NCBI GenBank assembly: GCA_933228675.1
Contig: OW121743.1
Location: 114,129,781 to 114,193,780, forward strand
Source: Stomorhina lunata
Lineage: Eukaryota > Arthropoda > Insecta > Diptera > Rhiniidae
Reading direction: 5' to 3'
DNA length: 64,000 bases
The translations under genes and the position numbers were made by a program. Shown piece after piece: positions 1-64,000 of the stretch (positions are counted from its first letter, which is position 1; each line of letters opens with the position of its first letter). The notes below the pieces were generated by a model. The model ran no database searches and was not told the origin of the DNA. It saw nothing but the letters and a program-made list of their open reading frames with translations.

Positions 1-1077
1 TTGTTTCGCAGAATGTGATTCTCAAATCTCATAAATTTGAATAAAACATTTAAGCAATTAAATTATATAAAATTATAATAAAAAAGTCATGTGTGAATTT
101 TTACTACTAGTCATTTTCTTTTCTGATTTCCCATGAGTAAAACCGACCATATCAAAATTAATTTTTCAATATATCATCAGTATAATTATAAAATGATTAC
201 AAACTGTCACAATATAAACAAATTTAAGAAAAATAAACATAAATTTCTTATAAAATATGGGTTGAGTAACAGATCTTTTCAGAAAGGTGCAGACATTTTC
301 TATCAGAAAACAAATAAAATCGTCTTAATTTTATTTATGATATTTAAAATATTCTTAGGAAAAATATAATAAAGAAAATAATACCACAAAATTAAATTAT
401 GAGATACATAAATTAATGATACATAAAAAAATGTATATAAAATTAGATAAAACCGGCAAACGTTAAGGGATCGGTCAGTTGGGATTCATTTGATGTCAAG
501 GAAATTGGCTTCAATATAAATTGAAGCCGAGAGACGTTCAAAGGCGAAACTGAACTAAAGCGAATTTACAATTTTTGAAGAACATTCAAAATTGTAGAAT
601 TGAAGAATGTATACAGCAAATTTCATTGAAATCGGAAACCTTGTTTGTTTTGACTCCATAACCAAAGACTATAACCAAAGACTCTATAATATAAATACAT
701 TTTTGTTCTGTCAAATGTAATATTAAAGTTGATGGTACTTATCTACTTTATTTGAAAAACACAAACAAACATACATTTCATGAACACGTTTGTGTGCCTA
801 AGCTTTCTCTCATTTGTTAATCGGCTCCATTAGTTGTTTCCGAATTAGAGTAAAAGCGGTATACTATATCTTTTATGGAACTTTCCAAAACGACCATACA
901 GCAAATTAATGTGTGGAAGTGGAACATCTTTATATTATAGTCTTTTCTAAAATAATTTAATTGTTTTGAGCAAAGAAATCGACATTATAAACTTGTATGC
1001 CAAGATTTTTTTTTTTTTTTTAATTACATATTCCGGTATGTGATGAAAATCGATCGTTTTCAAATCGTACGATTTCT
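1..1077. other. A/T-rich stretch, no gene seen
   Basis: No open frame here resembles a gene. The only structure I can point to is a short hairpin at 507-528, with 9-bp arms GGCTTCAAT and ATTGAAGCC around a 4-nt loop. A short direct repeat of ataaccaaagact lies near 658-685. Confidence 0.5.
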
Positions 1078-1558
1078 GGTTTATAGGCCCCACTTCCCGG
1101 AATTGATATATTGGACAAAAAAATCAATATTTTTTCATGAAATTTAAGACAAATACTGATTACGTAAACATAAATCACTGCACCAAATTTCGTTCAAATC
1201 GATCCATATTTGAAAATAGCTCCCATACAAACTCTTTTCCCGAAACGCACTAAATGAGACAAAATTCACTAAAACGCTTGTAAATCCGAAGATAATGAGA
1301 ATTTTATGTTTATTTTTTGCATACATATTTCTTGTAACAACTGTAATCAATTTGTCAAATTTCGAGATAATCGGTCCACATTTGACCCTAGTCCAAATGA
1401 AGGAAACAGCTTAAATGTATAAGTTTTGAGAAAATGATTGTATGATGGCAAAATTTAGCAAATATTTGTCTTTATACAGGAAAAAGAACACCTTTGACCT
1501 TTGTGGTGAAGGCTATCGTATGGTCGGGCTTGACCGACTATAGCACTTTCTTACTTGT
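1078..1558 (-). repeat. DINE-1/Helentron-like repeat, copy A (truncated)
   Basis: Read on the minus strand, this starts at 1558 with the tract acaagtaagaaagtgctata, followed by gtcggtcaagcccgaccata. It then continues with the same blocks as the full copies at 13887-14677 and 41469-42267. It stops in the block reading ccgggaagtggggcc, so the half carrying the microsatellite and the terminal hairpin is missing. The open frame inside it on the minus strand also appears in other copies in broken form and is not a gene. Confidence 0.75.
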
Positions 1559-2843
1559 TTTTTGTTTAAATGGGAAAAATTATCTCAAAAATTATTTCTT
1601 CTATATAAGGAAGTCTTGAAAAAATTTCATATTTTTGCCAAAAATATAAGAACAAAAATTTTAATTTCATTTCAATATTATTTTTGATTTTATGGCTGTT
1701 ATTTGAAAATTATTTTTTAAAATTCTTATTGAATATGTATAATAATTTATTAAATGAAAATTAATTCAATCGTCTGGCCCCAAACAAATTAAATGATTCA
1801 GAGATATTGCAAAATTTCTTAATCATATTTCCTAGACTTTTGTTTTTTTGGTTAAATCAACGGAGTCGTTAAAAAAAAGAAAATTTTAAAAATTGTTAAT
1901 TTTCAGAATTTTGTGAGGAAAAAAACTCATTTAAAATTTCTTCATCTCTTCCAACATGCGTAATGTTGCGTGTTGTGCTTGATATAATGTTTTCAAACCT
2001 TCCTGGCTAATTTCATTTCACACCCAAATGCTTGCTCTAAATATTGTGTGTAGTTTGCCCTAACCCTCTTCCCTTATTAATCTGAAAATCTTATTCACAT
2101 TATAGATAGCCTTTAATAAAATTATTTTTAAAATTTTAAAAATTTTGTTTACAGAAAAAATTCATATTCATATTTTGTTTTAATATTAATTAATTTGCCA
2201 AAAGAAAATATGTTAAAAATTTAATGTAATAATTTTTCATTTTATTCTCGGGGTCTTACTAATGAGTGGCCCAGCCATGAGTCATTGAAATAAATAATGC
2301 GCGAAAAGAAACTACATATTTTCAAATAAATAATAATAAAAATATGTTAATTATGCGAAAATTTATTACAAGCCTAATTTATGAATTTATTTTCGTTAAG
2401 AAAATAAATTATAATTTTATATTTTTACACTTGTTGATTTTTTGTGGTGATCATTATTTCTTGTAATATTTACATAAGTGAAGGATTTTGTATTGGGTGT
2501 ACAAGTTAATAATGTCGATTTTTTTTTGCTTGAAAAGTGCATTTATTAAAATTACAAAATGAATTGATATATAATTTCTGTATTGTCATTGTTAGCTCAT
2601 TCTTTTTCCCATATCTTTGGTAGCATGGTATGGATTCCGCGCCAAAAAACAGCTATTTTTTAAGATAAAGAATAATGGATCGATTGTAAAGAGTGTTCTA
2701 AAAAAAATATGCATTTACTATTTTAGACAAAATTTATCCATAGTGCAAGAAATAATTTATTTTTTGATCAAGTTAGTTTCTATAGATATGTCAGATACTA
2801 TTATTTTAGAAATTATTAATTTTCAATAGTTATTTCAATCAAA
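1559..2843. other. A/T-rich stretch left of the DD37E transposon
   Basis: No gene is visible. Part of the right side must be the 5' untranslated portion and left end of the transposon whose coding region starts at 2844. I could not identify its terminal inverted repeat with confidence. Confidence 0.4.
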
Positions 2844-3834
2844 ATGGACTGCGAAAAAAAAGTTCGTGAAAATATAATTAAAACTTTTCAAAAAAATCCG
2901 TCATGGACTTTTAAAAAAATAGCTAAAAATTTGAAAGTTGACCCTCGAACGGTTTCTAATGCCATCAGACGGTATAAGGAAAACCTGAGCATTGAAAGAA
3001 AACCAGGATCAGGGAGGAAAAAGGGTCCTACAGATATTGGTAAGGCAAAAGAAGTCGAGCGACTCTTTCGAAGAGCGCCTAACACTTCTTTAAGAAAAGC
3101 AGCTCGTACGGTGAAATGTTCTACGAATTTTGCACATAGAGTCAAAGCTTATGCTGGACTGAAGACATACAAAGTCCAAAAGGTTCCAGATCGCAATGCT
3201 ATAAAGAACTTAGAAGCAAAAAAAAGAGCAAAAAAATTGAAGTCTGATTTTATAAAAAAAATACACCTGTTATGTGATGGATGATGAAACATACGTACTG
3301 GCAGACTTTTCTCAACTTCCTGGACAAGATTTTTATGTTGCTGATAAACGGGGCAATGTTCGGCAAGAGTTTCGCACAAAAAAACAAACAAAATTCCCTA
3401 AGAAGTTTCTCGTGTGGCAAGCTATTCGCAGTTGTGGCAAAAGAAGTAAAGTATTTGTGGCATCTGGCACAATAAACACAGAAATTTATATAAAGGAGTG
3501 CCTACAAAAACGGTTGTTACCCTTTTTAAGAGAGCACAGAGTGACTACATTTTTTTGGCCCGATTTGGCGTCATGCCATTATGGAAAAAAGGCACTTGAG
3601 TGGTACTCAAAGAATAATGTAATTTTTGTACCACGAGAGGCAAATCCACCTAACTGTCCAGAACTTCGGCCTGTGGAAAGGTATTGGGCTCTGGTAAAAA
3701 AGGAATTGAAGAACACAGGAAAGATTTCCAAGAACATGTCCGATTTTAAGCGCAGGTGGAACACATGCTCCAAAAAGGTATCAGAAGCAACTGTAAAATC
3801 TTTAATGGGAGGGTTTCCGAAAAAAAGTCGATAA
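2844..3834 (+). pseudogene. Tc1/mariner transposase, DD37E type, one frameshift
   Basis: The transposase would cut and paste its own element. Codons 1-146 (2844-3284) hold paired helix-turn-helix DNA-binding domains, including TFKKIAKNLKVDPRTVSNAI and a GRKKG AT-hook-like linker. The catalytic part continues in another frame at 3274-3834, with VMDDETY (first Asp), WPDLASCHY (second Asp) and ELRPVERYW (Glu). I count 37 residues between the second Asp and the Glu, so this is DD37E, a spacing known from the ITmD37E group first described in mosquitoes. The two frames meet at about 3270-3285. There the related copy at 50261-51710 has an intact CCVMDDETY junction, so a 2-nt loss here is the simplest explanation. 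There are no other stops in about 330 codons, which suggests a young copy. The start is the ATG at 2844 after caaa. Confidence 0.85.
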
Positions 3835-4289
3835 TTTTGCAAAACCCGAGTACTGAGTAAACATTTTAATGCTAAATGATTTTGTATAATATGTCATTAT
3901 ATTTGCGTATTTTGTAGAGTTTTTATATTAAAAGGTTTGATTTTTATTTAAGAAAATCCAACTACAAATTTTATTTAGAGCACTCTTTATATTGCAACTC
4001 AACTTTAATTGTGTTGCCAATTGCCAAAATGACATTACGTTTGGCAACTGATAACCGATAATAGAACCTAAGTTGCCTTGTCGATTAATAATAATATTGT
4101 AGATGACAACAAGAGCCAATTCTAGTTGCCAGTTGAAGGTTATTTCAGCAACCGGCAATTTGTAGTTGCTGTGAATATTTTTTGTAAAAAAAGCGGAAAA
4201 AAATATATTCCCATAGTTTTATGATATGCACATGGTTGCCATCTATACATTCGACAATGCCTGGAAGCTTTAGTTTCAAGTTTTTATTC
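3835..4289. other. Right flank of DD37E element and A/T-rich DNA
   Basis: No gene is visible. It includes several ttgcaact/agttgcca words on both strands, which resemble the dispersed repeat that follows. Confidence 0.35.
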
Positions 4290-4948
4290 TGTATTTTTTA
4301 ATTCTTGAGACAATCCAAATTTTATAAAGCTTTTGCTCAATTAATGTATGATTTTCTTTAGAACAGAGCCGTTCAGCTCTAAAGCACAATGTGCGAATTT
4401 TAAAAAAGAGCTTTTGAGCTTTCACACCGACATACTATGCATACATACTATGTCCCGCTCACACTTACATAAAATTGTCTTTGCAAAGTCAGTGCTGCCA
4501 GATTAGAATTTTTTACTCGAATATATGAAGAATGCTCGAATATGTAAAATGTATTCTGGCAACAATGAGCTTTCAAAGCTGTTTATCATAAATGCAAATA
4601 TTAATGTATGCGTCTTTGGACAGGTCTGCTTTAGAATAATCGACAACTTAGGTTGTTCCATTTCAAGGTTGAAAACATTTCCATGGGATTTCTAAAAACT
4701 TCGATCTTACAAAAATCTTTAAACGACACTAATATTTAAAAGTTTAAATATTTATTTTTTATTTCACTTTTTTTTTCATTAAAGTGGCTGTTTTTTTAAC
4801 AATTTTTCTTTTTCTTCTTCTTAGTTGCCAGTAACAATTTTAGATAACTTTTCGCAACTGAGAGAGTTGCCATATACAATAACACTTTTTTTACTGATTG
4901 TGTCGCCAGTAGAGACAACAACTAAAATTTGGTTGCAAAACAAAATCG
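4290..4948. repeat. Dispersed repeat with ttgcc/agttgcca words, copy 1
   Basis: Blocks here recur in the same order at 14812-15150. They include acaatccaaattttataaag against acaatccatactttacgaag, catttccatgggatttct against catttccatgggacttct, and the right end with gttgccagtagagacaacaa against gttgccagtagacaaagcaa. This copy carries about 300 bp (near 4345-4640) that the second copy lacks. The element class is unknown. Confidence 0.6.
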
Positions 4949-5252
4949 CCATAAATCATGCCAATTTCTGATACCATGTAATGAAGTGAAAAGTATTCCA
5001 GTAAGAAACAAATAATGGTCAATAGGGGCATATCTGGGCTGTAATTCGGGAGAACCAAAAGTGCTATCCACTGTTTTCCAAATAGTTTTTGACCGGTTTT
5101 GCAACATGTGGACAAGTGTTTTTATCATAAAAGATTATAGGCTCGTGTCTGATGAAATATTCTGGTCGTTTCTCATTGATTACGCTCATTAAACGAACAG
5201 GTCCCCTGTGTTTAAATCTGAACCGATTAAAACAGCTCATACTAAAAAACAT
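4925..5252 (-). pseudogene. mariner (irritans-like) transposase relic, C-terminal half
   Basis: On the minus strand, two frames give recognisable mariner pieces. One is INEKRPEYFIRH, followed by DKNTCPHVAKPVKNYLE, equivalent to the D-N-x-x-P-H-V catalytic block. The other, after a frameshift, is SPELQPRYAPIDHYLF, equivalent to the PPYSPDLAPSDYHLF block. The tail NWHDLWRFCF matches the region after the last catalytic Asp. Frameshifts and a missing N-terminal half make it non-functional. It abuts the right end of the repeat at 4290-4948. Confidence 0.75.
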
Positions 5253-5514
5253 CCTTTTGATACCACCAAAAAGAGAACTTTACCTTGCAGTCATAGTTTT
5301 TTAGGCTCGAACCCCAGTTAAAGTCTTTAAATCCGAAACACTTTTCACTTTAGTGAAAAATTTCATGATTTGATCTCAGCCGATCGGAGACTAAAAGTGA
5401 AAGCGATTGTGAAAGCTATAGAGGCATTTCACAATTTTAAATGATCACTTGAATATGAGAAATTTACATACTTTAATGGCTTATATTTACAACCTGTTAA
5501 GGCCGATCATATTT

Positions 5515-5700
5515 TAAAATTCCATGCGATCTTGTGTTGGCCAAGCTTTGCCTCTACTTTATCTTTCCATCGAAGTTTCGGACGTCCTCTTCTACGAGTT
5601 CCCTCGGGATCGTTTTCGAACAATTTTCTTGCTGGAGTATTTTTATGAGTTAATGTCATCCTTCAGAACCTCATAAGCTTCGTAGGGATGCCAAATTCAG
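5515..5700 (-). pseudogene. RTE-like LINE fragment
   Basis: The minus strand reads EFGIPTKLMRF then RMTLT, typical of the reverse transcriptase thumb-side region. It runs into ENDPEGTRRRGRPKLRWKDK, the C-terminal signature of RTE-type endonuclease/reverse transcriptases. The two pieces are closer together than in full elements, so there is an internal deletion, and a stop interrupts the first. This is a relic only. Confidence 0.65.
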
Positions 5701-7678
5701 ACATTGGGAAAATAGAATGGAAATAAGTCCGTTAACCGTTGGGCGGATTTAAAAATTTTATGTTGATATAGCAGAAGCATTGGGGAGCTTAAGTTTTGAA
5801 CCTGGAAAGCCTAGATTTTACTGGAATTTTACAATCGGCCCCCAAAGTAGGGCACCTCAGACTCATAAATCACTTAAAACAATATATAAGTGTAATCTTC
5901 CAACCGATTTGAAAAATCATACTATATATAACAAATATATAGATCAAAATCTACAAAAAACTGCATGTGCTATCTCTTACGGTTTTGAAGATATTCGACT
6001 TCAAAAACTAAAATTTTTAATTTTAGTTTTTGAATTTTTTACTAATTTAAAGTTTTCTTCTAAAAGAAGAATGAAATTGTAAATATTTTACTAGAAAGAA
6101 GTGTATTAAAAGCTTTATTACATAAAAAGTTATAAGTGCTTAAAGTTAATATTAAAAAAAATCTATTTTTCCCCTTTTTTTGGGTAAAAAGTATTTTTAA
6201 TGTTTTTTAGTTATTTAAAAAATTTCTTAAGGAACATATCGCTGTTCCAATTAAACTTGTTTGTTTAAAAATTTTTGAATTTTGTTTTTGAAATGTAATT
6301 TTACTAGGGACTTAAATCTTTTTCTTGTAAAAAATTGGACTTAGTGCTTTTGCTCATCACTACAAAACAACAACACAAAAAAATGAGATACTGTAATTTT
6401 ATCATTGTAATATATGTATTTTTACTTATTGTACATTTCTACATCAAAATCTACATTTCTAGGAAAAGTGGACTTAGTGGCTTTGCATGTTAAGCCAGTG
6501 ATATAACATTTACAATTTTCTAAAAGAAAACTTTACAAAGTAAATAATTGAGTTAAAAGCTAACTTCTCGTTTATTCGGTGTTAGTTCCAAAAATTCTCG
6601 AATTAGACCTATCGTTTAGGGAAATTTTAATTTTGATTCATAATTCTTCCGAAAGCACGCGAGCTGTAAAAAAAATTTACCAAATTTGTTTGAACCAAAG
6701 TGTTTTTAATTACGTTGCAAAAGTACTTTGTCGTTCTTAAAGTGGTCAAGCAATTAGAGCAAAAAATTCTAAAATTACCCAATTTTGAAAATTTTTTTCA
6801 ATCTTTTTAAGAATTCTGGGATTTCTGTTACGAAAAATATTTTTTTTATTATTTTTTTTTTTTGTGCTGAGTCCATGGATGCTGAGTGTATGTACTATTA
6901 ATCGAGTGTGGCTTGTTCGGAAATATTTATTTTCCGCAAAAAATAATGAATAATGACTCGATGTGCATCATATGTGATACATTGGACATGAAAAGGGTTA
7001 AATGTAATTTTGGCTGTTGACCATTGTTATTATACAAATGATAAATTGTCCGAATCATACTTGTACACTATTCAATCAAGTTTTATTTAAACTTTCGGTC
7101 TAGATCAATTGAAATATTTAAAGAGAATTTTGCACTTTAAAGCAAAATTTCAATAGAATCCAACAGATACAAAAAGCTAAAAATACCAACAAACAGATAC
7201 ATTTAAGGAAAATGAATAGAATTTATTTTTAAAGAAGAAAAATTCTCACGAGTGATTCATAACAGAGTAATTTTCACTTTTATTTCAAATTGTAGATATT
7301 TATTTTTGTTTAAATTCTGTTTTTATTTGCTAATTTTTTAATGTTTATTTATTTGCTTTTGTTTTTAGATTTTTAGGAAATTTTTATAACAAAAAAAAAA
7401 CAACTGAAAAGAAAATAAAAATTTCCTTTTTGATGTTGATTTTAAGAGTTAAACAGACAGAAAGTCTTACAATTTTACGTTTTTGTATTGAACAAAATTT
7501 GTCTTTCAAACAGACATACAACATTTTTTGGCAAAAGTTTTGAATTTTTTCACTTTTGTCACGAGTTTGAGTTTTCTTAAAAAAATAAAGGTAAAAATAA
7601 AAATTTATTTAAAATCTTTACACTTTTTCCATTGACCTTAAAAAATATTTAAAGATTTTTTCATTTTAGCAATTAATC

Positions 7679-7727
<49 letters not shown>

Positions 7728-8189
7728 TTGAAAATTTATGTTTTATAAATGATTTTTATATGTTTTGTTTATTTTACTAAATTTAATATATTTTTTTCTT
7801 TAGAAAAGTAAACACACAAAATAGAAAAATCATAGGAGAAAAAAAAACCTTTAAATTTATATTCATTTTATTCACACGACTCAATGAAAGAAATAAACAA
7901 ATCGCGTCAATAGTCTTTATGACGCCCGCCTATAATAAAAATTATTATTTGGTTGGTAGATTATTCATTATTTCATATTTTGTAATTTCAAAATTTTTTT
8001 CTCCTCAAACTGTTCGTTTTCAATAAAATTTTTAATAATAAAATTACTACAAAGTTTAGTTTATTTACTTTTCGAATCCAATAAAAAAAATTCTGGGAAA
8101 TTGTGGATTTGTGGGTCTTTTTAAAATTCCCCAAAAATAAGCTCTTAAATAAACTTAAAGTTATAGTTACTGTAGTTTTAATGAAGAAA
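5701..8189. other. A/T-rich intergenic DNA with a 39-nt poly-T tract
   Basis: No gene is supported. The 100-codon open frame at 5780-6082 has no recognisable features and A/T-driven composition. A run of 39 T occupies 7688-7726. Many short A/T words follow, leading into the large array. Confidence 0.5.
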
Positions 8190-11100
8190 TATGAAAAATT
8201 TTCAATAGCTATTTTTTACGTGAAAAATTTTCTATAAAAATTTTTTATATGCAAATTTTGTGTAGAAATTTTTTATAGGAAAAATCTTTATATAAAAAAA
8301 TTTTCTATAGAAATTTTTTTATATAAAAAATGTTTTATAAAAATTTTTTATGTAAAAGATTTTGGAAAGAAATTTTTTAAATGAAAGAAAAATTTTCTAT
8401 AGAAATTATATAAAAAATTTTCTATAGAAATTTTTTATATGAAAAATTTTCTGTAGAAATTTTTTATATGAAAAATTGTCTATAGAAATTTTTTATATAA
8501 CAAATTTTCTATAGAAATTTTTTATATGAACAAATTTTCTATAGAATTTTTTTTTATATAAAAAATTTTCTATAGAAATTTTTTATATGAAAAATTTTCT
8601 ATAGAAGTTTTTTATATGAAAAATTTTCTATATAAATTTTTTATATAAAAAATTTTGTATAGAAATTTTTTATATGAAAAATTTTCTTTAGAAATTTTTT
8701 ATATGAAAAATTTTCGATAGAAATTTTTTATATGAAAAATTTTCTAAAGAAAGTTTTTATATGAACAATTTTCTATAGAAATTTTTTATATGTAAAGTTA
8801 TATAAAAATCTTTCTATAGAAATTTTTTATATGAAAAATTTTCTATAGAAATTTTTTATATGAAAAATTTTCTATAGAAATTTTGTATATGCATAAAAAT
8901 TTTTTTATGCAAAATTTCCTATACTTTCTTTAGAAATTTTTTATTTGTAAAATTTTCTATAGAAATTTCTTATAGAAAATTTTTTATAAAAAATTATTAT
9001 ATGTTTTTATTATTTCTATAGAAAATCTTTGATATAAAAAATTTCTATAGAAAATTTTTCATATAAAAAATTTCTATAGAAAATTTTTCATATAAAAAAT
9101 TTCTATAGAAAATTTTTCATATAAAAAATTTCTATAGAAAATTTTTCATATAAAAAATTTCTATAGAAAATTTTTCATATAAAAAATTTCTTTAGAAAAT
9201 TTTTCATATAAAAATTTTCTATAGAAAGTCTTTCATATAAAAAATTTCTATAGAAAATTTTTCATATACAAAATTTCTATAGAAAATTTTTCATATAAAA
9301 AATTTCTTTAGAAAATTTTTCATATAAAAATTTTTTATAGAAAATTTTTCATATAGAAAATTTCTATAGAAAGTCTTTCATATAAAAAATGTCTATAGAA
9401 AATTTTTCATATAAAAAATTTCTATAGAAAATTTTTCATATAAAAAATTTCTATAGAAAATTTTTCATATAAAAATAGAAAAATAGAAAATTTTTCATAT
9501 AAAAATTTTCTAAAGAAATTTTTCATATAAAAAATTTCTATAGAAAATTTTTCATATAAAAAATTTCTTTAGAAAATTTTTCATATAAAAATTTTCTATA
9601 GAAAGTCTTTCATATAAAAAATTTCTATAGAAAATTTTTCATATAAAAAATTTCTTTAGAAAATTTTTCATATAAAAATTTTTTATAGAAAATTTTTCAT
9701 ATAGAATATTTCTATAGAAATTTTTCATATAAAAATTTTCTATAGAAAATTTTTCATATAAAAATTTTCTTTAGAAAATTTTTCATATAGAAAATTTGTA
9801 TAGAAAATTTTTCATATAAAAATTTTCTATAGAAAATTTTTCATATAAAAATTTTCTATAGAAAATTTTTCATATAAAAATTTTCTATAGAAAATTTTTC
9901 ATATAAAAATTTTCTATAGAAAATTTTTCATATAAAAATTTTCTATAGAAAATTTTTCATATAAAAATTTTCTTTAGAAAATTTTTTATATTAAAATTTT
10001 CTATAGAAAATTTTTCATATTAAAATTTTCTATAGAAAATTTTTTATATAAAAATTTTCTATAGAAAATTTTTCATGTAAAAATTTTCTATAGAAAATTT
10101 CTCATATAAAAATTTTCTATAGAAAATTTCTCATATAAAAATTTTCTATAGAAAATTTCTCATATAAAAATTTTCTATAGAAAATTTTTCATATAAAAAT
10201 TTTCTATAGAAAATTTTTCATATAAAAAATTTCTTTAGAAAATTTTTCATATAAAAATTTTCTATAGAAAGTTTTTCATATAAAAAATTTCTATAGAAAG
10301 TCTTTCATATAAAAAATTTCTATAGAAAATTTTTCATATAAAAAATTTCTTTAGAAAATTTTTCATATAAAAATTTTTTATAGAAAATTTTTCATATAGA
10401 ATATTTCTATAGAAATTTTTCATATAAAAATTTTCTATAGAAAATTTTTCATATAAAAATTTTCTTTAGAAAATTTTTCATATAGAAAATTTGTATAGAA
10501 AATTTTTCATATAAAAATTTTCTATAGAAAATTTTTCATATAAAAATTTTCTATAGAAAATTTTTCATATAAAAATTTTCTATAGAAAATTTTTCATATA
10601 AAAATTTTCTATAGAAAATTTTTCATATAAAAATTTTCTATAGAAAATTTTTCATATAAAAATTTTCTATAGAAAATTTTTCATATAAAAATTTTCTTTA
10701 GAAAATTTTTTATATTAAAATTTTCTATAGAAAATTTTTCATATTAAAATTTTCTATAGAAAATTTTTTATATAAAAATTTTCTATAGAAAATTTTTCAT
10801 GTAAAAATTTTCTATAGAAAATTTCTCATATAAAAATTTTCTATAGAAAATTTCTCATATAAAAATTTTCTATAGAAAATTTCTCATATAAAAATTTTCT
10901 ATAGAAAATTTCTCATATAAAAATTTTCTATAGAAAATTTTTCATATAAAAATTTTCTATAGAAAATTTTTCATATAAAAATTTTCTATAGAAAATTTTT
11001 CATATAAAAATTTTCTATAGAAAATTTTTCATATAAAAATTTTCTATAGAAAATTTTTCATATAAAAATTTTCTATAGAAAATTTTTCATATTAAAATTT

Positions 11101-12240
11101 TCTATAGAAAATTTTTCATATTAAAATTTTCTATAGAAAATGTTTCATATAAAAATTTTCTATAGAAAATAGAATTTTTTTAAAAAATTTTTTATAGAAA
11201 AAATTTTCCATAGAAATTTTTTATATGAAAGTTTCTATAGAAATTTTTTTATATAAATAATTTTCTATAGAAATTTTTTTTATAAAAATTTTCTATAGAA
11301 ATTTATTTAAAAAAAAAAAAATTCTATAGAAATTTTTTTATATAAAAAATTTTCTATATGAAAAATTTTATATGAAAAATTTTCTATAGAAAATTTTTAA
11401 ATGAAAAATTTTCTTTAAAAACTACTTATAAATATGAAAATTTTCGATAGAAATTGTTGATATGAAAAATTTTGTATATAAATTTTTTATATATAAAATT
11501 TTCTATAGAAATTTCTTAAACGAAAAATTTTCAATAGAAATTTTTTATACGAAAAATTTTCTATAGAAATTTTTTAAATGAAAAATTTTCTATACAAATT
11601 TTTTATATGAAAAATTTTCTATACAAATTTTTTATATGAAAAATTTTTATATAAAAACTTTCTGAAGAAAATATTTCATAAAAAAAATATCTACAGAAAA
11701 TTTTTTATATAAAAAATTTCTATAGAAAATTTTTCATACAAAAAATTTCTTTAGAAAATTTTTCATATAAAAAATTTCTATCGAAACTTTTTCATATAAA
11801 AAATTTCTATAGAAAATTTTTCATATAAAAAATATCTATATTTTTCATATAAAAAACTTTTATTCAAAATTTTTACATAAGAAATTTGATAGAAAATTTT
11901 TTATGTTAAAAAATTTCTATAGAAAATTTTTCATATAAAAAATTTTCATAGAAAAATTTTGATATAAAAAATTTCTATATAACATTTTTTTACATAAAAC
12001 ATTTGTATACAAAATTTTTCATATAAAAAATTTCTATAGAAAATTTTTATATGAAAAATTTTCTATATGAAAAATTTTCTATAGAAATTTTCTATATGAA
12101 AAATTTTCTATAGAAAATTTTTATATCAAAAATTTTCTATAGAAAGTTTTTATAAGAAAAACTTTCTATACAAATTTTTGTATATAAAAAATTTTCTTTA
12201 GAAATGTTTTATATGAAAGATTTTCTATATAATTATTTAA
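8190..12240. repeat. 29-bp A/T minisatellite array 1 (about 4 kb)
   Basis: The region consists of tandem monomers of the form CTATAG-AAAA-TTTTT-CATAT-AAAAA-TTTT. Consecutive CTATAG cores are 29 bp apart over long stretches. The left part (8190-8990) and right part (11170-12240) are more degraded variants with TATATGAAAAATTTTC spacers. The centre (9050-11160) is homogeneous. The core TTTTCTATAGAAAA is palindromic. Variant monomers serve as landmarks: catatagaatatt at 9698 and 10393, catgtaa at 10074 and 10798. They show that a block of about 700 bp was duplicated. Open frames inside are composition artefacts. Confidence 0.95.
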
Positions 12241-13886
12241 AGAGTCATTATTTCCTTTTGTTACTAACCCACTGTGCAATCTTCTTTAAATAAAACAAAA
12301 CACACACATTAATTATCATGAATTCCCTAAAATAAATTTTTAGTGTTTCTATTAACAAATTCCTAATTTACCTTTTTTTTGTAAAATCTCATGCTAAAAC
12401 ACATTTTTTAAATGTCTTCATATGTAGTACGAATCTTGTACTACATGTGTGTTCTCTCTATAGTATTCAAAATACCAACCAGTTTTAGGAAATTTGCCCA
12501 AAAAAAAATTGTATTATTCAAAATTTTTAAAAAGAAATTTGTAAGTTCAATAATTATATTAAGCAAAAAAGGTAGAACATGCAAAAAAAGAACCAGCCAA
12601 ACACACGATCATAATGGTGTAGGTTATGATCAGTGATCTCTAAGCTAATAAATTTATGTCTCATCATTCAATCACACTCATTTGTGTAGATTTCCGCATC
12701 AAGTTAGTTCTCAATTTGAGTATTTTCTCACAGAGGTGGGAGTTTCGATATAATTTGAAATTATTTTATGGAGATGGTTTTTGTATTTTTGTTTCGGAAT
12801 TATGGAAAATTAACGATTAAAATTTGATGTATCAATGAAAAATTTCGGATTTTTTTAGAAATTATTCGTTTAAATTTTTTTAACCCAAATCTTGAAAGTA
12901 TTCTACAAAGATTTTTGAAACTTTTTCGATATTTATACAAAAAATTGCAATTCATACTTCTAGTGAAAAACCTATTATAGTATCAACATTTTTGCAAAGA
13001 TTTTAAAATTGGAAAAATCGTTAGTCCCAATTTTCCATCCCTGATACCTTCTACATGATGATTTTTTTTCTTTTCATAGTAAATGTTTCGGTCTCTTTTG
13101 TACATTCATATTGTTTCTGCTTAATTGTACTGTAGCATTAGCATTTGGGGAATATTTTATTTGGGATACCGTCTACAAGTTTTATAGAGATTAAACATTT
13201 TAGTACAATTTTATTGACGGTCGGTTAAATAGATCCGGTGCTCAAAGCGTTTTTTTTTTTTATTTCAAAATCTTTTTCAATAAACAAATTAATAGAAAAT
13301 TTCCAATAAACTCTTAATTCTAACATAAATATCATAATGTTTCTTTGTTTAATTTAAGAAAAACTGACAAATTAATTAACGAAAAATGTTTTAAGGCAAA
13401 AATCCACAATTAAAATTATGTGTTAATTAATTAAAATGATATAAAATTCAATTTAAAAAAGAATAATAAAAAATTATGATAAAAATTAAAAACAAAATAA
13501 TGAAAAATTAAACTATTTTCTAATTTAATTAATTTTTTAAATCAAAATATGAGAATTATTATTGTTAGAAAAATATAAAAACCTAAATTTCAAAAAATTT
13601 TTGTTGAAATTGTAAAAATTTTAGAACAAAACAAATTAAAAAAACGTTGAAAAAAATATTTTACAAATTACAAAATTATTCTACTTCCAAATTATAAAAA
13701 AAAACCTAAAATTATTTTAAAAAAATGTGTGATTCCACGACAATTTTAGCCTCCAAACAGACGGATTTACACAATTGTTGGATTATTTACAGTAAGAAAT
13801 TTCAAAATTTTAGCAACTTTTTTGTTTTAATAAATTAAGACTTTTTGAACAAAATGTTTAAAAAATGTTCCACGATTAAATTAATA
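12241..13886. other. A/T-rich intergenic DNA
   Basis: Nothing gene-like is supported. The 74-codon frame at 12412-12636 has no similarity I recognise and no splice or composition support. Confidence 0.5.
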
Positions 13887-14460
13887 AAACAAGTAAGAAA
13901 GCGCTATAGTCGGTCAAGCCGACCATACGATACCCTTCACCACTAAGGTCAAAGGTGTTATTTTTCCTGTATAAAGACAAATATTTGCTAAATTTTGCCA
14001 TCATACAAACATTTTCTCAAAACGTATATATTCAACCTGTTTCCGTCATTTGGACTTATATGAGAGCTAGGGTCAAATGTGGACCGATTATCTCGAAATT
14101 TGGCAAATTGATTACAGTTGTTACAAAAATTATGTATGCAAAGAATAAACTCAAAATTTTTATAATTATTAGATTTATCACTAATACGTGATTTTTTGTC
14201 TTATTTTGTGCGTTTTTGAAGAAGAGTTTGTATGGGAGCTATGGTCAAATGTGGACCGATTTCGAAATTTGGTACAGTGATTTAGGTTTACATAAGCAGT
14301 ATCTGTTTTAAATTTCATGAAAAAATATTGATATTTGTGGCCAATATATCAATTCCGGGAAGTGGGACCTATGGGAGGTACCATAAATAATGGACCAAAT
14401 TTCATCAAATTATCTTTAGAATTGCGACCTGTAGTTTGATTACAAGGTTTACATGGGGGT

Positions 14461-14508
<48 letters not shown>

Positions 14509-14677
14509 CCGTCCAGCCAGACGGACGGACGGACGGACATCGCTAAATCGACTCAGAAAGTGATTCTAAGTCTATTGGTATACTAAAAGGTGGGTCTAAG
14601 ACAAATATTTCTATGCGTTACAAACATCAGCACAAACTTATAATACCCTTTCCACCTATGGTGGTGAAGGGTATAAC
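13887..14677 (+). repeat. DINE-1/Helentron-like repeat, copy B (full length)
   Basis: This is a full copy of the most abundant dispersed repeat here. The left end has acaagtaagaaagcgctata, then a hairpin tcggtcaagccga, then gatacccttcaccact. The right part holds a ccagccagccgg tandem tract and cggacggacggac, i.e. (GTCC)n. The end forms a hairpin from ATACCCTTTCCACC and GGTGGTGAAGGGTAT. The left block gatacccttcaccac is complementary to that right arm, so the ends are also inverted relative to each other. A (GTCY)n tract plus a 3' hairpin is known from DINE-1/Helentron elements, and I assign the class on that basis only. No transposase is present. Confidence 0.8.
14456..14540. repeat. ccagccagccgg / ggac microsatellite
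   Basis: The 12-bp unit ccagccagccgg is repeated several times inside copy B and is followed by four ggac units. Copies at 41620-41635, 57475-57495 and 61373-61400 have much shorter versions, so this tract expanded after insertion. Confidence 0.9.
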
Positions 14678-14811
14678 AAATATAAACCTCCACTTATTCG
14701 CAACAACGCCATCTATCGAAATATCTAAACACTATTCTTCTTGTGGTCGGCTATTCAAACCGGTTTAAAATGGCTTGATAGACCTTTTTTATCTGATTCT
14801 ATGGGTCAAAA

Positions 14812-15150
14812 AATTAAAGAATTAAAATTCGTTATTTTTAAGTTTTGGAACAATCCATACTTTACGAAGTATTTGCTCAATTAAACGTAGGTTGCGTGAT
14901 ACCAAAGTTTAAATCATTTCCATGGGACTTCTGGAAACTTCCATCCGAAAAAAATCTTAAAGCGGAACTATTTTTTAAAAGTTGAAGTATTTAAATTTCC
15001 TTTTTTATTTTTTTTTTTTCGTTAAAATGGTTTGCCTAAATTTTGGATAACTTTTAGCAACTGCCAAGGGTTGCCATAAGCAACTTCTTTACACGTTGTG
15101 TTGCCAGTAGACAAAGCAACTAAAATTCAGTTGCTAGATACAATCGATCC
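14812..15150. repeat. Dispersed repeat with ttgcc/agttgcca words, copy 2
   Basis: This is collinear with 4290-4948: acaatccatac, atttgctcaatta, catttccatggga, gttaaaatgg and the right end with gttgccagtaga. It is shorter than copy 1 because of an internal difference. There is no open frame. Confidence 0.6.
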
Positions 15151-16044
15151 ATTAATTTAATTTTTTGAGATATCATTACACAGGTCAACAACATTTTTTG
15201 GAACGAGATTTGTTTATCAATTCTAGATAACTCTGGAACATTCGTCCGAGAAGGCTCTTATTTTCCGAGATATAAATTTTTTTCCGAAAAGCAGATATTT
15301 TGCATTTTTTTCGACTACAACTTAATCGTCTCAATTTTATTTTTAATCCGCTCAGTCGTTTCAGAGAAATCGTGAAATTTGTAACAAAAAATTTAAAGAA
15401 ATTTTCGTCAGATTCTTAATCTATATACACTAGGTTGACAGGAAACATTTTTGTAATATTTGTTGAACAAAAAATTCAAAAAATTCAAAAAATTTAAAAA
15501 CGATTTTTGAAACCGACCTGAGAAAAATGTACCATTTTCCAACATGAAAAAAAACAAGTAAATTCTATTATATTTAAGCAAAACTGATCTTCTATTCAAT
15601 ACAAGTCATTTAATGATAAATTATGTCTTACTTTGAAATTTCTTTATTTACAACATACAACTTTTGGTGCATATCCTTAGGCGCCTTTTTTAGGGACATG
15701 AATTTTCAGGGGAAAAATAGAATAACTCCAAAACTACTACATGGATTTTTGTTTTTGACTATTTGAAATAAAGCTGTGTTAGTTTTCTTTAATATTTCAT
15801 TATTTTTTCTTGTAAACATTTTTTATTTCTGGTTTAAATTTCTCAAAAATAAAAAATAGCCCATTTTTCCCCATACAAATGGGCTCTGCTCCGATTTGTC
15901 TCAAATTTTCAGAACTTAACTTTTAGACCTATTGTTACAATATTCCGTTGAAAAAGTTATAAAATTCGAAAAAAAACATTTTCTTTCATACAAAATATGA
16001 ATGTTTGTGTGTCTGTATGTTCTTTATAGAATAGCTATACTATG
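15151..16044. other. Intergenic DNA, no gene seen
   Basis: No coding or repeat structure could be supported beyond general A/T richness. Confidence 0.4.
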
Positions 16045-16512
16045 CATTTGATCATGTTATGATCTTAAGAAAAGTTGTTACGCTAAAGCCGACGAACATT
16101 ACTAATTGGTATAACCAAGTTCCGACAGATGGCACCACTGAAAATTACTCAAAATGAATTGAATCGTAAACTGTGCATTTATCTTAAGCAAAGTTGTTTA
16201 GTACAAGCCGACGAAGGTTTTTAAGTTAGTATGACAAATTCTCGACAGGTGGCGCAACTGTAAATTACTCAAAATTAATTAAATCATAACCTGTACATTT
16301 GATCATGCTACAATCTTTAGTAAAGTTGTTGCGAATGAGTCGGTATGACACATTTCCGATAAATGGTGCCACTATAAAAACTAATTGAATAGTAAACTTT
16401 GTATATGCATTTAATAATGTAATGATCTTTAGCAAAGTTGTTGTACATGAGCCGACGAAAGTTTCTAAGTTGGTGAGACGAATTTCTACAAAATGGCGCC
16501 ACTGAAAACTGT
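16045..16512. repeat. Four-copy tandem repeat with GATGGCGCCAC-like motif
   Basis: Units begin at about 16045, 16176, 16296 and 16408, each with catttgatcatg-like words. Each then runs through aaagttgtt, gagccgacgaa and a [AG][AG]TGGCGCCAC-like motif to attactcaaaattaatt. The motif versions are agatggcaccac, aggtggcgcaac, aaatggtgccac and aaatggcgccac. The units have diverged by substitutions and small deletions, so spacing shrinks from 131 to about 105 bp. The second version resembles the core recognised by fly CTCF, but that is inference only. Confidence 0.8.
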
Positions 16513-17569
16513 AAGTCTGATTGTATCAGTATATATAAGAAAATAAAGGAAAACCCAAGCTTTGTGAATTTTGGACTTGTGGTTACCCTGTCTTTTCACA
16601 GTGTGAACTATTGGGAGTCAATGTTGACCACCTCAAAAGTAAAAAAAATTATTGTCCAATATGATTGATTTTTTTTACATTTTGAAAAGGGCTTAGAAGC
16701 AAAGAAAAATCATGCTACTTTACTATAATCACTTTTATTGGTTTAAACTTTAAAGTTATTTCATTTCAAAAATGAAAAAAAACTAACTTCTCTTTTCGAA
16801 TTTTTTAGTTTTTTACTAATTGTGCATTCGATGTTAAGACGATAATTTTTTAAAAAAATACGAGATATATCCAATTCTTTCGAAAATAGAACTTTAAGCC
16901 CCGTTTTTTAATATCTCGAACCGTTTTGTGTTGAGAAATTTTTAATGTGTGGTTTTCGCTCTGTCTAGAACTGGGGATAATCCTCCTGATGGGATGGCCT
17001 AACCAACCGTCGAAAAGCGTCGAGAAAATGTTTTCATTTTTTGGTTTTATCAAAAAACTATTTTTTACATTAATAAATAATTGTAATAAATTGGGATCTT
17101 AGTGCAATACACTACAGTAAAACTTTTTAATGAAAATTTTTTAATTTAGCAAAAATTCTTTGATATAAGTAAACGATTGCAAATATTGGTTATTAAATAC
17201 AAATTCTCAATATAAACTCTTAAGCCCTAATTTACAAACGAAAAAAAACTATGAAAAGCTTGTAATTTAACCCCCTAATTCATAAACAAATAATAATAAA
17301 GTTATCAAAGTCTTATCGTTGGAATTTTGTAAGAAAAATTTGATTTATAAGTTCTTCATAACATTATTTTTCATTTAGACTTTAATAATTTTATAATTCG
17401 TTTATGACTTAGGGGTATGTTAAACGATTTTAAAAAATACCTTTATGTTATGTTTTTTATTTGAGGATTGAACTTATTCAAATCACATATAAATATTTAT
17501 CCTCTATTATCTAAATAAACTGTTATTGTTTATTAACTAATAATCTTCTATCTCCCCTTCTAATTTCAG
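16513..17569. other. Probable intron or intergenic DNA before the 17.5-kb exon
   Basis: No gene feature is seen. The right end, ttctaatttcag at 17559-17569, is a good splice acceptor, so at least part of this is the last long intron of the gene that follows. Confidence 0.5.
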
Positions 17570-18076
17570 CAAAAAGTGATGGCAAAGAAATTAAACCCAT
17601 CATAAATCCCACAGACACTCTTAATCCAAATATAACAAATATCGAAACAGGTGATTCAGATCCCGATGAGGACGAAGACAATGGACAATCTTGGCATAAA
17701 TTGCTAGATCCAGAATTACAACCCGAACCTCCCATACCAGATAATCAGGAGTCACAGGAAATATATAACGATCATATACGTTTGGCCAAAGAATATTTGA
17801 GAGTGGAGACAAAAATGTACTTTTCCCAAGATATAAGAGAAAAAATTTTGTATCAAATGGATCCGGAGGAGAAGAGAAAAAAGGAGGAATTGTTAAAGAA
17901 ATTAAAGGATAAGGTGAGTAAAAAATTTTAACATAAATAAAAATTTCTAATTATTATATTTCTAATTCCAGGAAGAACTTTTGGACCTTTACAATAATCT
18001 TAAAGCCTCCCGGCAAATGCCTGAAGAACCCGATGATAGTTGGGTAGTCGTTAATAGTAATAATCATAATTCGTAG
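17570..18076 (+). CDS. Last two exons of an unidentified gene, 148 codons in window
   Basis: Exon 17570-17913 follows a ttctaatttcag acceptor and ends at a gtgagt donor. A 58-bp intron (17914-17971) ends in aattccag, and exon 17972-18076 ends with TAG. The frame stays open across the junction, entering in a phase that needs one base from an earlier exon, so the start lies further left, perhaps outside the window. The product has an acidic stretch (DSDPDEDEDNG), a Pro/Glu-rich segment, then a charged helical region (MDPEEKRKKEELLKKLKDKE) likely to be coiled coil. It ends EPDDSWVVVNS. No enzyme domain or membrane segment is visible. The acidic DDSWVVV tail fits the W-x-x-[LIV] pattern of Atg8-binding motifs, but so short a match can be chance. 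I do not recognise the family. The gene converges with VWA8. Confidence 0.8.
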
Positions 18077-18654
18077 TATTTATTATTTAAGTGTAATTTA
18101 GTTGTAATCTTATGTAAGAATGTGAAGAAATGTTTGAAAGTTATATGAGAGTGTTTGAAGACTTTAAGTAATTTTTCTAGCAATTTTAGTTTCCTTCTTA
18201 TTTTTTTAATTTTTTATTTTTATAATTTAGTTTTATTTTTTAAAAAGTTTTGTACAGTGTTATATGAACGTATGTATGTGATCTCAGATTTTAAGCAAAT
18301 TGTAATTAATTTAACATTTAATCATGCTTTTAAGACTTTCTTTTCATTTTTTCCTGTTAATTGTTCTTTCTCTAGATATAAGAATATAATTATTTAAATG
18401 TCTTACCAGCTAAAAAAAAACTTATTTAAATATACAGAAATATATGAGATTTAGAATTCTGGTCAATAGTTATGTGTAGTTTTAATTGGATTGACAAAAT
18501 AATAAGAAACATCATATAGATTATATTCAACTTATCACAAATACAAATTTAAAGAGAAAATTTGTTTAGTATGCTAGTGACAGGAATCCAGATTTGCCGA
18601 TTTATCGGCATTTTGGCGATTTTTGACCTGAAAAGTAGTAAAGTGTATAGTAAA
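18077..18654. other. 3' untranslated region and intergenic DNA
   Basis: This follows the TAG at 18074-18076. I saw no clear AATAAA signal, and the extent of the 3' UTR cannot be fixed. The 80-codon frame at 18155-18397 is Phe/Leu-rich by composition and not convincing. Confidence 0.4.
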
Positions 18655-20215
18655 TAGTTTAGAAAAATTTTCGAATAGAAAATTTTTCTTAAAAAATTTT
18701 TCATATAAAATGTTTTGTTTAGAAAAATTTTTCACATAAAATTTTTTTGCATAGCAAATTTTTTTGTATAGAAAAATTTTTAAATAAATTTTTAAATAAA
18801 ATGTTTAAATAAAATTTTTAAATAAAAAATTTTTTAGAATAGGAAATTTTTTACATCAATTTTTTTGTATGAAAAATTTTTTATATAACATTTTTTGTAT
18901 AGAAAAATTTTAAAATAAAGTTTTTGAATAGAAAAAATTTCTACATAAATTTTTTTTGTATAAAAAAATTTTTCATATAAAATTTTTTGCATAGAAAAAT
19001 TTTCCATACAAATTTTTTGCATAGAAAAATTTTCCATACAAATTTTTAGTATAGAACAATTAATTTTCAATAGAAAATTTTTTTCAAAAAATTTTAAAAT
19101 TTTTTGTTTTGAAATTTTCCATATAAATTTTTTTGCTTAGAAAAATTTCAAATAAAATGTTTGAATAGAAAACTTATCTACTTATTTTTTTTTTTTTTTT
19201 TTTTTTTTTGTATGAACAAATTTTTCATATAAATTTTTTTGTATAGAAAAATTTTACATATAAAATTTTTTGAATAGAAAAATGTTCCATAAAAATTTTT
19301 TGTATAGAAAAATTTTCAAATAAAATTTTTGAATAGAAAAATTTTCTACATCAATTTTTTTGTATGAAAAAATTTTTTATATAACATTTTTTGTATAGAA
19401 AAATTTTCAAATAAAATTTTTGAATAGAAAAATTTTCTACATAAATTTTTTTTGTATAAAAAAATTTTTCATATAAAATTTTTTGCATAGAAAAATTTTT
19501 CATACAAATTTTTAGTTTTCAAATTTTTAGTTTTTCAAATTTTAAAATTTTTTGTTTAGAAATTTTCCATATAAATTTTTTTGCATAGAAAAATTTCAAA
19601 TAAAATTTTTGAATAGAAAATTATCTACTTAATTTTTTTTTTTTTTTTTGTATGAAAAAATTTTTCATATAAATTTTTTTGTATAGAAAAATTTTACATA
19701 TAAAATTTTTTGAATAGAAAAATGTTCCATAAAAATTTTTTCAAATAAAATTTTTTAATAGAAAAATTTTCTACATAAATTTTTTTAGTATAAAAAAAAC
19801 AAAAAATTCCATATAAAATTGTTTGTATAGAAAAATTTTACAAATATAATTTTTTGCATAGAAAAATTTCCCATAAAAATTTTTAGTACAGAAAAATTTT
19901 CAATATAAAATTTTTGAATAGAAAAATTGTTTACATAATTTTTTTTTTTTTTATATAGATAAATTTTCTATATAAAGTTTTTTGTATAAAAAAATTTTCC
20001 ATGTAAATTTTTTGTATAGAAAAATTTTCCTTAAATGTTTAGTATAAAAAAACTTTCAATAAAAATTTTTTTGTTTAGAAGAATTTTTAATATATTTTTT
20101 TTTTTTTTTTTTTTTGTAAAAAACGTTTTTAATATGAAATTTCTTTTATAGAAAAATTTTCAATAAAAGTTTGTGCTATTGAAACATTTTCAATTAAATT
20201 TTGTTTAAATATTTT
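18655..20215. repeat. 29-bp A/T minisatellite array 2
   Basis: Degenerate tandem units of the type TATAGAAAAATTTTCAAATAAAATTTTTG, mostly about 29 bp, with expanded T tracts near 19183, 19630 and 20095. A block (from about 19115 to 19330) recurs near 19560-19750, so part of the array was duplicated. It lies between the convergent 17.5-kb gene and VWA8. Frames such as 18834-19070 (-) are translations of the repeat. Confidence 0.85.
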
Positions 20216-20424
20216 GTCATATATTCCGATTTTGTTGAATACTTCTGAAAATTTACAGCCGATTTTTTTTAGAAAAAATATGTCGATTTTTTCCGAAAAA
20301 TTTCTGGCAGTCCTGGCTAATGAAGGTGATAGAGAGATCATAAGAAATGATTCCCAGATGGCCTAAACCAAGGCTGCCCAAATGTAGAGCGTTGAGAGTG
20401 CTCAATCTTAAGTCTTAGAGACAT

Positions 20425-20950
20425 ATCTGTGCTATTTTGTCAAAACTTCAAGATTTAAGTATATTTATGTCATTTCCGGCAGAAGCTAGGGTAAAATGTG
20501 GACCGATTGTTACCAAATTTCGGTTATCGGATTATGTTTAAAAAAAATTTATAGAAATTTTTATAATTACCTGGACATTTTAAAGAGTTTTGAGAGTGTG
20601 TCTCGCATAAGAGGTATGGTCAAATATAGACCGATTTCAACAAAATTTGGTGCACTGATTTCGGTAACCACATGCAATATATATGCTGAAGTTTTTTTTT
20701 AAATAAGCACAAATTTGTATCCGTAAAGTACCGAAATCTCCATTCCGAGAAGGCAGACAGACCTATAGGAGGTATCCGAAATAATGATCGGATTTTATTC
20801 AAAAAGAATAGGGACAAAAAAATATCTGCCAAATTTCATTAATTTGTCTTGAAATTTATGAACTGTACTTTGATCACAACCTGACATGGACAGCCGGACG
20901 GAAATCGACTCAAGAAGTGATTTTGAGTTGATCATGAAAATTCAAAAAAT
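20425..20950 (+). repeat. DINE-1/Helentron-like repeat, copy G (decayed)
   Basis: Diverged but collinear blocks: gatttaagtatatttatgtc, agggtaaaatgtggaccgat, then caaatatagaccgatttcaa, then a weak ggacagccggacgg tract and aaatcgactca. Both hairpin ends are lost. Confidence 0.55.
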
Positions 20951-20960
20951 CGTTAAAATG

Positions 20961-21080
20961 TGCCTTTAAAAAACATTTTTATACAAATTAACCCCTGCAT
21001 ACCAATGGGCTAAGCATGGAAACTACTTAGAGCCCATGGGTACGTAAAGGTTCATTTGTATAAAAATGTGTTTAAAGGCG
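20961..21080. repeat. Near-palindromic 120-bp sequence
   Basis: The left arm (20961-21013) contains acatttttatacaaattaac and aatgggctaag. The right arm (21028-21080) contains the complement, with atttgtataaaaatgtg and agcccatgggta. The arms match over most of about 50 bp around a loop of about 14 nt. This could be a small foldback element. Confidence 0.6.
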
Positions 21081-21919
21081 CTTTTGAAAGATTTTTTAAA
21101 ATTTCATGGAATATAACAATAAAAACATACAATTTCGAGTACCCTTTAAAAAAAATAGAATATTTTTATTTCTTTGTGTGTTCTTACTTACATTCTGATA
21201 CTTCTTTTTACTTTTTTCGAATTCTTTTAAAAAACTGTTGGAAAAAGCCAAAAAAAAAGAGTTTTGAAAACGGTATGAAAAAAATACTTTTTTTTCGTCT
21301 TATGCAAAAGTGACATAACGTTAGCCCATTGTAACAAAAATACATATTTAAATATCTTGAGGTCTCAAAAAAGTGAAAAAAGTCTAACTTATTAAAATTT
21401 TTAAAAATAATAAATTTTTTAAGGCATATGCTCAGGAGAGTCTTCAAAGATATAGAATATTTTGGAAAACCCTTAAATATTAGGTTCTAACTGGTAGTGA
21501 AACGATATTATCGTGTTACTTAATAGTAATTTTTATTATTGGTTTTTTAATAAAAAAAAATAAATGCATTTTTCTGTATCAATTATATTTAATTACAAGG
21601 TGGCACAAAAAAATTTTTTTGATGAGGCAAAACTTTTGGGAATAACTGAAAATAGTGAAATATGATTTAAATTTTTTCGAGTTTGCTTTAGTTTTCGAAA
21701 TAAACAATTTGCAACTATAGAAATTGCTAAAACGTGAATATGCGGATTCGGCAGACCAATAATATTTTAGTTAACACATCTATCTTTGTGTCCCTGTGTT
21801 ATATTAGTAAAATCACTGTATGTACACGGAAATTTATACAGTTCGTAATAAAGCTAAAAATTTATCTAGTATTATACAAACATTAAACTTAAAATAAACA
21901 TTTTTATAAATACACTTTA
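21081..21919. other. Intergenic DNA and probable 3' UTR of VWA8
   Basis: No second gene is seen. The right end borders the VWA8 stop codon and must contain its 3' UTR. I found no canonical polyadenylation signal close to the stop. Confidence 0.4.
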
Positions 21920-24900
21920 TCACAATAGAGATGAGGTAAAGATTTGTTTAAGAATTTGGGGTAAAGTTGAGACATCCATGCAGACATAACTATGGCCGGC
22001 GGGCATTTGGGAGTTAATGCTGAAAATATTCAAATTTTAATAAAAAATAAAACTTCCATTGAAAAAAAAAATTCTAAAAACTTACACATCAGCTTCCTCC
22101 GCCAAACTGCCTATAAATATAACATGACCCTTGACCTTAGGTTCGCCATTCATTAAAGCCTTAGCAAAATCTTTAGGATTAATGCCATATCTCGAAAGAT
22201 TAGCATCGCTCAATACCACCACTATGGAATTATCATAATCTTCATCAGCCAATGTATTCACAGCCTCTTTGGTGGCTTTAACAGTACTATCTCCGGACCA
22301 GCAGTATTGTGAATGAGCATGCATCATGCGTATAGTTTCGAAACGTTCCTTATCGGTACGTGGAGGACTGCCGGCATTAATGAAAGGTATTTCATAACCC
22401 TCACCACTGTGACCGACAATATCGTAAACGATTTTCTTTTCATAACCCTCAAAGGCCTCCATGACCATTACTACAGCCTCAAGTTCACGATCTAGGCGGC
22501 CATCATAACCATTAAAACGATACATTGAACCTGAAACATCTACCACCAATTTCAAGCGATTAGGTTTCTCTTGTATATGATCAGCCCAGGGATTGGCATC
22601 TGCCCGACGACGATAGATATTTTTTTCTCCAGTTATACCCTCTATCAAACGGGTATCATCTAGTTCGCCATGGGTTTGATACTTTTGCCATTGTCTTTCC
22701 TTACTCTTGGTTTGCATGGCATCCAAAACAGCCTTTAATTGTTGGACTTGCTTGTGTATGGGCTCACTGAATTGGGCATATAATGCATGATCATGAGCAG
22801 ACATTTTTATTTCCTTTAATTTCTCCTCAAAAGCTTTACGATTCATTTCTCTGGCAGCCTTTTTAACTTCTTCGGGAATATCATCTTTTTCTTCATCGGA
22901 AAGTTGATGCACCTTGTGGCCTTTATCTAAACGAAAGGGACCACCCTTACCACCTAAGCCGGCTGTATCACGACCACCACTACCACCAGCCCAGGTATTA
23001 CCTCCTACATGAGGTTCATTTTTGGGATCATCCTTGCCATATTTGGGTCCAGAGACACCCAAACCACTTTTACGATTGACTGTCAATTGTATTTCCTTCT
23101 TTTTGCGTAAAGCAAACAATTCATTGCGGGCATAAGCCTCTATTGGTAGACCATGCTTAGCCAACACCGTGGTTACCTGTTCCAAGGCTTCAGGCTGGTA
23201 TTTATCGAAATCCAAAACATTACCCACCAACTCGGACATGTTTTCATTGGGATACTTTTCCAAATGTTTGACAATATTTACCACTTCCCTAGTGGAATAG
23301 GGATAGTTAAGTAGACCCTCATCAGCCATTTGTCTCAATTCTCCAAAAGCATTAACCAAAGTGGCCAAAGTTTTCTTGGGCACTGAAGGACCATATTGTT
23401 GTAGCAAAAAGATTTCAGAATCGGGAGAAGGATTGTCTACAGCATGACAACTGAAGACATCACCCAAAGAAGCAAAGAAGTCATTACCCAGGAAGGGGAA
23501 ACCAGGACGATTGGCTAAAACAATCACACGGAAATTGGGATGGGTTTCGATAATCTCTTGTGACGGATTTTCCTCCAAAGCAGTTTTCTTGTCACCAGGA
23601 GCCACAATTTTACGACCATCTGACAGCATCATTTCACCACTTTCCACCAAGGTTCTCAAAATACAAGTAACATTAACAGGAGCCTTGTCAGCCTCATCTA
23701 TGACCAAGATATGACCAGTCTTAACAGCCTTTACTAGAGGACTGTCCTCATAAACCACCTGACCATCACGCAGGGTAGATTGCACAGTCAAACTGTGTAC
23801 AGTGGTATCTCTGTGTAGCTGCAAATACTCGCGAGGTTTGTTCATCAGTTGCAGCAATTTATCAATGAGTTTGTTTTTACCCACTCCTTGATTGCCTACC
23901 AAGAGCAAGTGATCACCTATCAGGAAATCTTGTAAGAGACGTTCCAATAAGGCAACATGTTGAGGCATTTCATAGAACAAGGTACTGGGTACTTTAGATT
24001 CTTCACTAGCCACCTCCAATTTCATTTCAGTCTCTCCTATCTTTAAGATATTGTTTTCTACGGAAATTTTACTACGTCCTGTATGTTTTCCTGTTTCCGG
24101 TTCTATGCCAGCTTGTCTAATAGCATTTTCCAAGGCGCCTCTGGGTAGAGCAGGCATAAATTTGGTAAGGAAAGTATTTTGTATAATTTCATAAACATCC
24201 GTGGGATAAGAAGACATGCGTCGGGCGATTTTCAAAAGCTGGCGTGTGGATAAAGTACCGGAAAGATTTTGTAATGTAGCATCGGATGAGTCTCTTAAAA
24301 TATGAGACAACTGTATTACTTTGTGTATGCTGTCATCAATATTTCCATAAAGTTTGTTTATTATCTCATACTCCTCCGATTGCTGTAAAGGTCTGACCTC
24401 CATGTATAGGAAAAGACTCAACATTTCGGGTGTCAACCAATTTTGTGCTGTTGAATTAGGATTAGGTGGCTCAGCCAAGGCAATAATTCTAAAACTATCA
24501 TGAATCTTCAAAATACCCTTCTCGGCTAATTCCAATTTAGTTAAACCTTGCTGCAATAAAGACTCATAACGTTCCCCACTCACGAGGGTAGTGCCATCAC
24601 ACAACTGCAATTCGCGATCATGGATAAGGCGCTGAAGTACTGTAACGGTGCTTTTATGTAAACGATGTATTCCATTAAGTAAAGCCACAGAACCAGTTTT
24701 AGCTGCCCTCACCAAAGGTGAATCTCTCCATACAGTATCTCCTTCAGCTGTAGTAATGCGTTGTTGTACTAAATCTCTTGAAGTCATATCCTCAAACAAG
24801 ACCATGGGTTCTAAAGATTGCTGCAAGAGTTGCATGAGATGTTGGGTTAATGTATATTTCCCTACACCTTTTTGACCCATTAAGCAAATATCTCCCACAC

Positions 24901-27900
24901 TGACTGCCTGTATCATTTGGGCCAATATATTGCGCTGATGATCCAAGTCCACAAATTCCTTTTGTTTTTGATTTACAGCCACATGATGACCACCAGGTAT
25001 TTGCACAGTGACATCATCAATTTTAAATTCAACTAAATTATTGGCACCTTCTTTATTGAGTTTTTGGCTAGATATCTTCTTAACTGCTTTAGAGGTTGTG
25101 GGTTTGATTCCAAAAGATTTTAGTAAATTAGCTATGCGAGTTTGTTGTTCTTTCTTTAAAGAGGTTTGATAGGGATAGAGACGTATGAGGGCATCATGTA
25201 GAGATAAATTAGAGTTGGTGTTCTAAAAAAAGGATAAACAAATGATTAGTGTTCCACAACCGAGGTTTTGGGGTCTTTAAAGCAAATAACATTACCATCA
25301 TTTTAGCTACCAAGTGAATATTATCTAAAGGAAAATCTGGTAGATTGGCTGAAGAGTCCGCCGATTGTACTGCTAAACCAAAGGATAAAAGGCTTTTTAA
25401 ACTTTCCACTGGAACATTGGGTGCTCTGGAGCGAAGATCGATTATCATTTCCTTTAAGTGTAGATTCATTTATTTTAATTGTTGTTATATAAAAGTAAAG
25501 GAATTTATAGAAAAACTTACCTCAAAAGAATAGTGTGAAACATTGCGCGATTGAAAACGTGACCTTAAAGGAGGATCTAAAGGTGTACCCTTATATTTCT
25601 GAGTAGGACAGCCTAAAGCCACAACACGAAAGTCTTCTGAGACACGTAGAAGTCCCCAGGAATCTAACTCCTCTTTAGAATAAGTCTGAAACAATTTTTA
25701 ATACAAATGTTATGGATAATAAAATTTTTTATAGAAAATTATCGATATTAAAATTTTTACAAAAAATTCTCGATATTAAAATTGTCTAGAAAATTTTCGA
25801 CATTTAAATTTTTTATAGAAAATTTTCAACATTAACATTTTTTATAGAAAATTTTCTATATTAAAATTTTTTATAGAAAATTTTCGATGTTAAAATTTTT
25901 TATAGAAAATTTTCGATATTAAAATTTTTTATAGAAAATTTTCGATATTAAAATTTTTTATAGAAAATTTTCGATATTGAAATTTTTTATAGCTAATTTT
26001 CGTTAACATATTTTATAGAAAATTTTCGATTATTATAGAAAATTTTCAATATTAAAATTTTTTATAGAAAATTTAATTTTGTATAGAAAATTTTCGATAT
26101 TAAAATTTTTTATAGAAAATTTTCGATATTAAAAATTTTTATAGAAAATTTTCGATATTAAAAATTTTTAGAGAAAATTTTCGATATTAAAAATTTTTAG
26201 AGAAAATTTTCTATATTAAAATCTTAAATAGAAAATTTTTGATATTAAAATCTTTAATAGAAAATTGTTGATATTAAAATTTTTACAAAAAATGTTTGAT
26301 ATTAAAAATGTCTAGATAATTCTCGACATTTAAATTTTTTATCGAAAATTTTCGATATTGACATTTTTTTAGAAAATTTCCATTTTAAAATTTTTTATAA
26401 AAAAAATTTGTATAGAAAATTTTCAATATTAAAATTTTTTATAAAAAATTTTTATAGAAAATTTTCAATATTAAAATCTTGAATAGAAAATTTTTGATAT
26501 TAAAATTTTTAAAATTTTTGACATTAAAATTTTTTATAGAAAATTTTCGACACTAAAAATTTTTATAGAAAATTTTCGATATTAAAAATTTTTAGAGAAA
26601 ATTTTCGATATTAAAAATTTTTAGAGAAAATTTTCGATATTAAAAATTTTTAGAGAAAATTTTCGATATTAAAATCTTTTATAGAAAATTTTTGATATTA
26701 AAATTTTTTTTATATAAAATATTCGATATTAAAATTTTTTATAAAAAATTTTCGATATTAAAATTTTTTATAAAATTTTCGATATTAAAATTTTTTTAGA
26801 AAATTTTTGATATTTAAATTTTTTGTAGAAAATTTTCGATATTAAAATTTTTTTTGTAGAAAATTTTCGATATTACAAATTTTTTTAGAAAATTTTTAAT
26901 ATTAAAATTTTTTTTATAGCAAATATTCGATATTAAAGTTTTTACAAAATATTTTCGATATTAAAAATTTCTACATAATTTTCGACATTAAAATTTTTTA
27001 TAACAAATTTTTATAGAAAATTATCAATATTAAAATTTTTTATAAAAAAATTTTATAGAAATTTTTCAATATTGAAATCTTGAATAGAAAATTTTTGATA
27101 TTAAAATTTTTTATAGAAAATTTTCGATATTAAAATTTTTTATAGAAAATTTTCGATATTAAATTTTTTTATAGAACATTTTCGATATTAAAATTTTTTA
27201 TAGAAAATTTTTGATATTAAAATTTTTTTTTATAGAAAATATTCGATATTAAATTTTTCTAGAAAATTATCAATATTAAAATTTTTTATAAAAAATTTTA
27301 TAGAAATTTTTCAATATTGAAATCTTGAATAGAAAATTTTTGATATTAAATTTTTTTATAGAAAATTTTCGATATTAAAATTTTTATAGAAAATTTTCGA
27401 TATTAAAATTTTTTTATAGAAAATTTTCGATATTAAAATTTTTTTATAGAAAATTTTCGATATTAAAATTTTTTATAGAAAATTTTTGTTATTAAAATTT
27501 TTTATAGAAAATTTTTGATATTAAAATTTTTTATAAAAAATTTTCGTAATTAAAATTTTTTATAGAAAATGTTCGTAATTAAAATTTTTTATAGAAAATT
27601 TTCGATATTAAAATTTTTTATAGAAAATTTTCGATATTAAAATTTTTTATAGAAAATTTTCGATATTAAAATTTTTTAGAGAAAATTTTCGATATTAAAA
27701 TTATTTATAGAAAATTTTAGATATTAAAATTTTTTGATCGTAAAATTTTTTACATTGAAAATTTTTCCTATAAAAATTTATAGATACTTGTAGTTTAGTT
27801 GTTACTTTTTTTTAACCCACCTCTAACAACTTATCGTATCGTTCGGGAGCCATTAAAAATTTGCCATTTTCCAAATGCATTTCACGATTTTCCAGCAAAT

Positions 27901-28587
27901 TATTCAAAATGGGCAAAACATTACGTTCAGCATGTTCCACGCCATCTAAAATCAAAATGCGTCCATTGACCGCAGCACGCACCGCACACTAAAATAAAAC
28001 GTTTAGTTTAAATCAAACTGTTCAAAGTTCACTTTTCTTCGCTCACCACCACATACTTGATCATAATAGACAGCCGCCTTATTTTTGATTTCACGTCTTT
28101 GTTTCAAATCACTTTCAGTTGTGTCACGACTCAAGGCAATATATTCCAGTTCCCGTTGAGTCAGTTCTAAAAACTGCATGGCCAATTGTCTTCTCAGAGG
28201 ACCGGGTTGGCCCAAAAGAAACATGTCTTGTTTTAGGGTATCTTTTTGCAGCATCCATCGCAAGTGATGAAGGGCAGATTGAGTCAATTCCATGGAGCCA
28301 TCTTTATTGTATTGCACTAAAGTAATACAAATCATTAAGTATTTCAAATTCTTATCTGAACTATAATTGAACTCACCATATTTTTGTGGCACTAATTCTG
28401 GGTTTTTGGGTAATTTAATGTCTTTTGTTACATCACCAATTGTTATGGTCTCACTGTTGTCTCCTCCACTCACTTTTGTCAAATAGTATTTCGCATAAAC
28501 AGGTACAAATTGTGGTGTTTTCAAAACTTTTCCATTATTTATTAAATGATTTGTAGTTCTATTTAATAATCTAAGAGGTATAATCAT
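21920..28587 (-). CDS. VWA8: VWA8, mitochondrial AAA-ATPase / VWA-domain protein (7 exons, 1398 codons)
   Basis: Exons on the minus strand are 28587-28377, 28316-28057, 27988-27821, 25685-25521, 25451-25296, 25222-22086 and 22019-21920. All introns are GT/AG. The joined length of 4197 nt is exactly in frame, ending QILKQIFTSSLL-stop. The start MIIPLRLLNRT has basic residues and no acidic ones in its first 40, as in a mitochondrial presequence. Motifs: a degenerate first P-loop LGQPGPLRRQ; a second Walker A GQKGVGKY (436-443); a third GNQGVGKN (763-770) with Walker B HILVIDEAD (824-832); a Gly-rich linker PHVGGNTWAGG; and a VWA domain with MIDAS residues DVSGS (1215-1219) and LSDANLS (about 1324-1330). 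VWA8 is known as a matrix-facing ATPase of uncertain role. Human VWA8 is about 1905 residues. Here the long segment between the third AAA module and the Gly-rich linker is absent. Intron 3 (25686-27820) is 2.1 kb of minisatellite, while the other introns are 60-73 bp. Confidence 0.96.
25715..27790. repeat. 29-bp A/T minisatellite array 3, inside VWA8 intron 3
   Basis: Tandem units of TATAGAAAATTTTCGATATTAAAATTTTT with a 29-bp period, plus variants with AGAGAAAATTTTCGATATTA and shortened units. The array fills almost the whole 2135-bp intron between the donor at 27820 and the acceptor at 25686. The exons on both sides are intact and join in phase. Confidence 0.93.
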
Positions 28588-29848
28588 TTTGATTCTTTTT
28601 CTATTTTATACAAAATCACTCGAAATGTGATCAAACGAAAAACAAAATTAATTTCACTTAAAATAAGAAGAAAACTAAAACACCAACACTTCCTCCTCCT
28701 CACACTCTATTTTATGAATGAAAACAAAAACACGCGCGACTTTTGTAGTAAATAAGAGAGAGAGAGAGATAATTGTGTTTTGAGGAGAAATAACAACAAG
28801 TAACAGCTGTTGTTTTTACTTAACAGCTGTTTAATGTAAAGAGTTGTATTGTTGAGTATGAAAAAAGTAGTAGTTTAGTATGATGAGTTGTTTAAAATAG
28901 TAATATATTTACGTATTACTAATTAAAAGGCGTTAGATTCAAATATGTAATATTAAAATAAATTGTAGAAATAAAATAAAACAACTTTTCACACTAGAAA
29001 AATAAACACAAACTAATATTCACTTTTTGCTAAAATATTTTTAGAAAATTAATCTATCATAAAACCATATTTTTAAAATATTTTTATCTGTGGAAAATTA
29101 TTATGCAAAAAATGTTTCAAATAATTTTTTCAGATCAAATTGTTCCCTGTAAAACTTTTTTCGTAGAAAAAGAAAATTGACTACAAAACTTCAAGGTCTC
29201 ATATCCAGGCATATTGTTTTTTAGACTTGCAAACAAATAATTTGTTTTAAAATCTTTTTGGTATAAATTTTGATAAAAATGTTTTCAATCGAAATATGTG
29301 TTTGGGTTTCTATGACATTCAAAGGCTTTTTTTCGTAGAAATTTTGTATAGAAGTTTTGAACTGAATTAGGGAGTAAATTTTTATTTAAAATTTAACTTT
29401 CAAAATTCTTTTATTTCACTTCATTTCATTTATAAATTCTTCTTCTTCTGTTATCCTTGACTCCCAGTGGAGCATTGGGCCTCAAAATAAAAGTATACGG
29501 AAATGAAACTATTCCGTAGTTTTATTCCGATAGATATTGTTTAAGCTTCTGCAGATTCCGAACATTAAAAACCTAAATTTTTTTCAATTGAAACCAGTAG
29601 CTCTAAAATATTTAATTAAAGAAATTCTTAAAATTTTAAATAAACAACGAAAAACGAATTTAACTCCACTTTGAAAACAGAAAGTGGTTTTACTCGGAAA
29701 AACAAATCTCGTTTTATTTTTCTATGAAAGCAAATTATTGAATAAATTTCACTTTCGAAAGGAATCAAGCTCTGTGATATGTCCCGTAGTTTTATATTTC
29801 TTGAAAACTGTTTACTAGAGAAAACAGTAGCCCGGAAGAAATTAGAAG
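28588..29848. promoter_or_regulatory. VWA8 upstream region with paired AACAGCTGTT palindromes
   Basis: This is the 5' flank of VWA8. Two identical 10-bp palindromes AACAGCTGTT lie at 28802-28811 and 28822-28831, 20 bp apart, containing CAGCTG E-boxes. A short GA-repeat (near 28759-28770) and a C-rich tract on the plus strand (about 28690-28705) are also present. No TATA box or start site could be fixed. The rest of the stretch to 29848 has no gene. Confidence 0.4.
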
Positions 29849-30422
29849 TAGAGCTGCAAAACAATCGATAGTACTATCGATAGTATCGATAATTTTATTT
29901 TTACAGACTATCGATAGTTTTTTTTCACTATCGATACTATCGGCAAATATACGAAGTCGATTAAATGTAGCCAAAATCAAATTATCAACAAGACAAAATC
30001 AAATTTTCAGCAAGACTAGTTAAGTATTTTAGTATTTGCTTTATGTGTCGTAAAAGTAAATTATTATAAAAAGTGTTTAATGTAATTTAATTAATTTGTA
30101 CATGCAAAAATAAATAATAGGCTACATTAAGCCGGCGGCGGCGGCCAAGTGTCGACTTTAACCAAATAGACTTCGATCTTTTAACAAGTGACGCTGCAAT
30201 TTAAAGTAAGTAGTACAACAAAATATTTTATTTAATTCAAATCTAGATTTAGCGTTATTACACAATTGAAGTCAATGAGCGGAATATTTTGTAATCTATT
30301 TCCCTAAAGTTGTTATTTTACTGCCAGAATTAGCACTTGAAAAGATCCGATAGTATCGATAGTTTTTACTCAAACTATCGAAACTATCGATGGTGCCTAC
30401 TATCGATAGTTTTGCAGCTCTA
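29849..30422. mobile_element. hAT-like non-autonomous element with TATCGATA clusters
   Basis: The ends are TAGAGCTGCAAAAC at 29849-29862 and its exact inverse, GTTTTGCAGCTCTA, at 30409-30422. Flanking 8-mers attagaag (29841-29848) and aatagaag (30423-30430) agree at 7 of 8 positions, as an aged 8-bp target duplication. TIRs beginning TAGNG and 8-bp duplications are features of hAT elements. Both subterminal regions carry TATCGATA exactly, starting at 29875, 29884, 29909, 29929, 30354 and 30401, plus further ATCGAT variants. There is no transposase frame. The centre includes a GC-rich ccggcggcggcggcc. Confidence 0.8.
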
Positions 30423-31369
30423 AATAGAAGCCCAATTAATGCAATTTTCACACGAAGCATTGTGATACTTCAATCGCTGCAATAAAGCTTTAAACAAATC
30501 GCTGTTAATGGTTTTACCTTTTCATGATAGATAAAATATATTACACCGATCGAATCCCAAGTTATTGATGTCATATCCTTGATGTTCTAGTGACTGTGAT
30601 ATTATTATTATTAATATCGCAGAAGTGGCAGTATTTGGTCGGCAGATCGATTTTCGAATCGAAGTAGGCTCTACTGTCTTTGGAACATCATAACCTTGCT
30701 AACGAATGGTTAGGTCTTTAAACTCTTTCGATTAGACGCTGGTGTGAAATTATGTTCCCCTTTTTTGACCATCAGTCCTAAACATTCCTCAAAACTATCT
30801 GAAAATAACAACGAAATGTTATTTTCGGTCAATTGTGATTTCTTACGGCTTTGAAGAGATCTTTCGCATGCCTAAATATCACGATAAGTCCAACATATTC
30901 CTTTAATATCCTTAGACTCTCGGCAAATTGTGACTAACTTAAAATCACATAAAGTTAATACTAATAGCGCCTTCTATGTATATGATTTAAATATATGTAT
31001 GTATTAGAATTTTTAGCGAAGACTTCATTTTTATTCTGAATTAGAAGGAATAACCGTTTCCTGATCCGAGTACTATTTAACAAAAATTTTGATGGTGTAA
31101 TTCACTAGGAATTTTATTCAAAATTCAAATATGAATTTAAATGAAGCTGTGCTCTTTCTGATTTGAGCCTATTTAAAAAAATATCGATGATTTTTTTAAT
31201 TATCATTGGACCTAAACTCTAGGGATGACCCCTACTTATGCATTGCAATGTGATAAAACTAGGAAAAAAGGTTATGGAAAGGTAGATAGATTCGATTTGA
31301 ACCTTTTTTATCATAATTAGAAGGGAAGACAACTGCAGGAAGTCTATTCTACATTCGAACCGTGCGGCT
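30423..31369. other. Intergenic DNA with a LINE 3'-UTR scrap
   Basis: The segment 30610-30640 (tatcgcagaagtggcagtat) matches the stretch at 31419-31440 in the 3' region of the LINE that follows, so it is a fragment of the same family. Nothing else was recognised. Confidence 0.45.
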
Positions 31370-33030
31370 TACGAACGAATTTTTCCTATACTATGTTGTT
31401 GTTATAACTGTACAAGAATATCGCAGAAGTAGCAGTCCTTGGTCGGAACCTTAAGATTTAAAAGTCGTTCCAGTACGAAGAACCGATTAAAAAGGAATGA
31501 GCTGAGTTGAATTTCCTGTACTGCGGTCTTTAGAAACGGTTTTCGTTGGAGTACTTTCTATTATAGTAGCTAAAGAACATTGAAACACAACCCACATTGC
31601 GACCATGTTCCAGTGATTCAATAGGGTTCGGTACCTTACTGTCACCAATGAGCAACTTCGCCCCCTTTGTACTAGGTCGAGAAGTTTAACAATAGACTTT
31701 GGAACGCCGGCCCATACATGAGAGTTGTATTCCATTCCGGTCGACTATAGGTGGTATAAAAAATAAGTAGATCAGTTAAGGTAGGAGGCCAATACAGGCT
31801 GCTGCGGGCGGCAATCAGTTGTCTTTTGATTTGTCAAATTTGTTGCGGCAATGGAAAAAGTAGAACAAAGTTCTACTTTTCCGCGCGGCAGATTTGTTCA
31901 GTGCTGCCAGATTTTATTATATCCTACTCAGATGTTTGTTTATATGAATATTTTTGTAAACAAACTCACATTTTATGTACTGGCAACTGCATGACACGTG
32001 TATGTAAAGGATTATAGTAAAGGATGTCTTATAACGCTTTGAAAGCCGAGCACTTGAATGCTTCTTTTGACACTTGGAAATGTGTTTAGTTGAACGGATT
32101 AAGATTTTCTGATTCCTCAATATAAGTACCACTCATTATTATAGTTAAAGCAACAATGGATCTTTCGTGCATTAAAGTCTATTCTATTAACACGATCCAA
32201 TTAAGAAAAAGTCTGAATTTAGCGTATCATTTATATTTTGACTCATGGCCCTAATGTAGGAAATACTTGGCCTATGATTGAAAGAATACGAATGATAAAT
32301 GTTGCTATAATCTGCAAATGAGTAAAAATTATTGGAAGTTTTATATAGAATATCATCTAGAAATACATACATATAAGGAAAATTTTAAAAACGGAGCCTT
32401 GCAGTACCCCAAAGTTAATTTTGAACTCGTTTAATGATATCCCGTCTAAAACAACTCTTATAATGCCGTTTCTGAGAAAGGTCGATATAAACCGAGAGAA
32501 GACATTACCGACACCAAATGAACCATACCACACTCTATAGAACTCCTTGAAAGCAACAACTTTACTTTCATCAAAACGGTAAACCCTTTTTCCGATAGAA
32601 AGACATCTCCCGTAGAAGGACCCAAAAGAAATATATATTGCCGGTCGCCAGGTTGTTAGACTCCAGATAATTTACTAGATGGTAGTACTTAGACCATATT
32701 CTGCATAGCTTTTAAGAGTGCCGAACAGATTGTTATTGAGCGATAGTCTTCGAGGTTGTTAACCTCAGCCTTTTTGGTAATAAACTTTACATTAGCCCCT
32801 TCCAACTCATTGGAAATTCACTAGCATGGTTTAAAGTGCTAAAAAGCTTTGCAAATAGAAGAGCACTGATTCAAGACCAGGGGGGTTACCGCGTAACTCG
32901 ATTCGAAAGAAATTATTTTCGAAACACAATGCTTTAAGCATACAAATTCGAACAGTTTTATTTTCGAATCGAGATACGCAGTAACCCCCCAGTGCTGGTA
33001 TGCCGTCCGGCCCAGGAGACTTTATAAGAA
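31370..33030 (-). pseudogene. jockey-like LINE relic (reverse transcriptase)
   Basis: On the minus strand, broken frames give RT landmarks in order. They are KSPGPDGIPA (near 33010), ITICSALLKAM, FGVGNVFSRFISTFLRNG, VVLDGISLNEF, FGVLQGSVF, a FADY version of the Y-A-D-D box in YSFADYSNIYHSYSFNH, and the C-terminal MEYNSHVWAGVPKSIVKLLD (31735 leftwards). About 31740-32180 does not fit the RT frame and looks like inserted sequence. Stops, frameshifts and the altered catalytic box (Asp to Tyr) show it is dead. Confidence 0.8.
32880..32990. mobile_element. 111-bp palindromic insertion within LINE
   Basis: The left end is ggggggttaccgcgtaactc and the right end gagatacgcagtaacccccc, inverse complements apart from three positions. 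Further inward, gattcgaaa/tttcgaatc also pairs. On the minus strand it splits the LINE frame between IPA and LVLNQC. Removing it plus a short duplication (ctgg is one reading) restores the frame. Confidence 0.75.
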
Positions 33031-34330
33031 TATAAAAATATTGCGCGGTTTAAGTTTTATTTAACTTAATACAACTTATCACTTTATTCGAAACACCCCT
33101 TGACGTTAAAAATAATTTTTCAAGAGAAATGCCACAAATAACTGAATTTATACCTAAATCAAATCGATTAAAATTGTTTTTTTTTTTTAAAAACTTCTTA
33201 TAATTAAAAAAAAACTCTAAATATCGTGAGAAAATAAAAATAAATTTGAATTACATAAAAATTCTTATTTCAAGTCGTATATAAATATCGTCACTTTTAT
33301 ATGCAAAAGCATTTTATGTGGCAAAAAATTGCAACAAATGCACAGAGAGAAATTACTGTGAAGTCGCAAAATTTTATGAAATAATTTTTATTTTTTTTTT
33401 TTTAATTAAACAACAAAATTTATAGTAAACTTTACACTTCATAGGCTTTACTTAAAACACTTTTAGTTGGAAAAATTACTAAAAATTGTGGTAAACCAGA
33501 TAATAGATATATTTTATCAATACTTCCCCATTATTCTATATTTTTATCTAATTTTCATATTAGACTTGAAATATTTAGCTTCAAGTTCAAAGAACTAGAA
33601 ACAAATATTATAAAAACATGAGTGTAAGAGACTTCAATGATGATTTTGAAATATGCCACAATAATTATAACATATTTTTTAATTATTATTAACCTAAAAA
33701 AAAAATAAATCAAAATAAAGTTTTTTTCTCTGAATCATAAATCATAAACAAAAAAACCGACTTAAAAATATTTATGTCATAGGAAATTGACATAATTACG
33801 AAATATTTTATTATAAAAGCAAAACTAGTTCAAGTACGAATTCTAATTTTTACTGTGTACTAATTATGCAATGAAATAAACAAGAGTACAATAAATTGTA
33901 TCTCGCTGAATAAAGGCAGAGCTAAAAAAGAAATTATTCTAAAATATAGAATTTTCAAAATAAAAATTAAAAATCTTGGCTAGGTGGTAGAAATGTCTGA
34001 AATTTGATTAAAACATCTCTAAGTTCAATTAAAGAGAGTTTACCCAAAGGTCAAAGGTCATTTTATGCAAAAAGTCTTTTGAATAATACTAAAATCTTTC
34101 TGATCATCAGGATATTGTTAGAAATTAAGAAATATTCCCTATGCAATGTAGAGCGTAGAAATATTTAAATAGAATTTTAATTCGTATTTAGCCATTAATA
34201 GAATCCAGTCTTTTAGATGTCTGTATTTAATAAAGATGTTGATAAGAGCTAAAGAAATCTAAGAACATAAATTCCCATAGAACGTACGTATGTTTTATAT
34301 ACAGTAAAGGGTAAAAATTGGTCTATTCAT
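33031..34330. other. A/T-rich intergenic DNA
   Basis: No gene, RNA or clear repeat was seen. Confidence 0.45.
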
Positions 34331-34500
34331 TATATTCTAATTTCGCTAGTCATAAACTAGTCACGTTCTACTGATGTACTAGTAATTTTCTAGTTATGTA
34401 CATACTTGTCATATACTACACATAAACTAGTCATGTACTAGTCATAAACTAGTAAAAACCTCACACTTGTCTTGTACTTGTGAAATACTAAATATTAGTT
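34331..34500. repeat. Cluster of ACTAGT palindromes
   Basis: Five ACTAGT words occur within about 140 bp, in phrases such as cataaactagtca and atgtactagtca. It is an irregular short tandem repeat of roughly 10-20 bp units adjoining the foldback element. Confidence 0.6.
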
Positions 34501-34530
34501 CATAATCTGGCTCATAGTCTAGTTCATATT

Positions 34531-35222
34531 ACACAGTACGACAGTGGTTGGTACACATGAGAAATGTTAACAGAATATGAAAATAGGCTTAAAATAAAGA
34601 AATACGTGTCTCGGCGTTTTGCTGTAGCACGTCAGAATTTTAAGAAAATCGATTTTAAAGATTCGAAGGACCGTGGAGGTTCACTTGTAAGGTAATACTA
34701 TTATAAAAAGTTCTATAAAAATAGAATGGGTGAACAGATTTAAATGCTTGAGCCAGTTTTGAAAAGGGAATTAAATTTGGATTTATTTTATTTTTTCCGC
34801 TAGATGGCGCTTTAATTTTCATGTAAAATTAAAAAAATATCCAAAAAATGTAAAGTAATTCAATGTTATATAAATGTAATGTAAAAATACATATGGTTCA
34901 AATCCCAGACGACTTGTTTTAATTTTTTATAATTGCAGAATTGTATTTTAAATGAATTTCGTACATTTTTTGGATATTTTTTAATTTTACAGAAAAATTA
35001 AAGCGTCCTCTAGCGGAAAAAATGCTCAAGCTTTAAAATCGGTTCACCCATTCTATTTTTATAGAATTTTTATAATAGTATTACCTTACAAGTGAACCTC
35101 CACGGTCCTTTGAATCTCTAAAATTGATTTTCTTAAAATTCTGACGTGCTACAGCAAAACGCCGAGACATGTATTTTCATATTTTGTTAACATTACTCAT
35201 GTGTACTCATGTGGTACTGTGT
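34531..35222. mobile_element. Foldback-type element with about 300-bp inverted arms
   Basis: The left arm, from acacagtac (34531), and the right arm, ending gtactgtgt (35222), are inverse copies over about 300 bp. Shared blocks include cggcgttttgctgtagcacg, ggaccgtggaggttcacttg, aaaatagaatgggtgaac and ttttccgctaga. The centre is only about 100 bp and has no coding frame. Differences between arms are mostly substitutions. Long arms with little between them are typical of foldback or some Mutator-like non-autonomous elements, and the superfamily is not determined. Confidence 0.85.
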
Positions 35223-35269
35223 TATAATTCAAAGTCCAGTTCGTGGTTCTAGACTTTCGCACCAAAACG

Positions 35270-35700
35270 ATATAATTCTATTGAAGATGTGAATGAAGAC
35301 GTTCGCCCTGTACACCCAGCACATCAAAAACCGATGGAAATGTTGAGAAAGTTAAGAAAATTCTTACGTAGAATCGTCGGATCACTATTGGAAAAGTTGC
35401 TGTGGATGTCAACATATCAGTTGGCTTATGCCATGTATTCCAGATTTGCTTAAAAGGGTCATAACTGGTGACGAATCATGGATACAGTTATAACATCGAA
35501 ACCAATTTTTTTCGATTACGTAAAGTACATGATCCTATAGATAAAAACAACACCGTAATCATGCCTCAACAGACCTCCAGGTTCCCGCCGACTGTTTACT
35601 GTTTCAAAGATTGAAGAGACCCATGAAAGAACGGCGTTTTGGGACGATTGAGGACATGCAAACCGAATCCACCAGAAGCCGATGAATTTTTTTAATTTTC
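35270..35700 (+). pseudogene. mariner transposase relic
   Basis: Frames in pieces: ITIGKVAVDVNISVG, then LKRVITGDESWIQL (the T-G-D-E-S-W block with the first catalytic Asp), and finally LKRPMKERRFGTIEDM, the block after the last catalytic Asp. Most of the catalytic core between them is missing or frameshifted. It differs from the irritans-like relics in this window. Confidence 0.75.
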
Positions 35701-35899
35701 GTAAATACCACGATCATTAATAAAATTATTTTCACGAGTATTAAAATCATTCAGTTGGAATTTTGATGTTAACAGAGTTGGTTGGTGTAGCTTTGTTAAA
35801 GAAAATACAAAAACAAAATAGGCAAGAAACAAATCAAAATTCAATTTATAGCAACAAAATACACACAATTTTAGATTTTTATATTTTTTAGATATTTTC

Positions 35900-38460
35900 G
35901 ATCCAAAAATTTTTTTGAAGAAAAATTTTTAATAAAAATATTTTTCTTTGGCAAATTGTTCGATAAAAAATATGTTTTATAAAAAATTTTTCGATAAAAA
36001 CATTTTTCTGTAAAAATTTTCGATAAAAATATTTGTATATCAAAAAATTTTCAAATCTTCTATAGAAAAACTTTTGATAAAAAAAATTTTTTATAGAAAA
36101 AATTTTCGGTAAAAGATTAGGTCGAAGAAAAGGATAATATAATAGAAGAAGAAGAAATTTTCTTTGGAAATTTTTTTTTATTAAAAAATATAGAAAAATT
36201 TTTGATAAAAAATTTTCTATAGAAAAATTTTTGATAAAAAAATTTTCTATAGAAAAATCAAAAAAAAATTTCCATAGAAAAATTTTTGATAAAAAAAATT
36301 TTCTATAGAAAAATTTTTGATAAAAAATTTTCTATAGAAAAATTTTTGATAAAAAATTTTCCATAGAAAAATTTTTGATAAAAAATTTTCTATAGAAAAA
36401 TTTTTTCTATAGAAAAATTTTTGATAAAAAAAATTTCTATAGAAAAATTTTTGATAAAAAAAATTTCTATAGAAAAATTAAAAAATTTTCTATAGAAAAA
36501 TTTTTGATAAAAAAATTTTCTATAAAAAAATTTTCTATAAAAAATTTTTTGATAGAAAAATTTTCTATAGAAAAATTATTGATAAAAAAAAATTTCTATA
36601 TAAAAATTTTTGATAAAAAAATTTTCTATATAAAAATTTTTGATAAAAAAATTTTCTATAGAAAAATGTTTGAAAAAAATTTTTGATAAAAAATTTTCTG
36701 ATAAAAAATTTTCTATAGAAAAATTTTCTGATAAAAAATTTTCTATAGAAAAATTTTTGATAAAAAATTTTCTATAGAAAAATTTTTGATAAAAAATTTT
36801 TTATAGAAAAATTTTTAATAATAAATTTTCTATAGAAAAATTTTTGATAAAAAAATTTTCTTAATAAAAATTTTTGATAAAAGAATTTTCTATAGAAAAA
36901 TTTGTGATAAAAATAATGTCTATAGAAAAATTTTTGATAAAAAAATTTCTATAGAAAAAGTTTTGATAAAAAAAATTTTTATTTAAAAATTTTTGATATA
37001 AAAGTTTTCTATAGAAATATGTTTGAAAAAAATTTTCTATAGAAAAATTTTTGATAAAAAAATTTTCTATAGAAAAAATTCTGATGAAAAAATTTTCCGT
37101 AGAAAAATTTTTGATAAAAAAATTTCTATAGAAAAAGTTTTGATAAAAAAAAATTTGTATTTAAAAATTTTTGATAAAAAAGTTTTCTATAGAAATATGT
37201 TTGTTTCAAAAATTCTACAGAAAATTTTTCAATACAAATTTTTTTTTATCAAAACTTTTTCTATAGAAATTTTTTTATCAAAAATTTTTCTACGGAAAAT
37301 TTTTTCGTCAGAATTTTTTCTATAGAAAATTTTTTTATCAAAAATTTTTCTATAGAAAATTTTTTTATTAAAAATTTTTCTATAGAAAATTTTTTTCAAA
37401 CATATTTCTATAGAAAACTTTTTTATCAAAAATTTTTAAATAAAAATTTTTTTTATCAAAACTTTTTCTATAGAAATTTTTGATAAAAGAATTTTCTATA
37501 GAAAAATTTGTGATAAAAATAATGTCTATAGAAAAATTTTTGATAAAAAAATTTCTATAGAAAAAGTTTTGATAAAAAAAATTTTTATTTAAAAATTTTT
37601 GATAAAAAAGTTTTCTATAGAAATATGTTTGAAAAAAATTTTCTATAGAAAAATTTTTAATAAAAAAATTTTCTATAGAAAAATTTTTGATAAAAAAATT
37701 TTCTATAGAAAAAATTCTGATGAAAAAATTTTCCGTAGAAAAATTTTTGATAAAAAAATTTCTATAGAAAAAGTTTTGATAAAAAAAAATTTGTATTTAA
37801 AAATTTTTGATAAAAAAGTTTTCTATAGAAATATGTTTGAAAAAAATTTTCTATAGAAAAATTTTTAATAAAAAAATTTTCTATAGAAAAATTTTTGATA
37901 AAAAAAAATTTTCTATAGAAAAATTTCTGATGAAAAAATTTTCTGTAGAAAAATTTTCTATATAAAAATTTTTGATAAAAAATTTTCTATAGAAAAATTT
38001 TTGATAAAAAATTTTTTATAGAAAAATTTTTAATAATAAATTTTCTATAGAAAAATTTGTGATAAAAAAAATTTCTATAGAAAAATTTTTGATAAAAAAA
38101 TTTCTATAGAAAAATTTTTGATAAAAAAATTTCTATAGAAAAAGTTTTGATAAAAAAAATTTTTATTTAAAAAATTTTGATAAAAAAGTTTTCTATAGAA
38201 ATATGTTTGAAAAAAATTTTCTATAGAAAAATTTTTAATTAAAAAGATTTTCTATAGAAAAATTTTTGATAAAAAAATTTTCTATAGAAAAATTTCTGAT
38301 GAAAAAATTTTCCGTATAAAAATTTTTGATAAAAAAAAAATTTTCTATATAAAAATTTTTGATAAAAAAATTTTCTATAGAAAAATTTTTGATAAAAAAC
38401 GTTTTCTATAGAAAAATTTTTGATAAAAAAAATTTTCTATATAAAAATTTTTGATTGAAA
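35900..38460. repeat. 29-bp A/T minisatellite array 4
   Basis: Units of GATAAAAAATTTTCTATAGAAAAATTTTT, 29 bp, with variants carrying GATGAAAAAATTTTCCGTAG and TATTTAAAAATTTTTGAT. A multi-unit block starting near 36870 recurs in direct orientation from 37482. It is present inverted at 37231-37481. Peptides read from 37229-37429 (-) and 37599-37800 (+) are therefore the same, but none is a gene. Confidence 0.95.
37231..37797. repeat. 251-bp inverted duplication inside array 4
   Basis: The complement of 37231-37481 matches 37547-37797 with only one difference that I found (gac versus gat in ttctgacgaaa/ttctgatgaaa). The arms are separated by 65 bp. The spacer itself belongs to the direct-orientation block also found near 36870-36940. 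Confidence 0.9.
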
Positions 38461-38775
38461 TATTAAAAAAAAAAATGGAGCATCAAGAGCATCTGATTTG
38501 TCAATATTAAATAACCCATGTATACCTATGAAGTAACATGGCCCGTGGTCGGTTTATGCGTAAGCATCCAACATTGAGTTTTTCGAGTAATAAAATCGAC
38601 TTTAATCGAACGATAACATTTAGTGATAATATAAAAATTGCGCTTAATTGGCCCGAAAAATTCGAAGTCTATGATTAAATGAATACGAATGGCAAATGTT
38701 ACGATAATCTGCAAAAAAAAAGTAGATGCAAAGATTATAAATTGAGTAGGAGAAAGAACAGGTACGATTTCTGAG

Positions 38776-38777
<2 letters not shown>

Positions 38778-38857
<80 letters not shown>
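38778..38857. repeat. (TA)n microsatellite, about 40 units
   Basis: An uninterrupted TA dinucleotide run of about 80 bp forms the 3' tail of the SINE on the minus strand. Open frames through it encode only Ile-Tyr repeats. Confidence 0.97.
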
Positions 38858-38859
<2 letters not shown>

Positions 38860-39157
38860 CCCCGATAACATTCCAATTGGAACAAGGAGTACTTCTCTCA
38901 GACAATGAGCTGCATCCGATTCTATTTTTAGACTCATTGAAAGGTACCTACGTTTTAACGCCGGCTCCGAACGGCAAATGCATTAGTTAGAGAAGTTTTA
39001 CATAGCCTAATACTCAATAACCAGTGGCTAGCTGAGCTATGAGGTGAACCGTCGCTTTTTGAAAATTTATTTTTTCAAGTTAGTCTGGCCAGGGATCGAA
39101 CTTGGGCCTCTGGTATGCTAGGCGGATGACTAACCTGCTATACCACGGCGGTTCACG
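38779..39157 (-). mobile_element. tRNA-derived SINE with (TA)n tail and 15-bp target duplication
   Basis: Flanking copies of acgatttctgagaaa lie at 38764-38778 and 39158-39172. On the minus strand the element starts CGTGAACCGCCGTGG. It has an A box TGGTATAGCAGG that fits TRGYNNARYNGG, and a B box aGTTCGATCCC about 44 nt on, as in tRNA promoters. The rest is tRNA-unrelated (aaagcgacggttcacctcat; ttcggagccggcg), and the 3' end is the (TA)n run. The duplication and tail imply insertion by LINE machinery. Confidence 0.85.
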
Positions 39158-39688
39158 ACGATTTCTGAGAAAGCTTTAGATAAATCGAGATAAGTTATTA
39201 CCGACACAAAAAGAACCAATTTTTTAGAAGTGCAATATGTCACATTCTAGCCCCAACTTCACTTTCTCCAAAAAGGTGGATTGAGTGTTATAAACTATCC
39301 AAAATGAAGGCTAACATGTTATCCGTAGAGCTTTCTCTACGAAAGCCATACTGACAATAACTAAGTAGTTTGTAAGATTCCAGATATTTAACAAGAGTGT
39401 GATTTACCATAACTTCATTGAGGTTATGAAAGTTCATCGGCATGGTACAAGGTAGAATGCTATCCGGCCCTTAAGACTTGAGATTCTTTATTTGACATGC
39501 GCTAAAGAATATCTATATATATATAGTTACTGATACTTTTTCGATCTCGAACAAAGGTTGAATGCATTTTGGAAAGCGAAAATTACTTCCAAATGGTTCA
39601 AATAAAAATTTAGATTTATTAAAATCTAGGAAACTGTAGAACTAGCATTATTCCTTGCTAGTTCAATGAATGAAGAGAAACTCTTAGT

Positions 39689-39725
39689 GACGTGAAAAGC
39701 TAAACACATGTAGCTTTTTCACGTC
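39689..39725. repeat. Short hairpin gacgtgaaaagcta
   Basis: The arms gacgtgaaaagcta and tagctttttcacgtc pair with a single-base bulge around an 8-nt loop (aacacatg). It lies within the LINE linker region. Function is unknown, and it may be a tiny insertion. Confidence 0.6.
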
Positions 39726-40070
39726 TTAATACTCAAATCAGTTAATGGATTTTGGTTATAACGCCAGTTACTGAAAGCTTCCGCTCAGTATTTTACAGCA
39801 TGTTTGCACATCTGATTAAAGGTTTTTAACTTGGGTTTAGCTAAAATATTTGTCGCTGGGATGACCATTTGCATTCCATGTAAATTAAAAGCCATTTCCG
39901 CCGAAGCCCTGACATTATTGTCGAAAAAACGTAGAAAGTTTAATGTTTTGTGGCGGTGTCTAAAACTTTACGAAGTAATAACAACGAGATCGAAATTTCG
40001 AGGACGTGCAAAAACCTTGACTTCATATTTGGCAGAGTGTGAAGTAACCCTGCAGTAAATGCCGTCAGAG

Positions 40071-41364
40071 AAACAATACTGTTTTGCTATTGACAATGTC
40101 TCCAGTACTACTTGCCAATTTTGCCTCATCGAATGTTATCTACTATTGACATTTAACATTTAGAGTTCCTACGAAATCTACCAGTAGACATTACCACTAT
40201 TTACTTAGTATTGACTTTGTAGTTCTTTTGGTCCAAATGGAGACATTGGGATCAAATCGGGGCCTATTGATATACATATATGTTGACACATTCGTTGACA
40301 ATATCACCAGTTATATACTAGAATAGTTATCTCTATATATTCACTATTTCAGTACTGAACTAAAATTGGGGACATTTGAATTGATGTTACACTAAGTGTT
40401 GACATGGAGACACATGGTTCCAGTTTTACTACAAGGAAGGAAAAGATTTTTATTGGCACCCTTTAACACACCGAATATGTCTTGATTCATTCAACTCAAC
40501 ATATTGCTCACTAGAGACATACAACTTGTCTCGAGTGATGAATTCAGGTTGAGTTGATGTGAACTAATTTCACTATTCAAAAAAATCTAGAGCATCTTGG
40601 AAATAGATCGAAAAGTGCATATAAATCAGTTAAAGTTGTATGACTTTTCGAGTAAAAGAAACTCGATGTGCAAAAATGCACCCGTATTCTGAAATTACAG
40701 ATACGGCTAAATTAGTAGTTTTTACGTGCCTAATGATTGCTGGCACTGGTAAGAAACTTCCCGCAACCTGCTCTGGGTTTGGATCCTCCACGTGTTTGCA
40801 GGTCTTGCAGACCTTATAAAACCTTGGGGATTATATTTGATAGCTTGACGATTTATACTAGTAGCTGGCTTTCTTATATCCTATATATATATATATCCTA
40901 GCCAACCACATTTCCAAGTGCGAATACTGGTTTGTAAAGGCCCTTGATCGCTGCAAATTTTTACGGTATGAGGCACCGAATGACAAATGATTGTAGTCTG
41001 CTCGTATTGTCGGAGAATGTACCGTTTAAGTCAATCGTATATGAAAGGTCCTAGACGAATATGTCTATATGTAGGTATATGTAGGTATTCATTGCTTTAG
41101 TGAATATTTTAATCAATATGAGTCTTTTTGACTCCACTGCACGATTAAAATGATCGTTTATGATATCACTTATGAGTCAAAAATGATTTTTTTTTTTGTG
41201 TGAGAAAATTGTACCCTTCATGGGACTCTTCAGAAAGAGTATTTAACGACTCGTTTTTCTGAACAATTATTAGACTGCGCACATTTTGCTAAATTTTGTT
41301 AAAAAAAAAGCTCAACAACGTCATATCTATTTGTAAAACAGTTGCGTTAATAATTACAGAAATT
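40071..41364. other. Intergenic DNA, probably old LINE sequence on the left
   Basis: No readable gene. The left edge may continue the LINE upstream of its RT, but I could not find endonuclease motifs. A few short (TA)n runs occur near 40885. Confidence 0.35.
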
Positions 41365-41468
41365 GATCATGCCGTGACCGAGGATCAAACTCAGGCTGAA
41401 TATGATATGTTATGCTTAATAGTGAACGTGCTAAATAACCACATCACCCATAATGAGATATGAGTATT
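41365..41468 (-). repeat. Possible decayed tRNA-derived SINE head
   Basis: On the minus strand, gtgatgtggttatttagcac is followed about 45 nt later by gagtttgatcctcggtcac. The spacing resembles that of the A and B boxes in the SINE at 38779-39157, and the B-like gtttgatcc is recognisable, but the A box is poor. It abuts the hairpin end of DINE-like copy C. Confidence 0.3.
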
Positions 41469-42267
41469 TATACCCATCACCACCATAGGTGGAAAGGGTA
41501 TTATAAGTTTGTGCTGATGTTTGTAACGCATAGAAATATTTGTCTTAGACTCACCTTTTAGTGTACCAATAGGCTTAGAATCACTTTCTGAGTCGATTTA
41601 GCGATGTCCGTCCGTCCGTCTGGCTGGCTGGCTGGACCCCCATGTAAACCTTGTAATCAAACTACAGGTCGCAATTCTAAAGATAATTTGATGAAATTTG
41701 GCACAGATAATTTTGATAATGGGACCATGGTTATTAAAATTGGTCAAAATCGATCCATTATTTATGGTACCTCCCATAGGTCCCACTTCCCGGAATTGAT
41801 ATATTGGCCACAAATATCAATATTTTTTCATGAAATTTAAAAAAAAATACTGCTTATGTAAACTTAAATCACTATATCAAATTTCGTTTAAATCGGTCCA
41901 CATTTGACCATAGCTCCCATACAAACTCTTCTTTAAAAACGCACTAAATGAGACAAAAAATCACTAAAACGCTCGTAAATCTAAAGATAATGAAACTTTT
42001 GAGTTTATTTTTTGCATACATAATTTTTGTAACAACTGAAATCAATTTGCCAAATTTCGAGATAATCGGTCCACATTTGACCCTAGCTCTCATATAAGTC
42101 CAAATGACGGAAACAGGTTGAGTATTTAAGTTTTGAGAAAATGTTTGTATGATGGCAAAATTTAGCAAATATTTGTCTTTATACAGGAAAAATAACACCT
42201 TTGACCTTAGTGGTGAAGGGTATCGTATGGTCGGCTTGAACGACTATAGCGCTTTCTTACTTGTTTT
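41469..42267 (-). repeat. DINE-1/Helentron-like repeat, copy C (full length)
   Basis: A full copy in inverse orientation. The terminal hairpin starts at 41469 (tatacccatcaccaccatag) and the other end is cgctttcttacttgtttt at 42267. The microsatellite is short (ccgtccgtctggctggctgg near 41610-41635). It is close in sequence to copies B and D. The repeated minus-strand frame at 41944-42198 also occurs in copy B at 13955-14191. Confidence 0.85.
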
Positions 42268-43829
42268 GTAGAGTTTTTGATATTATGACTAGGCACATTT
42301 TGCAAGATTTTTGTGGTATTTTTAACTCGTCGCTTGTTAAGCGTCTTTGAGTCTTTTGGAAACTTTTTTCATCACCAAGCAGATTTATCAGTATTTGATC
42401 ATCTAAACGAATCCCAAAAGACTCATTTTGCTGATATTATCATCAACAATCGCCCAATTGCTAGCTAAGAGTCTTGTCATATTCTAGTCACATTATGAAA
42501 AGCTTTTTGTCCTTCACTGTATTCGTATGACGGACATAACGAACAAAACGAAACAAAGTTCAGCATGAAAAATTTGAATTATTTATAATATCCAAATCTT
42601 TTCTATTTTTTTCTCTTTTTATTTCAGTTTTGAGCTCTGATATTTTTGAGGCCAGGTTTAGAAATTATATATTTCGAATGTTTGATAAGAACTTCGAATG
42701 TTTATGTTTTAAAACTCGTGTAAAAAGTTTTCAGTTTTTTTTGTTATTCTTTAATTTAAAAAATCCCACGATTTGTTTCATTTTTTTATTTCTGTCAGAA
42801 AAAAGAGACATGTGAATATTTCAGAATATTTAAAATAATAAAAATTTGATAAAGAAAAGTGCAAGAAAAAATGATTTTTGGAGTGAAAACTAGAAAAAAA
42901 ATTATCTTAGAATAACAAAAATTGTGTGCATCTAGTAAAATATACTAAAGAATCGAATACTTATGCGTCTGGAAGTTATAAAAAATTTAGGGAGTTGATG
43001 AAATAAGTAAGTCCAAGTGATTATCTTTAAATTTTATCTAACAAAAACCAAAAGTGGTAAAAAGTGGATTTATAAAAAAATAAAAAATATTAATTCCTTT
43101 TTCTTTTTTTTTAACATATGAACCAAGAGATAAGCCGATATCAACTAAGAATATTCCTATCGCAAAAAAGAAAAAGTTAATAAAATAATTTAAGTCAGTG
43201 TTCTGTCGTTTCAAAATTTTTTAAGTGAAATTATTTCTTGCGGTAGTAAGTAAAAATCAAGTAATATACAAGAAATATATATAGAAATATCGAAACCTCA
43301 AGATACCAGGGACATTAAAATAAATAACAAATACATAGTTCCTAATCTAAATAATTAAAATAAAAAAATTAAGTCATTTTGGTTAAAATTATTGGTTTGT
43401 GGCATTTTAAAATAAACATTTTTTTAATTAAATTTACTATGGAAAAATAAGTAGACTTAGGAAATTTGACTTAGGAATTTTCGTATATACAAAAACCTCA
43501 GACCCAAAACTATTGCATTGCTTATAAGTACAAAAACGTGGTTTACATAAACCCGAGGCTATTTAAGGCCCTTTTTTCATAGAATTGTTGCGGTAAATGT
43601 TTCCCTTTTTAGTCATACCTAGGACTTTTTTTATTAATAAAATAATCAAACTCTTAACTTACCACTTCCCTTCGGAATTTCCAAAATTAACAATTTTGGA
43701 AAATTTTGAAAAAAATTTGTATGCCCTAAAATTTTGTCTATTTTCAAATATGCTTCGGTAAATACATATTTTGATATAATAATTTTAAGATGATAAGAAA
43801 ACACTGAATAAAAATTGGTATACTAAGGT
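42268..43829. other. A/T-rich intergenic DNA
   Basis: No gene, RNA or mobile element could be supported. The 61-codon frame at 42630-42815 is Phe-rich and unconvincing. Confidence 0.4.
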
Positions 43830-44098
43830 CAAAATTCACTACTAAGGTCAAATATCCCAGTAAGAACAGTGTCAAACGTTTGAAATATGATGACTTTTAC
43901 ATTTGATATCAAACGTTTTTTTCAAACTTTTTTCAAACCTGAACAGATGTTTGAGACTCACATTCATTTTCAAATGAGGGTTCATTTGAGAATAAACGTT
44001 TAAAAAATGATAGTTTATCAAATTGAGAATAAAGGTTATTCTCAAATCATTATCAAACCCTAAGATGATTTGAGAAAAATTTGAAAAATGGTGTTATA

Positions 44099-45156
44099 CA
44101 CTCATAGAAAAATTGAACACATCTGTGTTTAAGATCACACCATTCGGGGTCAATAGTGAATTAATACCGTATGTTTACAAATTGAAATCGAATGTTTTCA
44201 ATATTGCAACACAAAATTTCTACCGCATTTGTACCAGTTCAATACCGAAGGGTATTGAGTTGAAAACGCTTCTTTTTCAAATTGTAAACATACGGTGATG
44301 ATATGAAAATACTTCGTTTTCAATTTGACTCGAAATTGTTATACCAAACGGGGTTGAATTGAAAACATATTGTTTTGATTTTAAAACACACCGTTGTTAA
44401 ATGGAAAACTCTTTGTTTGTGGTTGAAAGACTTTTATTTGCATTCTGAAAAAGAGACTGGCAATTTACAGAAACATTTACTAATGACTTCAAATAAAACA
44501 TGACATATTTCTATATGAATTATTTTAAATCCAATATTTTACCTTTGACAAAATAACATAGGAGTGGGAGAAGACTTTTCATTACCATTAAACCCTTCTT
44601 GTACTTTTGATGGAAGAGACATCTCCCCAATATCAATTCCAGACTGTAACAAATGAATTTATATTTAGATACATAATATAATACATGTTTGATAAAATCA
44701 TTAATCTTACCTTCGACTTCTTCCAAACATGGTGGCACGGCTCTGTTAAGTCCTCTTTTTTAGCACCTCAAGGACTCCTGTTTCTTATTATTAATAACTT
44801 GGCGTCGTCAACTGACTTCTTGTTCTCCAACCCCTCGTTACCTTCGACTTCTTCCAAACATGGTGGCACGACTCCGTTAAGTCCTCTTTTTTAGCACCTC
44901 AAGGACTCCTGCTTCTAATTATTAATAACTTGGCGTCGTCCACTGACTTCTTGTTCTCCAACTCCTCGTTTACCAAAACTTTATCTGGCTATGACTTTAG
45001 AGACACGTGTCGGTAAATGACTAAGTAACATATGTTTTCTGGTTGTAAACGCATGTTTTCAATTGTAAAACCGGCGGTATCAAAAATATATATACCATTT
45101 GTTTTCAATTTGACACCGACCAGTGACGATTTTGCAACGTCATTTTTCTATGAGTG
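44099..45156. mobile_element. Nested TIR element, 1058 bp, TA target duplication
   Basis: The ends CACTCATAGAAAAATTG (44099) and CATTTTTCTATGAGTG (45156) are inverse. The flanks are gtgttaTA and TAtaaattt. The corresponding site in the other host-element copy (inverse of about 51160-51185) reads gtgttatataaattt, an empty site that fixes a 2-bp TA duplication. TA duplications are typical of Tc1/mariner-type elements. Inside are an inverted pair, accgtatgtttacaaatt (about 44167) and aaattgtaaacatacggt (about 44279), and a tandemly duplicated gene-like fragment. Confidence 0.85.
44543..44969 (-). pseudogene. Captured gene-like fragment with intron, 131-bp tandem duplication
   Basis: On the minus strand, a possible exon ending gtcgaag at 44711 is followed by gtaagatt. 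A 67-bp intron (44710-44644) ends ttgttacag. A 101-bp exon (44643-44543) is then followed by gtaaaat. Reading CHHVWKKSK into SGIDIGEMSLPSKVQEG is open across the junction. The upstream exon-like segment is present twice in tandem (44708-44838 and 44839-44969, period 131), which breaks the frame. I do not recognise the protein. It may be a transduplicated host gene piece or part of the element's own gene. Confidence 0.45.
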
Positions 45157-46360
45157 TATAAATTTGATATCAAACCTTATTTCAATTTAAGATATTTTAA
45201 TGGAATGGCATTGCATTTTAAAGAAATTCGTTATTTCTTTTAGATTTTTTAAAATTGATCCATATTTGACCATAAAACCTTGCTTAAAAAATTTTCAAGA
45301 TAAAAAATTCAATAATAATATGCATAAGTAAATTTTCTTTGTTTCTTAAAATTTTTTTTACCTAACAATAAAAAATTATATTTTAAGCAAATGAATTCAA
45401 ATACGATGCACCGTTTTCAACAACAAAATAAACAAACTCAAAAATACAACGCCATTTTATTTATGTTCCGCATGTAGATGATATCCACATTTGAAAAACC
45501 TTTGAGAATAAGGTTTGATCAAGATTTGAGAATATAGCCATTTCTGAATTTGAGAATAAAGTCCCCTTTTTGTTGAGAACGCTATTATTCTCAAATTAGT
45601 ATCAAACGTTTGACCTTTGAAAAAAGATTTATTTTCAAATCATCCTCAATTTGAGAATAAACCTTTTTCTTACTGGGCCTTAAGTCTTATGGAAATACCT
45701 ATGTATGTATGCGTGTTTTTTTTCAAAATATAGAGATTTAAGTAGATTTATGTCATTTCTAGATAAAGCCTGATATGGGAGCTATGGTCAATTGTGGATC
45801 GATTGTAACTAAATTTTTGTTATTGGTTTATAATTTCAAAATATTTATTTTAGCATTAAAATGCATTTTTATCTTAAGATTTGTAAGCGTTTTTGTGCTT
45901 TTATGGGTATGTAAACGACATTTAATGTGTAGAATGTGTATTGTGTGGCCAAATCCGGGCCGATTTCTACAAAATTAGGCACACCGATTTAGGTTACTAT
46001 GCGCAATATTTATGCTGACTATTATTCAAATACAACTAAGTTTGTTGCTGTAAAAGGTCAAAAACTTAATTCCGGGAGGGCATTCCTATGGGAAGTACCC
46101 GAAATAGTAATCCAATTTTGTCCAAAAAGTATAGGGATCTTCCTTGAACCAAAATATAAGTTTATGCCAAATTTTATCAAATTATCGTTAAAGTTACGAC
46201 CTGTACTTTGATAACAAGCTTACATTGATATCTGGCCTGCTGGACGGACATCGTGATTCTGAGTCGATCGGTATACAAATATTAACAATATTTCTATGCG
46301 TTACATACATGAGCACAAACTTATAATACCCTTTCCACCTATGGTAGTGAAGGGTATAAA

Positions 46361-47049
46361 TAGAATATTGGTAAAATTTACAAGTAATACATTTTAATAA
46401 AATTAATAATCAATTTTATTGCTCAGTAAAGCTTAACCCGTTCTTGGCCGGGGTCAAAAGTCAAGCTTTAATTTTTTTTCTTAATTTTTCAAAGGAAAAT
46501 TACGAAAAATAGGTATATTATAGATTCTTTATTCTATAGGTATAAAGACCCTTTTAGAATCAACAAATACCTATGTATATTCTTGATAACATTTTATCTA
46601 TAGAAATATTTCGAAACTTTATGTAAGTACAACAATTTAAGGCAATTATGTTAATAAGTAAAAAAGTTTTTGATTATTTGCATTGCAAAAATTAAACTTA
46701 AACACATGACCTCAAAATTAAACATCATTATCATCATGATAATAAATGAAAACCATCATTATCGTCATCATCATCTACGTCAAGACTCAAGAGTATTAAA
46801 TCGATAAATTTTGTTATTTCGTTTTCAATGAAATTTTGCCGTCAGAAACTGATGAATGAAGATGAAAGATGAAATATCGACATCAAACGAATAGAGAAAA
46901 TTTACAATTTCAACAAAAACAACAAATGACAGAAGCAGCAAAACAACAACAAATATAGATATTAATTAACCGCAAAAGTCTGCATGAAAATGTCTATTCA
47001 AAACCTGAGTGTGAGTTAAACTTTTCGAAATAGGTACGTAAAATTTCAA
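46361..47049. other. A/T-rich DNA with short cat/atc runs
   Basis: No gene. A purine/pyrimidine-mixed cluster of atcatcatt words lies at about 46722-46782. Confidence 0.4.
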
Positions 47050-48665
47050 TAAATCTGGGCGAGTAGAAAATTTTTAAAAAACAATTTTTCTATAGAAAAT
47101 TTTTGAATATCAAAAATGTTTCTATAGAAAATTTTTTAATATCAAAAATTTTTCTATAGAAAATTTTTTAATATCAAAAATGTTTCTATAGAAAATTTTT
47201 TAATATCAAAAATGTTTCTATAGAAAATTTTTTAATATCAAAAATTTTTCTATAGAAAATTTTTTAATATCAAAAATTTTTCTATAGAAAATTTTTTAAT
47301 ATCAAAAATTTTTCTATAGAAAATTTTTTAATATCAAAAATTTTTCTATAGAAAAATTTTTAATATCAATAATTTTTCTATAGAAAAATTTTTAATATCA
47401 AAAATTTTTAATATCAAAAATTTTCCTATAGAAAAATTTTTAATATCAAAAATTTTCCTATAGAAAAATTTTTAGTATCAAAAATTTTTCTATGGAAAAT
47501 TTTTTAATATCAAAAATTTTTCTATAGAAAATTGTTTATTATCAAAAATTTTTCTATAGAAAATTTTTTAATATCAAAAATTTTTCTATTTTTTTTTTCT
47601 ATTTTTCTAGAGAAAAATTTTTAATAGGTATCAAAAATTTTTCTATAGAAAATTGTTTATTATCAAAAATTTTTCTATAGAAGATTTTTTAATATCAAAA
47701 ATTTTTCTATAGACAATTTTTTAATATCAAACATTTTTCTATAGAAAATTTGTTAATATCAAACATTTTTCTATAGAAAACTTTTTAATATCAAACATTT
47801 TTCTATAGAAAATTTTTAAATATCAAAAATTTTTCTATAGAAAATTTTTTAATATCAAAAATTTTTCTATAGAAACTTTTTTAATATCAAAAATTTTTAC
47901 CAAATCAAAACTTTTTTCAACAACAAAAATTTTTCAACATCAAAATTTTTCAATAGAAAATTTTTCAATATCAAAAATTTTTTTAATAATAATAAAATAA
48001 TTTTTAAATCGAAAACTTTTCTATAGAAAATTTTTTAATATTAAAAATTTTTCTATAGAAAATTTTTTAATATCAAAAATGTTTCTATAGAAAATTTTTT
48101 AATAGGTATTAAAAATTTTTCTATAGAAAATTTTGTTTAATCGAAAATTTTTCTATAGAAAATATTTTAATATCAAAAATTTTTCAATAGACAATTTTTT
48201 AATATCAAATTTTTTAATATCAAAAATTTTCCTATAGAAAATATTTTAATATTAAAAATTTTTCTATAGAAAATACCTATTTCAAAATCAAAATTTTTCA
48301 TTATTAAAAATTTTTCTATCGAAAATTTTTCATTATTAAGAATTTTTCTATAGACAAATTTTCTAACGAAAATGTTTTAATATCAAAAATTTTTGAAAGA
48401 AAATTTTTCTATTTAAAAAAAAATTTTCTAAAGAAAATATTTTATTATAAAAACCTTTTCTACAGAAACTTTTTTAATATCAAAAATTTTTCTATAGAAA
48501 ATTTTTTAATATCAAAAATTTTTCTAAAGAAAAGTTTTTAATTTCAAAAATTTTTCTATAGAAAATTTTTCATTATCAAAAATTCTTCTATAGAAAATTT
48601 TTCAATATTAAAAATTTTTCTATAGAAAATTTTTTAATATCAAAAATTTTTCTATAGAAAAATTT
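47050..48665. repeat. A/T minisatellite array 5 (mostly 32-bp units)
   Basis: Units of CTATAG-AAAA-TTTTTT-AATATC-AAAAA-TTTTT, 32 bp between CTATAG cores, thus 3 bp longer than in the other arrays but with the same palindromic core. There is some disorder at 47585-47640 and 47890-48020. Confidence 0.92.
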
Positions 48666-50260
48666 CAATCCGTTTACAAAACTTTTTTTCCTACTGACCT
48701 TTACAAAAGCAGAAGATTTACTAGAAATATCCTTAATTCATAAAATAAAGCTCTTGCAATAATTACAGATTTTTAAATAATAATGTCAATGAAGACAATA
48801 ATTTAAAAATTTTAACATGAAAAAATATTTTTGTGATTATTTTTTTCGCAAAAGAAGGTTATTAAAAACGTTGATGGAAATTGCAGCAAAAAAGCAATTC
48901 TGCACCTCATAAACTCATAAACTTAAAAAGAACATAAAAAATCCGTTGTAAAAATGGAAAAATAAACTGAAAAAACAACTGTTTAACACATGGAAAGAAA
49001 TAACAAAAAATTCAAAACAAGTAATCAGATAAAAATCTTTTAACTGTAAACAAAAAAAAGCAGAAATAAGTAAACGCCCAATTAACCATTTTTATTATCA
49101 TAAACAACAACACTACCAGCAGAAACAACACTACTATACCCTTCCAACAAAATGCATAAAAGAAAGAAAAACACATGCACACTCTGACAAACTCCCACTT
49201 GCATATGGTGAGAAAACAACAAGAAAATAAACAAAACCCAAAAGTTTCAACCAATCAAAATTAAGAGAAATTGTTGTGCAAAAAACATGCAAACAAACAT
49301 GAAGTCTTTTGTGTGGAATTGTTTTTGTAATCGTTGAAACGAGTTGTCTGATTGGTCGTTGGGATGAGTGATAAGAGGCATTTAATGATGAGATTAGCCG
49401 CGAATGTACGTGCCTCTTTTGTTATGTGCGTGTTGTTATATTTCAAATTTTTGTGTGTGAATTTAAGAGAATGGAGAGTTCAAGAGACTTTAATAAATAG
49501 AAATTGCTAAAAGATAAGGCCTATAGGAATTTTGTTGATGTATAAGGATGGAATTGTATTGGGTTATTATTTGTGACCTTCAATAATTATTTAATAATTC
49601 AATTTAAAAAAATATAATTTAAAGTTTAACTTAACTTAATTTACCAAAAATTAAATTTTCAAACTAAAACAGATTTTTTTAAAACCAATTAAACATTTTT
49701 AAAATATTTTACTACCTATTAATAATTAATATTTTTTCTAAAAATTCTGATTTTGATTCTTTCTTTGCATAATTTATGAAGGACGCTTTACTAATATTGA
49801 TTATCGGATTATCGAGATAGAACTGTACAAAATTTAATAAAAGAATAGGCATCTAATTTTGTTAAAATTGGAACTTTTTTTTATAAAAAGAATTTGTTTT
49901 AAAATTTATTAAAAAAAATTCTGTATTCCTATAGGTATTAGGTAGGCAAGACTTTGTTGAATCGAAACTGCCTTTAGTTTTTTAAAAATTACATCTGTTT
50001 GACAAATACATCAATATTATTAGAACATATTCGTCAAACCTGACTATCGAATAGAACATCTGATATTCAAAATAAGCAGAAATTAATTGTACTTATATGT
50101 AGAAGGTTTTATAGAAAATTATTGGCAATTTTTTATTTAGGAGTGTGCACAAAAATATGGACTTCCACTTTTAGTTATGGAAATTAAACTAAGTGGTGAA
50201 TTTTTGTTATTTTAAATTTTAGTTAAAGCTAATAATGTTCAAATTCATTTCAGTACTAAA
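48666..50260. other. A/T-rich intergenic DNA
   Basis: No gene supported. The right part (from about 50140) must include the non-coding end of the DD37E element whose coding remnant starts at 50261 on the minus strand. Confidence 0.4.
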
Positions 50261-51710
50261 TTAATTCTTCTTTAGTGTTTTAAGAAAATTTTTTATTTTT
50301 TCTTTAATCCCATCCATTAAGGATTTAATTGTGTAGTTCTTTACCATTTTGCTAGCACTTTTCCACTTTTTTGCCAAGCCATTCGAGTCTTTTAAATTTC
50401 TTTTTACCAACACCCAATAGTTCTGGACAATTTGGTGGATTAGCTTGCTTTGGCACATAATCAACATCATTGGTATAATACCACTCAATAGCTTTTTTGC
50501 TGTAGTGATAAGTTGCAAGATCTGGCCGAAAATATGTGGATACCCTATGGCTATTTAAAAATGGTAGCAATCGTTTCTGATGCCCAGAAAGAAATAAGGT
50601 TTATTCTCAAATTGAGGATGATTTGAAAATTAATATTTTTTCAAAGGTCAAACGTTTGATACTGATTTGAGAATAATAGCGTTCTCAACAAAAAAAGGGG
50701 ACTTTATTCTCAAATTGAGAAATGCCTTTATTCTCAAATCATTATCAAACCTCATTCTCAAAGGTTTTTCAAATGTGGATATCATCTACATGTGGAACAT
50801 AAATAAAATGGCGTTGTATTTTTGATATTTTTGAGTTTGTTTATTTTGTTTTTTAAAACGGTGCATCATATTTGAATTCTTTTGCTTAAAATATAATTTT
50901 TTTATTGTTTGGTAAAAAAAAAAAATTAAGAAACAAAGAAAATATACTTATGCATATGAATATTATTGAATTTTTAATCTTGACATTTTTTAAGCAAGGT
51001 TTTATGGTCATATATGGATCAATTTTAAAAAATCTAAAAGAAATAACGAATTTCTTTAAAATACAATGCCATTCCATTAAAATATCTTAAACATTAATTT
51101 TATTTAACATTTATAACAATTATTTTTTTTAAGGTTTGAAAAAAATTGAAATAAGGTTGATATCAAATTTATATAACACCATTTTTCAAATTATTCTCAA
51201 ATCATCTTAGGATTTGATAATGATTTGAGAATAACCTTTATTCTCAATTTGAAAAACTATAATTTTTCAAACGCTTATTCTCAAATGAACCCTCATTTGA
51301 AAATGAATGTGAATCTCAAACATCCGTTCAGGTTTTAAAAAACGTTTGATATCAAATGTAAAAGTCATCATATTTAAAACGTTTAACACTGTTCTTACTG
51401 GGATAGTAATAAATGCCGCTAGTAATAAATGAAGTGCTTCTTTCGCCACATGTGCAAATTGCTTGCCATACCAAAAATTTCTTTGGGAACTTTGTCTTTT
51501 TTCACACGAAATTTTTCTTCAACGTTTCCTCTAGAATCGGCAATATAAAACTCTTGACCAGGAAGCTGTGAGAAATATGCCAAGACATATGTTTCATCAT
51601 CCATTACACAGCATTTACGTGTTTTAAAAAAGTCTTTCTGCAGAATTTTCTCTTTTTTTAGCTTCAAATTTTGTCTTGCATTCCATAAGACGAGCTTGAA
51701 TTTTTAATTG
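50261..51710 (-). pseudogene. Second DD37E transposase copy, interrupted
   Basis: Minus-strand pieces: CCVMDDETYVLAYFSQLPGQ and GNVEEKFRVKKDKVP (51419-51667), then, after an 820-bp insertion, QKRLLPFLNSHRV, DLATYHYSKKAIEWY and QANPPNCPEL (50352-50570). In the last block the RPVER residues of copy 1, including the catalytic Glu, are deleted, and the frame shifts to YWVLVKRNLKD. The DNA-binding half is mostly missing. It is related to but clearly older than the copy at 2844-3834. Confidence 0.8.
50583..51402 (-). mobile_element. CCCAGTAAGAA-ended TIR element, copy 2
   Basis: It begins cccagaaagaaa (one change from the usual end) and finishes ttcttactggg, in inverse orientation to 43856-45677. 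It sits inside the DD37E relic and lacks the nested element of copy 1. Beside its right end agtaataaatg occurs twice, 16 bp apart. Confidence 0.85.
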
Positions 51711-51959
51711 ATTAATTTTAGAACTTTATATTTTCCATCTTCACCTTTTCAATCAATGCTTTTCATTAATAAAAATAATATTTGAAACTTCCTTTTTTGG
51801 GTTTCACACTCTTCACATGACTTTTTTTATAAAAAAAATCATAGTACAAATGTTCTAAATAGAGTTTTCTTTATTTATTTTTTCACCTGATTTGGTTCGT
51901 TCTTAAAAGTTTCCAAAATATCACTTAAAGTTGTTTGAAAGAGTTTTTTGCAAAACAAA

Positions 51960-52470
51960 AAATTAGTTTTTAACATAACCTTTTTTTAGCTCAATACACT
52001 TAGTCCAACGTTTTTCCATTTTTTGCATCCCTTCCAAAAAATAGGATTTTTCGAGGTTATTAAAATAGGCATTCGTTTGGTCAATAATTTTATTGTTGTA
52101 GCTAAATGTCTAAATCCGGCGAATATTGCGGATGAGGTATCAATTCGTAGCCCAAATTCATAGGGTTTGCCATTGAGACTGCACACGCGATGGTACTGAA
52201 GTTTTTACACGATTACGTCTATGTTCAATTGAGCAAACGCTACACCCATCCTGCAGATAACTTTCAGCTGATTGTCTAAAATCGAAACCATAGCGTCTTA
52301 TGAAATGCCTATGGCATCAATAATCCTACGCATTGGATTTTTTCGACATTTTTTGGTGTACTGACCTCAATTGGCCATCCAGAACATTCAGCGTCATTTG
52401 TACTTGTGCGACCACAACAAAAGTCAGTAAACCTCTTTTTTTACCTTTGACATCGATGGTGCAGAGTCTT
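51960..52470 (-). pseudogene. mariner (irritans-like) transposase relic
   Basis: Minus-strand fragments in order: DAECSGWPIEVSTPKNVEKI (N-terminal region), RIIDAIGIS, CRMGVAFAQL, then a jump to YELIPHPQYSPDL (block before the last catalytic Asp) and SYFLEGMQKMEKRWTKCIEL (C terminus). The middle of the catalytic domain is deleted, and stops are present. Confidence 0.78.
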
Positions 52471-52927
52471 TATGGTATTTATCGAGCTTTTCTTTTTTTC
52501 ATTGATGGTTTTTTAATAAGCACTCGAAAATAGCTTCTTCTTATTTTTAGAAAAAATCACGCTGTTGTAAATGACGTGTGGTACTTTATGGAAACAGTGT
52601 TGCATTTCATATAACTAAGTGGGAAGTTCGAAAAGTCATGTACTTATTGATCTACCCTTGTACTAATAAAAAAAAACATAGTTACCAGAAAAAATCTAAA
52701 ATTGAGGTATTATAAAAATTTTGAAATCGCTAAGGCAAAAAATTGAAGATTTATACCAAGAGAATATGTCTCACATTAAGAGAAAAATGGATTTTTCAAA
52801 ACATATGTAAAAGGGAGTAAATTTGCTACAAAGATAGGGCGATTCAGCACTTATTTGAAATGGAAAGTGTAAAACAAAAATTCCACAAGCTGAAGGACTT
52901 AAAATCGATTAAATAGGTATTAGCTAT

Positions 52928-53212
52928 TAACAAATGTGACCTTCTCCAAAAAAGGGACGTAGTGTGTGAAAATTAAGTTTTGAGAAAAATTAAAAATAAA
53001 ATTTACAATATTGTTTTTAAAATTTTTTATCGATTTTAACAAGTTCGGTTTGTACCTTTTTATGGGGTAAATTAATTTTTATCAGAAATTTAGCTCATTT
53101 CATCTCATATCCTATACCAGTTTAGGTACAAGAATCAACTCTTAAGTCCAAACCCGTTTTTTGACACACTAGGTCCCTTTTCACGGAGAAGATCACAAAT
53201 GTTTAGTAAAAT
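52928..53212. mobile_element. MITE with gtgaccttctcc inverted ends, copy 1
   Basis: The left side acaaatgtgaccttctcc, followed by gggacgtagtgtgtg, matches the inverse of the right side, cacactaggtccctttt and ggagaagatcacaaatgt. It is about 285 bp with no frame. Related ends and interior (gataaaaattaattt; agtccaaaccc) are found at 57945-58352. Confidence 0.65.
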
Positions 53213-53331
53213 ATCTGTAAAAGTAAATGATACTTTTATGTTGAACGCTCTTGTTTTAATGATTAGTCCAGTACGAATAGCAGTCAAGTTTTCATTTAAA
53301 AAGTTGGAATAAAAACAATTTTAATAAATTA

Positions 53332-54145
53332 CACTATGCGCCACGAGACCAATTGTAAGTGAAAGTAGGCTATTAGTAGAGCAAAACCCCTAAAGGATTT
53401 TAAAAAGTTAGCTCGAATTTTTAAGTTATACTTCTTTGAAGTTGGGTTATTTTAAATGTTTTCAATATATTTTCTATGTGGAGTAAATCTGTAAACAAAT
53501 TTAAACGTTTTGAGTATTTTAATCATATTTATTAATTTTTATAATATTCAAGAATTTAATTTTAAGTTTTATCTAATTTTCTCGCAAATTTTGGGAGAAT
53601 TTCCAATAAATTGGTGAAATCTTTATATAAAAAGTTAAATTGGCCTTAGAGGAAAAATATTTTGTAAATTAGTTTCTAAATCAAATAGACCCGAAATTTT
53701 ATGTAAATCGAGAACTGAACATTTAAATTAATTAATTTAAATAACACACACTAAACAAATTAAAATTGGAAATGTTACTAGATTCAGCAAAAAGTTAAAT
53801 ACTCAATATTATAAATTTCACCTAATTTTAGTATAAATATGGCAAAATTGGAAATGAAGTATAATACAAATTCACAAAAATTATAAAAAGTAATTTATAA
53901 AATTGTATTAAGACTAAAATATGCAGTTTCAGATGTTAAATTTATTCACTGATTTATTCTACTTGAAACTTATACCTATGGGAAATTTTATACCCAAATA
54001 ACCAAAATTCAAATAGCTGTAACTTCAAAACTCGAGCTAACTTTTCAAAACCCATTTAGGATTTTGGTCTACTAATTGCATTCTATCATCTCCATTTGGT
54101 CTCAATCGGGAAAAAAATCGGTGGCCTCTAATTTGGCGCACAGTG
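53332..54145. mobile_element. TIR element with CACTRTGCGCCA ends, about 150-bp arms
   Basis: The left end is cactatgcgcca (53332) and the right end tggcgcacagtg (54145), flanked by tta on both sides as a 3-bp duplication. The inverted similarity extends inward through attagtagagcaaaacccct/aattagtagaccaaaatcct and aaagttagctcga. The interior of about 500 bp has no frame. The superfamily is undetermined. Confidence 0.75.
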
Positions 54146-54839
54146 TTATACACAAAAACACTTAAAAGTTAAATTTAAGACCCTGATCTCTTACCATTCT
54201 TGACCGCTAACAAGGCATGGTTTTGAATTTATTAAAAAGTTTAATAAAATTAAAAAAATTCCTATTGGGATTTTCCAAATTACTATAAATTCCATTTAGC
54301 AATCAAAAAATCTACCATTGATTAAATTAACCGTTATTTAAAATAACTCCTAAGAGAAAAAGTGTGAAGAGAACAATAAAATAAGAGTTAAAGAAAACAA
54401 AAGAGAGTACAAAGGAATAGAGCAAATAAAAAATATAAACAAAAAATGTAGAAGTATTTGGTTTTGGTTGCGAACACACGAAATTCTTATCATCATCGAA
54501 AAGTTAAGCTACGACAAGAATTTTGTTGTAGTTTTTGTAGGCAATAGCAACAATTGTGTGTTTCTTTCTTTTATTTTAATTTTTTTTTAACTGTTTGTAT
54601 CTCAGAGTTTGTGTTTCATTTTTGTTTTTGTACGAGTGTATTTACTTGGTGCTTACAACAACAAATCAATGGTTCTCAAAGTGCTATTTTTTACTTTTTG
54701 TTGTTATTGTTTATGTGTATTGTTGTTGTAGAGTTTTAGTGACGTATCTTATGGATACGTTTTGTAGGTGTGTTTGTGTATTTGTGGGGATTATTCTGTT
54801 GCTGTTGTTATTTTTATTTTTTGTTTAATATTGTATTTT
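54146..54839. other. Intergenic DNA, no gene seen
   Basis: Overlapping Val/Phe/Cys-rich frames at 54554-54828 come from ttgttg/gtgtttg-rich composition and are not convincing genes. Confidence 0.4.
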
Positions 54840-55924
54840 TGCACTCTGAGCTCAGATGATTTCAGAGTTTGTTTCAGTGAGTTTTAGTTTGTTGAATTTT
54901 AATGGTTAAACCGATGCTGGTGGCCAGGTTAAGTGCCAGTAACACTTTGATAAAGCGCGCGTGAGCACTTGTTTTTCAAAACGTTAAGATATTTTTTTAT
55001 GAAAAATTTATTTGAAAAAAAAGAAAATTTTTAATTAAAAGAAAATTCAAAAAAAAATTATTAAAATTTTATTAGAGAATTTATTTAAAGTGTAAAAAAG
55101 CTCTAAGCAGGAAATACAATTTTTTGAAAAAAAAATTGTGATAAAAATTAAAGGAAGATCGACATCAAGAATGTTTAGCCCGGAAGTTTAGGGTTCTAAA
55201 AAAACATAATTTATTCATAAAGTTTAAAAAATACCAAGTAACAAAATTAAAAAAATTAATGAAATTTTTTTCAAACTAAAAAGTTTTAAAGAAAAGTTTT
55301 TGAATTTTCCTATCAACAACTTATAAAAAATTTTTTAAACAAAAGTTAATTTCAAACAAAAAAATCTTAAATATTTAACAACAACGTGTGTGAATGAATG
55401 GATGAATGAATAAATGGATTCTCCCGAAAATTGAACCGGTCCCCTCTGGTGTGTGTTTTAAACCAAAACAAAACTAAAAAAAAAAAACGTAAACCAAGTT
55501 TAATATTCACCTAAATTCTGCGAACTCATTAAAATACGCGCTAAGCTTCGCACAAAAAAAAATACACACACACTTCTCTCCACCGCTTACCGGCGTTACA
55601 CGCGCTCTTAAACATCAAAATAAAAAAAGCGTTCGATTTTAACGCTTTAACAACAAATTAATAAAAAAATAAAAACCCAACAACAAAAACAAAGTGTTTT
55701 AAATTTTCAAGTGTAATCGGAACTAAAACAAAAAAAAAACAACGCTCAAGACTTAAATGAGTCACTAAAGTCCAAAAGAAATCCAAAATATTAAAAAATT
55801 TCAATAAACCAAGAAAACCAAAATTTAAATAAATTGAAACTGAATTAAAATATAAATCTAATTTCTTCAAAAAAATTTTAAAACAACCGCCAAAATAGCT
55901 CCTAAAACCAATTTAAACCAGCGA
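54840..55924 (+). promoter_or_regulatory. Likely 5' flank/leader of the 55.9-kb gene
   Basis: This is the stretch just before the ATG at 55925. It contains a possible initiator (tttcagtgag near 54872), a GC-rich burst (aagcgcgcgtgagc near 54953) and CG-containing segments (ccggcgttacacgcgctc near 55590). It also has a leader-like A/C-rich run up to the ATG. Upstream ATGs exist in gaatgaatggatgaatgaat (55391-55410). The transcription start cannot be fixed from sequence alone. Confidence 0.35.
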
Positions 55925-56576
55925 ATGCATTTAACCTCTAGTTCACATAACACTCCCGCATATAACGGCTCCTCTTTGAATATCCCCACAAACCTCTTAA
56001 ACTCCTCGTTATTGGGTGGTAGCATTACAGCTACAGCTGATGCTACCACCAATTTAGCAGCAACTGCCTCAGTATCGGTGAAAACACCCATAACCTCATT
56101 ACCATACTCCACCTGTTCGTCATCAGTTCTTTTGTCGCCGGCATCTTTGCCTCCCTTAACAACAACTGCCACCGCCAATATGGTGATTTCTTCGTTACCA
56201 CCAGCTTCTGCGGTACATCACCATCATCACCACCACCTTCCCTTGCATTCGCATCCTCACCAGCATTCGGCCGCCTCGCTTACACATCCTGCATCGCAGC
56301 ATCCTCAGCACTGGAATAGTGAGGTGGTGAACATGGCCTCAGATACTCTAGTGGCCAGTAGTTCGGCGAGTATTGGCAGTAATTCGCCAAATGGTGGTGC
56401 CAGCAATGGTACCGCCAACAGTAATAGTAGTACAAATAACAACAATAACAATGGGAGTAGCAACGGGAATGGTAGCAGTAGTGGCAATTCCAATAACAAC
56501 AATGTCATGCATCAGGATTTAGCTTGGCTAGAACGTTCCATTCTCCAAGCTCAACAGCAGTTTCCAAATGAATTGG
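55925..56576 (+). CDS. First coding exon of an unidentified gene, 217 codons plus one base
   Basis: The frame opens at ATG 55925 and runs to a gtaagtgg donor after the first base of codon 218 (56577). Its base composition is far richer in GC than its surroundings. The product is low complexity: Ser/Thr/Ala/Leu-rich at the start, a run of seven His (about residues 97-103) within an HxH-rich segment, a Ser/Gly/Asn-rich stretch with NNNNNN, then an ordered end with DLAWLERSILQAQQQFPNEL. Such N-terminal regions are common in fly transcription factors and RNA-binding regulators. No DNA-binding domain is reached within this exon, so I do not name the gene. The next exon is not recognisable in the remaining 7.4 kb. 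Minus-strand frames over it are shadows. Confidence 0.82.
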
Positions 56577-56850
56577 GTAAGTGGATGAAGGAAATGTTTT
56601 TTTTAAGCATTTTTTAATTTGCTGAACCCTGACTTTAAAGCAATTTTGTGCAAAGTCTCTTAACCCTGGGGTTAGCAAAATACAAAATCATGGAGCTACC
56701 ACAATTTAGCAGCAACTGTCTACCGGTTTATTTTTTATTTCTTGGCATTTGATCGGCTTAAGCTGTATTGAAATAGAAAAAACTTTGAAGCCTGAAACGT
56801 GCCGTCGGTTTTTTACAAAATTAAAAAAAAAAGTTGCTACTAACGGATGT
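56577..56850 (+). other. Start of the first intron
   Basis: This follows the gtaagtgg donor at 56577. The sequence turns A/T-rich with stops in all frames. The intron probably extends to or beyond the window's right edge, so the repeats to the right would be intronic. Confidence 0.5.
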
Positions 56851-57625
56851 CAGTAAGAAAGCGATATAGTCGGTCAAGCCCGACCATACGATACCCTTCA
56901 CCACTAAGGTCAAAGGTGTTATTTTTCCTGTGTAAAGACAAATATTTGCTAAATTTTGCCATCATACAAAAATTTTCTGAAAACTTACATATATAACCTG
57001 TTTCCGTCATTTGGACTTATATGAGAGCTAGGGTCAAATGTGGACCGATTATCTCGAAATTTGGCAAATTGATTACAGTTGTTACAAAAATTATGTATGC
57101 AAAAAATAAATTTAAAATTTTCATTATCTTTAGATTTACGAGCGTTTTAGCGATTTTTTGTCTCATTTAGTGCGTTTTTAAAGAAGAGTTTGTATGGGAG
57201 CTATGGTCAAATGTGGACCGATTTCAAATTTGGTACAGTGATTTTAGTTTTTATAAGCAGTATTTGTTTTGAATTTCATGAAAAAATATTGATATTTGTG
57301 GCCAATATGTCAATTTCGGGAAGTGGGACCTATGGGAGGTACCATAAATAATGGACCGATTTTGACCAATTTCAATGGCCATGGTCCCATTATCAAAAAA
57401 ATGATCTGATCATCAAATTATCTTTAGAATTGCGACCTGTAGTTTGATTACAAGGTTTACATAGGGGTCTACTCACGGACGGATGGACGGACGGACATCG
57501 CTAAATCGACTCAGAAAGTGATTCTAATATACTAAAAGATGGGTCTAAGACAAATATTTCTATGCGTTACATACATCAGCACAAACTTATAATACCCTTT
57601 CTACCTATGGTGGTGAAGGTTATAA
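56851..57625 (+). repeat. DINE-1/Helentron-like repeat, copy D (full length)
   Basis: It starts cagtaagaaagcgatatagt, carries the usual blocks and a short cggacggatggacggacgga tract, and ends in the hairpin cctatggtggtgaaggttat. It is nearly collinear with copies B and C. Confidence 0.85.
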
Positions 57626-57652
57626 ATAGACTTGACAGTTAAAAATTGTTAT

Positions 57653-57693
57653 AGGTATAAACCCATGTCGAATTATGACATGGGTTTATACCT
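57653..57693. repeat. Perfect 17-bp hairpin
   Basis: The arms aggtataaacccatgtc (57653-57669) and gacatgggtttatacct (57677-57693) are exact inverse complements around the loop gaattat. It lies just right of DINE-like copy D. Confidence 0.9.
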
Positions 57694-57944
57694 GGGTAAC
57701 TACTCTCATGTAAAGGCTGGTGGTTCAAAGCACCGTCGCAACTGTTATAACGCTACTACTTTGGAATGTGTTCTAACAAAATTTGAAATCTCGTTTCCGA
57801 AACCCAAACACTGTTCACTCCGCGCAAAAGGTTTTAGAGATCTGATGTTCACAAATACGTGTTATTCCCTCCACGACAAATCTGGGGTTACAATTCTACA
57901 GACTTTCAATATCAAAATTTAATTTTTTTCCAAATACAATTTAT

Positions 57945-58352
57945 TATATGTGACCTTTATAGAGAAAAGCTAGATCCCTTTTCTAAAAAAAAACAGGTTT
58001 GGACTTAAGAGTAGATCCCTTTTCTAAAAAAACAGGTTTGGACTTAAGAGTGGATTCCGTTACCTAAAAAGGTGTATAACAAGATGAAATAAGTTAGATT
58101 TCTGATAAAAATTTATTTACTCCATAAAAACGTACAAAATGAACTTGGGAAAGTCCATACAAATAAAAACAACATTAAAATTTTACCTTATAATTTATAA
58201 ACGAATTTTAAAAATATCTAAGTCTTATAGTAGGAATTTTGTATGGAAAATTGAAATTATAAGCTTCTATATTTTATCTATATTTTTTTATATTTTCATA
58301 ACTTCATTTTCACACACTAGGTCACTTTTCTCGAAGAAGGTCACATATATGT
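57945..58352. mobile_element. MITE with gtgaccttctcc-type ends, copy 2
   Basis: The left tatatgtgacc and right cacactaggtcacttttctc, then gaagaaggtcacatatatg, are inverse. A 39-40 bp segment, gatcccttttctaaaaaaac followed by aggtttggacttaagagt, is present twice in tandem (57971-58010, 58011-58049). Interior blocks match copy 1 at 52928-53212. No coding frame. Confidence 0.65.
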
Positions 58353-58439
58353 ATGTAGGGTTCATCTCCTGAGTGCTATAGTTACCTAAAATAAAAACAC
58401 AAAACCGTTAAAACTTATAATTTTCGAACATTTTTAACT

Positions 58440-59105
58440 ATTTAAACCCTTTATCATCATAAGAAGATGGAAACGTTATATTGGATTTGTGCTGATGTTT
58501 GTAGGGCTTAGAAATATTAGTCGGTTTAAGTATACAATCGACTCAGAATCACAATCTTTATATCTGACCGGCTGGCCGTCTGACTGGCTGGCAGTCCATG
58601 TTATTAACGCACATTTTAAGATGATTCAATGAATTTGGGAACATACATTTGTTTTAGTACAAGGATGATCTATATTAATTTTTAGACCAATACGGATCAT
58701 CAGGTACCTCCCATAAAACTGACTTCCCGAAATTAAGTTTTTGGCCCTTCATTTTATGAAATTGGGAACATACATTTTTTTTCAGTACAAGGATGATCTT
58801 TACTAATTTTTAGACCAAGACGGATCATTATATCATGTATCTCCCATAGAACTGCCTTTCCGAAATTGAGTTTTTGGCCCTTTAATGAATTTGCAAACAT
58901 ACAGTTTTTTAGTACAAAGATGATATGATGATGATATGATAAACAAAATCGTCCAAAATTTTCTTTTCGGAACATAGTTTTACGTTTCTCAAAGCCACAC
59001 ATTTGCTTTGGTCTACATGAAAATAAGCACAGATATAGCACATGATAACCGAAATCTTTATTGCTTAAAATGAATCCATATCTGATTATAGCTACCATAC
59101 AAGGA
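58440..59105 (-). repeat. DINE-1/Helentron-like repeat, copy H (decayed, internal triplication)
   Basis: Minus orientation, with remnants of the microsatellite (gaccggctggccgtctgact) and gtgctgatgtttgtagggc. A segment beginning gggaacatacatt repeats at 58637, 58764 and about 58892 (127-128 bp period), each with agtacaaggatgat and aagttttt- or gagtttttggccc words. So a 127-bp piece of the repeat was tandemly amplified. Confidence 0.6.
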
Positions 59106-59157
59106 CCACCTTTAAAATTTACTTCAGCTGCAGAAAAGTATATTTGTGTATCGGTTG

Positions 59158-60400
59158 GTTAAATTTCAAGGGCCGATGTTGATTTTGAATAAAACACAAA
59201 CTATTTAGGAAATTATTGTAATTTTATTTTATTATGATATATTGGTATTACTCAATTATGTATGGAACAAAATATCGGCCAAATGGGCGCCGCAACCACA
59301 GCGGCACACCTCGATCCGATGGTCCAAATTTTCGATGACCCTGAGGCATAATGGAGTTTCTATGCCGTTAATGTGCCGAATTATCTCATCATTTAGCTTT
59401 TGAATTGTTGCTGGCTTATCGACGTACACCTTTTCTTTTAAATAACCCCAAAGAAAAAAGTCCAACGGTGTCAAATCACATGATTCTGGCGGCCAATTGA
59501 CATCGCCATTACGTGAGATAAAAGAGCATTTGTTTTGTTAGCTGTGTGGCAAGTGGCACCGTCCTGCTGAAACCACATATCGTCCACATCCATATATTCC
59601 AATTCGGGCCATAAAAAGTTCGTTATCATCTCACGATAGCAAACACCATTCACAGTAACTGCCTGACCGGCCTCATATTGGAAAAAATACGGCCCGATGA
59701 TGCCGCCAGCCCATAAACCGCACCAAACAGTCACTCTTTGTGGGTGCATTGGTTTTTCGACAATCACTCTTGGATTCTCATTCGCCCAAATGCGGCAATT
59801 CTGTTTATTGAGAAATCCACTGAGGAGAAAATGTGCCTCATCACTGAAGATGATTTTCTTCGAAAATTGATCATCCACTGTTGCCATTTCTTGCCACCAT
59901 TCTGCCCATTCACGACGTTTGGAATGGCCAAGAGGCTTTAGTTCTTGAGCCAATTGCACCTTGTAAGCTTGTAAATGCAAGTCTTTATGCATAATGTTCA
60001 TCAACGACGAGCGTGAGAGGTGCAATTGTTGGGCACGACGACGAGTTGAGGTGGACGGCTCTTCAGCCACACTATCGCGAACAGCAGCAATATTTTCTGC
60101 AGAACGAGCTGTACGAGCATGCACTGGTGTTCTCACATCTTCTACAGACCCGGGTTGCTCGAATTTTTCCACGATTTTTGCGATTGTACGCACATTTGGA
60201 CGATCAAATTGACCAAAAAAAATGATTTGAACGCCCATTTTCATAATAAGTCTAGATAACTTTAACACGTTGTTGGATTGTGTATCTCTCCATGGTTCAA
60301 ATTGAGTAAGTCTGAAATAGAGAAATGTCAAATAAAATTCGGAAAAAAAACTTGGCGTTTAGGTGTGGTTCACATTCAACATCGGCCCTTACAATTTAAC
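59158..60400 (-). mobile_element. mariner-superfamily transposon with AAGGGCCGATGTTGA ends
   Basis: The inverse ends are gttaaatttc-AAGGGCCGATGTTGA at 59158-59182 and TCAACATCGGCCCTT-acaatttaac at 60376-60400. The total of about 1.24 kb is the usual size for a single-gene mariner-type element. It encloses the transposase pseudogene at 59256-60293. Confidence 0.85.
59256..60293 (-). pseudogene. DDD-type mariner-superfamily transposase, broken
   Basis: The start is ATG at 60293 (MERYTIQQRVKVI), closed by an in-frame TAG at 60252-60254. The frame moves at an A-run (60215-60222) before GQFDRPNVRTIAKIVEKFEQ, the N-terminal helix-turn-helix. It stays open through STRRRAQQLHLSRSSLMNI (second HTH), IIFSDEAHF (first Asp), WCGLWAGGIIGPYFF and QQDGATCHTANKTNALLS (second Asp). 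Near 59515-59525 a deletion plus frameshift leads to RNGDVNWPP and TPLDFFLWGYLKEKVY (third Asp). This protein type is abundant in insects and often annotated as a transposable-element Tc3-like or DUF4817-containing protein. Compared with what I know of the family, about 9-10 residues are lost between the second and third Asp blocks. Confidence 0.9.
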
Positions 60401-60693
60401 AATATGGACATTTTTCATAAATAAAAATATTTTTTACTCTGAAGTCCGAATAACTCCGAATCCGTTAAGCATATAGAAATGGCGACTTAAAGATAATTTT
60501 ATTTGCTATTCTATTTAGTGACTTTCGAACAACTCGTTTCAAAGATATGATAAAATTAATGGATCAGCCATTTCAAAAATGGCAAATTTAATAATAAAAA
60601 TAAAAGTAAACCAATTTAAAGAAATTAAAATTTCGATAGTTTTTATAAACAAGGGACCATTACGAAAAAAAAATTTGTGGTGATCCAATACTA

Positions 60694-60854
60694 AAAGGGT
60701 TATTCACTAATTACGTAACGCTCTTGGAGGGACGAGGGGGCTTGACTTTTGTTACGGTGAAGGAATTTCGTATGCGTGTTTCTATTAAAATGTGTTACGC
60801 AGGCGGGAGGTAAAAATCCGCAAAAATAGCGTTACGTAATTTGTGAACAGCCCC
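60694..60854. mobile_element. 161-bp MITE with TTCACnAATTACGTAACGCT ends
   Basis: The left gggttattcactaattacgt (60697 on) continues aacgct. It is the inverse of the right agcgttacgtaatttgtgaa, which continues cagcccc. A TA occurs at 60692-60693 and 60855-60856. The interior is short, with a g-rich segment (gagggacgaggggg). The ggggctgttcacaaattacg type of end is widespread in animal MITEs. Confidence 0.8.
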
Positions 60855-60954
60855 TAATCAAGTAAACGACTTTAACAAATTATATGTGTTTTAAAATTAC
60901 TTATCTGTAAACAAATTTGAAGTATCTTTACGATTTTAGGGATACTTATTTAAG

Positions 60955-61537
60955 ATACTTTTAAGAGTTGATATTGAATGAGAGTTTTAGTCAAATATGG
61001 GTTAATTTTAACATTTTCTTCGGATTTACGAGCGTTTTAGTGAATTTTGTCCCATTTAGTGCGTTTTGAGAACAGAGTTTGTATGGGTCAAATGTGGACC
61101 GATTTCAACGAAATTTGGTACAGTGATTTAAGTTTACATAATCAGTATTTCTTTTAAATTTCATGAAAAAATATTGATTTTTGTGGCCAATATATCAATT
61201 CCGGGAATTGGGACCTATGGGAGGTACCATAAATAATGGACCGATTTTAACGAATTTCAATAGCCATGGTCCCATTATCAAAAAATATGATAATGAATAT
61301 GATATGTGTCAAATTTCATAAAATTATCTTTAGAATTGCGACCTGTAGTTTGATTACAAGGTTTACATGGGGGTCCAGCCAGCCAGACGGACGGACGGAC
61401 ATCGCTAAATCGACTCAGAAAGTGATTCTAAGCTTTTGGTATACTAAAAGATGGGTCTAAGACAAATATTTCTATGCGTTACATACATCAGCACAAACTT
61501 ATAATACCCTTTCCACCTATGGTGGTGAAGGGTATAA
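60955..61537 (+). repeat. DINE-1/Helentron-like repeat, copy E (left end missing)
   Basis: It begins in the internal block near gatattgaatgagagtttta, then gatttacgagcgttttagtg. It carries a short ccagccagacggacggacgg tract and ends in the intact hairpin ataccctttccacctatggt. It lacks the left hairpin half. Confidence 0.8.
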
Positions 61538-62559
61538 AAACTGAAATCTATATTCGACTGCGTTTTTACACCACCTAAAAGTGTCATCGTTAGCATCGAG
61601 TATGACTGTAGCCAGAATTGTATTGTAGCAAATATTGATCCCAAAGAACAAAAAATTAACTTCTAAACAAAATTAGACATTGTTGGTGTCTGCTAGACTT
61701 CCACTTTAGTCGCAGAGGGTTAAATATATAGGCCAAAGACGTACGACCTAATATTATTTCTAAGGCAGAGGTAGTATTTAGTTGAGCCCCTGTAATATTG
61801 AGCAGAGCAACTCTATTAAGGTATAATTCTATCTTTAGTCCTTAAAACTTTAAATAATTCTTAATATGGAAAAATATCATAGGTTATTTTAAGTTCATAT
61901 GGATAGACATACATTCAAATGTATGTTAAAAGGAGTTTTAAAATAAAAATCATATTTTGTAACTAGAGATCCAAAAAAAAAAAAAGAAAACGATATGTTC
62001 TCATTTTACCATTAGTCCTTTGACCTCGATGGACGAGTTTTCTGTTATCAACGACTAAAGAAACTTGAAATGATTGAAGATCATAAAGATATCTTTACAT
62101 CTTAGTTTTTAATACACAAAATCCCCCTAAATAAAACAATTTTAAATTCCCATATCATCATTAAAAAATATGTAATTAAAACCAACGCATGCCAAAATAT
62201 CTGAATCAGTGTCAATCTAAAAAAAAAAAAACTAAATAAGGCTTCTTTTCTTATACAAAACTTAAAACATAAAAATAAAACATGCAAAAAAATCCTTTCA
62301 CACACTCTGTCCACAGCTTAAACAGAAAACAAGGATACAACTTTCATTCAAGAATTTTGTTTCACTTTGAAAGTAATAAATATTAAATTTTATAATAAAA
62401 AAAAACATGTTAAAGTTAAGGTATCAATGTCATGACAATTAAATCACTCGAGTGCACATCATAAGATCATCAAATTAAAGCAAATAACAAGGATTTGGAC
62501 AATTGTAGGATAACAAATTTTTATTACAAAATTTCTTAAATTAAAAAAAATTTTATAGA
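61538..62559. other. A/T-rich DNA, no gene seen
   Basis: Nothing supported. It may be intronic if the 55.9-kb gene continues to the right. Confidence 0.4.
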
Positions 62560-64000
62560 AAAAATTTCGATATAAAATTTTTTTAAGAAAAATTTTCGAT
62601 ATAAAATTTTTAAAGAAAAATTTTCAATATAAAATTTTTAAAGAAAATTTTTCAATATAAAATTTTGATAGAAAAATTTTCAGTATAAAATTGTTAAAAA
62701 AAAAATTTCAAAACAAAATTTTGAATAAAAAATTTTTATAGCAAAATTTTATGTGAAAATTTGTATAAAAAATGTTTAATATCAAATTTTTATACAAACA
62801 TTTTTGATATCAAATTTTTGTAGAAAAATTTTCGATATAAAATTTTTATAAAAAAAAAATGTCGATACAAAATTTTTAAAGAAAAATGTTTGATATAAAA
62901 TTTTTAAAGGAAATTGTTTGACACAAAATTTTTAAAGGAAAAATTTCAATATAAAATTTTTCTGTCAAAAAAATTTCCGTATAAAATATTTCTGTAGAAA
63001 AATTTATATAAAATTTTCTATAGAAGAAATTTTGATATAAATTTTTCTATGGAAAAAATTTTGATATACATTTTTCTATAGAAAAAATTTCGATATAAAT
63101 TTTTTTATAGAAAAAATTTCGATATCAATTTTTCTATAGAAAAAATTTCTATATAAATTTTTCTATAGAAAAAATTTCGATATAACTTTTTCTATAGAAA
63201 AAATTTCGATAGAAATTTTTCTATAGAAAAAATTTCTTCAAAAAAATAACAAAATAGTCGGGATGTAAATATTATTCAAAAAGAAGAGTATCTGTTACAT
63301 TTATTTATTAATGTAACAGACCAATTTATTGATAAAAAGCCAAAAAATGTTTGCGGAGAAATTTCGATATAAATTTTTCTACAGAAAAATTTTCGACATA
63401 AATTTTTCTATAGAAAAAAATTCGATATAAATTTATATATAGAAAAATTTTCGGTATAAATGTTTCTATAGAAAAAATTTCGATATACATTTTTCTATAG
63501 AAAAAATTTTGATATAAATTTTTCTATAGAAAAAATTTCGATATAAATTTTTTTATAGAAAAAATTTCGAAATAAATTTTTCTATAGAAAAAAATTTGAT
63601 ATAAATTTTTCTATAAAAAAAATTTCGATATAAATTTTTTATAGAAAAAATTTTAATATAAATTTTTCTTAAAAAAAGAATTTTGATATAAATTTTTCTA
63701 CAATTTCGATATAAATTTTTCTATAGAAAACATTTTCATATAAATTTTTTCATAGAAAAAATTTCGATATAGATTTTTTTTAATGAAATAATTTCGATAT
63801 AAATTTTTTTATAGAAAAAAATTACGATATAAATTTGTCTATAGAAAAAATTTCGATATAAATTTATCTACAGAAAAAATTTCGATATAAATTTTTTTAT
63901 AGAAATAATTTCCATATACATTTTTCTACAGAAAAAAATTTGATATAAATTTTTTTATAGAAAAAATTTCAATATAAATTTCTCCATAGAAAAATTTTCG
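62560..64000. repeat. 29-bp A/T minisatellite array 6 (runs off the window)
   Basis: Units of CTATAG-AAAAAA-TTT-CGATAT-AAA-TTTTT, 29 bp, most regular from 63010 on. There is a non-repeat interruption at about 63240-63355. The left part is degenerate, with aaagaaaaattttcaatata units. The array continues beyond the right edge. Confidence 0.92.

What the first reader, a model, noticed from the sequence alone, without database searches (positions are those of the whole stretch)
8190..64000. Six separate arrays are variants of one 29-bp minisatellite with a palindromic TTTTCTATAGAAAA core
Arrays at 8190, 18655, 25715, 35900, 47050 and 62560 make up about 13 kb (roughly a fifth) of the window. Each monomer follows TATAG-A(4-6)-T(3-6)-spacer-A(3-6)-T(4-6)-C, with an array-specific spacer: CATAT, CAAATA, CGATATT, GATA, AATATC or CGATAT. 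Spacing between cores is 29 bp in five arrays and 32 bp in the sixth, although spacer sequences differ. Keeping length while the sequence drifts suggests a constraint, or a mobile or replication-based way of seeding new arrays. I know of no described family with this organisation, but cannot search.
Basis: seen in the sequence. Interest (0 to 1): 0.75.

Follow-up and report, generated by a model that had tools for sequence, protein, structure and literature searches.

The report
Million-copy palindromic minisatellite in fly genome
The six arrays belong to one very large family of short tandem repeats scattered through a fly's chromosomes, in which a 14-letter palindrome stays nearly constant while the letters between palindromes differ from array to array, so something seems to keep or favour that palindrome.

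Summary
The six arrays are real, related and far beyond chance. The window is from a blowfly-like fly (VWA8 fragment 95% identical to Lucilia cuprina). Details need correcting: spacing is 29 bp in three arrays, about 30 and 30-31 bp in two, and 32 bp in one; the exact core TTTTCTATAGAAAA is absent from two; in A1, A4 and A5 the "spacer" looks like a diverged second copy of the core.

The main result lies outside the window. The 728-Mb genome holds 928,301 exact copies of the core; its reversed control occurs 32 times. Clear family arrays are in 6 of 12 ten-kb spot samples (about 12% of 120 kb). Across 13 arrays the core averages 95% pairwise identity, the 15-19 bp linkers 63% (shuffled linkers 52%). 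All 199 exact cores in window plus samples lie inside arrays. Some arrays carry block duplications and inverted blocks; one fills 98% of an intron.

No universal carrier appears, but one array shares its left flank with an array on another chromosome.

Best reading: a dispersed euchromatic minisatellite that grows by unequal exchange and template switching, reseeds by more than one route, and keeps its core for a reason not shown, perhaps because it promotes copying. New variant of a known kind.

The parts
8189..12232 (.). Array A1, 29-bp unit TTTTCTATAGAAAA-TTTTTCATATAAAAA, with several orientation switches (minus at about 8189-9000, 11200-11550 and from 12045; plus elsewhere)
   Evidence: the same 39-mer occurs 435 times in the genome
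12020..12053 (.). Orientation switch centred on a CTATAG core: CATATAAAAAATTT-CTATAG-AAAATTTTTATATG, a near-perfect palindrome
   Evidence: read; switch called
9577..10960 (+). Block duplications inside A1: 436 bp at lag 724 and 410 bp at lag 695 (about 25 and 24 units), at most 2 mismatches each
18663..20215 (+). Array A2, degenerate, 30-31 bp unit with core TTTTGTATAGAAAA
25693..27779 (+). Array A3, 29-bp unit TTTTTTATAGAAAA-TTTTCGATATTAAAA
25686..27820 (-). VWA8 intron that A3 fills (2087 of 2135 bp); GT donor and CAG acceptor; the joined exon ends match 111 residues of the L. cuprina protein at 93.7%
35894..38460 (+). Array A4, unit TTTTCTATAGAAAA plus ATTTTTGATAAAAAA-type linker, spacing mode 30 bp
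37221..37475 (-). Inverted block in A4, 99.2% identical over 255 bp to the reverse complement of 37553-37807
35669..35904 (+). Left flank of A4, shared with the left flank of a GATA-type array at C1:155,560,746 (87% over 196 columns, then 40 bp at 100% up to the array edge; the C1 copy has about 129 bp more between the two pieces)
47064..48667 (-). Array A5, 32-bp unit with linker TTTTTTAATATCAAAAAT (reverse of the GATA-type order)
62510..64000 (+). Array A6, 29-bp unit TTTTCTATAGAAAA-AATTTCGATATAAAT, running off the window
63235..63355 (.). Non-array island inside A6; 72 bp of it recur beside an array in L043 at 98.6%

Best explanation
This is one dispersed, mainly euchromatic minisatellite family. 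A unit of 29-33 bp consists of a 14-bp palindrome (TTTTCTATAGAAAA) and a linker of 15-19 bp that is homogeneous inside an array and differs between arrays. Shown: arrays are homogenised locally, hold duplicated blocks and, in some, inverted blocks, so they grow by unequal exchange and by replication or repair that switches template, sometimes folding back at a palindromic core. Shown: the same unit type sits at many separate loci, one pair of loci shares a flank, and most loci examined share none. Inferred: new loci are seeded by short array pieces that arrive by more than one route (inside captured or mobile DNA in some cases, as bare repeat DNA in others). Inferred: the linker drifts and is re-homogenised while the core is retained because copies with an intact core are copied more often, for example because a nick, pause or bound protein at the palindrome starts the template switch.
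For: 928,301 exact cores against 32 for the reversed control in 728 Mb. The A1-type 39-mer occurs 273+162 times, reversed control 0; the listed places (list cut) form at least ten clusters on C1 and C2. Clear family arrays in 6 of 12 spot samples, 14.3 of 120 kb. Core identity 0.95, linker identity 0.63 (shuffled linkers 0.52) over 13 arrays; core above linker in 78 of 78 pairs. Base-matched substitution inside arrays, core against linker: GC-type arrays 28/295 v 225/1438 at C/G (p 0.006) and 76/1781 v 78/1067 at A/T (p 0.0008); AT-type arrays 65/640 v 64/389 at C/G (p 0.004). Block duplications in A1, A4 and A5; a 99.2% inverted block in A4; several switches in A1, one of them centred on a core. 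All 199 exact cores in window plus samples lie in arrays, so spread is not by single cores. A shared flank for A4.
Against: Core retention as an active process is not proved. A/T positions of AT-type arrays show no core advantage (231/3906 v 255/4867, p 0.17), one array (C1_8.21) goes the other way at C/G (17/73 core v 3/35 linker), the array-level test of core against linker rates was not significant (7 of 12 arrays, p 0.20), and monomers are not independent. The core is nearly all A/T, and G/C linker positions decay fast (G>A and C>T dominate in L002a and L002c), so AT-biased mutation explains part of it. Decay toward array edges, expected under unequal exchange, was significant in only 3 of 16 arrays tested and in none of the three window arrays tested (A2, A3, A5; A1, A4, A6 not tested). 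A2, A3 and A6 show no long recent block duplications. The route of seeding was seen in one case only.
Confidence: 0.55

Rival explanations
1. The arrays are internal modules of mobile elements (Helentron/HINE-like, foldback-like or hAT-like), which carry them to new loci, as in the oyster.
For: A4's left flank recurs beside a same-type array on C1. L002 holds four 31-bp arrays, two in each orientation, within 8 kb. A2 may lie between weak inverted ends (by eye). An island in A6 recurs beside an array in L043.
Against: The six window arrays share no flank at their edges. Of 46 flanks of 800 bp compared, the A4 pair is the only one of separate loci with shared sequence running up to the edge of same-type arrays; the other cross-locus hits among 36 hit rows lie inside flanks and look like common dispersed repeats. 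Blastn found no significant inverted ends for A2; the best inverted flank match of the five arrays tested was 21 bp at A1, 100-270 bp from the array. The four L002 arrays have different flanks apart from the sequence between neighbours, which both flanks contain.
Confidence: 0.2
2. The core is a binding site for a host protein (chromatin, insulator or structural), and selection keeps site and spacing of about three helical turns.
For: Constant palindrome with variable linkers and a narrow unit length. Unrelated rumen bacteria carry 2-3 copy intergenic arrays with the same core at 32-33 bp, which fits a preferred spacing, though that search asked for this core and for spacings of 24-38 bp.
Against: About a million sites is too many for site-by-site selection; 5 of the 13 arrays have lost the exact core; 29 and 33 bp differ by more than a third of a turn; the substitution deficit inside arrays is modest.
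Confidence: 0.17
3. Arrays arose independently by slippage in AT-rich DNA and look alike only because of composition.
For: AT content of 86-89% in the window arrays; AT-rich linkers look alike.
Against: 928,301 against 32 for the same letters reversed; 15 of 15 pairs beat dinucleotide shuffles; GC-richer arrays (L002, L047, L048) carry the identical core.
Confidence: 0.03
4. Assembly or consensus error inflates or inverts repeats.
For: Long arrays are hard to assemble; orientation switches could be misjoins.
Against: Monomers differ enough to anchor reads (82-92% identity to consensus in most arrays), and A3 sits cleanly between intact splice sites. Reads were not available.
Confidence: 0.05

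Closest known systems
Cg_HINE non-autonomous Helentrons carrying satellite-like central repeats, Crassostrea gigas (PMC7492417; abstract and outline seen)
   Same: Many short satellite-like arrays scattered through the genome, grouped by unit type.
   Different: There every one of the 13 clusters is the central module of a defined mobile element with its own flanks; here one shared flank was found and no general carrier. A constant palindromic core with changing linkers is not in that abstract.
Euchromatic 1.688 and Rsp-like satellites of Drosophila (recalled; only search listings seen)
   Same: Dispersed euchromatic arrays with local homogenisation and movement between loci.
   Different: Units there are far longer (hundreds of bp, recalled) and no conserved palindrome with changing linkers is recalled.
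Foldback-type elements: Tetris of Drosophila virilis (PMC4079207) and Galileo (PMC3573991, PMC4168063); start of abstracts seen. FB with 31-bp inner repeats is recalled
   Same: Tandem repeats in inverted arrangement, as in L002 and in the inverted blocks of A1 and A4.
   Different: No paired long inverted ends or transposase were tied to these arrays; no array pair was tested as an element with both ends.
Dispersed TCAST1 satellite of Tribolium (PMC5844308, start of abstract seen)
   Same: Satellite repeats scattered in euchromatin and near genes.
   Different: A different sequence and organisation; no 14-bp core with variable linkers is described in what was seen.

Membership tests
Dispersed euchromatic satellite or minisatellite family | Tandem units sharing one ancestor at many separate loci | tested here: met
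Dispersed euchromatic satellite or minisatellite family | Location outside centromeric or pericentromeric blocks | tested here: met
   Array A3 fills a VWA8 intron; arrays occur in 6 of 12 spot samples over five of the six large contigs sampled (C2, C7, C10 clear; C1 weak; none in the one sample each of C11 and C12), and A1-type arrays on C1 and C2. Centromere positions are unknown.
Dispersed euchromatic satellite or minisatellite family | Homogenisation within arrays | tested here: met
   array-specific linkers and identity to consensus of 0.80-0.92; block duplications in 3 of 6 window arrays
Helentron/HINE central repeats | Same 5' and 3' flanks round the arrays | tested here: not met
   no shared edges among the six window arrays; one left flank shared between two loci, no matching right flank at that pair
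Foldback element | Long inverted repeats made of tandem units, with target duplication | tested here: inconclusive
   inverted arrays in L002 and inverted blocks in A1 and A4; ends and target duplications not established
Coding array | Translated products known elsewhere | tested here: not met
   none of 143 candidate proteins scored E<=1 with a 138-residue open frame of A4; one frame of one array tried

The most novel reading that the evidence does not exclude
The palindrome TTTTCTATAGAAAA is a cis-acting amplification signal: an enzyme or replication pause acting at it copies segments of about 31 bp again and again, so that new arrays keep the core and take whatever linker lies beside it. 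The linker is a passenger and the core a selfish motif present nearly a million times.
Probability: 0.25. Interest if true: 0.85.

Novelty: new variant of a known kind. Interest (0 to 1): 0.6.

Why it matters
If the counts hold, a 14-bp palindrome inside 29-33 bp units is one of the main components of this fly's chromosomes and sits in introns. Core-constant, linker-variable arrays separate what must be kept for a tandem repeat to multiply from what need not, which makes the question of how new tandem arrays are born and spread testable in one genome: compare arrays by linker, flank and age, and ask what acts at the palindrome.

Tried and rejected
Random slippage: rejected on counts and shuffles. 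Single-core insertion as the way of spread: no exact core outside arrays in 184 kb. Translated arrays as a probe for other species: nothing at E<=1. RNA families: none in the window at gathering scores; in L043, L044 and L046 only nine sub-threshold microRNA-model matches. I had suspected a hammerhead ribozyme in L043 from its letters; Rfam gave none at E<=0.5, so I dropped it. tRNAs: none. Related sequences: 0 stretches in viral contigs for two spaced patterns; 8 stretches in prokaryote genomes; 12 viral contigs hold a single 18-mer ATTTTTCTATAGAAAAAT, not followed. A hypothesis that decay toward edges would be general: 3 of 16 arrays significant. DNA search of the genome with an A1-type 87-mer returned nothing because that tool skips simple repeats.

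Known slips in my own scripts: the printed header says 200 shuffles, 60 were run; the L003 linker was typed with one T too many and A4 was given as 29 bp by eye although its spacing mode is 30; units there were rotated and oriented on the core, which favours the core, although shuffled cores reach only 0.58. The 12 spot samples were placed at round coordinates, not at random, 7 of them on the window's own contig; 8 of the 20 places asked for did not exist.
Full report
WHAT WAS CLAIMED. Six arrays of one 29-bp minisatellite with the core TTTTCTATAGAAAA and array-specific spacers, with length kept while sequence drifts.

WHAT IS THERE. Tandem Repeats Finder and autocorrelation find all six arrays. 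Periods are 29 (A1, A3, A6), 30 with a strong 15 (A4), 30-31 (A2) and 32 (A5). The exact core occurs 105 times in the window, all in A1, A4, A5 and A6, and in none of 100 shuffles. A2 and A3 have near-cores with one changed letter. All 15 pairs of units beat 60 dinucleotide-preserving shuffles each.

WHERE IT IS. The window is G000:C10:114,129,781-114,193,780 of a 728-Mb assembly in 104 contigs. A 1,046-residue VWA8 fragment at 22085-25222 is 95% identical to the Lucilia cuprina protein, 89% to Haematobia irritans and 88% to Musca vetustissima, so this is a calyptrate, blowfly-like fly; the species was not identified. A3 lies in a VWA8 intron (25686-27820) and makes up 2,087 of its 2,135 bp; the joined exon ends match 111 residues of the Lucilia protein at 93.7%.

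HOW MUCH THERE IS. The core occurs 928,301 times in the assembly; the same letters read backwards occur 32 times. The A1-type 39-mer occurs 273 + 162 times, its reverse 0 times; the listed places, a cut list, form ten clusters on C1 and C2. Of 12 ten-kb spot samples, 6 (L002, L003, L004, L009, L010, L012) hold clear family arrays, 14.3 kb of 120 kb; L001 and L007 hold weak ones, L008 and L011 unrelated repeats, and L005 and L006 none that reached the cut-off. The samples were not random. At 30 bp per unit the exact cores alone imply roughly 28 Mb (inference).

WHAT IS CONSTANT. Thirteen arrays from the window and the spot samples (weak and unrelated ones left out) have units of 29-33 bp. Core identity averages 0.95 and linker identity 0.63, against 0.58 and 0.52 for shuffled letters; the core exceeds the linker in 78 of 78 pairs; 8 of 13 have the exact core and 5 are one change away. 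Arrays found through the core show further linkers, such as GTAAGCGATCGCTATAG (L047) and ATATGTCTGTGACACAT (L048), the latter in an array whose 43 cores at C1:53571-54886 are all 31 bp apart. Among four GC-containing linkers, two of six pairs are more alike than shuffles at p<0.05, and L047 with L048 are not (0.50, p 0.62). Inside arrays, base-matched substitution at C/G is lower in the core in both classes (28/295 v 225/1438; 65/640 v 64/389), and at A/T in GC-type arrays (76/1781 v 78/1067) but not in AT-type arrays (231/3906 v 255/4867). Counted by array without base matching, 7 of 12 arrays have the lower rate in the core (p 0.20). The effect is therefore strong between arrays and modest within them, and AT-biased mutation explains part of it.

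HOW ARRAYS CHANGE. A1 holds blocks of 436 and 410 bp duplicated at lags of 724 and 695 bp; A4 of 210 and 180 bp at lags 606 and 636; A5 of 154 bp at lag 96; A2, A3 and A6 none at that cut-off. A1 changes orientation several times (82 windows plus, 35 minus, 16 unclear of 133); A4 has one inverted block, 99.2% identical to the reverse complement of the block 78 bp further on. One A1 switch is centred on a CTATAG core. A2, A3, A5 and A6 keep one orientation. Better units in the middle than at the edges, a sign of unequal exchange, is significant in 3 of 16 arrays.

HOW ARRAYS SPREAD. The six window arrays share no sequence at their edges. Among 46 flanks from the window and fetched loci, one pair of separate loci shares sequence up to the array edge: A4 and a GATA-type array at C1:155.56 Mb. 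Right sides of that pair do not match. All 199 exact cores in window plus samples lie in arrays. At C2:132.08 Mb a 31-bp GC-containing array lies within about 50 bp of a 29-bp A1-type array. So neither single cores nor one carrier explain the spread; several routes are likely, with bare or captured array pieces as seeds (inference).

AN ODD PARALLEL. Of 84,980 prokaryote genomes, 8 stretches hold two cores 24-38 bp apart, seven labelled Lachnospiraceae and one Clostridiales. All have spacings of 32 or 33 bp, 2-3 exact copies, changing linkers, and no open frame of 100 residues contains the array. Eight neighbouring frames show no common protein family. The search was set to find this core, so a chance match of an unrelated bacterial site is likely; it is noted because the layout is the same.

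WHAT IS KNOWN. Nine searches of 5.39 million open papers, two of them for the letters themselves, gave no description of this repeat; listings only were seen except the abstract and outline of PMC7492417 and passages of PMC7081965 on the blowfly Aldrichina grahami (48% repeats, unit types not given in the passages seen). Subscription papers, older fly work and repeat databases were not searchable, so an earlier description is possible.

VERDICT. A real and very abundant dispersed minisatellite family; an ordinary kind of thing in its growth, unusual in its scale and in the split between a kept palindrome and changing linkers.

Noticed in passing
L054-L061 (Lachnospiraceae and one Clostridiales MAG): Two or three copies of an extended palindrome around TTTTCTATAGAAAA at 32-33 bp spacing with changing linkers, between genes in rumen bacteria; no common neighbouring protein family.
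   Followed up: partly
window 25686-27820: A VWA8 intron that is 98% tandem array yet has normal splice sites.
   Followed up: yes
window 18577-20320: Array A2 may lie between imperfect inverted ends (CAGGAATCCAGA / CAGGACTGCCAGA) with a 7-of-8 flanking duplication (GCTAGTGA / GCTAATGA). Seen by eye; blastn gave no significant match.
   Followed up: partly
window 63235-63355 and L043 1014-1085: A 72-bp stretch, 98.6% identical and holding the inverted repeat TGTTACAT...ATGTAACA, lies beside arrays at both places; a 78% relative of the L043 flank is at window 16943-17113, away from any listed array.
   Followed up: partly
window 1083-1561, 13886-14676, 20435-20890, 41465-42267, 45770-46364, 56852-57630, 61004-61549: An abundant dispersed repeat, 65-91% identical between most copies, with short internal repeats.
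   Followed up: no
window 2820-3834 and 59471-60358: Open frames that look like transposase remains: helix-turn-helix and DDE_3 matches in the first, a weak DUF4817 helix-turn-helix match in the second.
   Followed up: partly
L008 674-1460, L011 4457-5124, L001 3368-4276: Other tandem repeats (39, 28 and 18 bp). The first two score no better than shuffles against the family; the L008 unit has significant dyad symmetry and the L011 unit an exact 12-bp palindrome.
   Followed up: partly
L049 and window 38450-38470: The right edges of two GATA-type arrays both run into AATATTAAAAAAAAAA; perhaps a shared border, perhaps chance in A-rich DNA.
   Followed up: no
L002 1089-9094: Four 31-bp arrays within 8 kb, two in each orientation, with two linker types that are more alike than shuffles (0.67, p 0.02).
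   Followed up: partly
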